Assembly (NCBI RefSeq): GCF_030209375.1
Contig: NZ_JARVSC010000001.1
Coordinates: 372,001 to 436,000, forward strand
From: Plantibacter sp. ME-Dv--P-122b
GTDB taxonomy: Bacteria > Actinomycetota > Actinomycetes > Actinomycetales > Microbacteriaceae
DNA: 64,000 nucleotides
Reading direction: 5' to 3'
Both the position numbers and the translations under genes were made by a program. This document shows, one piece after another, positions 1 to 64,000 of the stretch. Every line of letters begins with the position of its first letter. The stretch's first letter is position 1. The notes beneath the pieces are model-generated. The model was not told where the DNA came from. It was given only the letters and a program-made list of their open reading frames with translations, and searched no databases.

Positions 1-873
1 ACCGGCCGTGCGGGGCGCGACGGCGAGCCGTCCATCGCCTGGCTCGCCTACGGCCTGCAGGACGTCGTCCAGCAGCGACGCATGATCGCCGAGTCACCGG
101 GCGACCTCGCGCACCAGCGCAACCTCAGCGCCCACCTCGACGCGATGCTGGCCCTCTGCGAGACCGTCGACTGCCGTCGGGTCAACCTGCTGCGCTACTT
201 CGGTCAGCCCTCCACGCCGTGCGGCAACTGCGACACGTGTCTCGAACCCCCGGTCACCTGGGACGGCACCGTGCCGGCGCAGAAGCTCCTCTCGACGATC
301 GTGCGCCTGAAGCGCGAGCGCAACCAGTCCTTCGGCGCAGGGCAGATCATCGACATCCTTCGCGGCAAGCGCACCGACCGCGTCGCCCAGCAGCGGCACG
401 ACGAACTCGCGACCTTCGGCATCGGTGAGGACCTCAGCGACCAGGAGTGGCGCGGCGTCGTCCGTCAGCTGCTCGCACGCGACCTCCTGGCCACGGTCGG
501 CGAGTACGGCACGCTCGGACTCACCGAGGGGAGTGCCGAGGTGCTCGCCGGCAACCGGCCCGTCGCCATGCGCCGTGAGCCGGAACGCGCCGCACGCTCC
601 TCGTCGAGGTCGTCCTCCCGCTCGTCGCCCGCGAACGTCGAGCTCGAGCCCGCCGCGGCCGAGCTGTTCCAAGCACTCCGTGCCTGGCGGGCCGGTGTCG
701 CGAAAGAACAGGGCGTCCCCGCCTACATCGTCTTCGGCGACGCGACACTGCGGGAGGTCGCGACCGCGAAGCCCGACTCGCTCGGTGCGCTCGACGGCAT
801 CAGCGGCATCGGCGCGAAGAAGCTCGACGCCTACGGGCAGGCGCTCATCGAGGTCGTCGCCGCCAACGCCTGA
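1..873 (+). CDS. recQ: ATP-dependent DNA helicase RecQ, C-terminal part (5' end outside window)
   Basis: The reading frame is open from base 1, so the gene begins upstream; 290 residues are visible. The fragment starts with TGRAGRDGEPS, which is helicase motif VI with its arginine finger. A RecQ zinc-binding region follows (fragment residues about 56-83), with cysteines in CETVDC, PCGNC and DTC, then a winged-helix RQC region to about residue 165. A Ser/Arg-rich linker (about 195-210) leads to a C-terminal HRDC domain containing GISGIGAKK, typical of the helix-hairpin DNA contact. RecQ proteins unwind DNA 3' to 5' in recombinational repair. The order helicase, zinc, RQC, HRDC is that of complete RecQ, so only the N-terminal motor is missing because of the window edge. 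Confidence 0.93.
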   Translation, partial: TGRAGRDGEPSIAWLAYGLQDVVQQRRMIAESPGDLAHQRNLSAHLDAMLALCETVDCRRVNLLRYFGQPSTPCGNCDTCLEPPVTWDGTVPAQKLLSTIVRLKRERNQSFGAGQIIDILRGKRTDRVAQQRHDELATFGIGEDLSDQEWRGVVRQLLARDLLATVGEYGTLGLTEGSAEVLAGNRPVAMRREPERAARSSSRSSSRSSPANVELEPAAAELFQALRAWRAGVAKEQGVPAYIVFGDATLREVATAKPDSLGALDGISGIGAKKLDAYGQALIEVVAANA

Positions 874-1010
874 CGCCGCTCCTGAGAGCGAGCTGCGACA
901 GCTGTGGGGGAGGACCAAGTCGATCGACGACGATCGGGCGAGCCCTTGTCCACATCCCACAGGCGCTCTCACCCATCGTTATGACAGTCCTACCATTGTC
1001 GGAGGTTTTC

Positions 1011-3116
1011 ATGGGTGAAAGGCAGGACACAGCGATGGTCGACACAGCGATCCGGACGAGCGTCAGCGGTACCACGGCAGCGACGGTCGAGGTGGCGCCG
1101 TCCGACGCGCGGATCGATGTCCCGGCGCTCGCGCACCAGCTGCTCGGCACCTGGCCGGAGGCCCGGCTCGCGTCGCGGGAGCTCGCGGCCAAGCCGGAGA
1201 TGCAGCGCATCGAGGGGCAGTCGATGGACGACCACCGCGATCGCGTCTTCCACCAGCTGAAGCTCCTCGTCGACAACGGCCAGGTGCTCAAGGCGTTCCC
1301 GAAGCGCCTCGGCGGCGCCGACGACCACGGCGGCAACATCGCCGGGTTCGAGGAGCTCGTCCTCGCGGACCCGTCCCTCCAGATCAAGTCCGGCGTCCAG
1401 TGGGGACTCTTCGGTGCGGCGATCCTGCACCTCGGCACCGAGCTGCACCACGACGCGTTCCTGCCCGGCGCGATGAACCTCGACGTCCCCGGTGCCTTCG
1501 CGATGACGGAGTCCGGTCACGGCTCCGACGTCGCCTCGATCGCGACCACCGCGACGTACGACCCGGAGACCCAGGAGTTCGTCATCGACACCCCGTTCCG
1601 CGCGGCGTGGAAGGACTACCTCGGCAACGCGGCCGTGCACGGCAAGGCGGCGACCCTGTTCGCGCAGCTCATCACGAACGGCGTGAACCACGGCGTGCAC
1701 TGCTTCTACGTGCCCATCCGCGACGACGAGGGTGCCTTCCTCCCCGGGATCGGTGGCGAGGACGACGGCCTGAAGGGCGGGCTCAACGGCATCGACAACG
1801 GCCGACTGCACTTCACCGGCGTCCGCGTGCCGCGCACCAACCTCCTCAACCGCTACGGCGACGTCGCCGAGGACGGCACCTACTCCTCGCCCATCACGAG
1901 CCCCGGGCGTCGCTTCTTCACCATGCTCGGGACGCTCGTCCAGGGCCGCGTGTCGCTCGACGGAGCCGCGACGTCGGCCTCCGCGCTCGCCCTGCAGATC
2001 GCGATCACCTACGGCAGCGAGCGTCGGCAGTTCAACGCGGGCAGCGACACCCAGGAAGAGGTCATCCTCGACTACCAGCGCCACCAGCGCCGGCTCCTGC
2101 CCCGCCTCGCGACGACGTATGCGCAGATCTTCGCCCACGACCGACTGCTCGTGAAGTTCGACGAGGTGTTCAGCGGCAAGGCCGACTCGGACGAGGACCG
2201 TCAGGATCTCGAGACGCTTGCGGCGGCCCTCAAGCCGCTGTCGACCTGGCACGCGCTCGACACGCTCCAGGAGGCGCGCGAGGCGTGCGGTGGCAACGGC
2301 TTCCTGGCGGAGAACCGCCTCACCGGCCTGCGCGCCGACCTCGATGTCTACGCGACGTTCGAGGGCGACAACAACGTGCTCCTGCAGCTCGTCGCCAAGC
2401 GACTCCTCACCGACTACAGCCGGAAGTTCGCGAAGGTCGACGCCGGTGCCCTCGCCCGCTACGTCGTCGAGCAGGCGACGGACCGCGCCGTGCACAGCAG
2501 CGGGCTCCGGAGCCTCGCCCAGACCGTGAAGGACTTCGGCTCCACGGCACGCTCGGTGAGCCAGCTGCGCGACACGAACGTCCAGCGCGAGCTGCTGACC
2601 GAGCGCGTCGAGTCGATGATCGCCGAGGTCGCGACGAAGCTGCGCGGAGCGAACAAGCTCTCGAAGCAGGCCGCAGCCGATCTCTTCAACGCGCACCAGA
2701 ACGAGCTCATCGAGGCCGCGCGGGCCCACGGCGAACTCCTCCAGTGGGAGGCCTTCACGGAGGGTGTCGAGCAGATCGAGGATCCGGGCACCAAGCAGGT
2801 CATGACGTGGGTGCACGACCTCTTCGGGCTGTCGCTCATCGAGAAGCACCTCGCCTGGTACCTCATCCACGGGCGCCTCTCGCCGCAGCGCGGCCAGGCC
2901 GTCAGCGCGTACGTGGACCGCCTCATCGCCCGGTTGCGTCCGCACGCCCTCGACCTCGTCGAAGCCTTCGGCTTCGCCCCCGAGCACGTGCGCGCACCCA
3001 TCGCGACCGGTCAGGAGGCGCAGCGCCAGCAGGAGGCCGCCGACTACTTCGCCGCGCGTCGTGCGTCGGGCGACGCACCCGTCGACGAGAAGACGCTCAC
3101 CAAGAAGTCCCGCTGA
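1011..3116 (+). CDS. acyl-CoA oxidase / acyl-CoA dehydrogenase family enzyme
   Basis: This 701-residue protein has the length and layout of acyl-CoA oxidases, FAD enzymes that catalyse the first oxidation of acyl-CoA esters. Visible hallmarks are AMTESGHGSDV (about residue 165), which lies in the FAD/substrate site; EACGGNGFLAENRL (about 425); and TFEGDNNVLLQ (about 450), whose Glu matches the catalytic base of the acyl-CoA dehydrogenase fold. A helical oxidase C-terminal domain follows. The ATG at 1011 is preferred because GGAGG at 1001-1005 lies five bases upstream; an ATG at 981 and another at 1035 are also in frame. It could act in beta-oxidation or on a specialised acyl-CoA; no other beta-oxidation gene is adjacent, so the substrate cannot be given. 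Confidence 0.88.
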   Translation: MGERQDTAMVDTAIRTSVSGTTAATVEVAPSDARIDVPALAHQLLGTWPEARLASRELAAKPEMQRIEGQSMDDHRDRVFHQLKLLVDNGQVLKAFPKRLGGADDHGGNIAGFEELVLADPSLQIKSGVQWGLFGAAILHLGTELHHDAFLPGAMNLDVPGAFAMTESGHGSDVASIATTATYDPETQEFVIDTPFRAAWKDYLGNAAVHGKAATLFAQLITNGVNHGVHCFYVPIRDDEGAFLPGIGGEDDGLKGGLNGIDNGRLHFTGVRVPRTNLLNRYGDVAEDGTYSSPITSPGRRFFTMLGTLVQGRVSLDGAATSASALALQIAITYGSERRQFNAGSDTQEEVILDYQRHQRRLLPRLATTYAQIFAHDRLLVKFDEVFSGKADSDEDRQDLETLAAALKPLSTWHALDTLQEAREACGGNGFLAENRLTGLRADLDVYATFEGDNNVLLQLVAKRLLTDYSRKFAKVDAGALARYVVEQATDRAVHSSGLRSLAQTVKDFGSTARSVSQLRDTNVQRELLTERVESMIAEVATKLRGANKLSKQAAADLFNAHQNELIEAARAHGELLQWEAFTEGVEQIEDPGTKQVMTWVHDLFGLSLIEKHLAWYLIHGRLSPQRGQAVSAYVDRLIARLRPHALDLVEAFGFAPEHVRAPIATGQEAQRQQEAADYFAARRASGDAPVDEKTLTKKSR

Positions 3117-3194
3117 CCGCACGCGGTTGAGGGGAGGCGGATCGTCGTCCGCGCAAGGGGCGGGCGACGATATGCCTCACCTCGCGCTGAGCGA

Positions 3195-3200
3195 TAGGGT
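3195..3200 (+). promoter_or_regulatory. -10 box (TAGGGT) for a leaderless transcript
   Basis: TAGGGT ends exactly six bases before the ATG at 3207 and there is no Shine-Dalgarno sequence in between, so transcription should begin at or next to the start codon. The same geometry recurs at several other genes in the window. Confidence 0.5.
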
Positions 3201-3206
3201 GCCGAC

Positions 3207-4094
3207 ATGACGTTCAACGACAACGCCGACATCAGCGGGAACAAGGTCAAGCGACGGGGCCGCACGACGGGCATCGCCGTGGGTGGCGGTGCCGTCGGCG
3301 TCATCGTCATCGCGCTCATCTCGCAGTTCCTCGGCGTCGACGTCTCAGGCATCCTCGGCGGCGGCGGTGTCGGCGGGGGCCAGCAGGAGGAGAGCCAGCT
3401 CTCCGACGAGTGCAAGACCGGCGCCGACGCGAACGCGAACGTCGACTGCCGCATGGGAGGCGCCTACTCGTCGCTCGACGCCTACTGGGCCGAGGAGTTG
3501 CCCGCGCTCGGTGCCGACTACACCTCGCCGGCGGACTTCATCATCTTCGACCAACAGACGAACACCGGTTGCGGTGCCGCCACGAGCGCCACCGGCCCGT
3601 TCTACTGCCCGCCGGACCAGACCATCTACATCGACACGAGCTTCTACGCCGAACTGCGCGACCGCTTCGGTGCCTCGGGCGGACCGCTCGCCGAGATGTA
3701 CGTCGTCGCCCACGAGTGGGGTCACCACATCCAGGCGCTCACCGGCATCATGGACCGCGCCGACCGCAGCGGTACGGGTCCGGCCTCGGACTCCGTCCGC
3801 ATCGAACTGCAGGCCGACTGCTTCGCCGGTGCTTGGGTCGCGGCGGCGTCCGACACCGAGGACGCGAAGGGGGTCGCCTTCCTGAAGCCCGTGACCCAGC
3901 AGGAGATCGACGACGCGCTGAGCGCCGCGGCGGCCGTCGGTGACGACCGCATCCAGGAGGCGGCGACCGGCCAGGTGAACCCCGAAGCATGGACCCACGG
4001 CTCCGCCGAGCAGCGCCAGCGGTGGTTCATGACCGGCTACCAGTCCGGTCCGTCGGCGTGCGACACCTTCTCGGTGTCCGCCGACCAGCTCTGA
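3207..4094 (+). CDS. YpfJ-type putative neutral zinc metallopeptidase, membrane anchored
   Basis: A 295-residue protein of the YpfJ/KPN_02809 family. A short basic N-terminus is followed by one membrane segment (about residues 22-46) and a Gly-rich linker, so the catalytic domain is probably outside the membrane. The zinc-binding HExxH motif is present as HEWGH (about residues 169-173), and a second conserved stretch, ELQADCFAGAW (about 200), supplies the likely third ligand. The C-terminal AWTHGSAEQRQRWF segment is also typical of the family. Cysteines in the mature part suggest disulphides. The physiological substrate of this family is not established. Confidence 0.88.
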   Translation: MTFNDNADISGNKVKRRGRTTGIAVGGGAVGVIVIALISQFLGVDVSGILGGGGVGGGQQEESQLSDECKTGADANANVDCRMGGAYSSLDAYWAEELPALGADYTSPADFIIFDQQTNTGCGAATSATGPFYCPPDQTIYIDTSFYAELRDRFGASGGPLAEMYVVAHEWGHHIQALTGIMDRADRSGTGPASDSVRIELQADCFAGAWVAAASDTEDAKGVAFLKPVTQQEIDDALSAAAAVGDDRIQEAATGQVNPEAWTHGSAEQRQRWFMTGYQSGPSACDTFSVSADQL

Positions 4095-4159
4095 CCGGCG
4101 TGCCGGGTGCGGCATGCTAGGTGAGACACATGTCGTGAACACAGGAGGAAGTGGACCGT

Positions 4160-5119
4160 ATGGGTGAGCCGTATCCCGAGATCGAGCCGTACGAGACCGG
4201 CATGCTCGACGTCGGCGACGGGCAGTCGCTGTACTGGGAGACCTCCGGCAACCCCGACGGCAAGCCCGTCGTGTTCCTCCACGGCGGCCCGGGCGGCGCG
4301 ACCAGCCCCATCCACCGTCGGCTCTTCGACCCGAAGCGCTACCGCATCGTCCTCGTCGACCAGCGCGGCTGCGGCAAGAGCACCCCGCACGCGAGCGACC
4401 CCGCAGCCGACCTGTCGACGAACACCACCTGGCACCTCGTCGCCGACCTCGAGGTGCTCCGCAAGGCGCTGAAGATCAAGCGCTGGATGGTGTTCGGCGG
4501 GTCCTGGGGCTCGACCCTCGCGCTCGCGTACGCCCAGAAGCACACGAAGCGCGTCACCGAGCTCGTGCTCCGCGGCATCTTCACGCTGCGCGACGCCGAG
4601 CTCGACTGGTTCTACGAGGGTGGTGCCTCCGCGGTCTTCCCCGACCTGTGGGAGGGCTACCTCGAGCCGATCCCGGTCGGCGAGCGCCGCCACCTCATCG
4701 AGGCCTACCACCGGCGCCTGTTCGACGAGGACCCGGCCGTCCACGGACCTGCGGCGGTCGCCTGGTCGCGGTGGGAGTCGTCGACGATCACCCTGCTGCC
4801 GCAGGAGGAGACCGTCGCCCGGTTCACCGACCCGCACTTCGCAGTGGCGTTCGCGCGCATCGAGAACCATTTCTTCACGAACAAGGGCTGGTTCGAACCC
4901 GAGCAGCTCATCCGTGACGCCGGCAAGCTCGCCGGGGTGCCCGGCGTGATCGTCCAGGGTCGCTACGACATGTGCACGCCGGTCTTCACCGCGTGGGACC
5001 TGCACCGGTCGTGGCCGGATGCGGACTTCACGATCGTCCCAGACGCGGGGCACGCCTTCGACGAGCCGGGCATCCTGTCGGCGCTCATCGACGCGACGGA
5101 CCGCTTCGCGAAGGACTGA
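4160..5119 (+). CDS. pip: proline iminopeptidase (alpha/beta hydrolase, S33 family)
   Basis: The product (319 residues) matches prolyl aminopeptidases, which remove N-terminal proline from peptides in the cytoplasm. Seen in order: the oxyanion-hole motif HGGPGG (about residue 40), DQRGCGKS (about 70), the nucleophile elbow GGSWGS (Ser at about 115), the acidic residue in GRYDMCTP (about 270) and the catalytic His in DAGHAFD (about 297). A GTG at 4151 is in frame but only two bases from AGGAGG (4143-4148); the ATG at 4160 gives a more workable spacing and the family's usual MxEPYP-like N-terminus. The gene is followed by a cluster of palindromic repeats and a convergent deacetylase gene. Confidence 0.9.
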   Translation: MGEPYPEIEPYETGMLDVGDGQSLYWETSGNPDGKPVVFLHGGPGGATSPIHRRLFDPKRYRIVLVDQRGCGKSTPHASDPAADLSTNTTWHLVADLEVLRKALKIKRWMVFGGSWGSTLALAYAQKHTKRVTELVLRGIFTLRDAELDWFYEGGASAVFPDLWEGYLEPIPVGERRHLIEAYHRRLFDEDPAVHGPAAVAWSRWESSTITLLPQEETVARFTDPHFAVAFARIENHFFTNKGWFEPEQLIRDAGKLAGVPGVIVQGRYDMCTPVFTAWDLHRSWPDADFTIVPDAGHAFDEPGILSALIDATDRFAKD

Positions 5120-5144
5120 GGGGCGGGGTCGGTCTCGGATAACG

Positions 5145-5226
5145 CCCTTCGACAGGCTCAGGGACCGGGTGTGGGCTCAGGGACCGGGTGTGGGCTCAGG
5201 GACCGGGGTCGGCTCAGGGACCGGGG
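5145..5226. repeat. dispersed palindromic repeat cluster (copy 1) with tandem partial units
   Basis: A full copy of CCCTTCGACAGGCTCAGGG + ACCGG lies at 5145-5168 and is followed by three further partial units of about 19-20 bp, each containing GGCTCAGGGACCGGG. The cluster fills the gap between two convergent genes. The same core occurs near 33.7, 41.3, 57.7 and 59.2 kb. Confidence 0.8.
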
Positions 5227-5230
5227 GTGA

Positions 5231-5953
5231 TCACTCCGTGAAGCGCGCCCGGCGGACGGCCTTGCCCGCCCGGAGCGCTTCGCCGAGCGAGCGGCCGACG
5301 AGGCCCTCGCGGGCAAAGCCGCTCAGCAGCTCGGCTGCGAGCGCGCCGCGGTCGACCTCGGGCTCAGGGCCGTCGTCGACGCCGTCGGCCGGGCCGGCGA
5401 AGCCGTCGTGGGCGAGCAGGATCGAGCCCTGGTGGCAGTGCCGCACGGCGTGGGCGACGCGCTCGTGCTCGCCGACGTCCTTGACGTCCCAGGCGGTCGC
5501 CGTCCACAGCACCGTCTGCAGACCGGCTCGTTTGACGGCCTGCCAGGTCTCGATGCTCTGCGCGCCGTAGGGTGGCCGGAACCACTCGATCGGCTGGCCG
5601 CTCAGCTGTTCGAGCTCCTGCTTGGCCGCGAGGGTGCGCCGGTAGGCGACCTCCTCGGAGAAGTCGGTGAGGCGCACGTGGTCGTCGCCGTGCAGCGCGA
5701 GTTCGTGCCCACCTGCGACGATGCGTTCGAGGAGCTCCGGGTACTTCCGCGCGCGGCCGACGAGGACGAAGAACGTCGCGGTCGCGCCGGCTTCGGCGAG
5801 GGCGTCGAGAACCCCTGGCGTGCCGTCGGGACTCGGACCGTCGCCGTAGGTCATGACGACCGTGTGCTCCTCGGTGGCGACACCGACGATCGAGCCGTGG
5901 ACGGGCAGCGAACCGGTGAGGCGCGCGAGCAGCGCCTGCCGAGCCTTCGTCAT
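5231..5953 (-). CDS. polysaccharide deacetylase (NodB fold) with altered catalytic motif
   Basis: A 240-residue NodB-fold protein; the start at 5953 is preceded by GGTGG and removes an unstructured upstream extension. Motif 1, normally T-F-D-D-G-P, reads TYGDGP (residues 35-40): Gly37 replaces the usual catalytic-base Asp, while the metal-binding Asp38 is kept. Motif 2 keeps both metal His residues (H88 and H92 in HGDDH), motif 3 is RPPYG (126-130), and the late leucine-histidine motif is LLAHDG (about 180). Enzymes of this family remove N- or O-acetyl groups from glycans. No signal peptide is visible, so it may act in the cytoplasm. With the base missing it could be inactive, slow or use another base. 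Confidence 0.82.
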   Translation of the reverse strand: MTKARQALLARLTGSLPVHGSIVGVATEEHTVVMTYGDGPSPDGTPGVLDALAEAGATATFFVLVGRARKYPELLERIVAGGHELALHGDDHVRLTDFSEEVAYRRTLAAKQELEQLSGQPIEWFRPPYGAQSIETWQAVKRAGLQTVLWTATAWDVKDVGEHERVAHAVRHCHQGSILLAHDGFAGPADGVDDGPEPEVDRGALAAELLSGFAREGLVGRSLGEALRAGKAVRRARFTE

Positions 5954-6056
5954 GTGTCCACCACCCTGTGCGTTGATCCGTCCAACAGTACCCCGCTGTC
6001 GTGGCGAAGGGCATCGCGGGCGCTGCGGCGGAGGGGACGGTGTGGAGGGGCGGGTG

Positions 6057-6527
6057 TCAGGCCTGGACGAGCGTGGTGTCGAGCTCGCGTTGCTCCTCGA
6101 GCTGGGCGAGCGCACGGCGGAGCGCGGTGCTCGAGGTGCTCATCGTGTACGGGAAGTAGACGACCTCGACGCCGACCTTGGCGAACTCGGCTTCGAGCCG
6201 GAGCCCCTCGGCGGTCCCGCGCCAGTCGTCGCCCTTGAAGAAGATGTCGAAGCGCAGCGCCTCCCAGGCCTGGAGCTTGTCCTCCCAGGTCTCCTCGACG
6301 GCCTCGTCGACGAAGCCGATGTGGCGCACGATCTCGAGTCGCTCCGTGAGGGGGACGACCGGCTCGATGCGCTTGCGGGTGCGCAGCAGTTCGTCCGAGA
6401 CGACTCCCGCGATGAGGTAGTCGCATGCGCTCTTGGCGTGACGGAGGATGTTCAGGTGACCGACGTGGAAGAGGTCGAAGGCCCCTGCGGCGTAGCCGAC
6501 GCGTCCGACGGTGCTTCGATCGGTCAT
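6057..6527 (-). CDS. TagD-like cytidylyltransferase (glycerol-3-phosphate cytidylyltransferase family)
   Basis: The 156-residue product has the small nucleotidyltransferase fold: AAGAFDLFHVGHLNIL at residues 13-28 contains the HxGH motif that binds the nucleotide triphosphate, and a late TSSTALR segment resembles the (R)TxxISTT motif. Close relatives make CDP-glycerol from CTP and glycerol 3-phosphate; others of the same fold activate sugar phosphates, so the substrate is not certain. The start at 6527 follows an AGGGGG ribosome site. The gene lies just before the surface-polysaccharide region, which contains a CDP-alcohol phosphotransferase (28.6-29.4 kb) that could use such a product; this link is inference. 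Confidence 0.8.
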   Translation of the reverse strand: MTDRSTVGRVGYAAGAFDLFHVGHLNILRHAKSACDYLIAGVVSDELLRTRKRIEPVVPLTERLEIVRHIGFVDEAVEETWEDKLQAWEALRFDIFFKGDDWRGTAEGLRLEAEFAKVGVEVVYFPYTMSTSSTALRRALAQLEEQRELDTTLVQA

Positions 6528-6710
6528 GCTGTCGCCCCCTGGCTGATTCGTGGTGGTGTGCGCACGACGTCGGCTGATCGACGACGGTGCTCGGCGCGTC
6601 CATCGGGCCAGTTGCGAGCCTATGAGGGGCATCAGCGCTTGCCGAGTCCACTTTCAGGTGCCACCCGAGCAGGGGTGCCAGCTCCGATACGGGCCGGACG
6701 ACCGGTGCGA

Positions 6711-6716
6711 TACAGT
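6711..6716 (+). promoter_or_regulatory. -10 box (TACAGT) for the gene at 6741
   Basis: TACAGT lies 24 bases before the start codon. A weak inverted repeat CACCC-N6-GGGTG is centred about 44 bp upstream of it (6662-6677), loosely like the C/G palindromes found at the polysaccharide promoters. Confidence 0.35.
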
Positions 6717-6740
6717 TCCCGAGACGATCTGGAGCGTGAC

Positions 6741-7394
6741 ATGGCCGAAGCAGATGACCGCAGCGAGGTTCCGACGACCGGCGACGAGCCCGGGGCACCC
6801 GGTCGTCGTCGCGTTGTGCCGGTCGTCGTCGGGGTGGTCGTCGCCCTGGTGATCGTCGGCGTCGTGCTGTGGCTGACCCTTCGCCCGGGCATGCCGTCAT
6901 CGCAGACCACGAGCGACCCGTCCAGCGCCCCCTCCTTCTCGTCGACGGTGCTTCCGACCGCTGAGCCGGGCTCCACGTTGCCCCCTGCCGGGTCGGAGGC
7001 CGGCGCGATCGGGTTCGACGACTCGGCCGCCATCGGCGACGCGGTGAGCGTGCGGATCGAGTCCTTGGAGGCCGTCGACGGCGAGGCGTCCCAGCCCGGC
7101 GAGGTGGCCGGACCATCGATCCGCGTGACGATCGCCTTCACCAACAGCGGCTCCGAGGCGTATTCGCTCGCGGGCGCCGTCGCGAACGCATACTACGGCG
7201 CCGACCTCACTCCGGGGATCGAATTGGCGGCTCCAGGCGGTGTCGTGTTCCCCGAGCAGGTCGCGGCCGGCGAGACGGTGCGGGGCACCTTCATCTTCAA
7301 CATCCCCGAGGACGCGCGCGACACCGTGCGGGTGACGGTGGACTATGCGGCGGCCGAGCCGGCCGTGGTGTTCGAAGGTGCCGCTCCGCGCTAG
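6741..7394 (+). CDS. single-pass membrane protein with DUF4352-like extracytoplasmic domain
   Basis: A 217-residue protein with a polar N-terminus, one strong membrane segment of about 22 residues (about 26-48), a Ser/Thr/Pro-rich spacer and a C-terminal beta-rich domain. The latter (about 95-215), with IRVTIAFTNSGSEAY and an AGETVRGTFIF strand, resembles DUF4352/immunoglobulin-like domains found in actinobacterial lipoproteins and membrane proteins. GGAG at 6731-6734 supports the ATG at 6741. No enzymatic motif is seen and the function is unknown. Confidence 0.75.
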   Translation: MAEADDRSEVPTTGDEPGAPGRRRVVPVVVGVVVALVIVGVVLWLTLRPGMPSSQTTSDPSSAPSFSSTVLPTAEPGSTLPPAGSEAGAIGFDDSAAIGDAVSVRIESLEAVDGEASQPGEVAGPSIRVTIAFTNSGSEAYSLAGAVANAYYGADLTPGIELAAPGGVVFPEQVAAGETVRGTFIFNIPEDARDTVRVTVDYAAAEPAVVFEGAAPR

Positions 7395-7492
7395 CCCGGC
7401 GTCTCAGGGGGCTCCCGGCGGACGATTTCGACTCGTGTCGATATCAGACATGTGTCGATCTGTCAGCCGCCAGTGCTGATCTTGGAGAAATT

Positions 7493-7531
7493 CACCCCTG
7501 ATCTGGGGGTGCAACTGCCCCCAACGGGGTG
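7493..7531 (+). promoter_or_regulatory. paired C/G palindromes upstream of the giant secreted protein (operator candidate)
   Basis: Two palindromic elements lie side by side: CACCCCTGATCTGGGGGTG (7493-7511) and GCCCCCAACGGGGTG (7517-7531). Their centres are about 21.5 bp apart, two helical turns. The hexamer TTGACT at 7555-7560, a weak -10 candidate, lies about 34 and 56 bp from the two centres. Similar elements stand at 21.1, 31.1, 33.0 and 40.0 kb, each before a polysaccharide or surface-protein gene. Confidence 0.5.
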
Positions 7532-7651
7532 CATCGTCGTCCCCCATCTTGCGGTTGACTGCGTGGAAGGACCATCCCCGCTGGCCCACGGCTCCCGACC
7601 GTGTGCGTCAGAGGTCCTACTCCTTCACCCGAGAAGACTGCGAGATACCCC

Positions 7652-10600
7652 ATGACCACACTGCTGTCGTCCGAGCCCGCGACCCCGCGACGGATGCGCC
7701 GGCCGGCGCGCGCGCGCCTCATCGCCCTCGTCGGTCTGGCCGCCGTCTCCGTGCTGTTCGGCACCCTGACCGCCGTGCAACCGGCCGTGGCCGACACCAC
7801 CCCGGCCGCCGGCCAACCGGCGACGGTATCGTCCGACGCGCTCCCCGCGCCGCAGATCAACGGCGTGGTCTGGGATCAGGTCGTCATCGGCAACACGGTG
7901 TATGTCGCGGGGTCCTTCACGACCGCGCGCCCGGCCGGTTCTGCGGCCGGTGCGAACACCGTGACCCGGAACAACTTCCTCGCCTACACGTTGTCGACCG
8001 GCGCGCTCCTCCCGTGGGCGCCGAACTTCAACCAGCAGGTGCGCTCCCTCGCAGCCTCGCCCGACGGCACGAAGCTCTACGCGGGTGGGCAGTTCACCGC
8101 GGTCAACGGGACGACGCGCTACCGCCTCGCCGCGTTCGACGTGGCCACGCAGACGCTGGTCGCCGGCTTCGCGCCCTCGATCAACTCGATCGTCAAGTCG
8201 GTCTCCGCCACCAACACCACCGTGTACGCCGGGGGGCAGTTCACGTCCGCGCAGGGCTCGGCCCGTGCCGGCGTCGCGGGCTTCGCCGCGTCGAACGGTG
8301 CCCTGACCGGCCTCGCTCCCGACGTCGTCGGCGGGACGGTCCAGGCGCTCGTACTCAGCCCTGACGCCTCGAAGATCGTCATCGGCGGGAACTTCACCTC
8401 GGTCAACGGCTCGAACAGCCCCGGGTACGGGCTCGCCGCGCTCAGCACCGCGACCGGTTCCTCCATGCCGTGGGCGATCAACTCCCTCATCCGCAACGGC
8501 GGTGAGGAGGCGTCGATCAACTCGCTCACCAGTGACGGCACGAGCGTCTACGGCACCGGATACACCTTCGGCACGGGCGGCAACATCGAGGGCGCGTTCA
8601 AGGCCGACTGGGCCGGCGGTGAGCTGCAGTGGGTCGAGGACTGCCATGGCGACTCGTACTCCGTCGCGGCCGACACCGACGTCGTCTACGTCGCCAGCCA
8701 CGCCCACTACTGCGGCAATGTCGGCGGATACCCGCAGACCGACCCCTGGGGGTTCCAGCGCGCGACCGCCTTCACCAAGGCCACCACCGGCACGCTGACC
8801 GCCGACCCGTACGGCTACTACAACTTCGCAGGCACCCCGGCACCGACCCTGCTCAACTGGTTCCCGACGATCAACACCGGCAGCTACACCGGTACCGGTC
8901 AGGGCGCCTGGGACGTGACCGTCGCCGGTGACTACGTGCTCTACGCCGGTGAGTTCACCCAGGTGAACGGCACGGGCATGCAGGGCCTCGTGCGGTTCGC
9001 GAAGGCATCCATCGCCCCGAATAAGGACGGCCCCCGACTCACCGGCTCCAACTTCGTGCCCACCGTCACGTCGTTCAGCCGTGGGACGGCCCGCATCTCC
9101 TGGCAGGCCAACTACGACCGCGACAACACGGACCTCACCTACCAGGTGATCCGCAACAACGTCACGGCCTCGCCCGTGTACACGACCCAGGCCTCCTCCA
9201 CGTTCTGGAAGCGCCCGGTCATGTCCTTCCTCGACACCGGCCTGACACCCGGGCAGTCCTACAACTACCGGATCAGGGCGACCGACCCGTACGGCAACTT
9301 CCAGCAGGGACTCAACGTCGCGGTCACCGTCTCCGAGGACGGCGTGATCAGCAGCTACCAGCAGTCGGTGCTGAATGACGGCGCGACCTCCCTCTGGCCG
9401 CTCGGCGAGTCGAGCGGGACCACCGGCTTCGACTGGACCTCGGGTGACGACCTGACCCTCACCTCCACCGGCGTGACGCGCGGAGCGGCTGGACAGGAAG
9501 CCGCCTCGAACAACGCGGCCACCACCTTCTCGGGCGGATCCAGCTCCTCCACCGTCCAGAGGCCGTCCCCGAACGTCTTCACCACAGAGGCGTGGTTCAA
9601 GACCACGACCACCTCCGGCGGCAAGATCATCGGCTTCGGCGGATCCGCGACCGGCAACTCCTCCTCCTACGACCGTCACGTCTACCTGGGCAACGACGGG
9701 CGCTTGAACTTCGGTGTGTACACCGGGAACACGAACGTCGTGACCAGCCCGAAGGCCTACAACGACGGTGAGTGGCACCAGGTCGCCGCCTCGCTCGGAG
9801 CGAACGGGATGCAGCTGTTCGTCGACGGGAAGAAGGTGGCCGCCCGGGCCGACATCACGAGCGGTCAGGTCTTCAACGGGTACTGGCGCGTCGGCGGTGA
9901 CAGCCTCGGCGGCTGGCCCAACGGCCCGAGCAGCAGCAACTTCTCCGGTGACATCGACGATGTCTCGGTGTTCCCGACGGTCCTGACCCGCCAGCAGGTG
10001 GACGCGCATTACGTCGCCTCCGGTCGGACGTCCACCGTTCCGGCTGCACCCGCTGACGCCTACGGCGCCGCGGTGTTCGGCCTCGACCCGGCGCTCTACT
10101 GGCGCCTCAACGAGACGAGCGGGTCAACCGCCGTCGACGCCGGCCCGACCGAGTCGAACGGCCTGTACTTCGGTCAGGTGACCAAGGGTGCGAACGGCGC
10201 CATCTCTGGTGTGGACAACACGGCGGCCCAGTTCACCTCCAACGGCTGGGACGAGGGGGGTGTCGCGAGTCAGTCGAGCTATTCCAACCCGACCAGCTAC
10301 GCCATGGAGGCCTGGTTCCAGACCACGTCGACCCAGGGCGGCAAGGTCATCGGCTTCGGCTCCAACCAGACCGGGGGGTCCGGCGGGTACGACCGACACG
10401 TCTTCCTGCGGCCCGACGGCAAGCTCGTCTTCGGCACCTGGACCGGCCAGGAGAACACGATCACCTCGCAGGCCGCCGTCAACGACGGCCAGTGGCACCA
10501 CGTGGTCGCCCAGCAGTCCGCAGCCGGCATGAAGCTGTTCATCGACGGCGCGTCCGTCGGTACCAACCCGCAGACCGGTGCGCAGGACTACACCGGGTAC

Positions 10601-13051
10601 TGGCGGGTCGGCGGCGACAACGCCTGGCAGGGTTCGGTCCCGTACTTCAACGGCAAGATCGACGAGGTCGCCGTGTACAACGCGCCGCTGACCGACGCCC
10701 AGGTCGCCCAGCACCGCGAGCTCGGCATCGGGCAGGCTCCCAACGTGTTGCCGACCGCCGCGTTCACGAACGCGGTCGCGAACCTCCAGCTCACCACGGA
10801 CGCGTCGGCCTCGACCGACACGGACGGGGTCGTCAGCTCCTACGCCTGGGACTTCGGCGACGGCCAGACCGGCACCGGTGTCACGGCTTCACACACCTAC
10901 GCCGCGGCCGGCAGTTACACCGTCAGCCTCACAGTGACGGACAACCGCGGTGGAACGGCCACCACCCAGCAGGCGGTGACGGCCGTGGCTCCGAACCAGC
11001 TCCCGACCGCGGCCTTCACGCCGACGGTCGTGAACCTGGACGGGTCCTTCGACGCCTCCGCCTCGGTCGATCCCGACGGGACGATCGCCTCGTACGCCTG
11101 GAACTTCGGCGACGGGACCACCGGGACGGGCGTCACCGCGACGCACACGTACGCCACGGCAGGCACGTTCAGTGTGAGCCTGACGGTCACCGACAGCGTC
11201 GGCGCGACCGCGAGCGTCTCGCACGACGTGGTCACGACGCTGGCTCCCAACCAGCTGCCGGTCGCGAGCTTCACGGCGGCGTCCACCGGACTGACGGCGA
11301 GCTTCGACGGATCGGGTGCCTCGGACCCGGACGGGACCATCGCCTCGGTGGCGTGGGACTTCGGTGACGGAACGACCGGCACCGGGACGACGACGACGAC
11401 CCACAGCTACGCGACGGCGGGCACCTACACGGTCACTCAGACCGTGACGGACAACCGCGGCGGCACGGCGGCCACGACCCTGAGTGTCACGGTCGCGGAG
11501 ATCCCGGTGGCGTCCACCTACGCGGCGGACACCTTCGAGCGCACCGCGAGCAACGCGTGGGGCACGGCGGGGACGGGCGGAGCCTGGACCGTCGCCGGAG
11601 GCAACACCAGCTTCTCGGTCGGCAACGGCACGGGCAAGATGTCGCTGCCCGCGGGCGGGACCCGCACGGCACGCCTCAACGCGGTGTCCGCGACGGACGT
11701 GACGGTGAGCGCGAAGATCACGGCCTCCGCCGTGGCGAACGGTGGCGGCGTGTACGCGTCCGTCATCGGTCGCCAGGTCGGGAACGCGTTCTACTCCACC
11801 CGCGTCTGGATCCAGGCGAACGGTGCCGTCCGCATCCAGCTGCTGCAGGGGGCGACCGCGCTCCAGGCGGTCACGGTCCCCGGACTGACGTACACCGCCG
11901 GACAGGCGCTCCAGATCAAGCTGCAGGTGACGGGCGCCTCGCCCACCACCCTCGGCGCGAAGGTCTGGGTCGCCGGAGCGACGGAGCCGACCGCCTGGCA
12001 GGTCCAGGCGACCGACGCCACCGCCGGGCTGCAGTCCGCGGGCCTGATCGGCCTCGGCGGCTACCTGTCGGGATCGACCACGAACGGACCGGTGACCGTC
12101 ACCTTCGACGACTTGCTCGCAGCGACGCCGGGTGCGGCCCAGCCGACCCCGGTGAACCAGGCTCCGACGGCGGCGTTCACAGCGACGCCCTCCGGCCTCA
12201 CCGCGGCGCTGGACGCCTCCGCCTCCACGGACCCGGACGGCACCATCGCCTCGGTCGCATGGGACTACGGAGACGGCACGACCGGCACGGGCACCACGTC
12301 CTCGCACGTCTACGCCGCCGGCGGGACGTATACGGTCACCGCGACGGTGACGGACAACGGCGGCCTCACGGCCACGACCACGCAGACCGTCACGGTCACC
12401 GCGCCGATCGTGCCTCCGGTCGACCCCGCTCCGGTGGTCATCGCGGCGGACACGTTCGCGCGGACCGCGGCGAACGGCTGGGGGGCGGCGCTGACCGGTG
12501 GTCCGTGGACGCTCGCCGGCACGGCTTCCTCCTTCTCGGTGAACGGCACCGCGGGCCTCATCTCGGCCACCGCCGGGCAGTCGCGCACCGCGCGGCTCGC
12601 CCAGGTCTCGTCCTCCGCGACCGACTCGACGGTGTCGTTCACGATCGCACAGGCGCCGACCGGCGGGGGACAGTTCGTCTCCCTGGTCGGCCGTCAAGTG
12701 GGTGCCGACAACTACGCGGCACGGGTCTGGGTGCAGGCGAACGGCGTCCTGCGTCTGCAGCTCATGAAGGGCTCGACAGCCCTGACGGCGGTGAACATCG
12801 CAGGCCTCGCCTACACACCGGGGATGAAGATCACCCTCCGCACACAGGTGTCCGGCGTCGGGACGACCGCCGTCAAGGCGAAGGCTTGGGCGGACGGACA
12901 GACCGAGCCCGACTGGCAGGCGAGCACGACAGACACGACCGCCGCGCTGCAGGCACCGGGGTCGGTCGGGGTGGACACCTACCTGTCCGGCACGATCACC
13001 AACGGGCCGGTCGTGGTGAACTACTCCGGCTATCGGGTCACCGCACTCTGA
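7652..13051 (+). CDS. giant secreted surface protein: beta-propeller, Fn3, 2 LamG, 4 PKD and 2 C-terminal modules
   Basis: The ATG at 7652 gives 1799 residues with a signal peptide (Arg-rich start, hydrophobic core, AVA cleavage near residue 47). By eye: a propeller-like array of repeats with YAGGQFTxVNG motifs (about 60-455), a fibronectin type III domain (460-560), two LamG/concanavalin-like domains (566-786 and 806-1024), three PKD domains (1031-1286, with AWDFGDG motifs), a DTFERT/WG module (1288-1491), a fourth PKD (1500-1585) and a second DTFART/WG module (1593-1799). Such domains bind glycans or proteins; no catalytic motif, LPXTG signal or C-terminal anchor is seen. A 1363-residue paralogue lies at 35.8-39.9 kb. 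A role as adhesin or matrix protein of the exopolysaccharide is inference. Confidence 0.85.
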   Translation: MTTLLSSEPATPRRMRRPARARLIALVGLAAVSVLFGTLTAVQPAVADTTPAAGQPATVSSDALPAPQINGVVWDQVVIGNTVYVAGSFTTARPAGSAAGANTVTRNNFLAYTLSTGALLPWAPNFNQQVRSLAASPDGTKLYAGGQFTAVNGTTRYRLAAFDVATQTLVAGFAPSINSIVKSVSATNTTVYAGGQFTSAQGSARAGVAGFAASNGALTGLAPDVVGGTVQALVLSPDASKIVIGGNFTSVNGSNSPGYGLAALSTATGSSMPWAINSLIRNGGEEASINSLTSDGTSVYGTGYTFGTGGNIEGAFKADWAGGELQWVEDCHGDSYSVAADTDVVYVASHAHYCGNVGGYPQTDPWGFQRATAFTKATTGTLTADPYGYYNFAGTPAPTLLNWFPTINTGSYTGTGQGAWDVTVAGDYVLYAGEFTQVNGTGMQGLVRFAKASIAPNKDGPRLTGSNFVPTVTSFSRGTARISWQANYDRDNTDLTYQVIRNNVTASPVYTTQASSTFWKRPVMSFLDTGLTPGQSYNYRIRATDPYGNFQQGLNVAVTVSEDGVISSYQQSVLNDGATSLWPLGESSGTTGFDWTSGDDLTLTSTGVTRGAAGQEAASNNAATTFSGGSSSSTVQRPSPNVFTTEAWFKTTTTSGGKIIGFGGSATGNSSSYDRHVYLGNDGRLNFGVYTGNTNVVTSPKAYNDGEWHQVAASLGANGMQLFVDGKKVAARADITSGQVFNGYWRVGGDSLGGWPNGPSSSNFSGDIDDVSVFPTVLTRQQVDAHYVASGRTSTVPAAPADAYGAAVFGLDPALYWRLNETSGSTAVDAGPTESNGLYFGQVTKGANGAISGVDNTAAQFTSNGWDEGGVASQSSYSNPTSYAMEAWFQTTSTQGGKVIGFGSNQTGGSGGYDRHVFLRPDGKLVFGTWTGQENTITSQAAVNDGQWHHVVAQQSAAGMKLFIDGASVGTNPQTGAQDYTGYWRVGGDNAWQGSVPYFNGKIDEVAVYNAPLTDAQVAQHRELGIGQAPNVLPTAAFTNAVANLQLTTDASASTDTDGVVSSYAWDFGDGQTGTGVTASHTYAAAGSYTVSLTVTDNRGGTATTQQAVTAVAPNQLPTAAFTPTVVNLDGSFDASASVDPDGTIASYAWNFGDGTTGTGVTATHTYATAGTFSVSLTVTDSVGATASVSHDVVTTLAPNQLPVASFTAASTGLTASFDGSGASDPDGTIASVAWDFGDGTTGTGTTTTTHSYATAGTYTVTQTVTDNRGGTAATTLSVTVAEIPVASTYAADTFERTASNAWGTAGTGGAWTVAGGNTSFSVGNGTGKMSLPAGGTRTARLNAVSATDVTVSAKITASAVANGGGVYASVIGRQVGNAFYSTRVWIQANGAVRIQLLQGATALQAVTVPGLTYTAGQALQIKLQVTGASPTTLGAKVWVAGATEPTAWQVQATDATAGLQSAGLIGLGGYLSGSTTNGPVTVTFDDLLAATPGAAQPTPVNQAPTAAFTATPSGLTAALDASASTDPDGTIASVAWDYGDGTTGTGTTSSHVYAAGGTYTVTATVTDNGGLTATTTQTVTVTAPIVPPVDPAPVVIAADTFARTAANGWGAALTGGPWTLAGTASSFSVNGTAGLISATAGQSRTARLAQVSSSATDSTVSFTIAQAPTGGGQFVSLVGRQVGADNYAARVWVQANGVLRLQLMKGSTALTAVNIAGLAYTPGMKITLRTQVSGVGTTAVKAKAWADGQTEPDWQASTTDTTAALQAPGSVGVDTYLSGTITNGPVVVNYSGYRVTAL

Positions 13052-13183
13052 GCTGATCGAGACCCGGTCGGGAGTGGACGCGTCCGTCTGAGACGCCCAC
13101 TCCCGGCCGCACCGACGGCGGTGTCATCCGGTGTTCGCAGCGCCGAGACATCGCCAGATGTGCCTCTGTCGGGATACGGAGCA

Positions 13184-13227
13184 CACCGAGAAACGCCCCT
13201 GATGCTCATCAGGGGCGTTTCTCGGTG
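13184..13227. terminator. perfect 21-bp stem-loop between convergent genes
   Basis: Positions 13184-13204 and 13207-13227 are perfect inverted repeats of 21 bp (arm begins CACCGAGAAACGCCCC). The element lies between the end of the giant gene and the end of the convergent glycosyltransferase gene and could terminate both. There is no clear U-tract, but the arms carry short A and T runs. Confidence 0.75.
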
Positions 13228-13237
13228 CGGGACCCGA

Positions 13238-14191
13238 TCAGTTCGTGGACGCCCGGTCGGCGCGGATCCGCGCTGCGATTCGGCGGCCGTCGCGGATCGC
13301 ACGGACGGCGGTCCACAGGACGGACGGGTTCGTCAGCAGCTGCTTCCGGCCGCCCTGGAGCAGGATCTCCCACGAGACCGCGAGGGTGGAGCGGCGCCAG
13401 GAGGCTTCGTCGCGCTCGCTCAGGTGGAGCGCGGCGAAGACGAGGCGGTTCCGGATGTTGTAGTAGTAGTACAGCCCCGACTTGGCTTGACCGGACGAGG
13501 TCTGTCCCACGGCCTGTGTGCCGCCCTCCGCGTGTACGGCGGTGACGTCGTCGAGGACGAGCAGCGCGCCCCCAGCGGCGACGACCTTGTGCGACAGGTC
13601 GACATCCTCCCAGTAAAGGAAGTACTCGTCCGAGAAGCCGCCGATCTCGCGCCAGAGCGACAGGCCGATGGCGAGGCATGCGCCGGTGAGCCAGGGCTCG
13701 ATCCGATCGAGCGGCACCGTCGCCAGGCGACGACGACGGGAGCGGATACGACCGTCGTCCAGGTACAGGTCGGACCCGCCGAACCAGAGGCTGCCGTCCG
13801 GGCGGAGGATGCGCGGCGCGACCAGGGCCGATGGGTCGGCCTCGCACGCGGCGAACAGTGCGGCCGCAGCGGCCGGGAGGAGTTCCGCGTCCGGGTTGAG
13901 GATCACGAACCGGCTGGCGCCCGCTTCGACGGCGAGTTCGACGCCGGCGTTCACGCCTGCTCCGAAGCCGAGGTTGCCCGAAGGCTCCACCAAGTACCAG
14001 CCCTCGGCGGTCGCCAGTGCCTGGAGCCGGGCGCGTTCCGCGGTGGTCGTCAGGTTGTCGACGACGACCGCCACGAGCCCCGGAGCGTCCCGGGTGAGTC
14101 TCGTGAGGTGCTCGGCGAGCAGCGCACTCGAGCCGTAGTTGACGACCACGACGGCAGTGTCGTGGAAGTCGGGGATGGCGGCGGTGTTCAT
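13238..14191 (-). CDS. glycosyltransferase family 2 (WbbL/rhamnosyltransferase-like)
   Basis: A 317-residue GT-A enzyme. VVVVNYGS opens the nucleotide-binding fold (about residue 13), NLGFGAGVNAG (about 72) is the signature of the WbbL-like rhamnosyltransferase group, NPDAELLP supplies the metal-binding acidic residues (about 100), and YWEDVDLSHK (about 197) is the typical acceptor-side motif. It should add a sugar from a nucleotide donor to the lipid-linked repeat unit on the inner face of the membrane. Its start overlaps the stop of the flippase gene by ATGA, so the two are translationally coupled. Confidence 0.87.
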   Translation of the reverse strand: MNTAAIPDFHDTAVVVVNYGSSALLAEHLTRLTRDAPGLVAVVVDNLTTTAERARLQALATAEGWYLVEPSGNLGFGAGVNAGVELAVEAGASRFVILNPDAELLPAAAAALFAACEADPSALVAPRILRPDGSLWFGGSDLYLDDGRIRSRRRRLATVPLDRIEPWLTGACLAIGLSLWREIGGFSDEYFLYWEDVDLSHKVVAAGGALLVLDDVTAVHAEGGTQAVGQTSSGQAKSGLYYYYNIRNRLVFAALHLSERDEASWRRSTLAVSWEILLQGGRKQLLTNPSVLWTAVRAIRDGRRIAARIRADRASTN

Positions 14192-15729
14192 GCGAGACTC
14201 CCGTCGTCGGTAGGGCTGTCCGGCTCGATCGAGGCGGCGGGTGCGGTCTTCGACCGTCGCGCGGCCGAGACGATGCTGAGCACCATCCGCAGGTCTCGAC
14301 GCACGCCGGGGACCACGAGTGCGGCGAGGCCGTACACCGCGAGGTCCGCCACGATCGCGGCGAGGATCTGCAGGACGGAACCGCCGCCCACGGCGAAGAC
14401 AGCCGCACCGTACGCGGCGGCCCCGGCTGCGAGGGTCAGCAGCGAGATGCGCACGACGCCGAACAGGAGCTTCCGGATCGGGATCGGCGCCCACCGGTTC
14501 AACCACCAGAGCGAGAGCGGCCAGGACACCACAGGCTCGAGGGCGAAGCCCGCGGCCACACCGACGACGCCCCAGTTCGATCCGATGAGGACGAAGGTGA
14601 TCTTCAGGGCCGCGCTCATCAGCGTGAACTGGAACAAGCGGGCGGTGAGCCCCTTCGACACGTAGACCCAGTACCCGACGAGGGCGAGCGTCTGGAAGGC
14701 GCCGGCCACCGTCAGGAACCGGAGGACCGGGGCCACCTCGAGCCAACGCTCGCCGAGACCGAGGGCCACGATCGGTTCCGCGGCGCCGGCGACGAGCCCG
14801 AGGCCCGCGACGAGCGTGTAGCCGAGTGCGACCTGTCCGCGCACGACGTAGGAGTCGAAGCGCGCCTGCTGGTCCTGGATCCGCGAGAGGACCGGGATCG
14901 CGACGCGGGTGACCGGCGCGCGGAGCTGGTTCAGCGGGTTCATGAGGAGCTGGAAGCCTCGGCTGTAGATGCCGAGCGGGGCCGCACCGAGGCGCAGGCC
15001 GATGACGAAGGAGTCCGTGTTGTTGGCCGCGTAGCCCACGAGCTGGGTGGCGACCATGTTCCAACCGAATCGGTAGAAGCCCCGCATGTCGACCCCGCGT
15101 CGAGGGAGCCGGGGAAGCCAGCGCGACGCGATGAGCACGAGGATCAGCGTCGCGAACGACAGCGTCACCATCTGCCAGGCCAGGGCCCAGTACCCGGCGC
15201 CGAGGACGGCGAAGACGATGGCGACGGCGAGCGCGATGACGGCGGCTGCGACGTCGACGACGGCGAGCGTCGTGAAGCGCAGCGACCGGCTGAGGCTCGC
15301 GCGGTGCTGGGTGCAGACGCCGTTCAGGAGGAAGGCGAGCCCCATGAACTGCGCGAGCGGCACGAGCTCGGGCTTCCCGTAGAGCGCCGCGATCAGGTAG
15401 GCCAGACCGAAGATGATCGCACCGAGCGCGATGCCGATGCCCGAGTTCGCCCAGAACAGGATGTCGCGCTGCCGATCACTGAGCGTCTTCGCCTGGATCG
15501 CCGCATTGGAGAGCCCGAAGTCGCGGAAGATCTCCGACACGCCGACGACGGCCATGACCATCGCGAAGAGGCCGTAGTCGTCGGGCGTGAGGAACCGCGC
15601 GAGCACGACCACGGACACCACCTGGACGAGGATCCTGGTGAGCTGACCGACCATGGTGACGGCAGCGCCCCGGGCGGCATGGCGGCCGAAGTCGCCGCTC
15701 ATGGTGCCCGGCGCGGTCCCGGCGGTCAT
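14188..15729 (-). CDS. Wzx-like polysaccharide flippase (MOP superfamily)
   Basis: About 513 residues, almost entirely made of hydrophobic helices (roughly 12-14), with the N-terminal pattern of oligosaccharide flippases: ARFLTPDDYGLFAMV near residue 50 and FRDFGLSNAAIQ shortly after, as in WzxC-like exporters. Such proteins move undecaprenyl-diphosphate-linked repeat units across the membrane before polymerisation. The start at 15729 has GGTGG upstream; an internal ATG at 15702 is possible. It is the first gene of a two-gene unit with the glycosyltransferase that overlaps its end, and it is divergent from another glycosyltransferase gene. The C-terminal tail is cytoplasmic and Ser/Asp-rich. 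Confidence 0.87.
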   Translation of the reverse strand: MTAGTAPGTMSGDFGRHAARGAAVTMVGQLTRILVQVVSVVVLARFLTPDDYGLFAMVMAVVGVSEIFRDFGLSNAAIQAKTLSDRQRDILFWANSGIGIALGAIIFGLAYLIAALYGKPELVPLAQFMGLAFLLNGVCTQHRASLSRSLRFTTLAVVDVAAAVIALAVAIVFAVLGAGYWALAWQMVTLSFATLILVLIASRWLPRLPRRGVDMRGFYRFGWNMVATQLVGYAANNTDSFVIGLRLGAAPLGIYSRGFQLLMNPLNQLRAPVTRVAIPVLSRIQDQQARFDSYVVRGQVALGYTLVAGLGLVAGAAEPIVALGLGERWLEVAPVLRFLTVAGAFQTLALVGYWVYVSKGLTARLFQFTLMSAALKITFVLIGSNWGVVGVAAGFALEPVVSWPLSLWWLNRWAPIPIRKLLFGVVRISLLTLAAGAAAYGAAVFAVGGGSVLQILAAIVADLAVYGLAALVVPGVRRDLRMVLSIVSAARRSKTAPAASIEPDSPTDDGSLA

Positions 15730-15831
15730 GCGCACACCACCGTGACGACGCCCGAGATGGGGGCGGTGGGGACGTCCCGGCACCCAATAGTCTGGTCATC
15801 CATCGACGGCTCTGCCGCGGAGAGGGAGCAC

Positions 15832-16815
15832 ATGCACTCGGAGACCCCGGCCGGAGCCACCGGACGCCAGGCCGCGACCTCGTTGGTCGTGGCCATGTTG
15901 ACTTTCCGGAGACCGGACGACCTCCGGGTGGCGCTGCCGGCGCTGATCGAGCAGGCCGAGCAGGTGATCGAGCGGTTCGAGCGCGTCGAGGTGCTGGTCG
16001 TCGACAACGATCCGCAGGAGAGCGCTCGGGCCTTCGTCGAGGCGTTCCCGTCGGCGGGCCCGGTCGTGCTCACGTATCGCTGCGAGTCGGAGAGCGGCAT
16101 CACCGCCGCACGCAACCGTGCGCTCGCCGAGGCCGCTGCGAGCGACCTGCTGGTGTTCATCGACGACGACGAACGGCCGACCGGGCGGTGGCTGGTGGAC
16201 CTCGTCGCGACCTTCGACCGCGGCGACGCCGTGGCCGTGGTCGGCCCCGTCGTCTCCCGCTTCGAGCGGGAACCCTCCGCCTGGATCCAGGCGGGGGAGT
16301 TCTTCACCCGGCGCCGCATGCCGACGGGCACAGCGGTGTCGGTGGCAGCCACCAACAACCTGCTGATCGACTTGCGGGTGGTCCGCGGCATCGGGCTGGT
16401 GTTCGACACGGCCTTCGGGCATGCGGGCGGCGAGGACACGATGTTCACCCGGACGCTGCACGCCGCCGGCGGACGTCTCGTGTGGTGCGACGAGGCGGTG
16501 GTCTGGGACATCGTCCCGGCAGCCCGAAGCACGCGCGACTGGGTGGTGCGCCGAGCGTTCAGCAGCGGCAACAGCTGGAGCCAGACGTCCATCGCGCTCG
16601 AGGACTCTCTCCGCGGACGGCTCACGGCGAGGGCCCGCTGCATCGCCAAGGGGCTCGTGCGCGCTGCCGGGGGCGCGGCGAGGTCGGTGGTCGGTGTCGT
16701 CACCCGGTCGCTCCGCCATCGGGCGAAGGGCGTGCGGACGCTCGCGCGCGGCTTCGGGATGATCGCCGGTGCCGTGGGGTATTCGTACGAGGAGTACCGA
16801 CGCGTCGACGCCTGA
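15832..16815 (+). CDS. glycosyltransferase family 2
   Basis: The 327-residue product begins with the GT2 fold (VVAMLTFRRPDDL), carries RNRALAEA and the donor/metal motif FIDDDERPT (about residue 105), and AGGEDTMFTRTLH (about 200) at the position of the family's ED catalytic pair. A basic C-terminal region with hydrophobic patches may associate with the membrane. GAGAGG 6 bases upstream supports the ATG at 15832; TAGTCT at about 15789 is a possible -10 box. It is transcribed divergently from the flippase gene, with about 100 bp between them. Sugar specificity cannot be read from the sequence. Confidence 0.85.
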   Translation: MHSETPAGATGRQAATSLVVAMLTFRRPDDLRVALPALIEQAEQVIERFERVEVLVVDNDPQESARAFVEAFPSAGPVVLTYRCESESGITAARNRALAEAAASDLLVFIDDDERPTGRWLVDLVATFDRGDAVAVVGPVVSRFEREPSAWIQAGEFFTRRRMPTGTAVSVAATNNLLIDLRVVRGIGLVFDTAFGHAGGEDTMFTRTLHAAGGRLVWCDEAVVWDIVPAARSTRDWVVRRAFSSGNSWSQTSIALEDSLRGRLTARARCIAKGLVRAAGGAARSVVGVVTRSLRHRAKGVRTLARGFGMIAGAVGYSYEEYRRVDA

Positions 16816-16848
16816 GCGGTGTCCGCGCGCCGGATGGGCTCGAGCAGC

Positions 16849-17913
16849 TCAGATCGCACGGACGTCGGCCTTCCGCGCAGCGGTGCCGGACGCGTCCGGT
16901 CGATCGTGGCCGAGCGCCGATCGATACGCCGCGAGGTGCAGCTCGCCGGACAGATCCCAGTCCCGGGCCGAGAGGTCGGGGGAGCTGCTCCGTGACGGAT
17001 CGGAGACGATCCGGAGGGCGCGCTCGAGGTCGGCGGCGTCGAGGTCTCCCTCGTACTGCACGACCCAGCCGGGTCCCACCTCTGCGGAGAGGCGCTCGTT
17101 GACCGCATTGGACGGGACCAGCACGGGACGGTCGACGGAGAGCGCGGCGAGCGCGCCGCCAGAGTTGTGCATCTCGCGGTAGGGCAGGACGACGAGCTGT
17201 CCCTGCCGCGCGACGTCCACGAGCTCGGCGTCGCTCAGGAACTCGAGGCTGAGGTCGATCCGGTCGTCGTCCTCCGCCAGGCCGCGGAGTTCGGCCGCGA
17301 GCTCGTCACTGGACGGCCGTCCGGCCACCCGGAGGCTGTGCTCGCCCCCGGGAAGGGCCGTGAACGCACGGAGCAGACCGTCGACGCCCTTGTACCGACG
17401 GATGAGGCCGAAATAGCTCAGGCGACCGCTCACAGCGTCCCGCTGCGGGAACCGCGCGTACCAGTCGCGGTAGTGGCCGTGCGGGATGAGGGCGGCACCG
17501 ACGCCTGCAGGCGGGACCGTCTGCTCGTTGAGCACGATGACGAAGGACGTCCGGCGCTCGAACAGTCCGAGGAGTGCGTGCTCGACCCGCGAGATCCCGG
17601 ACGGCCGGTGGAGGTTGTGGAGCGTCCGCACGATGGGCGTCCGCGTGAGGGCGAGCCTTGCCAGCAGGACCAGCGTGAGGAGCTGACGGACGGCGCGTTT
17701 GGCCGCCGAGGATCCGGACACCAGGATCTCGGGCCAATGGGCGTGGAAGACGTCGTACCGACCGAGGATGGCCCCGCGCCAGGAGAACGTCCGCACCGCG
17801 ACGCCGGGCGTCGTCGCGAGGTGGTCGCGCAGCATGACGATGTACGGGTTCGTGGTCTGCCGCGGTTCCGGGAAGGACTGCTGGACGGTGATGGTGCTCG
17901 GGTGCTTGGTCAC
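16849..17913 (-). CDS. glycosyltransferase (GT-B fold, GumK/GT4-like)
   Basis: This 354-residue protein lacks GT2 motifs and has a GT-B layout: an N-terminal acceptor half with DVFHAHWPE and RTLHNLHRPSG, a hinge near SYFGLIRRYKGVDGLL (about residue 165), and a C-terminal donor half with LPYREMHNSGGALAAL (about 245), which matches the E-x7-E nucleotide-sugar region of GT4-type enzymes. The start is a GTG at 17913 with GGAGG about nine bases upstream. It stands alone, convergent with the upstream-lying GT2 gene and divergent from a serine-acetyltransferase-like gene. Confidence 0.82.
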   Translation of the reverse strand: MTKHPSTITVQQSFPEPRQTTNPYIVMLRDHLATTPGVAVRTFSWRGAILGRYDVFHAHWPEILVSGSSAAKRAVRQLLTLVLLARLALTRTPIVRTLHNLHRPSGISRVEHALLGLFERRTSFVIVLNEQTVPPAGVGAALIPHGHYRDWYARFPQRDAVSGRLSYFGLIRRYKGVDGLLRAFTALPGGEHSLRVAGRPSSDELAAELRGLAEDDDRIDLSLEFLSDAELVDVARQGQLVVLPYREMHNSGGALAALSVDRPVLVPSNAVNERLSAEVGPGWVVQYEGDLDAADLERALRIVSDPSRSSSPDLSARDWDLSGELHLAAYRSALGHDRPDASGTAARKADVRAI

Positions 17914-17999
17914 GGGAATGGCCTCCGGAGGCGGGGTACTCGCGGTCCGACCGTCGCCGCTAGGCTCGCAGTCGGGGAATTCGAGGATCGGATGGGTCG

Positions 18000-18536
18000 A
18001 TGGGACGACTGCGTGCCGTGCGAAAGCACTTCTGGAGCTATGCGCGTGGCGTGCTCCGCGGACACCCGGGCGCCAGGATCGAGGCGGGCGTGAAGCTCGG
18101 CGGTCCGGGGACCTACCGGCTCGACCGTGGCTGCACGGTGTCGAAGGGCGCGCAGATGTGGGTCGGCGAGGGCGCGACGCTGCATCTGTCGAAGGGATCG
18201 AAGATCGGCATGCGCACCATCGTGAACGTCGAATCGGGCCTGGATATCGGACCGGACGTCCGGATCTCCTGGGAGGTGCAGATCCTCGACACCGATTTCC
18301 ACTGGACGACGTCGCCGACCGGACGACGCCGCGCCCACACCGCGCCGATCGTCATCGAGCGCAAGGTCCTCATCGGGACGCGCTGCCTGGTGCTGAAGGG
18401 CGTGACCCTCGGCGAGGGTGCCGTCGTCGGTGCGGGCTCGGTCGTCCGCCGCGACGTGCCACCGCGCACCGTCGTCGCGGGGAACCCGGCCGTGGCCGTC
18501 GGCGAGGTCTCCGACTGGGGCAGCGCCGTCGGCTGA
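18000..18536 (+). CDS. hexapeptide-repeat acyltransferase (LbH family)
   Basis: A 178-residue protein with left-handed beta-helix hexapeptide repeats: VKLGG, CTVSKGAQMWVGEGATLHLS, and late in the chain VLIGTRCLVLKGVTLGEGAVVGAGSVV, followed by the usual exit VVAGNPAVAVG. A loop with DTDFHWTT (about residue 98) holds the histidine typical of maltose/galactoside O-acetyltransferase-like enzymes. It probably transfers an acetyl group from acetyl-CoA to a sugar of the repeat unit. TAGGCT near 17960 may be the -10 box. Confidence 0.83.
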   Translation: MGRLRAVRKHFWSYARGVLRGHPGARIEAGVKLGGPGTYRLDRGCTVSKGAQMWVGEGATLHLSKGSKIGMRTIVNVESGLDIGPDVRISWEVQILDTDFHWTTSPTGRRRAHTAPIVIERKVLIGTRCLVLKGVTLGEGAVVGAGSVVRRDVPPRTVVAGNPAVAVGEVSDWGSAVG

Positions 18537-18546
18537 CCGGGCCGGC

Positions 18547-19605
18547 TCAGCGGACATCGGCGTGCCGTCCGCGCGTCGGAGCAGGAGCCGGTCCGCGGAG
18601 GAACCCGGGCGCTTCGTAGAGCACCCGTGCCGGCCCGCGCATGGCGGCCCCGCTGACGAGCAATGACCCGGCGATCGCCAGTCCGGCCAGCACCGGCGGG
18701 AGCCCGGGGGCCACGACCGCGATCGGTGCGACCCGCGCGAGCAGTGCGAGCAGGTAGGCCATGACGATGATGAGCGGTGTGTGGGTCAGGTAGACCGGTA
18801 GGGTGTTCGACCCGATGGACACCAGGCGCGGGATCCGCGCGAGCCAGCGGCTGACGGTCACCCCGGTGACGACGCCGAGGACGCAGTTCACGAAGTACAG
18901 GCCGGGCACCCAGCGCAGTCCGAACACGGCGACCACTGCGGAGACCGCGACCCAGGAGACCATCAGGGACACCAGGAGCGCCCCCACTCGCGCGCGGCTC
19001 AGGCGGAACACCGCGTCTTTCAGGTAGAGACCGGCGAGGAAGAAGAAGCAGTACTTGATCGAGCCGCTCCACCCGATGTTGGCGGTCTCCCACCCGCTGA
19101 GCGCGGCGGCCGAACAGACACCGGCGACCGCCAGCTGGATCCGCCAGTCGATGCGTCGGATGAGCTTCGCGACGACGAAGAAGATCGCGAGCGCCCAGAT
19201 GAACCACAGCTCGAACCGCGGCGCGATCGGTGAGACGACCAGGTCGCGGATCGTGCCGACGAGGTTGATCGGTTGTCCCTTCATCGTCAGCCCCAGGAGG
19301 AACACCGCCGAGCCGATGACCTCCCAGACGAGGAACACCCAGACGAACAGCGAGAGCTTCGAGCGCCACAGGGCCCGCCAAGAGGCGGTCAGCCACTTCG
19401 CGGCGAAGAGTCCGGCAAGCATGAAGAACAGCGGCATGCGCAGCGAGGAGAGGGCCTCGTTGACCTGACGCCACCCGTCGATCTCGAACCCGGCCCCGAG
19501 GAGCCAGCTCGCCGAGTGGTACGTGGCGACGAGGGTGATGGCGAGCCCCTTGCCGGCGTCGACCCACTCGAGGCGCGGCTTGGCCTCCGGCGTAGCGGCG
19601 GTCAT
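18547..19605 (-). CDS. membrane acyltransferase 3 family protein
   Basis: A 352-residue integral membrane protein with about ten hydrophobic helices and the acyltransferase-3 signature: EWVDAGKGLAITLVATYHS near the N-terminus, whose His is the catalytic candidate, and SLRMPLFFMLAGLF (about residue 55), then NTLPVYLTHTPLII near the C-terminus. These proteins O-acylate exported or lipid-linked glycans at the membrane. Its ATG overlaps the stop of the polymerase gene (ATGA), so the two form an operon. Confidence 0.87.
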   Translation of the reverse strand: MTAATPEAKPRLEWVDAGKGLAITLVATYHSASWLLGAGFEIDGWRQVNEALSSLRMPLFFMLAGLFAAKWLTASWRALWRSKLSLFVWVFLVWEVIGSAVFLLGLTMKGQPINLVGTIRDLVVSPIAPRFELWFIWALAIFFVVAKLIRRIDWRIQLAVAGVCSAAALSGWETANIGWSGSIKYCFFFLAGLYLKDAVFRLSRARVGALLVSLMVSWVAVSAVVAVFGLRWVPGLYFVNCVLGVVTGVTVSRWLARIPRLVSIGSNTLPVYLTHTPLIIVMAYLLALLARVAPIAVVAPGLPPVLAGLAIAGSLLVSGAAMRGPARVLYEAPGFLRGPAPAPTRGRHADVR

Positions 19606-20948
19606 CTGCGCACCGCCGACCGGGGGCTCGGCAGGGTGCGCAGCGCGACGGTCCCCGACGGATCGGTCCGGTGCCGAGTCGCCACCGGGACGAAGGCCAC
19701 CCCGAGGAACAGCATCGTGAGGAGCATGGACGAGTCGATCGGGCTGAAGCACAGGTTCCACAGCATCCTGATCGCGAGCCAGACCACGAGGGCGCTGGCC
19801 GCGCGGCGGGCGAGTCCGTCGCCGATGGCGCGGAAGGTCAGGACGAACAGGAGCACGACCAGCGCGGCCCCCAGGAGTCCGAAGCGCACCCACAGGTCGC
19901 CGATCATTGAGTGGACCTCGTAGCCGTTGCCGAACATGTACCGCTCGACGTACCCGTTGTTCGGCTGGTAGCCGATGAAGGACATGCCGGTCTTCGCCGA
20001 CAGGATGTCGGACAGGGTCGGGAGCGCTCCAGAACCGTAGCCGAGCGGACGGTTCGCGACGAGCTCGACGGTGGCGGCGGCCTCAGGCCTGCCGCCCACG
20101 ATGAGGTTCCCCGAGGTGTCGATCTGCGCCTGGGTGCGTTCCTGGGTCCGCTCACCGAGCAGCCCGCCCAGGATCACGGCCTGCGCGATGGTGTACACGG
20201 CCGCGGCGAGGACGCCGAGCCCGAGGAGTGTCCGGACCGTGGAGCCGCGCCCGCCCGGGCTCGACGGACGCAGTTGCCAGAGCACGAGGGCCGCCGTCAT
20301 CACGAGCATCGCGCTTCCGGAACGGGCGTCGTTCAGGGCGCCGATGACGCCGATGACGGCGATGACCGCGAACTCCATGAGCCGCGAGCCCCAGCGCCAC
20401 GCCAGGGCCAGGAGCAGGACGGTCAGCGGCAGGGACAGTCCGAAGCGCCAGACGTTGACGCTCGAGAGTCCGTTCCCGAGGGGGATGGCCGCCACCATGC
20501 CGAGTCCGAACCAGACCGCGACCGTGGGGGCGCCGATCACCGTACGCGCCCAGAGCAGCGCACCGGTGCCGGCGACGAGCCCCAGCACCATGAAGGAGTT
20601 CCCGGCCAGCAGGGTCTGGCTGGTGGACTGTCCGGCGCTGCTGAATGCGGTCAGGACGGCTCCCATGGCGATCGCGGCGAGTCCGAGGACGCCGAACAGG
20701 CGGGCCTCGCGGTACCGGGCCAGCACGGGGAGCCACACGGGGATGAGGAGGAGGGCGAAGACGTAGCCCACCTTGAGTCCCTGCGGGAGGTCGATCGACA
20801 TCGCGAGCAGGACGGCCGCCGTCGCCGCCGCAGCCCGGTCCATCCACGTGTGCGGTCGGAGCGGTCCGCCGGGCTCGACGGCCGTCGGGGTGGGCACGGC
20901 CGGGGGAGTGGCGGGGCGGGTCGCTCGGATGCTCGGTCGTGCCGTCAT
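19602..20948 (-). CDS. Wzy-like polysaccharide polymerase / O-antigen ligase family membrane protein
   Basis: About 448 residues with a Pro-rich cytoplasmic N-terminus (to about residue 30) and roughly eleven membrane helices. A large external loop (about 265-320) precedes a helix with NNGYVERYMFGNGYEVHSMIGDLWVRFGLLG, the region that in O-antigen ligase/Wzy proteins carries conserved H and R residues. It should polymerise flipped repeat units outside the membrane. A GAGGGGG ribosome site supports 20948. The promoter region contains a TAGAAT -10 box (21084-21089) and paired palindromes. The gene directs the first of two coupled cistrons; the second is the acyltransferase. Assignment as polymerase rather than ligase rests on context. 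Confidence 0.78.
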   Translation of the reverse strand: MTARPSIRATRPATPPAVPTPTAVEPGGPLRPHTWMDRAAAATAAVLLAMSIDLPQGLKVGYVFALLLIPVWLPVLARYREARLFGVLGLAAIAMGAVLTAFSSAGQSTSQTLLAGNSFMVLGLVAGTGALLWARTVIGAPTVAVWFGLGMVAAIPLGNGLSSVNVWRFGLSLPLTVLLLALAWRWGSRLMEFAVIAVIGVIGALNDARSGSAMLVMTAALVLWQLRPSSPGGRGSTVRTLLGLGVLAAAVYTIAQAVILGGLLGERTQERTQAQIDTSGNLIVGGRPEAAATVELVANRPLGYGSGALPTLSDILSAKTGMSFIGYQPNNGYVERYMFGNGYEVHSMIGDLWVRFGLLGAALVVLLFVLTFRAIGDGLARRAASALVVWLAIRMLWNLCFSPIDSSMLLTMLFLGVAFVPVATRHRTDPSGTVALRTLPSPRSAVRR

Positions 20949-21083
20949 GATCGCCCCCTCATGGCTCCGGTCGGATCGTCGGTTCGCCGGGGCCGTAGGG
21001 TTCGAGGACGTTCGGGCGTCGTTCGATTCGGGAGGGCCTGGAGTGGGGATGCGCCGGGTCAGCATCCTTCCACCGGTGCTCCG

Positions 21084-21089
21084 ATTCTA
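21084..21089 (-). promoter_or_regulatory. -10 box (TAGAAT) for the polymerase operon
   Basis: Read on the minus strand the hexamer is TAGAAT, about 136 bases before the start codon at 20948. The centres of the two palindromes at 21112-21152 lie about 34 and 56 bp upstream of it. Confidence 0.5.
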
Positions 21090-21111
21090 CTGAAGGGCAC
21101 CCCCGAGGGCC

Positions 21112-21152
21112 TTCCCCCGTTCGCGGGGATGTTGCCCCCAAAGCGAGGGGTG
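21112..21152 (-). promoter_or_regulatory. paired C/G palindromes upstream of the polymerase operon (operator candidate)
   Basis: CCCCCGTTCGCGGGG (21114-21128) and TGCCCCCAAAGCGAGGGGTG (21133-21152) are two palindromic elements with centres about 21.5 bp apart. The second is identical over 20 bases, in inverse orientation, to 31085-31104 upstream of another polysaccharide operon. Confidence 0.55.
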
Positions 21153-21158
21153 ACGACT

Positions 21159-21188
21159 GAACGGCGTGTGCCGGAGCACACGCCGTTC
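21159..21188 (-). terminator. 13-bp stem-loop after the beta-helix gene
   Basis: Perfect 13-bp inverted repeat (arm begins GAACGGCGTGTGC) with a four-base loop CGGA, about 20 bases downstream of the stop codon at 21209. No U-tract follows on the minus strand. Confidence 0.6.
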
Positions 21189-21208
21189 CGATCATGATCC
21201 GAAGGTGA

Positions 21209-23911
21209 TCAGGGGCTGAGGAGGCTCCCCGCCCGCGCCGGGGCGATCCCAGCCTGCAACCCCAGCAGGCCGGCGATGGAGCTCGGCACGGCGACCACGA
21301 CGAGCGCCGACTGGACGAGTGCCGCCGGCGTCAATTGGTAGCCCGCCGTCGTGACCGCAGTGCCCTCGACGAGTACCGACCGCCGTTCCTGGCCGGTCGC
21401 CTTCGTGAACGCGGCCACCGTCGCGAAGCTCTTCGCGGTCGCTGCACCCTGTCCCCAGCGCACCGCGAGCGACGGGGCGTTCGCGGAGGCGCGCTGGTAG
21501 ACGTTGCCGTTCAGCGTGAGCTTCATCTGCTCGGCAGTGAACTCCTTCGACTGGTCCTCCACGCAGACGAGGCACCCACCGCCGGCACCCGAGATGACGT
21601 TGTTCGACACCGTGACGTTCTTGATGATCCACGGCACCGTCATGTCGGGCAGCGGCTGACGCCGGTCGTGGCCCGCGGAGTTCACGTTCGTCTGGCGACG
21701 CTTGTCCTGGGTCAGCTGCAGGGCGGCCATCGAGTTGCCCGTGATGGTGTTGTTCCACACCTGCACGTTGCCGGTGTTCCCGATCCACAGGCCGTACCGC
21801 CCGTTCGAGGCGATGACGTTGTTCGTCACGGAGAACGTGTCCGAGATCTCGAGGATGATCCCGGTCGCTCCGTTGCCGATGGAACGGTTCCCCGAGACCT
21901 TCCCGTTGTACACGGACTCGTCGAGCCAGAGGCCGACGGTGGTGTTCTTCTGGAAGTCGTTGTCGGTGAACGCGACGGTGCGCGAACGCGTGATCTTGAA
22001 CCCACCGGACACCGGCATCCGGTTGAAGTTCTGCACGTTGTTGCCCGAGATCACGGAGTTCTTCAGCGTGAACTTATCGGCCGAGTTCGCTCCGCCGCCC
22101 ATCATCCCGTTGCCGGTCGCGGTGATGTTCGCGAAGGTCACGCCGGTGCCCCACGCGTACATGCCGATCGTGGCGTTGTCCTGCACCACGAGGTTCTCGA
22201 AGGTGATGGCGTCGTTCTGCGCCGTGATCGCACCCATCTGGTAGACCGAGTTGCCGTAGTTCCGGACACCGAGGCCGCGCACGACGCTGCCGACGCTCTT
22301 CACGGCGAGTGCCGTCTGGAGCTTGCTCGCCGTGACGGTCTTCCCGGAAGGGTCCGTCCCGAGGATGAGGCGCTTCCCAACGCGGTCGACGAAGAAGGCA
22401 CCCGCTCCCACCGCTCCCTCACTGGCGACCTGTTGCTGGGCGACGCCGTCGACCCATACCTGGTCGGGGTAGGCGGCGAGCGGGTAGGCGGGGTTGATGA
22501 ACTTGATGGCCTCGGCACTGCCGTCCGACGCACCCTTGGTGAAGGTCGGGCTGGTGTCGAAACCGGTGTTCCATCCGGAGACGGCCCATCCGACGGAGCT
22601 CTTCTTCCAACCGGTCACGGTGGAGCTGCCGTCGAGCCAGACCGCCTCCTTCGGGTACGACTGGATGGTGAGCTTCTTCGAGCTCGCGATGACGACGCTC
22701 TCCCGGTAGGTCCCGGCCCGGAGTACGAGGGTGGAGCCGCTCGGAGCCCGATCGACGGCGTGCGCGAGCGAGGTGTAGGGCGAGGCGAGCGTCCCGGAGC
22801 CCCCGGCGCGCGAACCGGGAGACACATAGAGCGCCTTAGCCGGAATGGCGTAGGACGTCGACCCGACCGGTGCTGAACCGCGGCCCGTCGAGGGGACCTG
22901 CGAATCGGGAGCAGTGGGTGTGGTCGGCGTGGTGGGCGTCGTCGGTTCGGCCGGCGTGGTGGGCTCCGGCGCCGGTGTCTCCTCGGGGTCCGTGGGTTCC
23001 GTCGGCGCGGGGACCTGCGTCGTCGGTTCCGGTTCCGGATTCGCCGACGTCGACGTGACGGGGGCGGCGCTCAGCGCGCTGATGCCGAGGCCCTGCGGTG
23101 CGGCCGCGCTCGACAGATACCCCCAGACCCCGATGCCGCCGGACTGGAGACGCTGCGCACTCGCATCAGTGGCGATCCGCTGCCAGGACGGCTTCGCGCC
23201 ACCGACGACCCACGCACGACTCGCGATCGTCACGGTGGCGGACGATCGGGTGCGGAGGTCCATCTGGAGCGACTGCCCCGGCTGGAGGCCGGAGGCGATG
23301 AGTGCCTCCTTGGAGAGCCTCGTCTGGTCGGCGGTGGAGCCGTCGACGCGTGCGGTACCGAGGTAGACCGAACCGTCGGGCGTGACGCGCAAGGTGCTCT
23401 GGTAGTACCGCTCGCCGTCGGAGCGGGCTTGCAGCCCGAAGTACAGTCCGCTGCCCGCGGTGGGGAGGGCCGGGACGGTGATCGTCGCGGTCGACTGCAC
23501 GTCGGCGATCTGGACAGCAGAGAGCAGTGCCTGCCGGGCTGTGCCCGGGGTGGCGAAGGACATGCTGCCTCCACCTGCCACGGCCAGTCCGGTGGTGACC
23601 GGGGAGGTGTAGGCGCCTCCGAGCTCTGCGGTGCCGAAACCGCTCGCGACCGTCCGGGCGAAGGTGTCGTTGACGACGGGGGAGCCGACCTTCCAGGTCT
23701 CTGTGGCGGCGCTCGCCGGCGTCGCCACCGTGAAGGAGGCGAGGATCAGCGCCCCAGCGGCGGCACCGGCGGCCAGCAGTGAGCCGAGGCGTCGGGTACG
23801 TCCCTGTCGCTCAGGTGTCGCGGCTCGGCGGCTCGTCGTCTGGTTCAGGTGCCGGCGGTCGGCGGGGGGACCGGCTGCGTACGGATCGGAAGTCAAAAGG
23901 GGGTTCCTCAC
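21209..23911 (-). CDS. secreted right-handed parallel beta-helix protein with N-terminal DTFART/WG module
   Basis: The 900-residue product has a 40-residue basic leader, a hydrophobic signal segment (about 42-69) and then a roughly 200-residue module starting VNDTFARTVASGFG (79-285), also found in the two giant surface proteins. A Pro/Thr/Glu-rich linker (290-345) leads to a pectate-lyase-like beta-helix: LYVSPGSRAGGSGTLASPYT opens it (about 362) and many N-N-V/I-turn repeats follow (about 510-740), among them NNVISG and NNTITG. Similar folds occur in polysaccharide lyases, epimerases and hydrolases, but a clear active site cannot be recognised. The GTG start at 23911 lies 101 bases inside the preceding gene. 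It may trim, modify or bind the exopolysaccharide. Confidence 0.8.
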   Translation of the reverse strand: MRNPLLTSDPYAAGPPADRRHLNQTTSRRAATPERQGRTRRLGSLLAAGAAAGALILASFTVATPASAATETWKVGSPVVNDTFARTVASGFGTAELGGAYTSPVTTGLAVAGGGSMSFATPGTARQALLSAVQIADVQSTATITVPALPTAGSGLYFGLQARSDGERYYQSTLRVTPDGSVYLGTARVDGSTADQTRLSKEALIASGLQPGQSLQMDLRTRSSATVTIASRAWVVGGAKPSWQRIATDASAQRLQSGGIGVWGYLSSAAAPQGLGISALSAAPVTSTSANPEPEPTTQVPAPTEPTDPEETPAPEPTTPAEPTTPTTPTTPTAPDSQVPSTGRGSAPVGSTSYAIPAKALYVSPGSRAGGSGTLASPYTSLAHAVDRAPSGSTLVLRAGTYRESVVIASSKKLTIQSYPKEAVWLDGSSTVTGWKKSSVGWAVSGWNTGFDTSPTFTKGASDGSAEAIKFINPAYPLAAYPDQVWVDGVAQQQVASEGAVGAGAFFVDRVGKRLILGTDPSGKTVTASKLQTALAVKSVGSVVRGLGVRNYGNSVYQMGAITAQNDAITFENLVVQDNATIGMYAWGTGVTFANITATGNGMMGGGANSADKFTLKNSVISGNNVQNFNRMPVSGGFKITRSRTVAFTDNDFQKNTTVGLWLDESVYNGKVSGNRSIGNGATGIILEISDTFSVTNNVIASNGRYGLWIGNTGNVQVWNNTITGNSMAALQLTQDKRRQTNVNSAGHDRRQPLPDMTVPWIIKNVTVSNNVISGAGGGCLVCVEDQSKEFTAEQMKLTLNGNVYQRASANAPSLAVRWGQGAATAKSFATVAAFTKATGQERRSVLVEGTAVTTAGYQLTPAALVQSALVVVAVPSSIAGLLGLQAGIAPARAGSLLSP

Positions 23912-25127
23912 GGGGATCGGGAGCGTCCGATCCCTCGACGCGGAGCAGGGGCGGGGGTGATGCGATCGCGTCGTGCGGGGCGGACTCGGCCTTCGGGAGG
24001 CCGTTTCGGTCGGGTGGCGCTGGAGTGTTGTTGAGGGATGCTACAGCAGGGATCTGTGACGGGTCCATGTTTCGGAGGCGAAGATCCGAGGTGGTCGTCC
24101 ACCTCCGGACCGGGACGGAGAAGACGCCGGGTACCGAACGGAGAAGTCGGTGGATGCCTAGTGATACGAGGATCGACAGCGCGGTGAGGGAAGGAGGGAG
24201 TGCTACCAGCTGCCAGGATGCCATCTCATCGGCGACCGGGTGCAGCGCTCCGGCGACGGCAATCATAGGAAACGTATGTACGAGGTAGATCGGAAGGGTC
24301 CTGGTGCCGAGGAAGGCCAGGAACGCCCCCGCGCGCACGCGGGACAACACCACGGCGAGCGCGATGCCGGTCGCGGTCGCTACGAGGCCCGCCCCGAGCA
24401 GGACGAAAGGGAGGAACCGCCACTCGGTGCGGAGGACGACGGCGACGATGGCCCCGTAGACCACGACGAGCGCGAGGAGGTGTCTGAGCCGGAGCCGCGG
24501 GGCGATCCGTCGGACGAGTGGGGCCGCATGCGCGGCGAGGAGGAAGAAGCAGAAATAGCGCCCTGCCTTCTCCCACGGCACGCCGAGCGACGAGAACATC
24601 CCGGTGCCGAACGCAGCGGAGACGACCGCGGCGAGCCCGAGCTGCAGGAGACGAGGCCAGCTGCGGATGAGCCAGGCGATCGTGAAGTAGATCGGCAGGG
24701 CGTAGATGAACCAGAGGTTGGGGTGCGGCTGGACGAGGATCGAGGCGAAGGACCACCAGGTCACCGGGTCCGGTATGTCGCTCATGGGGGGCATCACCGC
24801 GCCGTATGCGGTCTGCACGGTGCTCCACACCACGTAGAGATAGAGGAGCAGCACCAGACGCTTGCGGAACAGATCCCCGAAGGAGCGGGCGATGGCCGAG
24901 GGCGCCAGCAGCCCGGAGACGAAGAAGAACAGCGGCATCCGGAAGGTGTCGAGGGGCGTGCTGGCGAGCGCCCACGGACCGGCGATCCCGGCCACACCGA
25001 GGTACATCACGGCGTGGAACAGCACCACGAGGATGATGGCGATTCCGCGTGCGGAATCGATCCAGGTTTCTCGGGAACCGGCGCCCGTGGACGGACCCGG
25101 CCGCGCGTGTCGGGCCGTTGCGGACAT
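23811..25127 (-). CDS. membrane acyltransferase 3 family protein with long disordered tail
   Basis: A 438-residue protein. Residues 15-340 form an acyltransferase-3 membrane domain: TWIDSARGIAIILVVLFHAV at the start with the candidate catalytic His, DTFRMPLFFFVSGLL (about 60), and TRTLPIYLVHTFPMI (about 270). It likely O-acylates the polysaccharide. Residues 345-438 are a Pro/Ser/Arg/Asp-rich tail with no predicted structure, and its last 101 bases overlap the next gene in another frame. The start is five bases after the stop of the Wzz/BY-kinase gene, so it belongs to that operon. The tail could be real or the result of an ancestral stop loss. Confidence 0.82.
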   Translation of the reverse strand: MSATARHARPGPSTGAGSRETWIDSARGIAIILVVLFHAVMYLGVAGIAGPWALASTPLDTFRMPLFFFVSGLLAPSAIARSFGDLFRKRLVLLLYLYVVWSTVQTAYGAVMPPMSDIPDPVTWWSFASILVQPHPNLWFIYALPIYFTIAWLIRSWPRLLQLGLAAVVSAAFGTGMFSSLGVPWEKAGRYFCFFLLAAHAAPLVRRIAPRLRLRHLLALVVVYGAIVAVVLRTEWRFLPFVLLGAGLVATATGIALAVVLSRVRAGAFLAFLGTRTLPIYLVHTFPMIAVAGALHPVADEMASWQLVALPPSLTALSILVSLGIHRLLRSVPGVFSVPVRRWTTTSDLRLRNMDPSQIPAVASLNNTPAPPDRNGLPKAESAPHDAIASPPPLLRVEGSDAPDPREEPPFDFRSVRSRSPRRPPAPEPDDEPPSRDT

Positions 25128-25131
25128 CGGG

Positions 25132-26571
25132 CTACCGCTCTCCGGCGGTCTCCGGCATCGGCTCGGAGGCCGAGGACGCGGACGATCGCCGACGCGGGCG
25201 GAGGGCGTGGCTGCTCTGACGGGGTCGGGCGTTCTCGTCGTCCGTGTAGTAGGTGGTCCGCTCGTGGTGCCGCACGTCGTTCGCCACCACGCCGAGGACG
25301 CGTGCGCCGACCGAATCGAGGTTGGACAGCGCCTTCTGGAGCTGCTGCCGCTTCGTCCGACGCTCTCGGACGACGACGATCGCGCCGTCGGTCTCGTGGA
25401 CGAGCCAGAGCGGGTCGGTGACCGGGATGACCGGGGAGGTGTCGATCACCACGAAGTCGTATCTCGCTTTGAGCGCCTCGAGGGTGCCGCGCATCGTGTC
25501 CGAGGCGAGGAGCTGGTTGGGGTTCGGCGGCACGGCGCCCGCGACGAGGACGTCGAGGCCGGGGACGCCCCAGGGCTGCACGGCGTCCTCGAGCGAGGAG
25601 TCGCCCAGAAGCACGCTGGTGAGGCCGACCGATCCCTCGAGGCCGGTGTAGTCGGCGATCGAGGGGTTCCGGAGGTCGCCGTCGACGAGGATGACGCTCC
25701 CGCTCGACTCGGCCAACGACATGGCGAGACCGACCGAGACGGAGCTCTTCCCCTCGCCGGGGAGTGCGGAGGTGACCACCACGGAGGCCACGGGCTTGTC
25801 GACGTCGGCGAAGGCGAGGCTCATGCACAGCGACCGGAACGCCTCGGCGGTGACGCCGTTCGGGCTGGAGCGGACGACCTGGGCGATGCGCCGGTCGCGC
25901 GAGGTGCGGCCGATCTCCGCGAGGAGGGGCAGGTCGGTGACCAGGTCGATGTCGGTGTTGCTCCGGATGCGGGTGTCCACGAGTTGGCGGAGGACTGCCC
26001 AAGCGAGGCCGAGCAGGACGCCGACCGCAGCGCCGAGACCGGTGATCAGCCGGACATCCGGCGACACCGGGTTCACCGGTGCCGATGCCGGCGAGATGAT
26101 GGTGAGCTGCACCGAGGCGGCCTGCGCCGCATCCTTCGGGGAGATGTTCGCGACGGCGTCTGACAACGACTTCGCGATGCCGTCGGCGATCGCCCTGGCG
26201 AGCTCCGGGTCGGAGTTCACGACGGAGATGTCGACCACGACGGTGTTGAGCGGGGTGTCGGCCGTGACCGTCCGGGCGAGCTGGGCGACCGTCAGGTCGA
26301 GACCGAGGTCGTTGATGACCGGCTGCAGGACGTACGGGGATTTCGCGATGAGGGCGTAGGACTGCACGAGGTTCTGCACGTAGGTCGATCCCTGGACGAG
26401 TTCGCTCGTCGACTCGCCGTACGCGGCGGAGGCGTAGGCGCTGCTCGTCGAGCGGTACATGCTCGGCATGGACTGCGCGTAGACGTAGCCGCCCGCTGCG
26501 CCGAGGAGCGCCAGGATGAGGATGACGGCCCACTGCTTGCGGATCGCGCCGAGGTAGTCGTGAACGGTCAC
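25132..26571 (-). CDS. polysaccharide co-polymerase / BY-type tyrosine kinase (Wzz-Wzc fusion)
   Basis: The 479-residue protein combines an N-terminal Wzz chain-length domain between two membrane segments (about 16-36 and 175-205) with a cytoplasmic tyrosine autokinase. The kinase shows Walker A ALPGEGKSS (about 270), Walker A' ILVDGDLRNPS (about 298) and Walker B FVVIDTSPV (about 385). A tyrosine pair in TTYYTDDEN (about 443) and a basic tail follow, but a long Tyr cluster is absent. Such proteins control polymerisation and export of exopolysaccharide. The GTG at 26571 is favoured because AAGGG lies upstream and the chain begins VTVHDYL as in relatives. The tyrosine phosphatase gene is divergent. 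Confidence 0.9.
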   Translation of the reverse strand: MTVHDYLGAIRKQWAVILILALLGAAGGYVYAQSMPSMYRSTSSAYASAAYGESTSELVQGSTYVQNLVQSYALIAKSPYVLQPVINDLGLDLTVAQLARTVTADTPLNTVVVDISVVNSDPELARAIADGIAKSLSDAVANISPKDAAQAASVQLTIISPASAPVNPVSPDVRLITGLGAAVGVLLGLAWAVLRQLVDTRIRSNTDIDLVTDLPLLAEIGRTSRDRRIAQVVRSSPNGVTAEAFRSLCMSLAFADVDKPVASVVVTSALPGEGKSSVSVGLAMSLAESSGSVILVDGDLRNPSIADYTGLEGSVGLTSVLLGDSSLEDAVQPWGVPGLDVLVAGAVPPNPNQLLASDTMRGTLEALKARYDFVVIDTSPVIPVTDPLWLVHETDGAIVVVRERRTKRQQLQKALSNLDSVGARVLGVVANDVRHHERTTYYTDDENARPRQSSHALRPRRRSSASSASEPMPETAGER

Positions 26572-26636
26572 GTCACTGCCCTTCTGCCGGCACCTGGCCG
26601 GGGCTGTGCTGCGGGCGGCGCGGGACGGCCGCCCTG

Positions 26637-27329
26637 GTGGTCCCACTATCATGTGGGGAGGACGAGGGGAGCAGGGATCTGGACGAGCATCGTGACCAGA
26701 CACTGTTGGTGGTGTGCGCGGCGAACGTCTGCCGCTCGCCGCTGGCGGAGTTCCTGTTGCATCGACGGTTGAGCGGTCTGGCCGGCTTCGACGGCGTCGT
26801 GGTCGAGAGCGCCGGGGTGTCGGCCAGAGCCGGCTCCGAGATCTGCGAACGGGTCAGGCGGGTGGAGCGCGGCGACGGCTTCGCTGCGTTCGCCGGTGCG
26901 CACCGCTCACGGCCGGTCTCGCTGGAGATCGTCGAGGGTGCGTCACTCATCCTGACCGCCTCCACGGCCGAGCGGTCGGCCATCGCCGCGCTCGCACCGG
27001 CGGCGCGGTCTCGGACGTTCACCCTGCGCGAGGCGGCTGCACTGGCCACCGTGCCGGGCTTCGCCGACGAGGCCGATGTCGAGGCCGACGGGGTGTTGGA
27101 CCGCTTCGCGACGATCATCCACGGGCGCCGCGGGTTCGCACCCACGAGCCGGAAGCCCACGGGCCTCCGGCGGTTCGGGCGGAGGACGACGCCTGCGGAC
27201 CCGTTCGACATCGCCGACGGCCACCTGCAGGGGTCGGCCGCCCACGACCGCACCATTGCGCAGGTCGGAGCGGTCGTCGACGCGCTCACGGCCGCGCTGC
27301 CGGCCGCGACACCCCGCGACGCCGCCTGA
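26637..27329 (+). CDS. low-molecular-weight protein-tyrosine phosphatase (Wzb-like)
   Basis: The P-loop reads VVCAANVCRSPLAEFLL, a C-x5-R-S site in which the usual Gly after the first residue is Ala. A later DPFDIADGHLQGS region resembles the DP(Y/F)xxx general-acid loop. These enzymes dephosphorylate BY-kinases such as the one encoded divergently 65 bases away, completing a Wzc/Wzb pair. The GTG at 26637 gives 230 residues with 26 residues before the catalytic Cys, more than usual, so the true start may lie further in. The region between about residue 90 and 190 is longer than in typical 150-residue members. Confidence 0.8.
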   Translation: MVPLSCGEDEGSRDLDEHRDQTLLVVCAANVCRSPLAEFLLHRRLSGLAGFDGVVVESAGVSARAGSEICERVRRVERGDGFAAFAGAHRSRPVSLEIVEGASLILTASTAERSAIAALAPAARSRTFTLREAAALATVPGFADEADVEADGVLDRFATIIHGRRGFAPTSRKPTGLRRFGRRTTPADPFDIADGHLQGSAAHDRTIAQVGAVVDALTAALPAATPRDAA

Positions 27330-27368
27330 CGGGCTCCACCGGAAACTCGACCCGGACGACGGTCGGCG

Positions 27369-28580
27369 CTACACATGGACGCGTCCGCTCCGCCGTCCCC
27401 GGATCGGGAGCCCGACCACGGAGTCGATGATCCGGTCCTGGTAGGAACGGACGGAATGCCGGTCGGCGGCGATTCGCTCATCCGTGATGGCCGCGCTGGA
27501 GCGGGTGGCCCAGTCCGACCGGATCTCGGCGAGGGCGTCGGCGATGGCGGTCGCGTCTCCAGGGGTCACGAAGGTCGCGGCACGGTAACCCGCCGCGGCC
27601 TCGCGAAGCCCTGAGGTGTCGCTCACCACGACCGGCCGGGCGGCGAGGATGCTCTCGACCGCGGTGTTGCCGAAGGGCTCGTCGAGTCGGGACGGCACGA
27701 CGAGCACGTCGCTGGTCGCGAGCGCGGCCCACGGAGACGGCTGGAATCCGTGCAGCGTGACGCGCCCCTCGAGCCCACGCTCCGCGATGGAGGCCAGCAG
27801 CTCGTCCTCGAACCACTCGTAACCGGGGTAGACGGCGCCGACGATGTCGGCTCGCGCTCGGATACCGCGGCGGGTGAGCTCGTCGACGGCCTCGATCACG
27901 AGGTCCGGCCCCTTCCGCGGCGAGAGACGGCCGACGAAGAGCACGCGGAGTTCGTCGAGCACGTCCACGCGGGGCTGCGTCACCGCGTCGGGGCCGGGTA
28001 CGCCGTTCAGGACGACGCTCGTCCGACCGGCGAGTCGACGGTAGGAGCGCTGGAGCGTCTCGGCGCTGTAGCGGCTGTTCGCGATCAGCCGGTCCGCGAA
28101 CAGCAGGGGGAAGGCGAGGGCGCGCATGACGACGGGCTTCGCCGAGCCCTCCGCCTCGTGGACGTGCACGACGGACGGCAGGCGGTGCAGGCGGGCGAGT
28201 GCCGTCCACAGCGGGATCGTGATGGTGTTGGTCCACACGAGGTCCGGCTGCACCGAGCGGAGGAGCCGTCCTCCTGCTCGCAGCCCGCGGACGGTCTGCG
28301 ATACGAGCGCGCCGAACCCGCGGGGGGTCAGCAGGCTCTTCCGCAGCACCAGCGTCGGCACGATGTGCACCCGTGCGCCCCGCTCGACGAGCAGCGCACG
28401 CAGTGGCCCGTCGGCCGGCATCGTCACGACGACGTCGGAGCCGTCGCGCACGAACGCCTCCACCGTCTCCAGGAACACGCGGTCGGATCCGTACAGGTCC
28501 GCGCTCGGATGCGCGAGCAGTAGTGTCCTCCGTCCGGTCGACGCTGCAGTCGACCGGACGGACCCCCCAAGGCCGTTCAT
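27369..28580 (-). CDS. glycosyltransferase family 4
   Basis: This 403-residue GT-B enzyme has SADLYGSDRVFLE near the N-terminus (about 26), VHVHEAEGSAKP (about 138), the nucleotide-sugar half starting LRVLFVGRLSPRKGPDLVIEA (about 212) and the E-x7-E-type motif VPSRLDEPFGNTAVESILA (about 300), a standard GT4 signature. It should transfer a sugar to the growing lipid-linked unit in the cytoplasm. It is the last gene of a minus-strand unit with the CDP-alcohol phosphotransferase and the DUF1972-type glycosyltransferase; seven bases separate it from the former. Confidence 0.88.
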   Translation of the reverse strand: MNGLGGSVRSTAASTGRRTLLLAHPSADLYGSDRVFLETVEAFVRDGSDVVVTMPADGPLRALLVERGARVHIVPTLVLRKSLLTPRGFGALVSQTVRGLRAGGRLLRSVQPDLVWTNTITIPLWTALARLHRLPSVVHVHEAEGSAKPVVMRALAFPLLFADRLIANSRYSAETLQRSYRRLAGRTSVVLNGVPGPDAVTQPRVDVLDELRVLFVGRLSPRKGPDLVIEAVDELTRRGIRARADIVGAVYPGYEWFEDELLASIAERGLEGRVTLHGFQPSPWAALATSDVLVVPSRLDEPFGNTAVESILAARPVVVSDTSGLREAAAGYRAATFVTPGDATAIADALAEIRSDWATRSSAAITDERIAADRHSVRSYQDRIIDSVVGLPIRGRRSGRVHV

Positions 28581-28587
28581 CGTCGGA

Positions 28588-29367
28588 TCAGCTCCGGACG
28601 TCTGCGGCGGGAGCCGCTCCGAGACGGTCCATGTCTCGGAACCACTTGACGGACGCGAGCAGGAGGTGACCGGCGTTCGCGATGAACATCAGCGTGTAGG
28701 CGGCGAAGAAGAGGGGTGGGAAGCCGATGAGGAGGAAGATCATGCAGAGGAAGCCGTAGTCGGTCGGGATGACGAGCAGCGAGCGCATCGGCGAGCTCCG
28801 GCGGGCGTCGAGGGCCGGCTTGTAGCCGTAGGCGGCCTTCAGCTGGTCGTTGAGGATCATCGCGAAGAACGAGACGGCGGCGACCACGGTGTAGCCCATC
28901 GGGATGAGGTACAGCGCCGGGTTCGTGAAGTCGAAGTGGCGGAAGACCATGATGAGGACCGCGAGGTGCAGGGTGGAGATCTTCGTCGCGTCGACGACGT
29001 GGTCCAGCCATTCGCCGCTCGCCGAGCCGCCGCCGCGCAGGCGGGCGACCTGGCCGTCGGCCGAGTCGAAAGCGTACCCGATGGCGAGGGCGAGCCAGAC
29101 GGCGACACCGACCCACCAGGCGGGTGGCAGGATCGCCAGCATCGCGATACCGGCGAAGGTGAACAGCGCGCTGATCGCGGTGACGACGTTCGGGGTCAGT
29201 CCGACCTTGTACGCTCCGGCGGCGAGATACCGCCCCGCCTTGCGGTTCACGTAGATGGAGTAGGCAGGTGCCCCCGGTGCGCGCTTCTTCTGGGCGCCGG
29301 CGAGGCGGGCGATGATCTCGGTGTAGGACTCGGTGGTCGAACGGGTGTCGGCAGTGATTCGGGTCAT
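28588..29367 (-). CDS. CDP-alcohol phosphotransferase family membrane protein
   Basis: A 259-residue membrane protein with the complete CDP-alcohol phosphotransferase signature D-x2-DG-x2-AR-x8-G-x3-D-x3-D, seen as DSADGQVAR and GEWLDHVVD (about residues 101-125), within five or six hydrophobic helices. These enzymes move a phospho-alcohol moiety from a CDP-linked donor, for instance in phosphatidylinositol-phosphate or archaetidyl lipid synthesis. Its location between two glycosyltransferase genes, with an ATGA overlap to the upstream one, suggests a role in building or decorating the polysaccharide or its lipid carrier, which is unusual for this family. Confidence 0.86.
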   Translation of the reverse strand: MTRITADTRSTTESYTEIIARLAGAQKKRAPGAPAYSIYVNRKAGRYLAAGAYKVGLTPNVVTAISALFTFAGIAMLAILPPAWWVGVAVWLALAIGYAFDSADGQVARLRGGGSASGEWLDHVVDATKISTLHLAVLIMVFRHFDFTNPALYLIPMGYTVVAAVSFFAMILNDQLKAAYGYKPALDARRSSPMRSLLVIPTDYGFLCMIFLLIGFPPLFFAAYTLMFIANAGHLLLASVKWFRDMDRLGAAPAADVRS

Positions 29368-30632
29368 GCCAATCCTCCGGTGCTCTCGGTGATGCGTGTC
29401 GGGTGGATGCCGGCGACGGGTTTCGGGTTCCAGTCGATCGGCAGACGGTTGAACCGTCCGGTGCCGTGGATGGTCGCGCCGTCGGCCAGGCGCAGGGCGA
29501 GCGCCTCGTAGCCGTCGGCGATGGTGTCCCAGCGGTATACCTCGGCGGCGCGTGCCTGGAGCGCTCCTCCGAGGGCCGCCGTGCCCGCCTCGTCCAGCTC
29601 GGCCTGCTCGATGAGTCGGGCGACCTCGTCCGCCGTGGCGAAGAAGGAACCGGTGCTCCCGACGACCTCGTGGTTGAAGACGGAGTCGAAGCCGATGACG
29701 GCCGTTCCGGCACCCATGGCTCGGAGCAGCGAGGGGTTCGTGCCGCCGACCGAGTGGCCGTGGACGTAGGTCAGTGCCCCCGCGTACAGCTGATCGAGGA
29801 GCTCCTGGTCCCAGACCCCGCCGAGCAGGTGCACCCGGGGGTCGCTGGCGGCCAGGGCCGCGATGCGTTCGCTGTGCTCGGCGCCATAGGGTGCGGAGCC
29901 GACCACGACGAGCGGGTGTCGCGCCTCGCTGCGGATGAAGCCCTCGACGATGAGGTCGACGTGGTTCTCCGGTTCGAAGCGGGCGACCACGAGGTGGAAC
30001 GCACCGGCCTCGACGCCGGCACCGGAGCCGAGCAGATCCGTCCGAGGCTGTTCGAGGATCTTGGCGCCGTAGGTGAGGAGTTCGGTCGGCACGCCGAACT
30101 GCTGCTCGTAGTAGTCGGCGATCCCCGCCGCGTCTGCGATGAGCGCGTCGGCGGTGCGCACGGACCGCTCCTCCGCCCACCGGTAGTAGCGCTTGCCGGA
30201 GCCGCTCCACTTGGCGCGCTTCCATTCGAGGCCGTCGACGTGCACGGCGGTCGGTACGCCCTTGGCGCGGATGACGGGGACGAAAGGTGCGTTCGCCGCG
30301 TTGAAGACGAAGGCCACATCGTGGCGTCGGGTGACCGCCATGTGGAGAACGGACAGAGCGGTGTGGCTGAGGGTCTCGAGGACCTTCTTGCGGACGGCAG
30401 GCAGGTGCACGAGTCGCATACCGAGATGCTCGGCCGGTTGCTCAGCCGCGGTGCGGCGGCAGTAGACCGTGACCTCGTGGCCACGCGCGGCGAGCCTGCT
30501 GCCGATCTCCTCGACCGCGGTCTCGAACCCGCCGTAAGCCGCAGGGACTCCTCGCGTGCCGACCATCGCGATGCGAAGGGTGCCGTCGGACTGACGTCCG
30601 TGGGCGACGCCCCTGCGAGAGTGGCCAGTCAT
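29364..30632 (-). CDS. DUF1972/GT4-type glycosyltransferase (rhamnosyltransferase-like)
   Basis: The 422-residue product starts, after a basic leader, with IAMVGTRGVPAAYGGFETAVEE (about residues 20-41), the hallmark of the DUF1972 domain of rhamnosyl- and related transferases. The C-terminal half has the GT4 donor site: HLVVARFEPENHVDLIVEGF, and HGHSVGGTNPSLLRAM (about 300) at the E/N-loop. It is the promoter-proximal gene of a three-gene operon. The ATG at 30632 is the best candidate; a GTG at 30665 is in frame. No strong ribosome site is seen. Confidence 0.85.
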   Translation of the reverse strand: MTGHSRRGVAHGRQSDGTLRIAMVGTRGVPAAYGGFETAVEEIGSRLAARGHEVTVYCRRTAAEQPAEHLGMRLVHLPAVRKKVLETLSHTALSVLHMAVTRRHDVAFVFNAANAPFVPVIRAKGVPTAVHVDGLEWKRAKWSGSGKRYYRWAEERSVRTADALIADAAGIADYYEQQFGVPTELLTYGAKILEQPRTDLLGSGAGVEAGAFHLVVARFEPENHVDLIVEGFIRSEARHPLVVVGSAPYGAEHSERIAALAASDPRVHLLGGVWDQELLDQLYAGALTYVHGHSVGGTNPSLLRAMGAGTAVIGFDSVFNHEVVGSTGSFFATADEVARLIEQAELDEAGTAALGGALQARAAEVYRWDTIADGYEALALRLADGATIHGTGRFNRLPIDWNPKPVAGIHPTRITESTGGLA

Positions 30633-31048
30633 CGGATCGTCGCCGTTTCGCCGGTCGTCGAGCACTGCTGAATGGAGATCATGGGTGAGTTCGGGTTTCT
30701 CATGGGTTCGCTTCCGCGGCAGTGTGTCCGGGTCTGCGTGGCGAGGCGGGATGTCGACGCTGCAAGCGTCGTTGCTCGGATGGTGGGCGTCGCGTACCGG
30801 GTCGGGTGTCCCTGCACGACGACGATGGTGCAGCGCGTGCGCGTTCGCCCGGTACGTCCGCTTTCGGGTGCGGACGGCGTCGAAGGTCGATTCGCTCGGG
30901 TAAGCGTCACGGATATCGATGCACGATCGGGTTCGTGCGCGCGAGCGGCGTCATTGACCAGGTGAACCGACTCGACGGATTCGGGTGTTTCGGGTGTCGA
31001 GCGGCTCACCGGTTCGCGGTGATGGAGACGACTGTATCGAACTGTTGT
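30633..31048. other. long upstream region of the glycosyltransferase operon; no gene seen
   Basis: No reading frame with coding character was found here. On the minus strand a TACAGT hexamer at 31031-31036 is a -10 candidate, implying an unusually long (about 390-base) leader before 30632. A direct role of the leader is not apparent. Confidence 0.4.
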
Positions 31049-31104
31049 CCCCTCTGGAAGGGGATTTGTCCTCTTTTCGCAGGACACCCCTCGCTTTGGG
31101 GGCA
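31049..31104 (-). promoter_or_regulatory. three C/G palindromes upstream of the glycosyltransferase operon (operator candidate)
   Basis: CCCCTCTGGAAGGGG (31049-31063), GTCCTCTTTTCGCAGGAC (31068-31085) and CACCCCTCGCTTTGGGGGCA (31085-31104) follow each other at about 18-20 bp. The last is a 20-base exact inverse copy of 21133-21152. Confidence 0.5.
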
Positions 31105-31125
31105 TCACCGACAGAAGCCCTGGCA

Positions 31126-32721
31126 TCAGTACGCGCCGACCGGTTTCAGGACCACTTTGACCGTCTGCCACATGATCATCAGGTCGCCCGTGATGGACCA
31201 GTTCTCGACGTAGTAGAGGTCCAGGCGGACGCTCTCCTCCCAGGTCAGGTCGGACCGTCCGGAGACCTGCCACATGCCGGTCAGGCCCGGCTTGATGTGC
31301 AGCCGACGGTGAACATCCTTCTCGTACTCCGCGACCTCGCTCGCCAGCGGCGGCCGGGGCCCGACGAGGCTCATGTCGCCGGTGAGGATGTTCCACAGCT
31401 GCGGGAACTCGTCGAGCGAGTACTTCCGCAGGATGCGGCCGACACGCGTGACCCGCGGGTCGTTCTTCATCTTGAAGAGTACGCCGTTCCCCTCGCTCTG
31501 CGCCATCAGGGCGGGGAGCGCTGCTTCGGCGTCGGTGACCATCGACCGGAACTTGAACATCGTGAACCGCTCGCCGTTGCGCCCGACGCGCTCCTGACGG
31601 AACAGGACGGGGCCAGGACTGTCGAGCTTGACGGCGAGGGCGATGAGTGCCAGCAGCGGCGAGATGAGCAGCATGCCGAGGCTCGTGAGACCGACGTCGA
31701 GCGCTCGCTTCATGATGTGGTGGCCGCCGTCGAACTGTGGGATCTCCACGTGGATGAGCGGCAGCTCCTCGACGGGGCGGAAGTGGATGCGCGGGCCGGC
31801 GACGTCGGTGAGTCGCGCGGCGAGGACGAGCTCGGTGGCCGTCCCCTCGAGGTCCCACCCGAGTCGTCGGATGTACTCGGTGCCCCCGTCGACGGGGCCG
31901 GCGATGATGACGGCGTCGGCGGTGAGGTTCGCCGCGGCCTGGGCGACGCCGTCGATGTGCGCGATGACCGGGACGGAGCTTCCGCGGCTGGAGAACGGTT
32001 CGGCCGTCTCTTCGTCGGTCACGGCTGCGCCGACGACGGTGTAGCTCATGCTGTGCTGCTTCGCGACCTGTTCGAGGACGTAGGCGACGTCGTCCCGCTT
32101 GCCCACGACGACGGTCCGTGCGGTGTACTCACCGACTCGGCGACGGCTGAGGAGCCAACGGCGCCACATCCAGCGGGAGACGAGGAGCGCGAGTGTCCCC
32201 GCGGGGAGCGCGAGGATGAAGTACCCCCGTGCGATGTCGATCTTCAGGATGAGGAAGGCGATGGCGAGGATGCCGAAAGCGAACGCACTGGCGTTGACGA
32301 CACCCTTGTACTCGGCGACGCCGGAGCCGATGATGCGGCTGTCCCGGGTCCTGGTGAACCCCAGGAAGGCGAGCCACACGAGCACGATGACGCCTGACAG
32401 GAGAGCGTAGAGCTGCTGCGCCTCCGGGCCGACGGGTTCGTCTCCGAATCGCACGACGAAGGCCGCTGAGACGGCGAAGAGCGCGATCGCGCTGTCGGTG
32501 AGGACGACCCGACGACGGTATCGCTTCGACCACTCGCGTTGCGTCAGCGAGGCGACCGCGGCGGGGGAGGAGGCCGCGACGGCTCGACGCCGGCGCAACC
32601 CGATGGGGCTCGCGATCGGACCGGTGATCGGGAAGGCGTGTTCGTTGACGTCGGTGCTCACGCGCTGGTCCACCGTTCCGAGCGGTGCGGGAGGGTGGCC
32701 GCGGTTCGGGTGTGCGGACAT
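31126..32721 (-). CDS. undecaprenyl-phosphate sugar phosphotransferase (WbaP/ExoY type, priming enzyme)
   Basis: A 531-residue protein: polar N-terminus, four membrane helices (about 85-200), a Rossmann-like middle domain with TARTVVVGKRDDVAYVL, a further hydrophobic segment and the bacterial sugar-transferase domain. The latter begins IMKRALDVGLTSLGMLLISP (about 335) and contains FKFRSMVTDAE, KYSLDEFPQLWNIL (about 430) and GLTGMWQVSGRS (about 480). It transfers a sugar phosphate from a nucleotide sugar to undecaprenyl phosphate, the first step of repeat-unit synthesis. Start codons at 32721 (ATG), 32661 (GTG) and 32865 (GTG) are all in frame and none has a strong ribosome site. Confidence 0.88.
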   Translation of the reverse strand: MSAHPNRGHPPAPLGTVDQRVSTDVNEHAFPITGPIASPIGLRRRRAVAASSPAAVASLTQREWSKRYRRRVVLTDSAIALFAVSAAFVVRFGDEPVGPEAQQLYALLSGVIVLVWLAFLGFTRTRDSRIIGSGVAEYKGVVNASAFAFGILAIAFLILKIDIARGYFILALPAGTLALLVSRWMWRRWLLSRRRVGEYTARTVVVGKRDDVAYVLEQVAKQHSMSYTVVGAAVTDEETAEPFSSRGSSVPVIAHIDGVAQAAANLTADAVIIAGPVDGGTEYIRRLGWDLEGTATELVLAARLTDVAGPRIHFRPVEELPLIHVEIPQFDGGHHIMKRALDVGLTSLGMLLISPLLALIALAVKLDSPGPVLFRQERVGRNGERFTMFKFRSMVTDAEAALPALMAQSEGNGVLFKMKNDPRVTRVGRILRKYSLDEFPQLWNILTGDMSLVGPRPPLASEVAEYEKDVHRRLHIKPGLTGMWQVSGRSDLTWEESVRLDLYYVENWSITGDLMIMWQTVKVVLKPVGAY

Positions 32722-32916
32722 GGGCGTCGGAGGGTCCGACGGCGGTTCGGGTACGTCGTCATGAGGGCTGCTATCCACTTGTGGGGTCGGGTGTGATGCT
32801 GGTGCGCGGTGCGCACGGGCGGTTCGGGCCGCCCGCGGAGAACGCGACGTCACTCGTGTGCCCACGACCGACCGGTGAACCCGGTCGAGATGAGCGTCCC
32901 CCTTAGATATCCCTCA

Positions 32917-32922
32917 ACTGTA
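32917..32922 (-). promoter_or_regulatory. -10 box (TACAGT) for the priming transferase gene
   Basis: On the minus strand the hexamer reads TACAGT. The two palindrome centres at about 32954 and 32976 lie about 34 and 57 bp upstream, the same distances as at the polymerase operon. Confidence 0.5.
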
Positions 32923-32943
32923 GGAAGCGGGGGTCATCGGCGG

Positions 32944-32986
32944 ATCCCCCACTCCAGGGGGGTACCGGCCCCCAATTCTGGGGGTG
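32944..32986 (-). promoter_or_regulatory. paired C/G palindromes upstream of the priming transferase (operator candidate)
   Basis: ATCCCCCACTCCAGGGGGGT (32944-32963) and GCCCCCAATTCTGGGGGTG (32968-32986) are adjacent palindromes, centres about 22.5 bp apart. The second shares GCCCCCAA and GGGGTG with the copy at 21134-21152 at the same internal spacing. Confidence 0.55.
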
Positions 32987-33135
32987 AGGGCGATGCTGGA
33001 CGCGTGATTCCGTCGTCATTCGTCGATCTGGCCACGGACCCCGTCGGCCGCTCTCGTCACCACCTGGTGGGGGACAGCACGGGCCACCGTCGTCACGCCG
33101 GTGGTGAGTGGCGGCTCGGCCGGACGCGCAGCGAC

Positions 33136-33141
33136 TACATT
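33136..33141 (+). promoter_or_regulatory. -10 box (TACATT) for a leaderless MarR transcript
   Basis: TACATT ends six bases before the ATG at 33148; there is no ribosome site between them. Confidence 0.45.
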
Positions 33142-33147
33142 GGTGCC

Positions 33148-33633
33148 ATGGATGGAGCGCGCGCGACGGATGGCGTGATCGCCGACGATGCCCGCGATCC
33201 CATGGCCGATTGGCCCACCGGGCGCCTCCTGTCCACGGCCTCGCGACTGATCGAGCACACCTGGCAGCAGGCCCTCGACGGCATCGGTGTCACCCACGCC
33301 GGTCTCATCGTGCTGCACCTGCTCGACAGCGGCCCCGCCAGTCAGAAGGAGCTCGCCCGACGAGCCCGCGTGCAGAACCAGACGATGTCCCGAACGCTCG
33401 ACCGACTCGAACGGGCCGGTCACATCGAGCGCATCGCCGCGGCCGACGACCGTCGTCGTCACGTGGTGAGCCGGACGCAGGCGGGCGACGAAGCCTGGTT
33501 GGCCGCACATCGACTCGAAGCCGACGTGTTCCCCGAACTGCCCGACGAGTCGGCGTTGCGGTCCCAGTTGCTCGCGATCATCCGTTCCGGCGAGTCCGCC
33601 CGCTGGTCGCCGGAGGACGTCGAACCCGCCTGA
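33148..33633 (+). CDS. MarR family transcriptional regulator
   Basis: The 161-residue product has the MarR winged-helix layout: an N-terminal dimerisation helix, then GVTHAGLIVLHLLDSGPASQ, the recognition helix region QNQTMSRTLDRLERAGHIER (about residues 80-100) and the beta-wing DDRRRHVV with the conserved Asp-Arg. MarR proteins repress nearby genes in response to small ligands or stress. The gene stands alone, divergent from the priming sugar transferase, so control of that gene is possible but unproven. It is followed by repeats. Confidence 0.87.
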   Translation: MDGARATDGVIADDARDPMADWPTGRLLSTASRLIEHTWQQALDGIGVTHAGLIVLHLLDSGPASQKELARRARVQNQTMSRTLDRLERAGHIERIAAADDRRRHVVSRTQAGDEAWLAAHRLEADVFPELPDESALRSQLLAIIRSGESARWSPEDVEPA

Positions 33634-33655
33634 CCTGCCCGCCAGATCGCCCTTC

Positions 33656-33852
33656 CCCGGTCGCTGAGCGTGCCCTCACCCGGTCGCTGAGCTTGTCGAA
33701 GTGTCCCCGGGGAACCGTCGTGATGCGGGGGTGTCCGGCCGGGGCTGCCCTTCGACAGGCTCAGCGACCGGACAAGGTCCGGGTGCACCGTTTCCGGTCG
33801 CTGAGCTTGTCGAAGTGCCCCCGGGAACCGTCGTAATGCGAGCGTCTCCGGC
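33656..33852. repeat. dispersed palindromic repeat cluster (copy 2)
   Basis: Three complete copies of the 24-bp core (33680-33703, 33748-33771 in the opposite direction, 33794-33817) and a partial copy at about 33656-33672. The first and third copies are part of a longer direct repeat of about 58 bp, extended by CCCCGGG and AACCGTCGT. Adjacent opposite copies can form a long hairpin. Confidence 0.8.
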
Positions 33853-33948
33853 TGCGGCTGCACGTCGGGCGTCCACTCGGGGGTCGATCCTGGCGCACGC
33901 GTACCCCGTCCGGGGGCATTCGAGCTGGTGCTCCGGGACGAGAGTGGC

Positions 33949-33984
33949 TAGTGTGATCAAAGTTTCTATTGTGACTGTTGTGAC
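33949..33984 (+). promoter_or_regulatory. promoter with GTGAC-N4-GTGAC direct repeat (MtrA-like box)
   Basis: TAGTGT (33949-33954) is a likely -10 box; 16 bases later comes GTGACTGTTGTGAC (33971-33984), a direct repeat of nine-base period like the published MtrA binding sites. The same arrangement with the same 16-base gap occurs before the M23 peptidase gene at 60604. The surrounding stretch is clearly richer in A and T than the rest of the window. Confidence 0.5.
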
Positions 33985-34039
33985 AGGATGACGGCCGCGA
34001 CCCGCCGAGGTCGCCGTGATCGTGTCGTCGGACTGGAGA

Positions 34040-35338
34040 ATGATGACCCCCGCACGAACGCCCGGAGCGCAGTACGGCCGCCGCCGTCCCTGGCTGGCGA
34101 TGGCCCTCTCCGTCGGCGTCGTCACGGCGTCACTCACCGTCGGTGCCCTGCCCGCTCACGCGGACGACTACCCGAGCTGGGCCGACGTCGAAGCGGCCAA
34201 GTCGAGTGAGTCCGCGAAGGCCGCCGAGATCACGAACATCACCGCACTCATCACCTCGCTGCAGGAGCAGTCCGACGCCGCGTTCCGCACCGCGCAGATC
34301 GCCGCAGAGGCCTACCGTCAGGCGCAGGACGCCGTGACCGAGGCGACCGCCCGCGAGTCTGCGCTGCGTGAGCAGGCCGAGGCTGCCGCGGCCGCCGCCA
34401 AGGTCTCGAAGCAGCGCGCCGGTGCGCTCATCGCGCAGCTGTCGCGCGGCGGTGGTGGCGACGTCTCGCTCGACCTCGTCCTCGGCGCGGGGAAGTCCGA
34501 CGACCTGCTGTCGCGGCTGTCCGTCATGGACAAGCTGGGCGAACGGAACGCCGCGAGCTACGCCGAGGCGGTGACCGACCGCAACGCGGCGAGCGGCCTG
34601 ACCGACCAGGCGGAGGTCGCCAAGACGGAACGCGAACGCCTCGAGGGCGAGGCGCAGACGAAGTACGACGAGGCGGAGAGCGCCTCGGCGGCGGCATCCG
34701 CAGCGGTGGCGGCACAGGAGCAGCAGGCCGACCAGCTCTACGCGCAGCTCGCCTCCCTGAAGAACACCACCGCCGAGACCGAGCGCGGGTACGCGGCCGG
34801 CGAGTCCGCTCGCCAGGCGGCGGAAGCGGCTGCAGCGGCGGCAGCGGCGGCCAACACCCCTCCCGCGTCGTCCGGCGGTTCGTCCGGCGGCGGTGGATCG
34901 AGCGGTGGTGGTGGCGGCGCGTCCAGCGGCGGTGGCGGCGGTGGCGGCTCGGTCGCACCTCCGAACTCCGCCGGCGTCGAGTCGGCGATCGCCTTCGCGC
35001 TCGCCCAGGTCGGCAAGGGCTACCAGCTCGGCGGTTCCGGCCCGAACGTCTGGGACTGCTCGGGCCTCACCCGCGCTGCCTACGGGAGCGGCATCGGCAC
35101 GCACTCGGCGACGAACCAGTACTACACGATGCAGTCGCAGGGACGCCTGGTGCCCTACAGCCAGAAGCAGCGTGGCGACCTCATCTTCTGGTCGAGCGGC
35201 TACGACTACTACCACGTCGCCATCTACCTCGGGAACGGCCAGATCGTCGAGGCGGCCAACGAGCGAGCCGGCACCCGGGTCGGCGGTATCTGGGGATCCG
35301 GCGACGTCGCACCCTACGTCGGTCGCCCGACGGGTTGA
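34040..35338 (+). CDS. NlpC/P60 peptidoglycan hydrolase with N-terminal coiled coil (RipA-like)
   Basis: About 432 residues: a signal peptide ending ALPAHA (about residue 41), the conserved start DDYPSWADVEAAKSSES of the mature chain, a long Ala/Glu-rich coiled coil (about 50-265), a Gly/Ser-rich linker (about 272-310) and an NlpC/P60 domain. The latter shows catalytic Cys in WDCSGLT (about 339), His in YYHVAIYLG (about 391) and EAANE as third site. It should cleave D-Glu-diaminopimelate-type bonds in cell-wall peptides during division, the coiled coil holding it in check. ATGs at 34040 and 34043 and a GTG at 34016 are possible starts. Two M23 paralogues in the window share its N-terminal part. 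Confidence 0.88.
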   Translation: MMTPARTPGAQYGRRRPWLAMALSVGVVTASLTVGALPAHADDYPSWADVEAAKSSESAKAAEITNITALITSLQEQSDAAFRTAQIAAEAYRQAQDAVTEATARESALREQAEAAAAAAKVSKQRAGALIAQLSRGGGGDVSLDLVLGAGKSDDLLSRLSVMDKLGERNAASYAEAVTDRNAASGLTDQAEVAKTERERLEGEAQTKYDEAESASAAASAAVAAQEQQADQLYAQLASLKNTTAETERGYAAGESARQAAEAAAAAAAAANTPPASSGGSSGGGGSSGGGGGASSGGGGGGGSVAPPNSAGVESAIAFALAQVGKGYQLGGSGPNVWDCSGLTRAAYGSGIGTHSATNQYYTMQSQGRLVPYSQKQRGDLIFWSSGYDYYHVAIYLGNGQIVEAANERAGTRVGGIWGSGDVAPYVGRPTG

Positions 35339-35342
35339 TCCC

Positions 35343-35720
35343 ATGAGCTCCGCCGAGGTCGACGCCTACCTCGCCTCCCTCACGCACCAGCTGAAGCCGG
35401 CGGTCGTCCGCTTGCGCGAGGCGATCATGGCCTCGGACGAGGGCTTCTCGGAGCACCTGAAGTGGAAGGCGCCGAGCTTCGTCTACGACGGCGAGGACCG
35501 CGTCACCTTCGCGCTTCACCCGGCCAACCGCATCCGGATCATCCTGCACCGGGGCGTGCAGCTGCGGGACGACGCCAACGCCTTCCGCTTCGACGACCCC
35601 TCCGGTCTCGTGGTGTGGGCAGCACCCGACCGCGGTGTCGTGACCTTCGCCAGTGCCAAGGCAGCGGCCGAGGCGGAGGCCGCGCTGCTCGAACTCATCT
35701 CGCGGTGGGTCCGGACCTGA
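35343..35720 (+). CDS. DUF1801 domain protein (YdhG-like)
   Basis: A 125-residue cytoplasmic protein of the DUF1801 family, recognisable by LREAIMASDEGFSEHLKWKAPSF and the following FALHP strand. The ATG at 35343 is four bases after the stop of the NlpC/P60 gene, so it may be co-transcribed. A second, distant DUF1801 protein is encoded at 41418-41792. Members have been linked to iron delivery in Bacillus but the general function is unclear. Confidence 0.8.
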   Translation: MSSAEVDAYLASLTHQLKPAVVRLREAIMASDEGFSEHLKWKAPSFVYDGEDRVTFALHPANRIRIILHRGVQLRDDANAFRFDDPSGLVVWAAPDRGVVTFASAKAAAEAEAALLELISRWVRT

Positions 35721-35766
35721 GTCGCGCTCCGTCCGCGCCGGGCGCCCGGCCACCCGAGCGGTCCGG

Positions 35767-38700
35767 TCACCCGAGCGGCAGCACCCGGAGGTCCCGGAAG
35801 GACACGGTCGTGGTGGCCGCGGCGGAGCCCGAGAGGTACAGGCCGAGCCCCACGGCTCCGGCTCCCTGTAGCGCCGGGGTCTCATCGACCACCGCTAGCT
35901 GGAACGCCGTCGGTTCGAGGTCCCCGGTCCACGCCTTCGCCTCGATCGTGGTGCCGCCGGCGCCGCTGGTGCCCGTCGTCCGGGTCACGAGGTGGACCTC
36001 GGCACCCGCGCCCACGGACGTCCCGGCGAGGTTGGTCGCGGCGATCGTGCTGCCGTTCCGCTGCACCTGCACCTGGATGACGCCGGACGCCTGGATCCAT
36101 GCGCGCGTGACGTATCGGTCGGAGCCGATTTGCCGGGTGATGAGCGAGATGAACTGCCCGCCGCCGCTCGGTGCCTGGTCGAGCGAGAAGGTCACCGAGG
36201 TCTCGGCCGCTGCGACTGTCGTCGCCGAGAGCACGGCCGTCCGGGTGGCACCCGGGGCGGCGGCGATCGTGCCACGGTTCGACGAGACGCCGAAGCCGGT
36301 CCGGCCGCCGGCGAGCGTCCAGGTGCCACCGAGGTTCGCGTCACCCCAGCCGCTGGTCACCTCGCGGGTGAAGTCGTCGGAGACGACCGCCGCGGGCTCG
36401 GCGGGCGTCGTCGGGTCCGTCGGCGTGGTCGGATCCGTCGGGGTGGTCGGATCCGCTGGCTCGACAGGCTCGGCAGGATCCGTCGGCTCCGCGGGCTCCG
36501 TCGGCTCAGGGGCGGGCGCCGCGGTCTCGCGACCACCGGCAGGGACCGCGTCGAACGCGTCGATCGTGAACGTGACCGGCCCGTTGCTCGCCGAGGCGGA
36601 CACGTAGCCGGAGAGCCCGACCGCACCCGGCGCCTGGAGCGCCGCAGTCGTGTCCGCCGCCATGACCTGCCACTCGGCGGGTTCGGGGGAGGACCCGGCC
36701 CACACCTTCGCGGTGAGGCTCGTCGCCCCGTCCACCGGTGCACCGGCGACGGCTCGGAGGTGGAGCGCCCCGCTCGCCGTCAGCCCGTCGATCCGCTGCG
36801 AGACGAGCACCGTCGAACCGGCGAGCAGCTGCAGGCGCACGTCGTTCGCCGCGCGGTACCAGAGCCGGGCGGAGTACGCGGCGGAGCCGACCTGGCGGGT
36901 GATCACCGAGGCGTAGGCGCCGCCGCCGTTCGCGACGATCGACGGGGCGACGTCCGCGAGCACGTCGGCGGAGGCCTCGGCGACGCCGTTGAGGCGAGCG
37001 GTGCGGAGGCCTGCTGCGGGAGTCTGGATCGTCGCAGTCGAGTCGGACACCGCGAAGGCGGTCTTCCCACCGGCCACGGTCCACATGCCGCCGACGACGG
37101 CGTCGCCCCAGCCGTTCGTCGTGGAGCGCTCGAACGCGTCCGAGGCGAAGGGCTGAGCGCCCGGCTCCGGGTCGACGACCGGATCGGTCACCGTCACCAC
37201 CTGCGTGACGCTCGCCGTCGCCTGGCCGTCGTCGGTGACGGTGAGCGTCACGGGGTAGTCGCCGGCTGCGGTGTAGGCGTGGCCCGCCGTGGCGCCACTG
37301 GCGGTCGCTCCGTCGCCGAAGTCCCAGGCGTATCCGGTGACGGTGCCGTCGGCGTCGGTCGAGGCGGTGCCGTCGACGGTGAGGTCCAGCCCGTCGACCG
37401 TCGGGGTGAACGCCGCGGTAGGTGCCTGGTTCGGCGGCTGCGGGGCGATGCCGTCGACCCCGACCGAGTGGTGCGCGGCGATCTGCGCGCCGGTGAGCGC
37501 CCGCGGGTAGACCGCGACGTCGTCGAGGCGGCCGTTCAGGTGGTCGCTCGACGGACGGTCCGGCCAGCCGGACAGCGAGGTGCCGCCGACCGTCCAGTAG
37601 CCGCTGTAGTCCTGCGCCCGTACCGTGCTCCGGTCCTCGGCCTCGAGGGTGCCGTCGATGTAGAGCTGCTGGCCAGTGTTGCCGAGGACCGCGACCACGT
37701 GGTGCCAGGCGCCGTCGTTGACCGCGCTGGCCGAGCTGACCGTCCGGACGGCCCCGGGGTAGAGGCCGAAGCGGACGCGCCCGTCGTTGCCGAGATAGAC
37801 GAGGCGATCGCGGTTGCCGGAGCCGAGCGCGGTCCCGTTCGAGGCGCCGATGATCGGTCCGCCACTGGTCGACGTCGTCTGCACCCACGCCTCGAGGGTG
37901 AAGCGGTTCGTGAAGGGCTCGGTCGTCGCCGTCACCCCTCGTGCGTCGCCGCCGAACGAGGTCGAGGTGCCGCTGCCGTCCGACTCCGCGCCGGGCTGGT
38001 CGCGCCCGAGGGTCGAGCCGGTCAGCTGCAGATCGGCGGCGCCCACCCAGTCACCGCCGATCGTCCCCGTGCGCTCGTTGAGCGACCAGTAGTGCGAGGG
38101 GCTGTCCGCGAGGACCGTGCGGTCGAGGTCGGTGGAAGTGATCGGTGCTCCGCCGGCGGCCGTGAACGTCAGGTTGTCGCCCCAGGCTACGTTGCCGGTG
38201 GCGTCGGTCGTCTTCACGCGGTACCGGTACTCGCGACCGACGGTGAGGCCCTGGTCGACGAAGGTCAGGTCGAGCTTGTCCCAGAAGGACGACGCCGCGT
38301 TCACCGTGAACACGGGCGATGCCGTGTCGTCGTCGCGGATGACGTCGTACCGGAGCACCTCGCTGTCGCGGTCCACGTTCGACGGCCAGGTGACCTTCGC
38401 CGCGCCGTCGCCGATCGCAGTCACGGTCGGCGCCATCTTGGAGCCGCCGAGTTGCGGGCCCTGGGCGTTCGTCGAGACGGCACGCGTGCCGAACCGGGCG
38501 AGGCCCTGCTGCGGTGCGCCGTTCACCGTGGTGAACTCGCCGGCGTACAGCACGTAGTCGCCGCCTGCAGTGACGTCCCACGGCCCCTGGGTCACGCCGG
38601 TGAAGCTGCCCGCGTTCAGGTCGGGGAACCAGTGGAGCAGCTCCGTGGCCGGGTTGCCCTCGAAGTTGCCGTAGGTCCAGCCCCCGGGCGGGGTGTTGTG

Positions 38701-39858
38701 CGCGACCCGTCCGTTGCCCTGCTTCGAGAACGCGACCGCGCGGTGGTAGCCGTCGGAGTTGGGGAAGCCGCCGGTGTTGTCGCAGGCGTGCGCGTGCCCG
38801 GCCGTGTAGACGACGTCGCCGACGACCTGCACGGAGTAGCTGTCGCCGTGGCAGTCGGCCAACCACAGGAGACTGCCGTCCGCCCAGCTCATGCGGAAGG
38901 TGCCCTCGGTGGCCTTCCCGCCCTGGCTGTGCTGGTAGCCGACGCCGTAGACGCTGTCGGCGTCGGCGGACAGCGAGAAGACGGCGGACTTGGCGCCGCC
39001 GTTGCGGATCACGGAGTTGGCCGCCCAGGGGAGGACCGCACCGGAGTCGCCGGTGACGGCGCCCATGCCGAGTCCCGGCTCGGCCGAGCCGCCGATCGAG
39101 GTGAACCCACCGCCGAGTACCACCTTCGACGCGTCCGGGGAGACGACGATCGCCTTGACCGAGCCGCCGAGGACCACGGGGTTCCAGGGCTGCAGGGCTG
39201 CGTTCGTCGCACTGAGCGCGGCCCCGCGGAGCCGCTCGTTCTTCTGGACGGACGTGAAGATGCCGCCGAGATAGACGGTCGTGGAGGTGGCCGCGATGGA
39301 CTCGACGGTGGCGTTCACCGTGGGTGCGAAGGTGGACACGAGGGTCATGGTGGGGAGCGAGAAGGCGGCGACGCGATAGCGGGTCGTACCGTCCACCTTC
39401 GTGAACGAGCCGGCCACGTACAGGCGCGACTGGTCGGGGGAGACAGCCATCGCTCGGATCTGACCGTCGAACGACGTCGCGACGTCCGCACGCAGTTGAC
39501 CGGTCGCGAGGTCGTAAGCGAGGAAGTTGGAGCGGGCGACCGTGCCGACGCCGGCTGCGGCTCCGGCCGGGCGCGCCGTCGTGAACTGGCCGCCGACGTA
39601 CACCGTCCCTCCGGCGACGACCTGGTCCCAGACCACGCCGTCGATCTGCGGAGCGGGCAGCGAGTCGGCGGTCACGGTGGCTGGGGTGAGCGGATCTGAC
39701 GGATCGACCGGAGCGCTGTCGGCGACCGCGGCGGAGACCGGGACGAGCGCGCCGAGCAGCAGCGCCGCCGTCGTCACGGATCCCGCGAGGACGCCGGCCC
39801 ATCGGCGGGTCGGCCGCGTCCGCGACTCGTCGGATCGTTCGGTTCGCGGTCGACCCAC
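35767..39858 (-). CDS. giant secreted surface protein: beta-propeller, Fn3, LamG, PKD and two C-terminal modules
   Basis: The GTG at 39858, with AGAGGGG six bases upstream, gives 1363 residues and a signal peptide cleaved near residue 46. By eye: propeller-like repeats with YVGGQFTTARPAG and related motifs (about 60-455), Fn3 (466-569), one LamG domain (580-798), one PKD domain (808-889, AWDFGDG), a DAFERS/GWG module (903-1106), a linker of Pro-Thr-Asp repeats (1109-1153) and a second module beginning DDFTREVTSGWG (1156-1363). It is a shorter paralogue of the protein at 7652: the propeller, Fn3 and LamG parts align closely. No cell-wall sorting signal is visible. It lies at the other end of the polysaccharide region and has the same kind of upstream palindrome. 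Confidence 0.86.
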   Translation of the reverse strand: MGRPRTERSDESRTRPTRRWAGVLAGSVTTAALLLGALVPVSAAVADSAPVDPSDPLTPATVTADSLPAPQIDGVVWDQVVAGGTVYVGGQFTTARPAGAAAGVGTVARSNFLAYDLATGQLRADVATSFDGQIRAMAVSPDQSRLYVAGSFTKVDGTTRYRVAAFSLPTMTLVSTFAPTVNATVESIAATSTTVYLGGIFTSVQKNERLRGAALSATNAALQPWNPVVLGGSVKAIVVSPDASKVVLGGGFTSIGGSAEPGLGMGAVTGDSGAVLPWAANSVIRNGGAKSAVFSLSADADSVYGVGYQHSQGGKATEGTFRMSWADGSLLWLADCHGDSYSVQVVGDVVYTAGHAHACDNTGGFPNSDGYHRAVAFSKQGNGRVAHNTPPGGWTYGNFEGNPATELLHWFPDLNAGSFTGVTQGPWDVTAGGDYVLYAGEFTTVNGAPQQGLARFGTRAVSTNAQGPQLGGSKMAPTVTAIGDGAAKVTWPSNVDRDSEVLRYDVIRDDDTASPVFTVNAASSFWDKLDLTFVDQGLTVGREYRYRVKTTDATGNVAWGDNLTFTAAGGAPITSTDLDRTVLADSPSHYWSLNERTGTIGGDWVGAADLQLTGSTLGRDQPGAESDGSGTSTSFGGDARGVTATTEPFTNRFTLEAWVQTTSTSGGPIIGASNGTALGSGNRDRLVYLGNDGRVRFGLYPGAVRTVSSASAVNDGAWHHVVAVLGNTGQQLYIDGTLEAEDRSTVRAQDYSGYWTVGGTSLSGWPDRPSSDHLNGRLDDVAVYPRALTGAQIAAHHSVGVDGIAPQPPNQAPTAAFTPTVDGLDLTVDGTASTDADGTVTGYAWDFGDGATASGATAGHAYTAAGDYPVTLTVTDDGQATASVTQVVTVTDPVVDPEPGAQPFASDAFERSTTNGWGDAVVGGMWTVAGGKTAFAVSDSTATIQTPAAGLRTARLNGVAEASADVLADVAPSIVANGGGAYASVITRQVGSAAYSARLWYRAANDVRLQLLAGSTVLVSQRIDGLTASGALHLRAVAGAPVDGATSLTAKVWAGSSPEPAEWQVMAADTTAALQAPGAVGLSGYVSASASNGPVTFTIDAFDAVPAGGRETAAPAPEPTEPAEPTDPAEPVEPADPTTPTDPTTPTDPTTPAEPAAVVSDDFTREVTSGWGDANLGGTWTLAGGRTGFGVSSNRGTIAAAPGATRTAVLSATTVAAAETSVTFSLDQAPSGGGQFISLITRQIGSDRYVTRAWIQASGVIQVQVQRNGSTIAATNLAGTSVGAGAEVHLVTRTTGTSGAGGTTIEAKAWTGDLEPTAFQLAVVDETPALQGAGAVGLGLYLSGSAAATTTVSFRDLRVLPLG

Positions 39859-39980
39859 GGTGTTCCCCTCTTCCGGTGGTGGTGGCGCACCGGAAGAGCA
39901 GGCGGCCAGAGCACCACGCATCTGCTTCGGCACGTCTTTCGATGCTGTCAGTCCCCTGCGAGGGTTCCAAGCGCGGTGAT

Positions 39981-39995
39981 GCCCCCAATTCGGGG
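39981..39995 (-). promoter_or_regulatory. C/G palindrome upstream of the 1363-residue surface protein (operator candidate)
   Basis: GCCCCCAATTCGGGG is a single copy of the element; it shares GCCCCCAATTC with 32968-32978. A half-like CGCGGGGA follows at 40002-40009. A CAGCAT hexamer on the minus strand (39942-39947) lies about 44 bp away. Confidence 0.4.
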
Positions 39996-40050
39996 CGATC
40001 TCGCGGGGACCGGCCGGTGCAACGGGCCGCGACGGCGGACGCGACGGACG

Positions 40051-40056
40051 TATGAT
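40051..40056 (+). promoter_or_regulatory. -10 box (TATGAT) for the transporter gene at 40110
   Basis: A near-consensus TATGAT lies 53 bases before the GTG start at 40110, leaving a short leader with GGAGG at 40101-40105. Confidence 0.5.
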
Positions 40057-40109
40057 CGACTGCCGAGCGGGCGACAGCGCACCGACGGACCGGTGGTGAA
40101 GGAGGCCTC

Positions 40110-41312
40110 GTGCGCAGTGCCGTGCTCGGCGTCGTGCTGCTCGTCATCGGGACGATCGCGATCCTCACCGGTGTCCTCCCCGCCCCGGAGGCACTCGGCA
40201 TCGCGGACCGCGTGTGGCCGATCCTCCTGTTCGTCGTCGCGATCACCGTCGTCGCCGAACTCGCTGCCGACGCCGGCCTGTTCACCCTCGTCGCCTCCCG
40301 GCTCGTGCGCTGGGGCCGGGGGAGTACCTGGCTGCTGTGGGTGCTCGTCGTCGCGCTGGCCACGCTCAGCACCGTCTTCCTCTCGCTCGACACCACGGCG
40401 GTCCTCCTGACCCCGGTCGTCATCACGCTCGCGCGGCACGCCGGGCTGTCGCCGGTGCCGTTCGCCCTGACCACCGTCTGGTTGGCGTGCACGGCGTCGC
40501 TGTTGTTGCCGGTGTCGAACCTCACCAACCTCCTTGCGGAGCACGCGATCGACGAGGCTGCCACGGCCTCAGGTGGCGGCCCGCTCGGCCCCGGCGGATT
40601 CGCAGCGCTCATGGTCGTCCCGGCGATCATCGCGGTCGTGGTCCCGTGCGTGGTCCTCGCGATCGTGTACCGCCGCCAGCTCGCCGGTGCCTACACGGTG
40701 GACGTGGAAGCGCAGGACGACGACCGGGTGCTGCTGTGGACGTCCGGGCTCGTGGTACTCGTGCTCCTGCCGCTGCTGGTGTCGGGCATCCCGGTGTGGA
40801 TGTCGGCGGTCGGTGCGGCGGTGATACTCGTCGTGGTGTTCCTCATCCGGCGTCCGGCGGCGCTGCGTCCGGCGCTCGTCCCATGGCAGCTCGTCCTGCT
40901 CGCCTCAGGACTGTTCCTCGTGGTCGAGGCGGCTCACGCTCTGGGGCTCGCGCGGGCGCTCGCGTCAATCGCGGGGTCCGGCGACTCCCTCCTGGCGCTC
41001 CTGCAGCTGGCGGGGGTCGGCATGGCGAGTGCCAACCTCGTCGACAACCTCCCGGCGTACCTCGCCCTCGAGCCGGTGGCCGGCGACCCCGTGCGCTTCG
41101 CCGCCCTGCTCATCGGGGTGAACGCGGGCGCGCTCATCACCCCGTGGGCGGCCCTCGCGACCCTGCTCTGGCACGCGCGGCTCCAGGCTGCTGATGTCGA
41201 GTTCGGTTGGGGCCGGTTCATCGCGCTCGGGTTCGTGGTCGCACCGCTGACGGTGGCCCTCGCCACCGTCGGGCTCTGGCTGGCGCAGGGTGCCGGCGCG
41301 ATACTGCCGTGA
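40110..41312 (+). CDS. ArsB/NhaD/SLC13-type membrane transporter
   Basis: A 400-residue polytopic protein with about eleven hydrophobic helices, of the ion-transporter superfamily that includes ArsB, NhaD and SLC13 carriers. Typical segments are FLSLDTTAVLLTPVVI (about residue 90), the LPVSNLTNLLA loop (about 132) and, in the second repeat, ANLVDNLPAYLALEP (about 310), the two Asn-containing hairpins that form the substrate/ion site. The GTG start has GGAGG four bases upstream. Substrate may be arsenite, a dicarboxylate or Na+/H+; no arsenic gene is adjacent, though an ArsC-like gene lies 15 kb away. Confidence 0.8.
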   Translation: MRSAVLGVVLLVIGTIAILTGVLPAPEALGIADRVWPILLFVVAITVVAELAADAGLFTLVASRLVRWGRGSTWLLWVLVVALATLSTVFLSLDTTAVLLTPVVITLARHAGLSPVPFALTTVWLACTASLLLPVSNLTNLLAEHAIDEAATASGGGPLGPGGFAALMVVPAIIAVVVPCVVLAIVYRRQLAGAYTVDVEAQDDDRVLLWTSGLVVLVLLPLLVSGIPVWMSAVGAAVILVVVFLIRRPAALRPALVPWQLVLLASGLFLVVEAAHALGLARALASIAGSGDSLLALLQLAGVGMASANLVDNLPAYLALEPVAGDPVRFAALLIGVNAGALITPWAALATLLWHARLQAADVEFGWGRFIALGFVVAPLTVALATVGLWLAQGAGAILP

Positions 41313-41397
41313 GGTCCCTGAGCACTCTTCCCCGGTCCCCGAGCACCCTTCCCCGGTCCCTGAGCACCCTTCCCCGGTCCCTGAGCCTGTCGAAGGG
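41313..41397. repeat. dispersed palindromic repeat cluster (copy 3), four tandem partial units
   Basis: Immediately after the stop codon come three units of about 21 bp (GGTCCCTGAGCACCCTTCCCC-like) and one complete end with CTGAGCCTGTCGAAGGG. It lies between convergent genes. Confidence 0.8.
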
Positions 41398-41417
41398 TGG
41401 CGACGCGTCGCTCTCCC

Positions 41418-41792
41418 TCAGTGCTCGTGGCGTGCGTCCGCCGCCCGGCGCCGCTCCAACAGCTCCGCGACGATCCGGTCGATGAGGTCGAAGGGGATCG
41501 GTCGACTGAACGGGAACTGCAGCGTGTCCTTCGCCGCCCGGTAGTCGGCGACGGCGTTCTGGAGGGGCCCGTCGAACGGCGGGATCGAGTACAGGGCGAT
41601 GTGGTGCTTCCAGGCGCCGAGGTAGAGCAGGTAGCGGTCGTCGAGCATGAAGGTCGGCATGCCGTAGCGGATGGCCTCGGTGACTCCAGGCACGATGCGG
41701 TGGACGCGGAGTCGGATCTCCTCGATGGCGTCCGCCGCGTCGGTGGGTTGCGCGGCGAGGTAGTCGTCGATCGTGGTGGGTGCACCCGGCAT
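41418..41792 (-). CDS. DUF1801 domain protein
   Basis: A 124-residue protein with the DUF1801 pattern: TIDDYLAAQPTDAADAIEEI at the start, AIRYGMPTFML (about residue 40) and KDTLQFPFSRPIPFDLI near the end. This branch is annotated in other bacteria as an iron chaperone-like protein, but the function is not established. GGAG lies six bases before the start codon. Convergent with the transporter gene. Confidence 0.83.
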   Translation of the reverse strand: MPGAPTTIDDYLAAQPTDAADAIEEIRLRVHRIVPGVTEAIRYGMPTFMLDDRYLLYLGAWKHHIALYSIPPFDGPLQNAVADYRAAKDTLQFPFSRPIPFDLIDRIVAELLERRRAADARHEH

Positions 41793-41883
41793 GTCTCTCC
41801 TCGTCGGAACGGAGACGGCACGGGAGCCGCTGCCCCCGTGCCGTCATCGTCCCATGTCCGCGTCTCGCGCGACAGTGGTGGTT

Positions 41884-42855
41884 CTACCGCTTCGCGAGGG
41901 CGCGCCGCACGTCCTCCTGGACGAGGTCGGCGTTCATGATCGCGCCGGCCATCGATCCGGCGGCCGCCGCCTGCAGGACCTGGGTCCGCAGGTTGGTGAC
42001 GTCTCCGGCCGCCCAGACGCCCGGCACCGAGGTGGCGCCCAGCTCGTCGACGCCGATCGCATCGCCGAACTCGGCGCCGCGCGGGTGCGGTCGCGTGTGG
42101 AGCCCGAGACCGGTGAACGCCTCGGCGCGCACCCGGTTGACCGGGGCGACGGCCAGCGCCTCGACGGGGACGGTGCGGCCGTCGTCCAGGCGCACGCCGA
42201 CGAGCCGGTCGTCGGCGATCTCGAGCCGCTCCACGACGCCGTCGACCACCTCGATGCCCCGCGCCGCGAACGCCGCCTCCTGCTCCGCCGTGAAGGCGCC
42301 CGCGGTGTTGCGGAGCACGACGACCCGGTCGCTCAGCTGCCGGAACAGCTGCGCCTGGTGGGCTGCGGCCTCCGCGTTCGTGCCGAGGACACCGATCACG
42401 CGGTCCTGGACCTCCCACCCGTGGCAGTAGGGGCAGTGGAGGGCGTCGCGGCCGAACCGCTCCCAGAGGCCGGGGATGGGCGGGAGCTCGTCGGCGGTGC
42501 CGGTGGCGATGAGGAGGCGGCGGCCCCGGACGATCGCGCCGTCCGCCGTCGTCAGGATGAACCCGTCGTCGTCGCGCCCGGCATCGACGACCTGGCCGTC
42601 GACGACGCGGACGCCGTACGACGCCACCTCCGCGCGGCCGAGGCGCAGGAGCTCGCGAGGCGGGGTGCCCTCTCGGGTCAGGAAACCGTGGACGCCGTCG
42701 GCGGGTGCGTTCCGGGGCTGGCCGCCGTCGACGACGATCACGGACCGTCGTGATCGTCCGAGCATGATGGCTGCGCTGAGCCCGGCGGCGCCCCCGCCGA
42801 CGATGACGGCGTCGACGAGGTCGGTGGTGGTTGCCGGGGTGAGGGGAGTGCTCAT
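41884..42855 (-). CDS. thioredoxin-reductase-like FAD/NAD(P)-dependent oxidoreductase
   Basis: A 323-residue flavoprotein with an N-terminal FAD site VIVGGGAAGLSAAIMLGR (about residues 17-34), a central CPYCHGW redox motif (CxxC, about 143), an NAD(P) domain with GVLGTNAEAAAHQ, and a C-terminal FAD motif GVWAAGDVTN. The layout is that of low-molecular-weight thioredoxin reductases, but the substrate-side sequences differ, and no thioredoxin gene is adjacent. It is divergent from an XRE-cupin regulator with a palindrome between them, so it is probably controlled by that protein. The partner could be another thiol system. Confidence 0.86.
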   Translation of the reverse strand: MSTPLTPATTTDLVDAVIVGGGAAGLSAAIMLGRSRRSVIVVDGGQPRNAPADGVHGFLTREGTPPRELLRLGRAEVASYGVRVVDGQVVDAGRDDDGFILTTADGAIVRGRRLLIATGTADELPPIPGLWERFGRDALHCPYCHGWEVQDRVIGVLGTNAEAAAHQAQLFRQLSDRVVVLRNTAGAFTAEQEAAFAARGIEVVDGVVERLEIADDRLVGVRLDDGRTVPVEALAVAPVNRVRAEAFTGLGLHTRPHPRGAEFGDAIGVDELGATSVPGVWAAGDVTNLRTQVLQAAAAGSMAGAIMNADLVQEDVRRALAKR

Positions 42856-42917
42856 GGATCGTTCCGTTCGGTCGACGTGCTGGGAGGTGTCCAGGGTGCG
42901 CCGACCGGTGCCGAAGT

Positions 42918-42933
42918 GGCAAGAATACTTGCC
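42918..42933. promoter_or_regulatory. palindromic operator candidate GGCAAG-N4-CTTGCC
   Basis: GGCAAGAATACTTGCC is a perfect palindrome of six-base arms placed in the 109-base gap between divergent genes, 31 bases before the XRE-cupin start. A half-site GGCAA follows at 42940-42944. Confidence 0.6.
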
Positions 42934-42964
42934 GGAGCGGCAACGCGCGAGCGAGAATCGACCC

Positions 42965-43576
42965 ATGGCGCATGCACACGACGAGCAACGGTCCATCGAC
43001 GGCGTCCTGGATGCCGTGGGGCCGAGGCTGCGAGCCATCCGGCAGCATCGCGGCACCACCCTCGCCGCACTGTCGGCCGAGACGGGGATCTCGGTATCCA
43101 CCCTCTCCCGGCTCGAGTCCGGACAGCGCCGACCGAACCTCGAGCTGCTCCTGCCACTCGCCAAAGCGCACCAGGTGCCGCTCGACGACCTCGTCGGCGC
43201 TCCGCAGACCGGTGATCCCCGCGTCCACCTGAAGCCCGTCCAGCGGCACGGCCAGACGATCGTGCCGCTGACGCGTCGATCGGGCGGCCTCCACGCGTTC
43301 AAGAGCATCATCCACGGCGGCGACGGTCCGCAGACGCCTGAGACGCAGAAGGTCCACGAGGGCTACGAGTGGCTCTACGTCCTCAACGGTCGGTTGCGGC
43401 TCCTCCTCGGCGACCAGGACATCGTCCTCACCGCGGGTGAGGTCGCCGAGTTCGACACCCGCGTCCCGCACTGGTTCGGCCGGGCTGAGGCCGCTGCGGT
43501 GGAGTTCCTCAGCCTGTTCGGCAAGCAGGGCGAACGGATGCATGTCCGTGCGACGTCGACGAGGAGGAGCGCGTGA
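42965..43576 (+). CDS. XRE-family regulator with C-terminal cupin domain
   Basis: The 203-residue product has an N-terminal helix-turn-helix (LRAIRQHRGTTLAALSAETG, then SVSTLSRLESGQRRPNLELL, about residues 22-62) and a cupin_2 barrel (about 110-190) with HEGYEWLYVLNGRLRLLLG and a later PHWFGR. Such proteins sense small molecules with the cupin and regulate a neighbouring gene. The likely targets are the divergent flavoprotein gene and its own gene. Its stop overlaps the GTG of the next gene (GTGA). Confidence 0.88.
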   Translation: MAHAHDEQRSIDGVLDAVGPRLRAIRQHRGTTLAALSAETGISVSTLSRLESGQRRPNLELLLPLAKAHQVPLDDLVGAPQTGDPRVHLKPVQRHGQTIVPLTRRSGGLHAFKSIIHGGDGPQTPETQKVHEGYEWLYVLNGRLRLLLGDQDIVLTAGEVAEFDTRVPHWFGRAEAAAVEFLSLFGKQGERMHVRATSTRRSA

Positions 43577-44001
43577 TCGGACACGATGACGAGGAGGGTG
43601 CCCGCCCACCCGAGGACGACCGGCCGTTCGCGGAGCAGGTCCTCGAACGCCGTGGGTTCGCGATCACGGCGGCCCTGTTCGTGATGCTCGGAGGGCTCGT
43701 CGTGCCGTTCGTCGGCTGGGTGGCCGGCATGGTCATGCTGTGGCGGTCGCGCGCCTGGACCACCAAGCAGAAGCTCTGGGCCACCGGCGGACCGATCCTC
43801 GCGAGCGCCGCGGTGCTGCTCGTTCTGGCCCTCCTCACCGCGAACGGGAAATCGACGGATGCCGGCGTCGGTGGCTCGCCGGTGATCCCCGTCGTCTCCG
43901 ACCTCGGGTCGACGGCCGTCGTGCTGCTGTTGGTCGCGTACGCGGCGGCGGGCACCTGGTTGCTCTGGCTGGCGCTCCGGCCTGTGGGCCGGCGCGCCTG
44001 A
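43573..44001 (+). CDS. small membrane protein, three hydrophobic segments
   Basis: A 142-residue protein, coupled to the XRE-cupin gene by a GTGA overlap. An acidic N-terminus (about 28 residues) is followed by hydrophobic stretches at about 30-57, 70-90 and 112-135, separated by short charged loops. No family is recognised; it could be the membrane partner of the redox pair next door or unrelated. Confidence 0.7.
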   Translation: MIGHDDEEGARPPEDDRPFAEQVLERRGFAITAALFVMLGGLVVPFVGWVAGMVMLWRSRAWTTKQKLWATGGPILASAAVLLVLALLTANGKSTDAGVGGSPVIPVVSDLGSTAVVLLLVAYAAAGTWLLWLALRPVGRRA

Positions 44002-44041
44002 TTCGCGGTCGTCGCTCAGGTGGACCGGGCAGAGTGGAGAG

Positions 44042-44557
44042 ATGCCCGACTCCTCGCGATTCCGCCGCCCTCTGCCCGTCCAGCCCGGACCCGGTGAGGA
44101 GTCCGTCTGGGAGTACCCGCGTCCGCCGCGGGTCGAGCCGCGCGACGAGCGCGTCGTGATCCGCTTCGGCGGCACGGTCATCGCGGAGTCCACGGCCGCG
44201 GTCCGGGTCCTGGAGACGAGCCACCCGCCGGTGTACTACGTCCCGGCGGCGGACTTCTCGCCGGGGGTCCTGGTGCCGGTCGACGGGACGACCATGTGCG
44301 AGTTCAAGGGCGAGGCCCACTACCTCGACGTCCGGGTGGGCGACGCGGTCGCCGCTGCCGCCGCCTGGACCTACCCCGACCCCCGCCCGGGATTCGCGCC
44401 GCTGTTCGGCATGATCGCCGTCTATCCGGGACGCATGGACGCGTGCGAGGTCGACGGGGTGCCGGTGCGGGCGCAGGAGGGCGACTTCTACGGCGGATGG
44501 ATCACGCCGGGGATCGTCGGGCCGTTCAAGGGCGCCCCGGGCACGCGCGGCTGGTGA
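44042..44557 (+). CDS. DUF427 domain protein
   Basis: The 171-residue product contains the DUF427 fold: RVVIRFGGTVIAESTAAVRVLETSHPP and YYVPAADF, then TMCEFKGEAHYLDVRVG and AAWTYPDP. These small beta-rich proteins are common in actinobacteria and of unknown function. The ATG at 44042 stands close behind GGAG. It is transcribed in the same direction as its neighbours but with its own gap. Confidence 0.83.
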   Translation: MPDSSRFRRPLPVQPGPGEESVWEYPRPPRVEPRDERVVIRFGGTVIAESTAAVRVLETSHPPVYYVPAADFSPGVLVPVDGTTMCEFKGEAHYLDVRVGDAVAAAAAWTYPDPRPGFAPLFGMIAVYPGRMDACEVDGVPVRAQEGDFYGGWITPGIVGPFKGAPGTRGW

Positions 44558-44690
44558 TCGGGCGCCGACGGACGGCTCTGCCTACACCCGCTCGACCCAC
44601 GCGTGCAACGTCTGGGGCACCGGTCGTCCCCGTGCCACGCTGAGCGACAAGCGTCGACGACGACGAGGCGCGCAGGAGGCGGTCGGGGCC

Positions 44691-45179
44691 ATGGACGTGT
44701 TCGATGAAGCAGCGGACCCGGGTTGGTCCCTCCTCCGTGTCGTCCCGCTGTTCGGCCTCGCCGTCAGCGTCGGAGCGGTCGCCGGGGCGACCCTCGCGGC
44801 CGGTGCAGAGCTCTTCGGGGCGGTCGGGACCGTCTCGATGCATCCAGCCGATCTCGGCGGGATAGCCGTCCTCGTCGGCGGGCTGGTCGGCGGGATGCTC
44901 GCAGCCGTCGGGGCGGTCGGTGCGCTGCTGGCGCTCGGCATCCTCGACCACTGGGGCGAGCGAGGTCCGGTCCATCGGGCCTGGATCGCCGGTAGTGGTG
45001 CGGCCTTCCTCGTCCTGATCGTCGGCGGGCTCATCGCCGCACCCATCGGACTCGCCTCGACGATCGGGGTCGTCGTGTTCGCGGTGCTCGCCGCCGGGGT
45101 GGCGGCCGGCGGTGGGCTCTACGCCTTCGAACGGGCCCTGGCGCGTCGTCGAGGCGGGTGGGCCGGCTTCAGCCGCTAG
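44691..45179 (+). CDS. membrane protein of unknown function, four hydrophobic segments
   Basis: A 162-residue Gly/Ala/Val-rich integral membrane protein with four hydrophobic stretches of about 20-25 residues and a short basic C-terminus (ALARRRGGWAGF). GGAGG lies 11 bases before the ATG. No family could be recognised by eye. Confidence 0.65.
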   Translation: MDVFDEAADPGWSLLRVVPLFGLAVSVGAVAGATLAAGAELFGAVGTVSMHPADLGGIAVLVGGLVGGMLAAVGAVGALLALGILDHWGERGPVHRAWIAGSGAAFLVLIVGGLIAAPIGLASTIGVVVFAVLAAGVAAGGGLYAFERALARRRGGWAGFSR

Positions 45180-45188
45180 CCCGGACGG

Positions 45189-46178
45189 TCAGTCGGCGAG
45201 CTGCCGGAGTCGCGCCCGGTGCCAGTCGGTCTGCGTGAGGGCCGAGACGCGGAGGAGACCGGTCAGTGCGTCCCATCCGGCCGACCAGCCGATGCGGGAG
45301 GCGATCGTCCACACGCTCGCCTCGGGGTCGTCCGCGAGGACGGCCTGGACCTCGTCGGCTCGCCGCAGATGGTGCGCGGCCAGCTCGTCGCAGCGGTCCG
45401 CGAGTCCCGTGAACCGGAAGCCGTGTCCGGGGATCACCTGATCGCCGTCGTAACCACGGACGCGTTCGAGCGACGACAGGTAGGCCGAGACCGGGTTCTC
45501 CGAGGTGCGCGCCCCGAGCCCGAGGCCCGAGAAGATCGTCGGCAGCACGTGGTCACCCGTGAACAGGTAGCCGCGGTCCTCATCGCGCAGGGTGAGGTGA
45601 CCCGTCGTGTGGCCGGGCGTGTGCAGGACCCTGATCGAGCGACCGGGGAGCGTCAGGACATCGCCGTCCTCGAGCGTCCGATCCGCGCGGGTGTCGCCGA
45701 GGTGTCCGGCGGGTGCCGTCGCACCCGCGGCCCAGGGGCGCACGGTCGTGTCGTCCGCCGGGACACCCCACTCGTCCAACGCTGCAGCGAGGTCGGCCGG
45801 GCCCGGTGGCGTCGAGCCGGCCGCCTCGTCCTCGAGGCGGTGCATGAGGATCGGTGCGGCGAGCTCGTCGCGGAGGGTGCCGGCGAGCCCCAGGTGATCG
45901 GGGTGCAGGTGGGTCACGACGACGCCCGTGAGCGTCGTCACGCCGATGCCGCGGAGCTCCCGCAGCAGGTGTTCGCGGCCTTCGGGGGTGTCCGTTCCGG
46001 GGTCGACGACGATCGCGCGTCCGTCGGTGCCGAAGAGCACCGAGCAGAGGGTGAACGGATTGCCGGGGTCGCCGGTCGGGACGGCGATGACGACCGTGTC
46101 GGCGTCGAGATGTTCCGTCGCAGGGATCCGGCCGTCGCGGAAGGCGGCAGCCTGAGACTCGCTCGATGGGGTGATCAT
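45189..46178 (-). CDS. metallo-beta-lactamase fold hydrolase
   Basis: A 329-residue MBL-fold enzyme. The first metal motif is THLHPDHLG (HxHxDH, about residues 90-98), a further His is in HTPGHTTGH (about 190), the Asp in FTGDHVLP (about 212) and the last His in IPGHG (about 255). The C-terminal 80 residues are helical (ADRCDELAAHHLRRADEV), as in glyoxalase-II-like and LACTB2-like hydrolases. The likely reaction is hydrolysis of a thioester or phosphoester. GGAG eight bases upstream supports the ATG at 46178. Confidence 0.87.
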   Translation of the reverse strand: MITPSSESQAAAFRDGRIPATEHLDADTVVIAVPTGDPGNPFTLCSVLFGTDGRAIVVDPGTDTPEGREHLLRELRGIGVTTLTGVVVTHLHPDHLGLAGTLRDELAAPILMHRLEDEAAGSTPPGPADLAAALDEWGVPADDTTVRPWAAGATAPAGHLGDTRADRTLEDGDVLTLPGRSIRVLHTPGHTTGHLTLRDEDRGYLFTGDHVLPTIFSGLGLGARTSENPVSAYLSSLERVRGYDGDQVIPGHGFRFTGLADRCDELAAHHLRRADEVQAVLADDPEASVWTIASRIGWSAGWDALTGLLRVSALTQTDWHRARLRQLAD

Positions 46179-46254
46179 GGTGCTGCTCCGGGTGGGTGTC
46201 GGGGGACGGACCAACCCTAGTCGTGGGGCCCGTCGGGTTCAGTACGATGGGTGC

Positions 46255-46365
46255 ATGACCGTGAACGACATCCTCATCGGCGTGATCGCCCTCATCTCCG
46301 TCTTCGGCGGCATCGGCCTGGTCGGGGCGCTCGTCGCCATGGCCAAGTCGGGCTACCACGGCTGA
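46255..46365 (+). CDS. 36-residue membrane microprotein
   Basis: The short frame encodes a single hydrophobic helix (DILIGVIALISVFGGIG and LVGALVAMA) with a short polar C-terminus. TACGAT at 46243-46248 ends exactly six bases before the ATG, the leaderless pattern seen at other genes here. Similar very small one-helix proteins are annotated in actinobacteria, but the function is unknown. Confidence 0.55.
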   Translation: MTVNDILIGVIALISVFGGIGLVGALVAMAKSGYHG

Positions 46366-46402
46366 TCCTCCCCGCAGGAGGCTCGGCCGGTCCCGTGGCG
46401 GC

Positions 46403-47308
46403 TCAGCGGGCGACGGCTTCGTCCGTGGCTCGCTGCACCGCCGCGAGCGCTGCCGCGACGGCCGAACGCTGCAGTGAGCCCTTCCTCGCCGTCGCGACGA
46501 TCTTCCGCTCGCTCATCCCGGCGATGGGCTTCCGCACGACGTCCGTCCGCGAGCCGATCGCGATGTCCGGGAGGACGGCGATCGACAGCCCGGCCGCGAC
46601 GTGGTCGATGACGACCTCGTAGCTCGTGAACCGTCCGGCGACCCTCGGCTCGAACCCCGCACGACGACAGATCAGCGGGACGAGTTCGCCGAGGTAGGTG
46701 CCCGGTGCGTCGAGGGCCCACGACTCCGTCTGCAGCTCGCTGAAGGCGACCTGCTCCTGCGCGGCCAACCGGTGGTCGAGCGGCGCGATGAGCAGGAGTG
46801 GGTCGGTGGTGAGGGGCACGCTGTGCACGGAGGGGTCGAGGAGGAACCCGTCCTCCTGATCGACGGTGATCACGACGTCGCAGGTGCCCCGCTGGACGGC
46901 GGTGGTGCTCTCGTGCGGTTCGACCTCGATGAGTTCGACCTCGAGTCGCGGGTACTGCCGCGCGAGGGAGCGCGCGGCGGGGATGAGGATGGGGGCGATG
47001 ACGCTTGCGAACCCGGCGATGCGGAACCGACCGGACGGCTCCGACTCGACCTCGGCCAGTTCGACCTCGATGGCGTCCATCTGCGCGAGTAGGGCCCGAG
47101 CTCGCTCGACGAGCAGCGCGCCGGTCGGCGTCAGGGTCAGCGTCCGTCCGCGTCGTTCCAGGAGCGCGGCGCCGGTCTCGGCCTCGAGCACGGAGAGCTG
47201 CTGTGAGACGGTCGAGGGGCTGAGGTCGAGCTCACGGCCGACGGCGCGGATCGTACCGAGGCGGTCGAACGCCTCGAGCAGTCGCAGTCGCACGGGGTTC
47301 AGGGCCAT
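46403..47308 (-). CDS. LysR family transcriptional regulator
   Basis: A 301-residue LTTR: N-terminal helix-turn-helix (LRLLEAFDRLGTIRAVGREL, then SPSTVSQQLSVLEAETGAAL, residues 8-48), linker helix and an effector-binding domain with the usual two subdomains, including FRIAGFASVIAPILIPA (about residue 95). TACTGT ends six bases before the ATG on the minus strand, so the transcript is probably leaderless. No target is evident: both neighbours are unrelated genes and neither is divergent with a shared promoter except the TANGO2-like gene upstream, which reads in the same direction. Confidence 0.88.
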   Translation of the reverse strand: MALNPVRLRLLEAFDRLGTIRAVGRELDLSPSTVSQQLSVLEAETGAALLERRGRTLTLTPTGALLVERARALLAQMDAIEVELAEVESEPSGRFRIAGFASVIAPILIPAARSLARQYPRLEVELIEVEPHESTTAVQRGTCDVVITVDQEDGFLLDPSVHSVPLTTDPLLLIAPLDHRLAAQEQVAFSELQTESWALDAPGTYLGELVPLICRRAGFEPRVAGRFTSYEVVIDHVAAGLSIAVLPDIAIGSRTDVVRKPIAGMSERKIVATARKGSLQRSAVAAALAAVQRATDEAVAR

Positions 47309-47406
47309 GCTGCAACAGTATCGAGCGCGCCAGGGCGCCCTCCACACGGGTCGCAGTCCGATCCGGGTCCCGTGGCTCCCGGAGGGTGCTGACCGTCGCC
47401 GTCGGG

Positions 47407-48156
47407 TCACTCCCAGGCGAGCTCCTCCGGCAGATGGCCGGGCTCGGCGAGTCGGGCGTTCCTGAGCACCGCACCGTCGGGGCCGAGCGAGAGCGCGGTC
47501 ACCGAGAGCGAGGCGAGGCGCAGGCCGTCGTGGTCGTCGATGCGGACGATCGCTTCGTCGGCGTCGGCGGGGACACTCGTCGTGGAGCGCAACGTGCGCA
47601 ACCACGGCTCCCAGGACGCGGCCGTCTCACCGTCCAGCGGCCCGATGGGCGACGGGACGTCGAGGAAGGCCGGCCGCCACCGGTGGACCCGTGGGACGTC
47701 GAGGTGGTCGGGGCCCTCGTGCGTCACGAGGTGGAGACCCGGTGCGACGTCGATCGACCGGAGCGAGGTACCGTCCCAGCTCGTCACGGCGACGCGGTCA
47801 GGACGCAGCTCCACGAGGTTCCAGGATCGAGCGCTGCGGGCGTCGTCCGCATCGACGCCGGTCGTGACGGCCTCCAACGGCAGGACGCCTCGTGAGGTCC
47901 ACCCGGCGGCGGGCATGTGGAGGTCCTCGCGACGGTTGAGGACCACCGCCGCCCGGGGGCCACCCGCGGCGTCGTCGTTCGTCGCCAGCCACGCGCCGCC
48001 CGCTTCGCGGTCGTGGATGCCGCGGACGCTGTCACCGAGTCCGGGCCACCACGCGCCGGGCGGGTCCCAGGCGCGCCCCGGCTGCTCGTCCCGTAGCCCG
48101 AGGACGGCGATCGGCCACGCGCGCCCCGGCTCGAAGTCGATGATGACGGTGCACAC
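47407..48156 (-). CDS. TANGO2/NRDE-like protein
   Basis: A 249-residue protein starting at a GTG with GGAGG eight bases upstream. The N-terminus CTVIIDFEPG carries the conserved cysteine at position 2 of N-terminal-nucleophile-like TANGO2 proteins, and LNRREDLHMPA (about residue 75) corresponds to the family's NRDE motif, here NRRE. The role is not settled; eukaryotic members influence haem and lipid trafficking. It is divergent from coaBC. Confidence 0.72.
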   Translation of the reverse strand: MCTVIIDFEPGRAWPIAVLGLRDEQPGRAWDPPGAWWPGLGDSVRGIHDREAGGAWLATNDDAAGGPRAAVVLNRREDLHMPAAGWTSRGVLPLEAVTTGVDADDARSARSWNLVELRPDRVAVTSWDGTSLRSIDVAPGLHLVTHEGPDHLDVPRVHRWRPAFLDVPSPIGPLDGETAASWEPWLRTLRSTTSVPADADEAIVRIDDHDGLRLASLSVTALSLGPDGAVLRNARLAEPGHLPEELAWE

Positions 48157-48236
48157 CCTGGTTCCTCCTCGGCCGGCCGGACTAGGACAGACTAGACGAG
48201 GACCGGGCGCGGGAGCGCCGGAAGCAAGGAGGCGGC

Positions 48237-49553
48237 ATGGGCGGGCAGGACGCATCGCGGGAGGCGGCAGGGCGCACGGTCGTCGTCGGGATCACGGGCG
48301 GGATCGCCGCGTACAAGGCGGTCGGCGTCGTCCGTGGATTCGTGCTCGCGGGATTCGACGTCCACGTGGTGCCGACCGAGAGCGCCCTCCGGTTCGTCGG
48401 CCTGCCGACCCTCGAGGCGATCAGCCGGAACCCCGTCACGACCTCGCTGTACGACGGCGTCGCCGAAGTCCGGCACGTCGCTCTCGGGCAGCGCGCGGAG
48501 CTCATCGTCGTCGCGCCGACGACGGCCAACACCCTCGCGAAACTGGCGGCGGGACTCTCCGACGACCTCCTCGGCACCACCATCCTGGCCAGCCGCGCAC
48601 CGGTCCTCCTGGCGCCGGCGATGCACACCGAGATGTGGCAGCACCCGGCGACGACCGCGAACGTCGCCCTCCTGCGGTCGCGCGGGGTGGCCGTCATCGG
48701 GCCGGCGCACGGGGCGCTGACGGGCGGCGACACGGGGCCGGGACGCATGAGCGAACCCGACGACATCGTGGCCGCCGGCCTGGCTCTGCTCGCCGGACAT
48801 GCCCCCGGAACCGACGCGCGCCCGGACGACCTGCGGGCCGAGCGCGTCGTCGTCTCGGCCGGCGGCACCCGTGAGCCGCTCGACCCGGTGCGGTTCCTCG
48901 GGAACCGGTCGAGCGGTCGGCAGGGGCTCGCCATCGCTCAGGCCGCCGCCGAGCGCGGGGCCGAGGTGGTGCTCGTCGCGGCGCACCTGGACGCCGATGT
49001 CGCGGCCGAAGCGGCTGCGGTCGACGGTCTGCGGGTCGTCCCGGTCGGCACCGCAGCGGAACTCGCGGTCGCCGTGGAGGACGTGGCGGCCGACGCGACG
49101 CTCGTGGTCATGGCGGCCGCCGTGGCGGACTACCGCGCCGCCGAGATCGCCGAACGGAAGATCAAGAAGGACGACACCGGCGACGAGCTCACCCTGCGAC
49201 TCGTCCGCAACCCCGACGTGCTCGCCGGACTCGCCGCGGCCCGGGTGCCCGGACGACTGGTCGTCGGGTTCGCTGCGGAGACCGCCGCCGACCGCGAGGA
49301 GTTGTTGGCCCTCGGCCGGGCCAAGGTGGCACGCAAGGGCGCCGACCTCCTCGTGCTCAATCGTGTGGGGTGGACCGACGGCTTCGGCACGCCCGACAAC
49401 GAGGTCGTCGTCATCGACGGCGTCGGCGAGGTGGTCGGCGAGGCGACCGGCTCGAAGCGCAGCATCGCCGACCGGCTGCTCGACCTCGTGCTCGCCCACC
49501 GGGCGGAGCCGGTTCGTTCAGAGGCGGGCGAGCCTCCCCCCGAACAGGGCTGA
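48237..49553 (+). CDS. coaBC: bifunctional phosphopantothenoylcysteine decarboxylase / phosphopantothenate-cysteine ligase
   Basis: The 438-residue enzyme performs two steps of coenzyme A synthesis. The CoaC half (about 13-180) is a flavoprotein: VVVGITGGIAAYKAV at the start, catalytic His in EVRHVALG (about 81) and the PAMHTEMW motif (about 125), which has His in place of Asn as in mycobacterial enzymes. The CoaB half (from about 200) shows VVSAGGTREPLDPVRF, NRSSGRQG and the KIKK lysines. AAGGAGG five bases upstream fixes the start. In many actinobacteria coaBC follows rpoZ and precedes metK; here it precedes an M23 peptidase gene. Confidence 0.93.
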   Translation: MGGQDASREAAGRTVVVGITGGIAAYKAVGVVRGFVLAGFDVHVVPTESALRFVGLPTLEAISRNPVTTSLYDGVAEVRHVALGQRAELIVVAPTTANTLAKLAAGLSDDLLGTTILASRAPVLLAPAMHTEMWQHPATTANVALLRSRGVAVIGPAHGALTGGDTGPGRMSEPDDIVAAGLALLAGHAPGTDARPDDLRAERVVVSAGGTREPLDPVRFLGNRSSGRQGLAIAQAAAERGAEVVLVAAHLDADVAAEAAAVDGLRVVPVGTAAELAVAVEDVAADATLVVMAAAVADYRAAEIAERKIKKDDTGDELTLRLVRNPDVLAGLAAARVPGRLVVGFAAETAADREELLALGRAKVARKGADLLVLNRVGWTDGFGTPDNEVVVIDGVGEVVGEATGSKRSIADRLLDLVLAHRAEPVRSEAGEPPPEQG

Positions 49554-49572
49554 CCACTGCCACGATGGCAGC

Positions 49573-50868
49573 ATGCCACGCCTCCGTCCCGCGCGCCGTC
49601 GCGCCTCCATCGCCGCGGCGCTCGCCGGAGTCATCGTCCTCTCGATGGGTCTCGCGCAGCCGGCCGCCGCTGCGGAGTACCCCAGCTGGGAGGACGTCGA
49701 AACGGCCCGCTCGAGCGAGTCCTCGAAGCAGTCGACCATCGGTCAGATCGAAGGGCTCGTCCAGCAGCTGAAGACCGCTGCGGCGCTCGCGGAAGCTGAG
49801 GCCGTCCTCCGTGCCGACGAGTACGAGGCCGCTCAGCTGGCCGTCGACGAGGCGAGCTACCGTGCCGTCTCGCTGCGCGAGCAGGCCGTCGCCGCGACGA
49901 CCGCGGCACAGGCCTCCAAGCGCCAGGCCGGTGCGCTCGTCGCCGCGTGGTTGCGGTCGGGGAACGTCGACCTCAGTACCGCCGCATTCCTCGACGGCCA
50001 GGAGCCGGAGTCGCTCCTCGGGCGCTTGAGCACGATCACGAAGCTCAGCGAGTCCACGGACGGCACCTACGACCGGGCGAAGACCGACGCGAACACGGCG
50101 TCGCTCCTCACCGAGCAGGCGACCATCGCCGAGGCCGCCCTCGGCGAGCTCGCCGCGGCGGCCGAGACCGCGCTCGGGGACGCGGTCGCAGCCCGTGCCG
50201 ACGCCGAGACCGCCGTGTCCGAGCAGCAGGAGTACCTCGCGACGCTCGAGGCCCAGCTCGTGGTCCTCAAGGAGAACCGCGCAGCCACCGAGGCCGACTA
50301 CCGCAAGGGCGAGGAAGTGAAGGCGGCTGCGGCCGCCGCTGCTGCAGCCGCGGCGGCCGCGGCTGAGGCTGCCAGGGCGGCTGCCGAGGCCGCTGCGAAC
50401 GCCGGCGGGGGCGGGGGCGGTGGCGGCGGCGGTGGCGGTGCCTCGGGTGCCGTCGGGAGCCAGGGATGGGCCCTGCCGATCTCCGGCCGGATCACCGACA
50501 ACTACGGACCGCGACCCGGCCGCCCCGTGCCCGGCGTCAACCCGTTCCACTCGGGCACCGACATCGGAGCGGGTTGCGGGCGAGCGGTCTACGCCGCGAA
50601 CGCCGGCACCGTGGTCTACGCCGGCTGGCTCGGCACCTACGGCAACTGGGTCCTCGTCGACCACGGCGGCGGCGTCATGACCGGGTACGCGCACAACAGC
50701 AGCATCCTCGTCGGCGAGGGTCAGTGGGTGTCCGCCGGTCAGAACATCTCGCTCGTCGGGTCGACGGGTGCCTCGACCGGATGCCACGTGCACTTCGAGG
50801 TCAGGATCGGCGGTTCGCGCGTCGATGCCGTCCCGTTCATGGCGGACCGGGGCATCCGGCTGGGCTGA
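49573..50868 (+). CDS. M23 peptidase with N-terminal coiled coil (first of two)
   Basis: About 431 residues: signal peptide (cleavage near AAAA, about 33), mature start AEYPSWEDVETARSSESSKQ, a coiled coil (about 45-265), a poly-Gly/Ala stretch (about 255-295) and an LytM/M23 domain. Its zinc motifs are HSGTD (about 326) and HVHFEV (about 405). M23 enzymes cut peptide cross-bridges or stem peptides of peptidoglycan. The coiled coil and the YPSW-x-DV start are shared with the NlpC/P60 protein at 34040 and the M23 protein at 60604. It follows coaBC by 19 bases and lacks the GTGAC-box promoter of the other two. Confidence 0.88.
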   Translation: MPRLRPARRRASIAAALAGVIVLSMGLAQPAAAAEYPSWEDVETARSSESSKQSTIGQIEGLVQQLKTAAALAEAEAVLRADEYEAAQLAVDEASYRAVSLREQAVAATTAAQASKRQAGALVAAWLRSGNVDLSTAAFLDGQEPESLLGRLSTITKLSESTDGTYDRAKTDANTASLLTEQATIAEAALGELAAAAETALGDAVAARADAETAVSEQQEYLATLEAQLVVLKENRAATEADYRKGEEVKAAAAAAAAAAAAAAEAARAAAEAAANAGGGGGGGGGGGGASGAVGSQGWALPISGRITDNYGPRPGRPVPGVNPFHSGTDIGAGCGRAVYAANAGTVVYAGWLGTYGNWVLVDHGGGVMTGYAHNSSILVGEGQWVSAGQNISLVGSTGASTGCHVHFEVRIGGSRVDAVPFMADRGIRLG

Positions 50869-50889
50869 GCCGTGTCGGACGCCCGGGCG

Positions 50890-51558
50890 TCAGAGTCCGA
50901 GGCGGTCGAGTTCGGCGTCCATCCGGCGAGCCATCGCCGCGTACCCCTCGTCGTTCGGGTGGAGGCCGTCTGCGGCCATCCACTCCGGGTGTCCCTCGAT
51001 CCAGTGCGACGCCCCTGGGATGGTGTCGGCGTCGATCTCCTGCGCGGCGTCGGCCACCCAACCGATGATCGTCTCGATCGACTGCGGTCGCTCGTCGGTG
51101 TACCAGAACGGTTCGACGACGATGAAGCGGGCCTCCGGGAGGGCGTCGCGGAGGCGATGCAGGTCCGTCGTGATCTGTTCGTGGATCCGGTCGGCGGCGT
51201 CGTCGAAACTGAACGCGTCGTTGAGGCCCATCGTGACGAAGACGATGTCGGGCTGCTCGGCGATGATGAGGGAGGGCAGGTCGCCGCTGCCGTCGCCGAA
51301 GCGGTCGCGGTGGTTCACGAACCCGAGGCCGTTGACGCTGGGGTTGAACTCCCGCCAGCCGCGTTCCTCGCTGACGACGGTGGACCAGCGGTTGGCCGGG
51401 TCGCTCGCTCCGGTGCCGAGGGTGTACGAGTCGCCGTAGAACGCGACGAGCGGTCCGTCGCCCGTGGCGCCGCCGGTTCCTGAGTCCGGCGATGCGCAGG
51501 CGGAGAGGCCGGTGGCGAGGGCGAGCAGGGTGACGGCGGCGAGCAGTCGTGATCTCAT
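50890..51558 (-). CDS. SGNH/GDSL-type hydrolase lipoprotein
   Basis: A 222-residue protein with a lipoprotein signal (LSAC, Cys21) and an SGNH esterase fold: nucleophile motif VAFYGDSYTLG (about residue 38), the glycine/asparagine blocks FVTMGLNDAF (about 110) and the C-terminal DGLHPND catalytic pair (about 200). It probably deacylates a lipid or polysaccharide ester at the cell surface. It is convergent with the M23 gene and divergent from the molybdate operon. Confidence 0.88.
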   Translation of the reverse strand: MRSRLLAAVTLLALATGLSACASPDSGTGGATGDGPLVAFYGDSYTLGTGASDPANRWSTVVSEERGWREFNPSVNGLGFVNHRDRFGDGSGDLPSLIIAEQPDIVFVTMGLNDAFSFDDAADRIHEQITTDLHRLRDALPEARFIVVEPFWYTDERPQSIETIIGWVADAAQEIDADTIPGASHWIEGHPEWMAADGLHPNDEGYAAMARRMDAELDRLGL

Positions 51559-51626
51559 ACGGATGCTTCGGAGCGGTGGGCGTCGCGGAGGGCCGAAGCG
51601 CCGGTCGACTGCCGACGGCCCGGAGC

Positions 51627-51677
51627 GCGAATGCGGTTACGGTTATGTCGTAGCAACGCGAATGCGTGCACTAGCCT
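51627..51677 (+). promoter_or_regulatory. promoter of the molybdate operon with two GCGAATGCG repeats
   Basis: GCGAATGCG occurs at 51627-51635 and 51658-51666, 31 bp apart (three turns). TAGCCT (51672-51677) ends six bases before the ATG at 51684, so the mRNA is probably leaderless. The repeats may bind a regulator. Confidence 0.45.
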
Positions 51678-51683
51678 GTCTCC

Positions 51684-52088
51684 ATGCCGCAGATCCGTAT
51701 CCGAGACGCCGCCCTGTTCCTCGGGGTCAGTGACGACACCGTTCGTCGCTGGATCGACCAGGGCGCACTCGTCAGCGCGAAGGACGACGCGGGCCGAGCG
51801 GTCGTCGACGGCCTCTCGCTCGCTCGGCTGGCCCGGGAGAACGCCGTCCTCCCCGTCGACCCCTCGGAGATCGGACGCTCCGCACGCAACCGCTTCGTCG
51901 GCATCGTCACCGACATCACGATGGACACGGTCATGGCGCAGGTCGAACTGCAGTGCGGCCCGCATCGCGTGGTGTCGCTCATGAGTAGTGAGGCCGTGCG
52001 CGAACTCGGTCTCGAACTCGGCTCGACGGCCATCGCCGTCGTCAAAGCCACGACGGTCCTCATCGAGACCCCGAAGGCGAGCTCATGA
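51684..52088 (+). CDS. MerR-type HTH and TOBE domain protein (ModE-like molybdate responder)
   Basis: A 134-residue protein with an excisionase/MerR-like helix-turn-helix (AALFLGVSDDTVRRWIDQGAL, residues about 8-28, split by short linkers) followed by a TOBE/Mop-type oxyanion-binding domain (NRFVGIVTDITMDTVMAQVEL and ELGLELGSTAIAVVKATTVLIE). Proteins of this kind bind molybdate or tungstate and are found in actinobacterial mod operons. The stop overlaps the modA start by ATGA, so translation is coupled. It probably reports molybdate status to the operon. Confidence 0.85.
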   Translation: MPQIRIRDAALFLGVSDDTVRRWIDQGALVSAKDDAGRAVVDGLSLARLARENAVLPVDPSEIGRSARNRFVGIVTDITMDTVMAQVELQCGPHRVVSLMSSEAVRELGLELGSTAIAVVKATTVLIETPKASS

Positions 52089-52900
52089 ACCGCGCCGCAT
52101 CCCGTCGATCCTTCCGGCTGCTCAGCGCACTGGCCCTTGGCACCGCGGTTCTGCTCGCCGCGTCCGCCTGCACCGCGCCCGCCGCGACGTCGACACCCAC
52201 CGCCTCGGCCACGACGGACGAACTTAGCGGCTCCATCACGGTCTACGCGGCGGCGTCGCTCAAGACGACCTTCACCGCGCTCGCGGAGGACTTCGAGGAG
52301 GCGCACCCCGGTACGACCGTCGAGCTGACCTTCGCCGGCTCTTCCGACCTCGTCACGCAGCTCACGAACGGTGCTCCCGGCGACGTGTTCGCCTCCGCAG
52401 ACGAGAAGAACATGGCGAAGCTGACCGATGCCGACCTCGTCGAGGGTGACCCGGTCGACTTCGCGACCAATGTCCTGCAGATCGCCGTGCCCCCGTCGAA
52501 CCCCGCCGACGTGAAGACCTTCGCCGACCTCGCCCGTCCGGGCGTCAAGACGGTCGTGTGCGCGCCGCAGGTCCCTTGTGGAGCGGCCACCGTCGCCGTC
52601 GAGGACGCCACGGGTGTCGCGCTGAGCCCGGTCAGCGAGGAGTCGTCGGTTACCGACGTCCTCGGCAAGGTGACCTCGGGCGAGGCCGATGCGGGGCTCG
52701 TCTACGTGACCGATGTCATCGCGGCCGGCGACGCCGTGCGGGGCATCACCTTCCCCGAATCGTCGAAGGCCGTCAACATCTACCCGATCGCGCCGCTCGA
52801 AGGGAGCGCGAACCCCGCCGTCGCGGCGGCCTTCGCTGCCTACGTCGTGAGCGCCGAAGGACAGCGGGTGCTCGCCGACGCCGGCTTCGGCGCACCGTGA
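52085..52900 (+). CDS. modA: molybdate ABC transporter substrate-binding lipoprotein
   Basis: A 271-residue periplasmic-type binding protein, lipid-anchored through Cys29 (LAASAC). The mature chain begins [20 protein letters not shown], the ModA hallmark that places Ser residues at the oxyanion site, with further contacts in [11 protein letters not shown] and in [15 protein letters not shown]. It captures molybdate or tungstate and delivers it to ModB. The operon order HTH-TOBE, modA, modB, modC supports the assignment. Confidence 0.93.
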
Positions 52901-52904
52901 CCCC

Positions 52905-53716
52905 GTGAGAGAACTCGGCTCGGGGGTGCCCCGCTGGATCGTCGTCGTCGCCATGGTCGGCGGGGCGTTCGTCCTGCTGCCACTCGTCGCGATCGTCCTG
53001 CGGGTGGACTGGGCGGACTTCGGTGCACTCGTCACCTCGGAGTCGTCGGTCGCGGCGCTCGGGCTGAGTCTGCGGACGTCGTCACTCGCGACGGCCCTCT
53101 GCATCGTGTTCGGCGTGCCGCTCGCCCTCGTCCTCGCGCGCACCCGGTTCCCGGGGCAGCGGCTGTTGCGGTCGCTCGTCCTCCTCCCACTCGTGCTCCC
53201 GCCCGTCGTCGGCGGGATCGCCCTGCTCTACACCTTCGGTCGGCTCGGCCTGCTCGGACCGGCACTCGCGGACGCCGGGATCGACATCGCGTTCTCCACG
53301 ACCGCCGTCGTCCTCGCCCAGACGTTCGTCGCGCTTCCGTTCCTCGTGCTGAGCCTGGAGGGGGCGATCCGCACGACCGGCTCGCGGTACGAAGCCGTCG
53401 CCGCGACGCTCGGCGCTCGTCCCACCACCGTCTTCCGCACCGTCACGCTGCCGCTCCTCGCGCCCGCCGTCGTGTCGGGCGCGATCCTCTCGTTCGCTCG
53501 GGCCCTCGGTGAGTTCGGGGCGACCCTCACCTTCGCGGGCAGCCTCCAGGGGGTCACCCGGACCCTGCCGCTCGAGATCTACCTGCAGCGCGAGACCGAT
53601 CCCGACGCCGCGGTCGCGCTGTCGCTCGTCCTCGTCGTCGTGGCCGTGCTCGTCGTCGGCGTCGCTGGGGCGCAGGGGTCGATCCGCCGTGGACGGACCG
53701 TCGCCGGAGTGGTGCG

Positions 53717-53720
<4 letters not shown>
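52905..53720 (+). CDS. modB: molybdate ABC transporter permease
   Basis: A 271-residue membrane protein with about six helices. The permease EAA-type loop contains [41 protein letters not shown] (about residues 165-205), characteristic of molybdate and sulfate permeases. It starts with a GTG at 52905, four bases after the modA stop, and overlaps modC by ATGA. Confidence 0.93.
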
Positions 53721-54793
<1,073 letters not shown>

Positions 54794-54838
54794 GCCGTTC
54801 TGCACCGGGACACGGCCGGGACGTGACAGAGTGAGTCG

Positions 54839-55600
54839 ATGAGCCGATTCTGGAGACGCTGGTGGCCGCTCGTCGTCGGGGCCGCCGGCACACTCGCGAT
54901 CGGCGGGATCTGCGCGGCGCTCGTCGCCATGGGGCTGGTGCGGCCGAACACCATCCTGGCCGCCTCGTACGCGGTGCGCGGTGTCGATGTCTCCTCGTAC
55001 CAGGGCGAGATCGACTGGGACGTCCTCGCGGCTCAGCGCATCGACTTCGCGATCATGAAGGCGACCGAGGGATCCGGCGATCAGGACGAACGGTTCGCCG
55101 CGAACTGGGCGGGCGCGCAACGGGCGGCCGACGAGACCGGCTTGCTGATCGGGGCGTACCACTTCCTGAGCTTCGACAGCCCGGCCGAGACGCAGGCCCA
55201 GAACATCTTCGACACCGTCCCGGTCACGGCTGGCGCTCTCCCGATCACCATCGACCTCGAATGCTACGCCGACTACTGCCGGACGCCACCGAGTGCCGAG
55301 CGGGTCGCCGCGGTACTCGATCCGCTCCTCGCGGCGCTCGAGGAGCACTACGGTCGGCCGCCGATCATCTACGCCACCATGCGGTACTACGACGCGTTCC
55401 TCGCGGGCTCGTACGAGCTGAACCCGATGTGGATCCGCTCGGTCGTCACGCCGCCTGTCTTGTCGGACGGGCGGGCGTGGGACCTCTGGCAGTACACCAG
55501 CCGGGAGCGGCTGCCCGGCTACGTCGGCAAGGAGGAGTTCATCGACGTGAACGTCTTCGACGGCTCCCTGCGCGACCTCCGGGGACTCGTCGGCCCCTGA
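54839..55600 (+). CDS. GH25 lysozyme-like muramidase, membrane anchored
   Basis: The 253-residue protein has an N-terminal membrane segment (about 9-35) and a GH25 domain: RGVDVSSYQGEIDW (about residue 47, catalytic-site Asp), FAIMKATEGS (about 72), GAYHFLSF (about 105) and the acidic pair in TIDLECYAD (about 138). GH25 enzymes cut the MurNAc-GlcNAc bond of peptidoglycan. Without a clear signal peptidase site it probably remains attached to the membrane and acts on the cell wall. Confidence 0.88.
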   Translation: MSRFWRRWWPLVVGAAGTLAIGGICAALVAMGLVRPNTILAASYAVRGVDVSSYQGEIDWDVLAAQRIDFAIMKATEGSGDQDERFAANWAGAQRAADETGLLIGAYHFLSFDSPAETQAQNIFDTVPVTAGALPITIDLECYADYCRTPPSAERVAAVLDPLLAALEEHYGRPPIIYATMRYYDAFLAGSYELNPMWIRSVVTPPVLSDGRAWDLWQYTSRERLPGYVGKEEFIDVNVFDGSLRDLRGLVGP

Positions 55601-55626
55601 GCCGCGGCGTCAAGAGATGCCTCGGG

Positions 55627-55767
55627 TCACGGGGCGGGAGCGGGACCGGTGGTCGGCTCGGCGACGGGAAGGAACGTGTCCTCGCCGTCGACCTCCTGCT
55701 CGATGGAGTCCTCGGTGGTCTCGTGGTCCTCGGGGAGGTTGTCGTCGTTCGCTGCGTGCTTACTCAT
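55627..55767 (-). CDS. 46-residue acidic microprotein
   Basis: This short frame begins MSKHAANDDNLPEDHETTED and ends with a Pro/Ala-rich tail; about one third of residues are Asp or Glu. It has no recognisable family. Support comes from the promoter: TATCGT ends six bases before the ATG on the minus strand, the leaderless geometry found at several genes here. It lies between the GH25 gene (convergent) and the ArsC-like gene (same strand). It could act as a regulator or binding partner, or be untranslated. Confidence 0.5.
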   Translation of the reverse strand: MSKHAANDDNLPEDHETTEDSIEQEVDGEDTFLPVAEPTTGPAPAP

Positions 55768-55843
55768 ACGACCACGATACGACGGGTGTCGCGCTGGGCA
55801 ATGGGGTTGCGTGCCGACGCCGGGCGCTGCTCGACGACCGCGA

Positions 55844-56446
55844 TCAGGAGGCGAAGGCGAGCGAGCGGGCTGCGAGTTCGGCGGTCAGGACGTCCACGGC
55901 CTTCGGACCGACGCCGTGGATGCGGAGCAGGGCGGCCGGGGAGACCCGCGTGAGCTGCTCGAAGCGGGTGAACCCGTGCGCGCTGAGCGCTTCGTGGGCG
56001 ACCGCACCGATGGCGGCCGGGTACTCGGACGCCTCGGCCGGTACCAGTTCGACGAACAGCGCAGCGATGCGCTCCTCGATGTCGTCGCGGATGCGTCGGA
56101 CGACCTCGATCCCTTGCCCGGCCGGGTCCTCGAGTTCCCAGTCCTCGTAGCGCTTGCCGGGGAAGATCGGGCAGGCGTCGCCGCAGCCCATCGTGATGAC
56201 CGCGTCGGACGCCTTGACGGCCTCGGTCGTGAGGATGCGGGGGACGGCCGCGGTGATGTCGATGCCGTGTTCGGCCATCGCCTCCACCGCCACGGTGTTG
56301 ATCCGGTCCTTCGGTTCGCTCCCGGCCGACAGCACCTCGACCCGGTCGCCGGCGAGGGCGCCGAGGAAGCCGGCTGCGATCTGGGAGCGACCGGCGTTGT
56401 GCACGCAGACGAAGAGGACGGTGGGGGTGGTGGGCGTGATGGTCAT
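55844..56446 (-). CDS. arsenate reductase-like phosphatase-fold protein fused to HhH domain
   Basis: Residues 1-138 form a low-molecular-weight-phosphatase-fold arsenate reductase: P-loop VLFVCVHNAGRSQIA (Cys14, Arg20) and MGCGDACPIFPG (Cys86, Cys91), so the thiol relay is present. Residues 140-200 are a separate helical domain with SPAALLRIHGVGPKAVDVLTAEL, a helix-hairpin-helix like stand-alone HhH proteins of actinobacteria. The fusion is unusual. The gene is coupled by ATGA to a TetR regulator rather than an ArsR. It may reduce arsenate with mycothiol or thioredoxin; the HhH part might bind nucleic acid or another protein. Confidence 0.8.
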   Translation of the reverse strand: MTITPTTPTVLFVCVHNAGRSQIAAGFLGALAGDRVEVLSAGSEPKDRINTVAVEAMAEHGIDITAAVPRILTTEAVKASDAVITMGCGDACPIFPGKRYEDWELEDPAGQGIEVVRRIRDDIEERIAALFVELVPAEASEYPAAIGAVAHEALSAHGFTRFEQLTRVSPAALLRIHGVGPKAVDVLTAELAARSLAFAS

Positions 56447-57042
56447 GGCGTCTCCTGGAGGTGGCGTGATCCGAGCGCGGACGAATGGTCGAGCAGGTCC
56501 ACGAGGGCAGCGTAGCTGGTGGCGGGGTCGGCGCCGCGGGTGAAGCCGCCGACGAGCTCGAGGGACACGAAGCCGTGGAGGGCCGCCCGGACGATGCGTC
56601 CGGCGTCCGTCATCGCCACGCTGTCGAGACCGCGCCCCGCCAGTGCCCGTTCGACGAGCATCACGAGCTCGCGGTCGGCGGCTTCGCCGTTGTCAGCCGT
56701 GACCTCCGGGATCGAGAACGCGAGGGCGTACCGGCCGGGATAGGTGAGGGCGAAGTGGCGGTATCCGTCGGCGAGCGCGGTGAGGGCGGGTGTCCCACTC
56801 AGGCCGGTCGTCGCGATGTCGAGTCCGCTGGACAGTTGGGCGAGGGCCTGTGCGGCGACGGCGGCGCGTAGGTCCTCGGTGCTCCGGACGTGCTTGAGGA
56901 GGGCCGGTGCCGAGGTGTCGAGTTCGCGGGCCAGGGCGGCGAGCGTGAGGGCGTCGGCGCCGCGCGTGTCGGCGAACTCGGCGGCTCCGACGATCACCCG
57001 TTGGCGGGAGAACTTGGTCCGGGAAACGGGTGCATCGGTCAT
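56443..57042 (-). CDS. TetR family transcriptional regulator
   Basis: A 199-residue regulator with an N-terminal helix-turn-helix (about residues 13-58: RQRVIVGAAEFADTRGADAL, then LAALARELDTSAPALLKHVRS) and an all-helical ligand domain with a WHG-like C-terminal helix (AALHGFVSLELVGGF). TAGGCT lies seven bases before the start on the minus strand, suggesting a leaderless mRNA. It is co-translated with the ArsC-HhH gene, so arsenate or a redox signal may be its effector; this is inference. Confidence 0.87.
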   Translation of the reverse strand: MTDAPVSRTKFSRQRVIVGAAEFADTRGADALTLAALARELDTSAPALLKHVRSTEDLRAAVAAQALAQLSSGLDIATTGLSGTPALTALADGYRHFALTYPGRYALAFSIPEVTADNGEAADRELVMLVERALAGRGLDSVAMTDAGRIVRAALHGFVSLELVGGFTRGADPATSYAALVDLLDHSSALGSRHLQETP

Positions 57043-57084
57043 CGGATCGAGCCTAACGGCCTGCAGCCCCGGTGCCGTGCGGCG

Positions 57085-57543
57085 TCAGAGCGTCGGCGGT
57101 GTGGCCTCGTGGTGGGGCACGCCGTGCGTGCGGCGGTCCTCCTTCATGGCGGCTTCCGCGAGGTGGCGTCGGCCGCCCGCCAGTTCGTTGCGAACCTCAG
57201 CCTCGAGTTCGCGGAACGGTTCCCAGTAGTTGCCGTCGTAGTCTTCGACGATCTGGAACGTCCAGCGCCCGTCGATGACGTTGCGTCCGACCAGCTCGGT
57301 GTCGATGCGATCCGCGAGGGCGTCGTGTCCGGCTTCGCGCAGGGCGTCCGCGGCTTCGCCGAGCGCGAGGTCCGCCTTGCCGGTGAGGCGGTGGAAGCCG
57401 TAGAGCATGCCGCGCGCCTGCTCGACCACTTCGAGCGCCTCGGTCACCTTGCCGACTGCTTCCACGGTCGCGTCGTCGACCCCTGCGGGGACTCGGTGGG
57501 CGTCGTCGGGGCCGTCGGTAGTGCGGTCGTCTGCGGTACTCAT
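57085..57543 (-). CDS. conserved actinobacterial hypothetical protein
   Basis: A 152-residue, highly charged cytoplasmic protein, probably helical: VEAVGKVTEALEVVEQARGMLYGFHRLTGKAD, then DALREAGHDALADRIDTELVGRNVIDGRWTFQIVEDYD. The VIDGRWTFQIVE and YDGNYWEPF parts recur in hypothetical proteins of actinobacteria that I cannot assign to a function. CAGACT six bases upstream of the ATG may be the -10 box. Confidence 0.7.
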   Translation of the reverse strand: MSTADDRTTDGPDDAHRVPAGVDDATVEAVGKVTEALEVVEQARGMLYGFHRLTGKADLALGEAADALREAGHDALADRIDTELVGRNVIDGRWTFQIVEDYDGNYWEPFRELEAEVRNELAGGRRHLAEAAMKEDRRTHGVPHHEATPPTL

Positions 57544-57652
57544 GCCACCAGTCTGCCGCGATGGTCTCCGGATGTCTGGGGCTTGCGGATGATCGTGCAC
57601 GAGGTGAGCCGGCTGAAGTCCTCCCGCGCATCGAGCGAACGCACCCCGACTG

Positions 57653-57756
57653 CCCTTCGACAGGCTCAGGGACCGGAGCCATCCGGGCACACTTGTTCCG
57701 GTCACTGAGCCTGTCGAAGTGCCCACGAGGGACCCTTCGACAGGCTCAGGGACCGG
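57653..57756. repeat. dispersed palindromic repeat cluster (copy 4)
   Basis: Three complete cores: 57653-57676, 57698-57721 in the opposite orientation and 57733-57756. It ends seven bases from the stop codon of the HNH endonuclease gene. Confidence 0.85.
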
Positions 57757-57762
57757 CGGGGG

Positions 57763-59034
57763 TCAGAACGGTGCGGGGTCCGGTTCCGTCCGGTGGTGTT
57801 TGCCGTCGGGTGTCGTCCAGTCGAGTACCCCACCCGGCTGGTGGTCGAGGTTCCATCCGGGGAGATGCTTCATCCGGTGGTGATGTCGGCAGAGGCAGGC
57901 GAGATTCCCGACATCTGTTGTCCCGCCGTCTTCCCACGCGACCGAATGATCGAGATCGCAGGCCCGCGCTCGTTTCCCGCAGCCTGGTGCGCGACAGGTG
58001 CCGTCCCGCTGCCGCACCGCGCGCTGGAGATCGGCCGGGACCCGGTACTGATTCCGTCCGACCGAGAGCACCGCACCGGTCTCGGGCTGAACGAGGATCC
58101 GCGTGAAGCTGGGCGCGTTCACCGCGATACGAGCGGCAGTCTCCGGGTCGATGGGCCCGTAGCCGTCGAGCGTCGCCGGGGCGTCAGAGACACCGGCCAC
58201 GGTGAGCGCCGGGACGGTGATCTGCACGGTTGGCTTGATGTGCTCCTGCACCTCGATCGGGTGCGGGAGCACGGGGCTCGACATCACGCTCTCCGGGGTC
58301 ACGCCAGTGAGGGCGAGGGCTGCGAGGGCGTCGGCCTGCAGCTGGGCGCAGGTGCGGGTGTCGCCGGCGTTGCCCGATTCCGCGGCCGCTGTTTCGACCC
58401 GCTCGATGATGCCTTGCACGATGGGTGCGGTGGTGAAGAGGCGCACCCAGGCCATGCCGTCGGCGGCCGCCTCGAACTCCACCCGACGGTCCGACTCGGA
58501 CCGAACCGCGCGTGTCGTGATGGACTCGGGGTGGAGGCGCTCGCGCAGGATGCGGGCGCGCTTCCGGAGGTTCGCATCGGTGGACTCTTCCGCGACGGGC
58601 AGGACTTCGGCGAGGAACACCGCGCGCTCTGCGGTCGGTACATCGCTGAGTTGGTCGATGATCGTCTGCGCGTGCCGGGCCGAGATGCGGCCGGCCTCAA
58701 GCGAGGCGAGCACGGCTGGTGCGTCGTTCACGAGGCGCTCCGCGTCGTTGGTCGCCCGCTGCACGGTCTGCTCGGGCATCCGGGTCGCCATCGCGAGGGC
58801 CGCACAGGTCGATCGGCGGGAGAGCGCCTGACGCTCGGCCGGCGGGAAGATCGCCGGGACCGTGGCGTCGGCGAAGGCATCCGCGTACGCGGCGGAGCGG
58901 GCGAGGAGGCGCGCTTTGCGTGCGTCCAGGACCGCTTGTTGCCGGTTGAGCTCAACCCATTCATCCGAGAATTCCGCGAGCTGCGCGGCGTATTCATCGC
59001 CGGCGCGGATCGCGGCGGAGGTGGTCTCGGTCAT
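57763..59034 (-). CDS. DUF222 / HNH endonuclease (13E12 repeat family)
   Basis: A 423-residue protein with the DUF222 domain (about 40-310) and a C-terminal HNH nuclease domain: CRAPGCGKRARACDLDHSV, then NLACLCRHHHRMKH (about residues 345-385), with Cys and His positions of the zinc/catalytic site intact. This family is amplified in actinobacterial genomes, often several per genome, with unknown biological role. The ATG at 59034 is the best start. The gene is flanked on both sides by the dispersed palindromic repeats. Confidence 0.87.
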   Translation of the reverse strand: MTETTSAAIRAGDEYAAQLAEFSDEWVELNRQQAVLDARKARLLARSAAYADAFADATVPAIFPPAERQALSRRSTCAALAMATRMPEQTVQRATNDAERLVNDAPAVLASLEAGRISARHAQTIIDQLSDVPTAERAVFLAEVLPVAEESTDANLRKRARILRERLHPESITTRAVRSESDRRVEFEAAADGMAWVRLFTTAPIVQGIIERVETAAAESGNAGDTRTCAQLQADALAALALTGVTPESVMSSPVLPHPIEVQEHIKPTVQITVPALTVAGVSDAPATLDGYGPIDPETAARIAVNAPSFTRILVQPETGAVLSVGRNQYRVPADLQRAVRQRDGTCRAPGCGKRARACDLDHSVAWEDGGTTDVGNLACLCRHHHRMKHLPGWNLDHQPGGVLDWTTPDGKHHRTEPDPAPF

Positions 59035-59106
59035 GGAACCAGTCCACCATGGACCACTGACATTCCAGATGCCGAGTCGGCACGGATGTGGAAGTTCGCC
59101 CGTGGG

Positions 59107-59231
59107 CCCTTCGACAGGCTCAGGGACCGGGGGAGGGTGCTCAGGGACCGGGAAGGGGTTGCTCAGGGATCGGCGGGGCATCGCTGATGGGGGAGGTGGC
59201 TCGGGTGCCCGTCGACAGGCTCGGGGAGCGG
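59107..59231. repeat. dispersed palindromic repeat cluster (copy 5)
   Basis: A full core at 59107-59130 is followed by two partial units (ending about 59173) and a degenerate core at 59208-59231. The cluster lies upstream of the HNH endonuclease gene and downstream of the lipoprotein gene. Confidence 0.78.
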
Positions 59232-59275
59232 GAACGTGAGACGCGGCTGGTCGAGCGGAGGGCGAGCCTGGGGTG

Positions 59276-59797
59276 CTAGTAGTTCAGACAGCGATCCGGG
59301 TCCTCGGGCTCCGGAGGATCACCCTGATACAGGGTGAAGAAGTTCTCGGCCGGGCCGGACAGGGATCCGTGGGCGTGGATGCACAGTCGCGAGAGATCGT
59401 CGTCGCTCCGCACATCGGAGGTGATCCGGGACGTCTCGCACGCACCTCCATCGGGTTTCAAGATCAGGCCCCGATTGGTCCCCTCGCTGTCCATCATCCA
59501 GACCCCGGAGAAGTCGATCGGGTCGTCCTCGCGGGGATCGTCATCGCGACTGCATTGGACCTGCGAGGGCCAGGCGGTGGCCTCGAAGGTTCCGTCGTCG
59601 GCCAGCTCGAGCCGGGTGTCTCCAGTCCGCCACGTGCCGACGGTTTCGTCCGGTGGCAGTCCGTACCTCGTGTTCGAGCAGGCGACGAGCGACGTACCGA
59701 GCAGGACTGCCAGCACGGACACTGCGATCGAGGATGCGCTCCGGGTGATCGCGCGCGGGACTCGGCTGATCGCTCGACGTGCCGGTCTCGGTTCCAC
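59276..59797 (-). CDS. lipoprotein of unknown function
   Basis: About 173 residues: a basic N-terminus, a hydrophobic stretch and a lipobox LVACS, then a beta-rich domain with VGTWRTGDTRLELADDGTFEA, a pattern of lipocalin-like or DUF-type small lipoproteins. The GTG at 59797 is chosen because it places the hydrophobic segment 20 residues in; a TTG at 59833 is also possible. No clear ribosome site. The C-terminal part has four cysteines, which could form disulphides. Confidence 0.7.
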   Translation of the reverse strand: MEPRPARRAISRVPRAITRSASSIAVSVLAVLLGTSLVACSNTRYGLPPDETVGTWRTGDTRLELADDGTFEATAWPSQVQCSRDDDPREDDPIDFSGVWMMDSEGTNRGLILKPDGGACETSRITSDVRSDDDLSRLCIHAHGSLSGPAENFFTLYQGDPPEPEDPDRCLNY

Positions 59798-59867
59798 GCT
59801 GCGAGTCTGGACGCCGTGGCCGGTGAGTGGCAAATCGGGCGGTGGTGCGGTGGCCCGGCGTCAGGGC

Positions 59868-59907
59868 AAAAAAGAACCCCCACCATGTAGAAGCTAGGTG
59901 GGGGTTC
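59868..59907 (-). terminator. intrinsic terminator after tRNA-Phe
   Basis: A perfect 11-bp stem (GAACCCCCACC and GGTGGGGGTTC) is followed on the minus strand by six T residues, directly downstream of the tRNA-Phe gene. Confidence 0.9.
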
Positions 59908-59909
59908 CG

Positions 59910-59982
59910 TGGCTCCGACGGGCGTCGATCCCGTGACCTCACGATTTTCAGTCGTGCGCTCTACCAACTGAGCTACAGAGCC
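59910..59982 (-). tRNA. tRNA-Phe (GAA anticodon)
   Basis: Read on the minus strand, the molecule starts GGCTCTGTAGCTCAGTTGG and ends CGGAGCCA; its anticodon loop is CTGAAAA. The 7-bp acceptor stem (GGCTCTG / CGGAGCC) and the T-loop are intact. CCA is not encoded. Confidence 0.95.
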
Positions 59983-60024
59983 GAGTACATCAGCTGCACG
60001 AACGGCGACGATGTCTCAAAAGCA

Positions 60025-60050
60025 GAAGCCCTCCCTTGCGAGAGGGCTTC
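60025..60050 (-). terminator. intrinsic terminator between tRNA-Asp and tRNA-Phe
   Basis: The 9-bp arms GAAGCCCTC and GAGGGCTTC (loop of eight) are followed on the minus strand by GCTTTTG, after the tRNA-Asp gene. A T-run also follows on the plus strand. Confidence 0.7.
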
Positions 60051-60060
60051 CGACCTTTTG

Positions 60061-60134
60061 CGACCCTGACGGGACTTGAACCCGCGACCTCCGCCGTGAC
60101 AGGGCGGCACGCTAACCAACTGCGCTACAGGGCC
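60061..60134 (-). tRNA. tRNA-Asp (GTC anticodon)
   Basis: Minus-strand start GGCCCTGTAGCGCAGTTGG, anticodon loop CTGTCAC, acceptor stem GGCCCTG paired with CAGGGTC and discriminator G. CCA is not encoded. Length 74 bases. Confidence 0.95.
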
Positions 60135-60211
60135 ATACATGTTGAATTGCTGGTGATGCGAACTGCGGTGATGCTGGTGTTCCTCGGTGCTTCTCGCAGT
60201 CGCGCAGACTC

Positions 60212-60217
60212 ACTATA
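60212..60217 (-). promoter_or_regulatory. -10 box (TATAGT) for tRNA-Asp
   Basis: On the minus strand TATAGT lies 78 bases upstream of the tRNA-Asp 5' end, in the gap between tRNA-Glu and tRNA-Asp. Confidence 0.5.
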
Positions 60218-60254
60218 CCTGAATCCGAGCGGCTGTTTTTCCAGTAGTCGGTGG

Positions 60255-60327
60255 TGACCCCAACGGGATTCGAACCCGTGCTGCCGCCGTGAAAGGGCGG
60301 TGTCCTAGGCCGCTAAACGATAGGGCC
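60255..60327 (-). tRNA. tRNA-Glu (TTC anticodon)
   Basis: Minus-strand start GGCCCTATCGTTTAGCGGC, anticodon loop CTTTCAC, acceptor stem GGCCCTA with TGGGGTC (two G-U or similar pairs), discriminator A. CCA is not encoded. Length 73 bases. Confidence 0.95.
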
Positions 60328-60553
60328 GCGAAGCCCTGAAGCTTCATGACTACCGAGCGACAAGCATACGGATGAAACCGCTGAATCCAAAATCGGGGTC
60401 GTGGAGCAGGGTTCGGCGCTCCACGCCGGATGTGACGACAGGCACCGAATGACCGCTCCACGGCCCCCGGCCGGGGTTAGCCTCTGGCGTGGACCACTCC
60501 CGGATGTCACGGCCGACGGGAGTGTCCGCAGCCGGTCCCGACCCCCGTCGGGC

Positions 60554-60589
60554 TAGCGTGGACAGTGGTACCGATGTGACCGATGTGAC
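60554..60589 (+). promoter_or_regulatory. promoter with GTGAC-N4-GTGAC direct repeat (MtrA-like box)
   Basis: TAGCGT (60554-60559) followed after 16 bases by GTGACCGATGTGAC (60576-60589). Both elements and their spacing match those at 33949-33984. The repeat ends 14 bases before the ATG at 60604. Confidence 0.5.
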
Positions 60590-60603
60590 TGCAGCGAACC
60601 GAG

Positions 60604-61914
60604 ATGGGCCCCTACTTCATGAGCAAGAAGCTTGCCGGCGCTTGGCGCCGGAGCCGGACGACCAACGCCGGATCGGCGTCCTCAGCGCGGTGGCGAGGAC
60701 GCCTCACCGCCGCCATCGTCATGTCGCTCGCGATCGTCGGGTCCTTCGGCGTCGCCGGTCCGGCGTCGGCAGCCGACTACCCCTCGTGGGACGACGTCCA
60801 GGCCGCGAAGGGCAACGAGGCCGCCAAGGCCGCCGAGGTCACGAACATCAAGAACTTCATCGTCCAGTTGCAGGACGAGCTGCAGGTCGCCCAGGACGAG
60901 GCCGAGAAGCGCGGTACGGAGTTCCAGGCCGCTGAGGAGGCCTTCTTCGAGGCCGACGCCCGAGCCACCGCGATCCAGTCGCAGGCCGATGCCAAGACGG
61001 CCGAGGCCGACACCGCCACGAAGCAGGCCGGTCGGGTCGCGTCACAGCTCTACCGCTCCGGCGGCGCCGACCTCAGCCTGAGCCTCTTCCTCGACGGCGA
61101 GAGCAAGGGCGCGACGGACCTCCTGTCGAAGCTCGGCAACATGAACCAGGTCGCCGAGCACAGCAACGGCGTCTACGAGCAGGCGGTCGCTGCACGCAAC
61201 ACCGCGGCTGCGCTCGGTGAACAGGCCGGTGTCGCCCGCGACGAGCGCGAATCGCTCCGACAGGCAGCACAGACGGCCATGGAGGCAGCGCAGGCGGCGG
61301 CGTCCGCGGCGGCGGACAAGCTCCAGAAGAACCAGGAGCTGATCGTCACGCTCAACGCCCAGCTGACCGCGTTGCAGGACACGACGGCGAAGACGGTCAA
61401 GGAGTTCGAGGCTGGTGAGGCGGCGCGGAAGGCCGCTGAGGCCGCGGCCGCGGCTGCGCGCGGCGAAAGCGCCGACGGCGGTCAGCTCAGCAGCCAGGGC
61501 TGGGCGATCCCGGCCTCCGGCAGCATCTCGGGCACCTACGGCTACCGCGATCCGATCTCCACCGGCGGCGGCAGCTCAGGCAGCTTCCACCGCGGCACCG
61601 ACATCGCAGGCGGCTGCGGGATCCCGATCTACGCGGCGACCTCCGGCACCGTGACCTACGCCGGTTGGTACGGCACGTACGGCAACTTCATCCTCATCGA
61701 CCACGGCTCCGGCGTCTCGACCGGCTACGCGCACATCGTGAACGGCGGCATCCAGGTCGGCGTCGGCTACCAGGTCTCCGCCGGACAGGTCATCGCCTAC
61801 GTCGGCACGACGGGCGCTTCCACCGGCTGCCACCTGCACTTCGAGGTCCGTATCAACGGCAGTGCGATCGACGCCCAGCCGTTCATGGCCGACCGCGGGG
61901 CGCCGCTCGGCTGA
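60604..61914 (+). CDS. M23 peptidase with N-terminal coiled coil (second of two)
   Basis: Up to 436 residues: a basic leader, hydrophobic segment (about 38-58) and ASA cleavage, then ADYPSWDDVQAAKGNEAAK, a coiled coil (about 65-285), and an M23 domain with HRGTD (about 329) and HLHFEV (about 409) zinc motifs. The mature start and coil resemble the NlpC/P60 protein at 34040 and the M23 protein at 49573; the closest in N-terminal sequence is the NlpC/P60 protein. Starts at 60604 and 60619 are both possible; neither has a strong ribosome site. It should cleave peptidoglycan peptides at division or growth. Confidence 0.88.
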   Translation: MGPYFMSKKLAGAWRRSRTTNAGSASSARWRGRLTAAIVMSLAIVGSFGVAGPASAADYPSWDDVQAAKGNEAAKAAEVTNIKNFIVQLQDELQVAQDEAEKRGTEFQAAEEAFFEADARATAIQSQADAKTAEADTATKQAGRVASQLYRSGGADLSLSLFLDGESKGATDLLSKLGNMNQVAEHSNGVYEQAVAARNTAAALGEQAGVARDERESLRQAAQTAMEAAQAAASAAADKLQKNQELIVTLNAQLTALQDTTAKTVKEFEAGEAARKAAEAAAAAARGESADGGQLSSQGWAIPASGSISGTYGYRDPISTGGGSSGSFHRGTDIAGGCGIPIYAATSGTVTYAGWYGTYGNFILIDHGSGVSTGYAHIVNGGIQVGVGYQVSAGQVIAYVGTTGASTGCHLHFEVRINGSAIDAQPFMADRGAPLG

Positions 61915-61934
61915 TCGAGCAGATCGACCCGCAC

Positions 61935-61974
61935 GACGAAGCGGCCGGCACCCGAGGGTGCCGGCCGCTTCGTC
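61935..61974. terminator. perfect 19-bp stem-loop between convergent genes
   Basis: 61935-61953 and 61956-61974 are perfect inverted repeats (arm begins GACGAAGCGGCCGGC) with a two-base loop, between the M23 gene and ppa. There is no U-tract. Confidence 0.7.
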
Positions 61975-62001
61975 ATGCGGTGTGCGGAGGTCCGCAGGGG
62001 G

Positions 62002-62493
62002 TCAGTGCCCCTCCGCCTTGAGCTTGTCGAAGCCCGCGAGGATGATCTTCTCGGCCGCGGCGGCGTCGCCCCAGCCGTCGATCCGCGCCCACTTGCCGGG
62101 CTCGGTGTCCTTGTAGTGGACGAAGAAGTGCTCGATCTCGTCGCGCGTCGCCTGCGGGATGTCGTTCAGGTCCTGGATGTGCGACCAGCGCGGGTCCTTG
62201 TACTGCACGGCGATGACCTTGTCGTCGCCGCCGCCGTCGTCCGTCATGTGGAGCACGCCGACGGGGCGGACCTTGATGCCGACGCCCGGGAAGGTCGGGA
62301 AGTCGAGCAGGACCAGCACGTCGACCGGGTCGCCGTCCTCGCCGAGGGTGTTCTCGAAGAAGCCGTAGTCGGCGGGGTAGACGAAGCTCGTGAACAGGAC
62401 GCGGTCCAGGAAGACCCGACCGGTCTCGTGGTCGATCTCGTACTTGTTGCGGCTGCCCCGCGGGATCTCGATGACGGCGTCGTACTCGGCCAT
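62002..62493 (-). CDS. ppa: inorganic pyrophosphatase (family I)
   Basis: A 163-residue family I pyrophosphatase that hydrolyses PPi released in biosynthesis. Seen are the substrate residues in SRNKYEID (about 15), FVYPADYGFFENT (about 39), the metal site GDPVDVLVL (about 55) and the later DDKVIAVQYKDPRW with KWARIDGWGDA. AAGGAG eight bases upstream fixes the start. It is divergent from tilS. Confidence 0.95.
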   Translation of the reverse strand: MAEYDAVIEIPRGSRNKYEIDHETGRVFLDRVLFTSFVYPADYGFFENTLGEDGDPVDVLVLLDFPTFPGVGIKVRPVGVLHMTDDGGGDDKVIAVQYKDPRWSHIQDLNDIPQATRDEIEHFFVHYKDTEPGKWARIDGWGDAAAAEKIILAGFDKLKAEGH

Positions 62494-62609
62494 AAGCCTG
62501 CTCCTTGCGCGGTTGGATGACGTTGAGTCGGCGCGGTCGCCGACGAGGACCAACCATAACCGATGCGTCCCGGAGCGGACGGTGTGGGGAGGAGCTCGGC
62601 GCGGTGCAA

Positions 62610-62615
62610 TAGCGT
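62610..62615 (+). promoter_or_regulatory. -10 box (TAGCGT) for a leaderless tilS transcript
   Basis: TAGCGT ends seven bases before the GTG at 62623 and no ribosome site intervenes. Confidence 0.4.
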
Positions 62616-62622
62616 GGTCCGC

Positions 62623-63630
62623 GTGAACGACGTCCGACCCCCGCTCCACCCGTCCGTCGCCGCCCTGCGGAAGGCGGTGCGCGACGCGATCGGGGGCACG
62701 GCGCCAGCGGCGTCACGTGACGTCGCCGGTGCCGACCTGCTCGTCGCGCTGAGCGGTGGCGCCGACTCGCTCGCGCTCGCCGCCGCGACCGCGTTCGAAG
62801 CCGGAAAGCTCGGGCTGCGGGCCGGCGCCGTGATCGTCGACCACGGACTGCAACCGGGCTCGGCCGACGTCGCGGCGCGTGCCGCGGACCAGGCGCGTGC
62901 CCTCGGGCTCGGCCCCGTCCTCGTCCGTGTCGTCGAGGTGGGCTTCGAGGGTGGCCCGGAGGCTGCGGCACGGGAGGCCCGGTACACCGCGCTCGACGCC
63001 GCGCGGGTCGAGGTCGGTGCGTCCCTGGTGTTGCTCGCGCACACCCTCGACGACCAGGCGGAGACCGTCCTCCTCGGCCTCGCCCGAGGGTCGGGCACCG
63101 GCAGCCTCCAGGGCATGGCGCCCGTCTCCGGTGCGCTCCTCCGACCGTTGCTCGGGATCCGGCGCTCCCAGACCCGTGAGGCGTGCGCTGCCGAAGGACT
63201 CGAACCGTGGCACGACCCGCACAACACCGACGACGCCTACGCGCGGGTCCGGGTCCGCGAGCGGGTCCTGCCGGTGCTCGAGGCGGAACTCGGGCCGGGG
63301 ATCGCCGAGGCCCTCGCCCGCACCGCCGACGCCGCGCGGGAGGACGCCGACGCGTTCGAGGAGATGATCGAGGAGACCATCGAAGAGCTCGTCGAGCACG
63401 CCGAGGCCGGGATCTCCGTCAGTGCCGGGGCCCTCGCCGCCAACCCGGCGGCGCTCCGCCAACGGATCATCCGGTACATCGTGCAGAGCGAGTTCGGCGT
63501 CTCGCTCACCAGGTCACAGACGATCGAGGTCGCGCGGCTCGTCACCGATTGGGCGGGCCAGGGGCCGATCGACCTGCCCGGCCTGCAGGCGTCGCGGCAC
63601 GCGGGGCGCATCGTCTTCGCCGCCCGCTGA
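62623..63630 (+). CDS. tilS: tRNA(Ile)-lysidine synthase
   Basis: A 335-residue N-type ATP pyrophosphatase that modifies the wobble C of tRNA-Ile (CAU anticodon) to lysidine. The PP-loop is VALSGGADSLALA (about residue 42), followed by VIVDHGLQPGS, HTLDDQAETVLLGLARGSG (about 145) and EPWHDPHNTD (about 200). The C-terminal substrate domain is shorter than in E. coli, as usual for actinobacteria. The next gene is hpt, a conserved order. Confidence 0.93.
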   Translation: MNDVRPPLHPSVAALRKAVRDAIGGTAPAASRDVAGADLLVALSGGADSLALAAATAFEAGKLGLRAGAVIVDHGLQPGSADVAARAADQARALGLGPVLVRVVEVGFEGGPEAAAREARYTALDAARVEVGASLVLLAHTLDDQAETVLLGLARGSGTGSLQGMAPVSGALLRPLLGIRRSQTREACAAEGLEPWHDPHNTDDAYARVRVRERVLPVLEAELGPGIAEALARTADAAREDADAFEEMIEETIEELVEHAEAGISVSAGALAANPAALRQRIIRYIVQSEFGVSLTRSQTIEVARLVTDWAGQGPIDLPGLQASRHAGRIVFAAR

Positions 63631-63678
63631 CCACGGCTTCCCGGGCAGCAGGCGCACGGGTGTCCGGGTCATCTCGCA

Positions 63679-63684
63679 TACACT
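63679..63684 (+). promoter_or_regulatory. -10 box (TACACT) for a leaderless hpt transcript
   Basis: TACACT ends six bases before the ATG at 63691. Confidence 0.4.
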
Positions 63685-63690
63685 CGACGC

Positions 63691-64000
63691 ATGGAGCAGA
63701 GCGACATTTCGGACGACCTCACGACCATCCTCGTCACCGAGCAGGAGATCCGCGACAAGCTCGCCGAACTCGCCCGGCAGATCGAGACCGACTACGCAGG
63801 CAAGGACGTCCTGCTCGTCGGTGTGCTGAAGGGTGCGGTCATGGTCATGGCCGACCTCGCGCGCGAACTCCGCATCCCGCTCTCGATGGACTGGATGGCC
63901 GTCAGCTCCTACGGTGCCGGCACGAAGTCGAGCGGTGTCGTCCAGATCCGCAAGGACCTCGACGCCGACCTCACGGACCGCCACGTCCTGATCGTCGAGG
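63691..64000 (+). CDS. hpt: hypoxanthine phosphoribosyltransferase, N-terminal part (3' end outside window)
   Basis: 103 complete codons are visible. The chain contains ILVTEQEIRDKLAELARQIE, LLVGVLKGAVMVMADLAREL (about 42-61) and MAVSSYGAGTKSSGVVQI, and stops within VLIVE, just before the phosphoribosyl-diphosphate loop EDIVDTG would be expected. The enzyme salvages hypoxanthine and guanine. In actinobacteria tilS-hpt is usually followed by ftsH. Confidence 0.93.
   Translation, partial: MEQSDISDDLTTILVTEQEIRDKLAELARQIETDYAGKDVLLVGVLKGAVMVMADLARELRIPLSMDWMAVSSYGAGTKSSGVVQIRKDLDADLTDRHVLIVE

Follow-up and report, generated by a model that had tools for sequence, protein, structure and literature searches.

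Do the genes that build the surface coat of a plant-associated actinobacterium share a promoter operator? The window examined here is a stretch of 64,000 nucleotides from a Plantibacter genome (Microbacteriaceae; 3.92 Mb, 14 contigs). A sequence-only reading of it had proposed that C/G palindromes before five polysaccharide and surface-protein transcription units form a common operator, at which a dimeric activator would bind twice at about 34 and 56 bp upstream of a –10-like hexamer. We checked the five places by direct reading of the sequence and by script, and found all of the claimed palindromes at their positions. Genes were called with a simple codon-usage caller written for this analysis, and their boundaries are approximate. 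Pfam matches back the names of the giant proteins (LamG, PKD), the priming transferase, the glycosyltransferases, the Wzz-like kinase and the flippase-like gene; the polymerase-like gene (19602–21065) had no Pfam match, and "polymerase" is the name given to it in the earlier reading. The priming transferase is 86–89% identical to those of three Plantibacter records, and an Rfam scan of the window returned three tRNAs. The features are as follows, with palindrome sequences given on the coding strand.

7495–7509, plus strand: distal palindrome (CACCCCTGATCTGGGGGTG) before the giant LamG/PKD protein gene 7601–13051 (giant A)
7518–7529, plus strand: proximal palindrome (TGCCCCCAACGGGGTG) before the giant A gene; TTGACT at 7555–7560 is a poor –10
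15751–15763, plus strand: tentative extra site CCCGAGATGGGGG, with TANNNT 24 bp on, before a GT2 glycosyltransferase gene (called start 15832)
21135–21150, minus strand: distal palindrome (CACCCCTCGCTTTGGGGGCA) before the polymerase-like gene 19602–21065
21114–21128, minus strand: proximal palindrome (CCCCGCGAACGGGGG) before the polymerase-like gene; its G-run ends 24 bp before TAGAAT (21084–21089)
30666–31030, minus strand: glycosyltransferase operon leader of 365 bases, whose RNA strand carries ACCCGA seven times
31087–31102, minus strand: distal palindrome (TGCCCCCAAAGCGAGGGGTG) of the glycosyltransferase operon promoter, present in 7/7 genomes of the genus
31068–31085, minus strand: weak middle palindrome GTCCTGCGAAAAGAGGAC (GTCCT..AGGAC) of the same promoter
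31049–31063, minus strand: proximal palindrome (CCCCTTCCAGAGGGG) of the same promoter; TACAGT (31031–31036) is only 12 bp on, off the family geometry
32969–32984, minus strand: distal palindrome (CACCCCCAGAATTGGGGG) before the priming glycosyltransferase gene 31126–32865
32946–32962, minus strand: proximal palindrome (CCCCCCTGGAGTGGGGG) before the priming glycosyltransferase gene; its G-run ends 23 bp before TACAGT (32917–32922), the family-wide class II position
33148–33633, plus strand: MarR-family regulator gene (Pfam PF12802/PF01047), separated by the double operator from the divergent priming transferase gene
39982–39995, minus strand: single palindrome, one copy, before the giant LamG/PKD protein gene 35767–39933 (giant B), with no TANNNT at 22–26

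The identity over 20 bases reported for 21133–21152 and 31085–31104 is real, the two being reverse complements, and the three named hexamers exist (TTGACT at 7555–7560 on the plus strand, TAGAAT at 21084–21089 and TACAGT at 32917–32922 on the minus strand). The proposed pairing also stands at three loci, where the two copies lie about 22 bp apart. However, the –10 holds up at only two of these, with TANNNT 23 and 24 bp on, and at the third the hexamer is TTGACT. Only two of the five promoters in the window thus fit the –10 distance, and this part of the shared-operator claim must be narrowed. The glycosyltransferase promoter with its three palindromes and the single giant B site lie off this geometry and may have another mode of action. 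The tentative site at 15751–15763 was detected only when the runs were relaxed to three bases, and the same relaxed scan gave one match in 400 kb of background DNA.

We asked whether such palindromes are expected in a genome of this kind. The pattern GCCCCCAAN{0,9}GGGG had six matches in the 3.92-Mb genome and two for the reversed-pattern control; five of the six were the loci described here and the sixth lay within a predicted gene. Over the seven genomes of the genus, the same pattern gave 32 matches compared with 34 for the control. CCCCCN{3,6}GGGGG gave 7 forward and 6 control matches; the forward matches represent six distinct places, namely two priming-transferase sites, three places without TANNNT at 22–26 and one homopolymer run at a contig end, which was left unscored. 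Because the number of palindromes per genome is close to that of the reversed control, we set the raw motif count aside as uninformative.

Placement gave a different picture. As background we used 20 stretches of 20 kb (400 kb) from three contigs of the same genome, which contained 13 C..G palindromes; three lay in the 39.9 kb between genes, with no pair at 19–25 bp and no palindrome followed by TANNNT 22–26 bp downstream. Between 7 and 41 kb of the window there were also 13 C..G palindromes, ten of them intergenic in 3.1 kb, with three pairs and two palindromes that had TANNNT at 22–26. Intergenic C..G palindromes are therefore about 40 times rarer in the background than in this part of the window, and an equal density before unrelated genes was not seen in the 400 kb. 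The palindromes are beyond chance by location and geometry, not by raw count.

Within Plantibacter, the glycosyltransferase operon site GCCCCCAAAGCGAGGGG is kept in all seven genomes, and the distal priming-transferase site occurs in its strict form in six of seven, with a variant in the seventh. In the priming-transferase promoter the sites are near-invariant and the linker between the two copies is variable. The giant A pair was found in one other genome.

We then turned to the upstream regions of priming-transferase homologues, which are present in 212 of 299 genomes of the family. Ninety upstream regions (30 loci from the homologue search and 60 more, hand-chosen to cover genera) contained 120 C..G palindromes compared with 38 of the G..C form. 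Thirteen of the 90 (five further Plantibacter and eight repeats of the same place) were dropped before loci were counted, so that 77 loci in 43 genera remained. To count palindromes, we added 21 named loci and left out ten further Plantibacter rows, giving 101 palindromes. TANNNT began 23, 24, 25 and 26 bp past the last G in 16, 12, 13 and 4 of them, where 0.2 per offset was expected, and at 22–26 bp in 46 of the 101, a strong family-wide fit to the –10. The complete element, that is, a palindrome with TANNNT 22–26 bp after the G-run, was found at 43 of 77 loci and in 27 of 43 genera. The same scan gave 0/77 with G..C halves, 0/77 when reversed and 2/77 on the other strand. Applied to 20 regions that precede homologues in eight other families of the order, it gave 0/20, and these regions contained four C..G and four G..C palindromes in all. 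With runs of three or more, the element was found at 51 of 77 loci and in 29 of 43 genera, and the controls gave 2, 1 and 3 of 77 and 1/20. The strict element is absent from 34 of 77 loci, and relaxing the runs to three or more leaves 26 of 77 without the element. Given the spread over genera and the near-empty controls, chance has little room, although the loci are related and not independent.

When the family was searched for the strict symmetric palindrome CACCCCCN{3,6}GGGGGTG, 27 of 120 genomes had a match. Among the 27 loci read, two were priming-transferase promoters, both from Labedella (L067, L068) and both without TANNNT at 22–26; in the Labedella priming-transferase promoter TANNNT is 35 bp on from the palindrome. 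The –10 geometry was seen at two of the 27 loci (L079 and L081), the former a FucU-like promoter.

To learn which genes follow the element elsewhere, we surveyed 25 named loci (471 kb), in which it occurred 24 times. Ten elements stood before the priming transferase, three (at two loci) before homologues of the giant LamG/PKD protein, two before homologues of the polymerase-like gene (in Labedella) and three (L043, L044, L045) before DUF1972/GT4 homologues 33–35% identical to the window gene, L044 and L045 being near-copies. Two others preceded a divergent zinc peptidase and four preceded other genes. The contig of L044 is filed under Aeromicrobium and is near-identical to the Frigoribacterium contig of L045, so its bin label is doubtful. 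The statement that the sites precede polysaccharide and surface-protein units is thus borne out beyond the window: four of its target classes recur with the element in other genera. The element was also found before an M23 peptidase in two species of genus g80 (L194, L285). In three genomes of two genera (L346, L357, L358) it precedes a gene with a TTG start, assigned to the RbsD/FucU family by Pfam for one of the three and divergent from a CsoR gene, with TATGCT at 23–24. With conservation in 27 of the 43 genera sampled, before the same gene classes, these comparisons confirm at the level of sequence a conserved putative promoter operator of surface-coat genes across much of the Microbacteriaceae.

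We aligned 46 such promoters. Their consensus is ACCCCC(C/G)AAA(T)GGGGG, followed by 22–26 unconserved bases and TANNNT, with a C after the hexamer in 70%. The palindrome measures 12–17 bp from the first C to the last G, 15 being the commonest length and 14–16 bp covering 38 of the 46. Upstream of the –10, no conserved –35 hexamer was found in the 46 aligned promoters. If the –10 begins at –12, the palindrome centre lies at about –43.5. On the coding strand the spacer of the palindrome is A-rich (A 102, T 65), and the element therefore has a direction. The gene on its far side is not constant: it encodes a zinc peptidase at six loci, a MarR protein at three and other products elsewhere. Since it differs between genera, the element belongs to the polysaccharide promoter. 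Another palindrome was present within 90 bp at 17 of the 46 loci: in ten it lay 51.5–61 bp downstream, in Plantibacter 22.5 bp upstream, and in the rest the distance varied. In the ten with the downstream copy (L039, L041, L043, L049, L050, L125, L129, L132, L144 and L147), this copy sits at about +10 to +20 relative to the inferred start, and in six of them its centre is T-rich, an inverted orientation.

This arrangement resembles that of class II promoters, in which the activator binds at a fixed distance with its centre at about –40 to –45 and the –35 is weak or absent; CRP is centred at –41.5 and LuxR at –42.5. The element is alike in its palindrome just above the place of the –35 and in the missing –35, whereas the site sequences of CRP and LuxR differ from the C/G palindrome. 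We consider that the palindromes are probably the binding sites, as predicted from their sequence and position, of one undescribed activator of surface-polysaccharide and giant surface-protein genes in Microbacteriaceae. A protein, probably a dimer, would bind the palindrome and touch RNA polymerase in the class II manner, and promoters without a –35 would depend on it. In Plantibacter, another dimer could sit on the same side of the DNA at the second copy, 22–22.5 bp (two helical turns) upstream. The proposal of a common operator for a dimeric activator is supported, but the double site at 34 and 56 bp does not generalize: paired copies 22 bp apart occur mainly in Plantibacter, and most genera have one site near –43.5. 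The A-rich core, which a symmetric dimer does not require, speaks against the activator, as do the many C5..G5 palindromes elsewhere in the family that lie off the geometry, the 34 of 77 loci without the strict element and the window promoters that do not fit the –10 distance.

The directional core might instead be read by a sigma adapter of the WhiB-like or PafBC-like kind, not by a dimeric activator. WhiB7, WhiB3 and PafBC activate next to the –35 of actinobacterial housekeeping promoters, and here no –35 is visible, the element abuts its place and the A-rich core gives it a direction. However, the C-run and the G-run are both kept, as two-fold symmetry predicts. To our knowledge, the known sites of WhiB7/WhiB3 and PafBC are not C/G palindromes, and we know of no adapter site of this form. 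We regard an adapter as unlikely. If the palindromes were transcription terminators, or had arisen by chance in a GC-rich genome, this would suit the raw counts near the reversed-pattern control, as well as the many strict palindromes in the family that resemble terminators between genes. The sites in the window, however, are followed by no T-run and lie upstream of genes, above –10 hexamers, and the geometry was found nowhere in 400 kb of background and at 0–2 of 77 loci in the controls. For the priming transferase this explanation is contradicted; it may hold for the single giant B site, but overall we consider it extremely unlikely.

Which protein might bind the operator can be narrowed by asking which genes travel with it. 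It had been stated that no regulator gene is obvious in the window; a MarR-type gene (33148–33633) does adjoin the operator, but it is a poor candidate for a family-wide regulator. Its product might regulate both the MarR gene and the priming transferase by binding the double operator that separates them, as the divergent arrangement would suggest, and relatives of this gene also take the divergent position at two loci in genus g71 (L110, L168). Close homologues (E below 1e-30) were nevertheless found in only 25 of 120 genomes of the family and are missing from at least 15 element-bearing genomes (for example G027, G043, G084, G085, G034, G010 and G068). Because the gene does not travel with the operator, we rejected it as the general regulator; its control of both genes seems quite improbable, and the protein could have a local role. 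A CsoR/RcnR-family repressor is suggested by the similar letters, since known sites of this family are likewise palindromes of a C-tract and a G-tract, and CsoR-family genes were present in 30 of 32 element-bearing genomes tested. They were present in 8 of 8 genomes lacking the element (38 of 40 in all), and two element-bearing genomes were without one (G127, with two contigs and 99% complete, and G128, with 290 contigs). Moreover, the palindromes beside the CsoR-family genes of the family (at nine of 20 loci read) measure 10–11 bp compared with mostly 14–16 bp here, and in five of the nine TANNNT begins 0–8 bp after the palindrome, several sites thus lying on the –10 in a repressor layout, whereas the operator here is 22–26 bp away. 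One of the two sites of L353 is an exception, with TANNNT at 23. No CsoR-family gene was called in the window, and the two such genes of this genome are on other contigs. That the operator belongs to this family of repressors is, in our judgement, very unlikely. The short palindromes, of the form ATACCCC-N1..3-GGGGGTAT (L350, L351, L353, L354, L355, L357, L360, L361 and L362), are probably the own operators of the CsoR genes, judging from their place.

Response regulators of the NarL/FixJ type are dimeric and can act in the class II manner, and their known sites (the 7-2-7 sites of NarL, the DosR box) differ from the element in length and letters. A NarL-type gene near the priming transferase was rejected as a candidate: it was found there in three Amnibacterium-like loci only (L046, L053, L054), each genome has several members of its family, and we found nothing to link it to the site. 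The recurrent neighbour genes as a whole included no fitting candidate. In the open-access papers searched, we found no regulator or operator of such a form in Microbacteriaceae. These bacteria are common on plants, in soil and in the cold, and the conserved operator offers a route to how they switch the synthesis of their polysaccharide coat and surface proteins: it provides a 50-bp bait for its protein and a motif to define the regulon.

The seven ACCCGA in the leader of the glycosyltransferase operon raise the possibility that these genes are also controlled at the RNA level. We collected the leaders of 42 of the promoters (13.4 kb), delimiting them by the homology match instead of a known start codon. 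ACCCGA occurred 65 times on the RNA strand, where 5–7 were expected, and five times on the other strand (about tenfold); it was present in 30 of the 42 leaders and ranked first among its 60 anagrams, whose mean was 9.4. No such enrichment was seen in the upstream regions of other families (5 compared with 10). The strand bias suggests a signal that would act at the RNA level. A hairpin ACCTGTA-AACCCGAAA-TGCAGG around ACCCGA was found in 30 distinct sequences, but the search pattern itself dictates the stem, and the stem in their alignment is accordingly no evidence of covariation. Strong stems were found at 53 of 127 CCCGA in a loose test, compared with 17–25 with shuffled flanks, and at 12 of 65 ACCCGA in a stricter test, compared with 42 of 406 in the genome background (P = 0.09); we claim only the sequence enrichment. 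At the thresholds of Rfam itself no match was obtained, and two sub-threshold matches in 30600–33000 were judged to be chance. We put forward tentatively, as a possibility more doubtful than not, that an undescribed coat regulator confined to Microbacteriaceae, as sampled, acts through the C/G palindrome together with a factor reading the leader ACCCGA. Exopolysaccharide would then be controlled in a paired way, at the DNA and at the RNA, by a system for which Rfam has no match. Under such paired control, the coat set would comprise the priming transferase, the polymerase, the glycosyltransferases and the giant LamG/PKD proteins, joined in some genera by the M23 hydrolase and the FucU-like gene.

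Palindromes without a fitting –10 were also seen in the family near surface proteins, a subtilase and a sigma-factor gene whose flagellar setting was read by eye; we claim no regulon size, since terminator-like palindromes are numerous in those genomes. Flagellin was looked for in the Plantibacter genome and not found. Between the sigma-factor gene of the flagellar cluster and a gene taken by eye for flgN, a double palindrome with copies about 21–22 bp apart is present in both species (L195 in G085, L273 in G198). Another double palindrome (L204) lacks the –10 geometry; downstream of it lies a gene (L289:187–2421) for a large regulator that combines OmpR-type DNA binding with a BTAD domain. 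Finally, a 17-bp palindrome, CACCCCCTGTGGGGGTG, occurs three times in one genome (G065; C2:863928, C7:111310 and C9:24), twice near contig ends, and is perhaps part of a repeated element.
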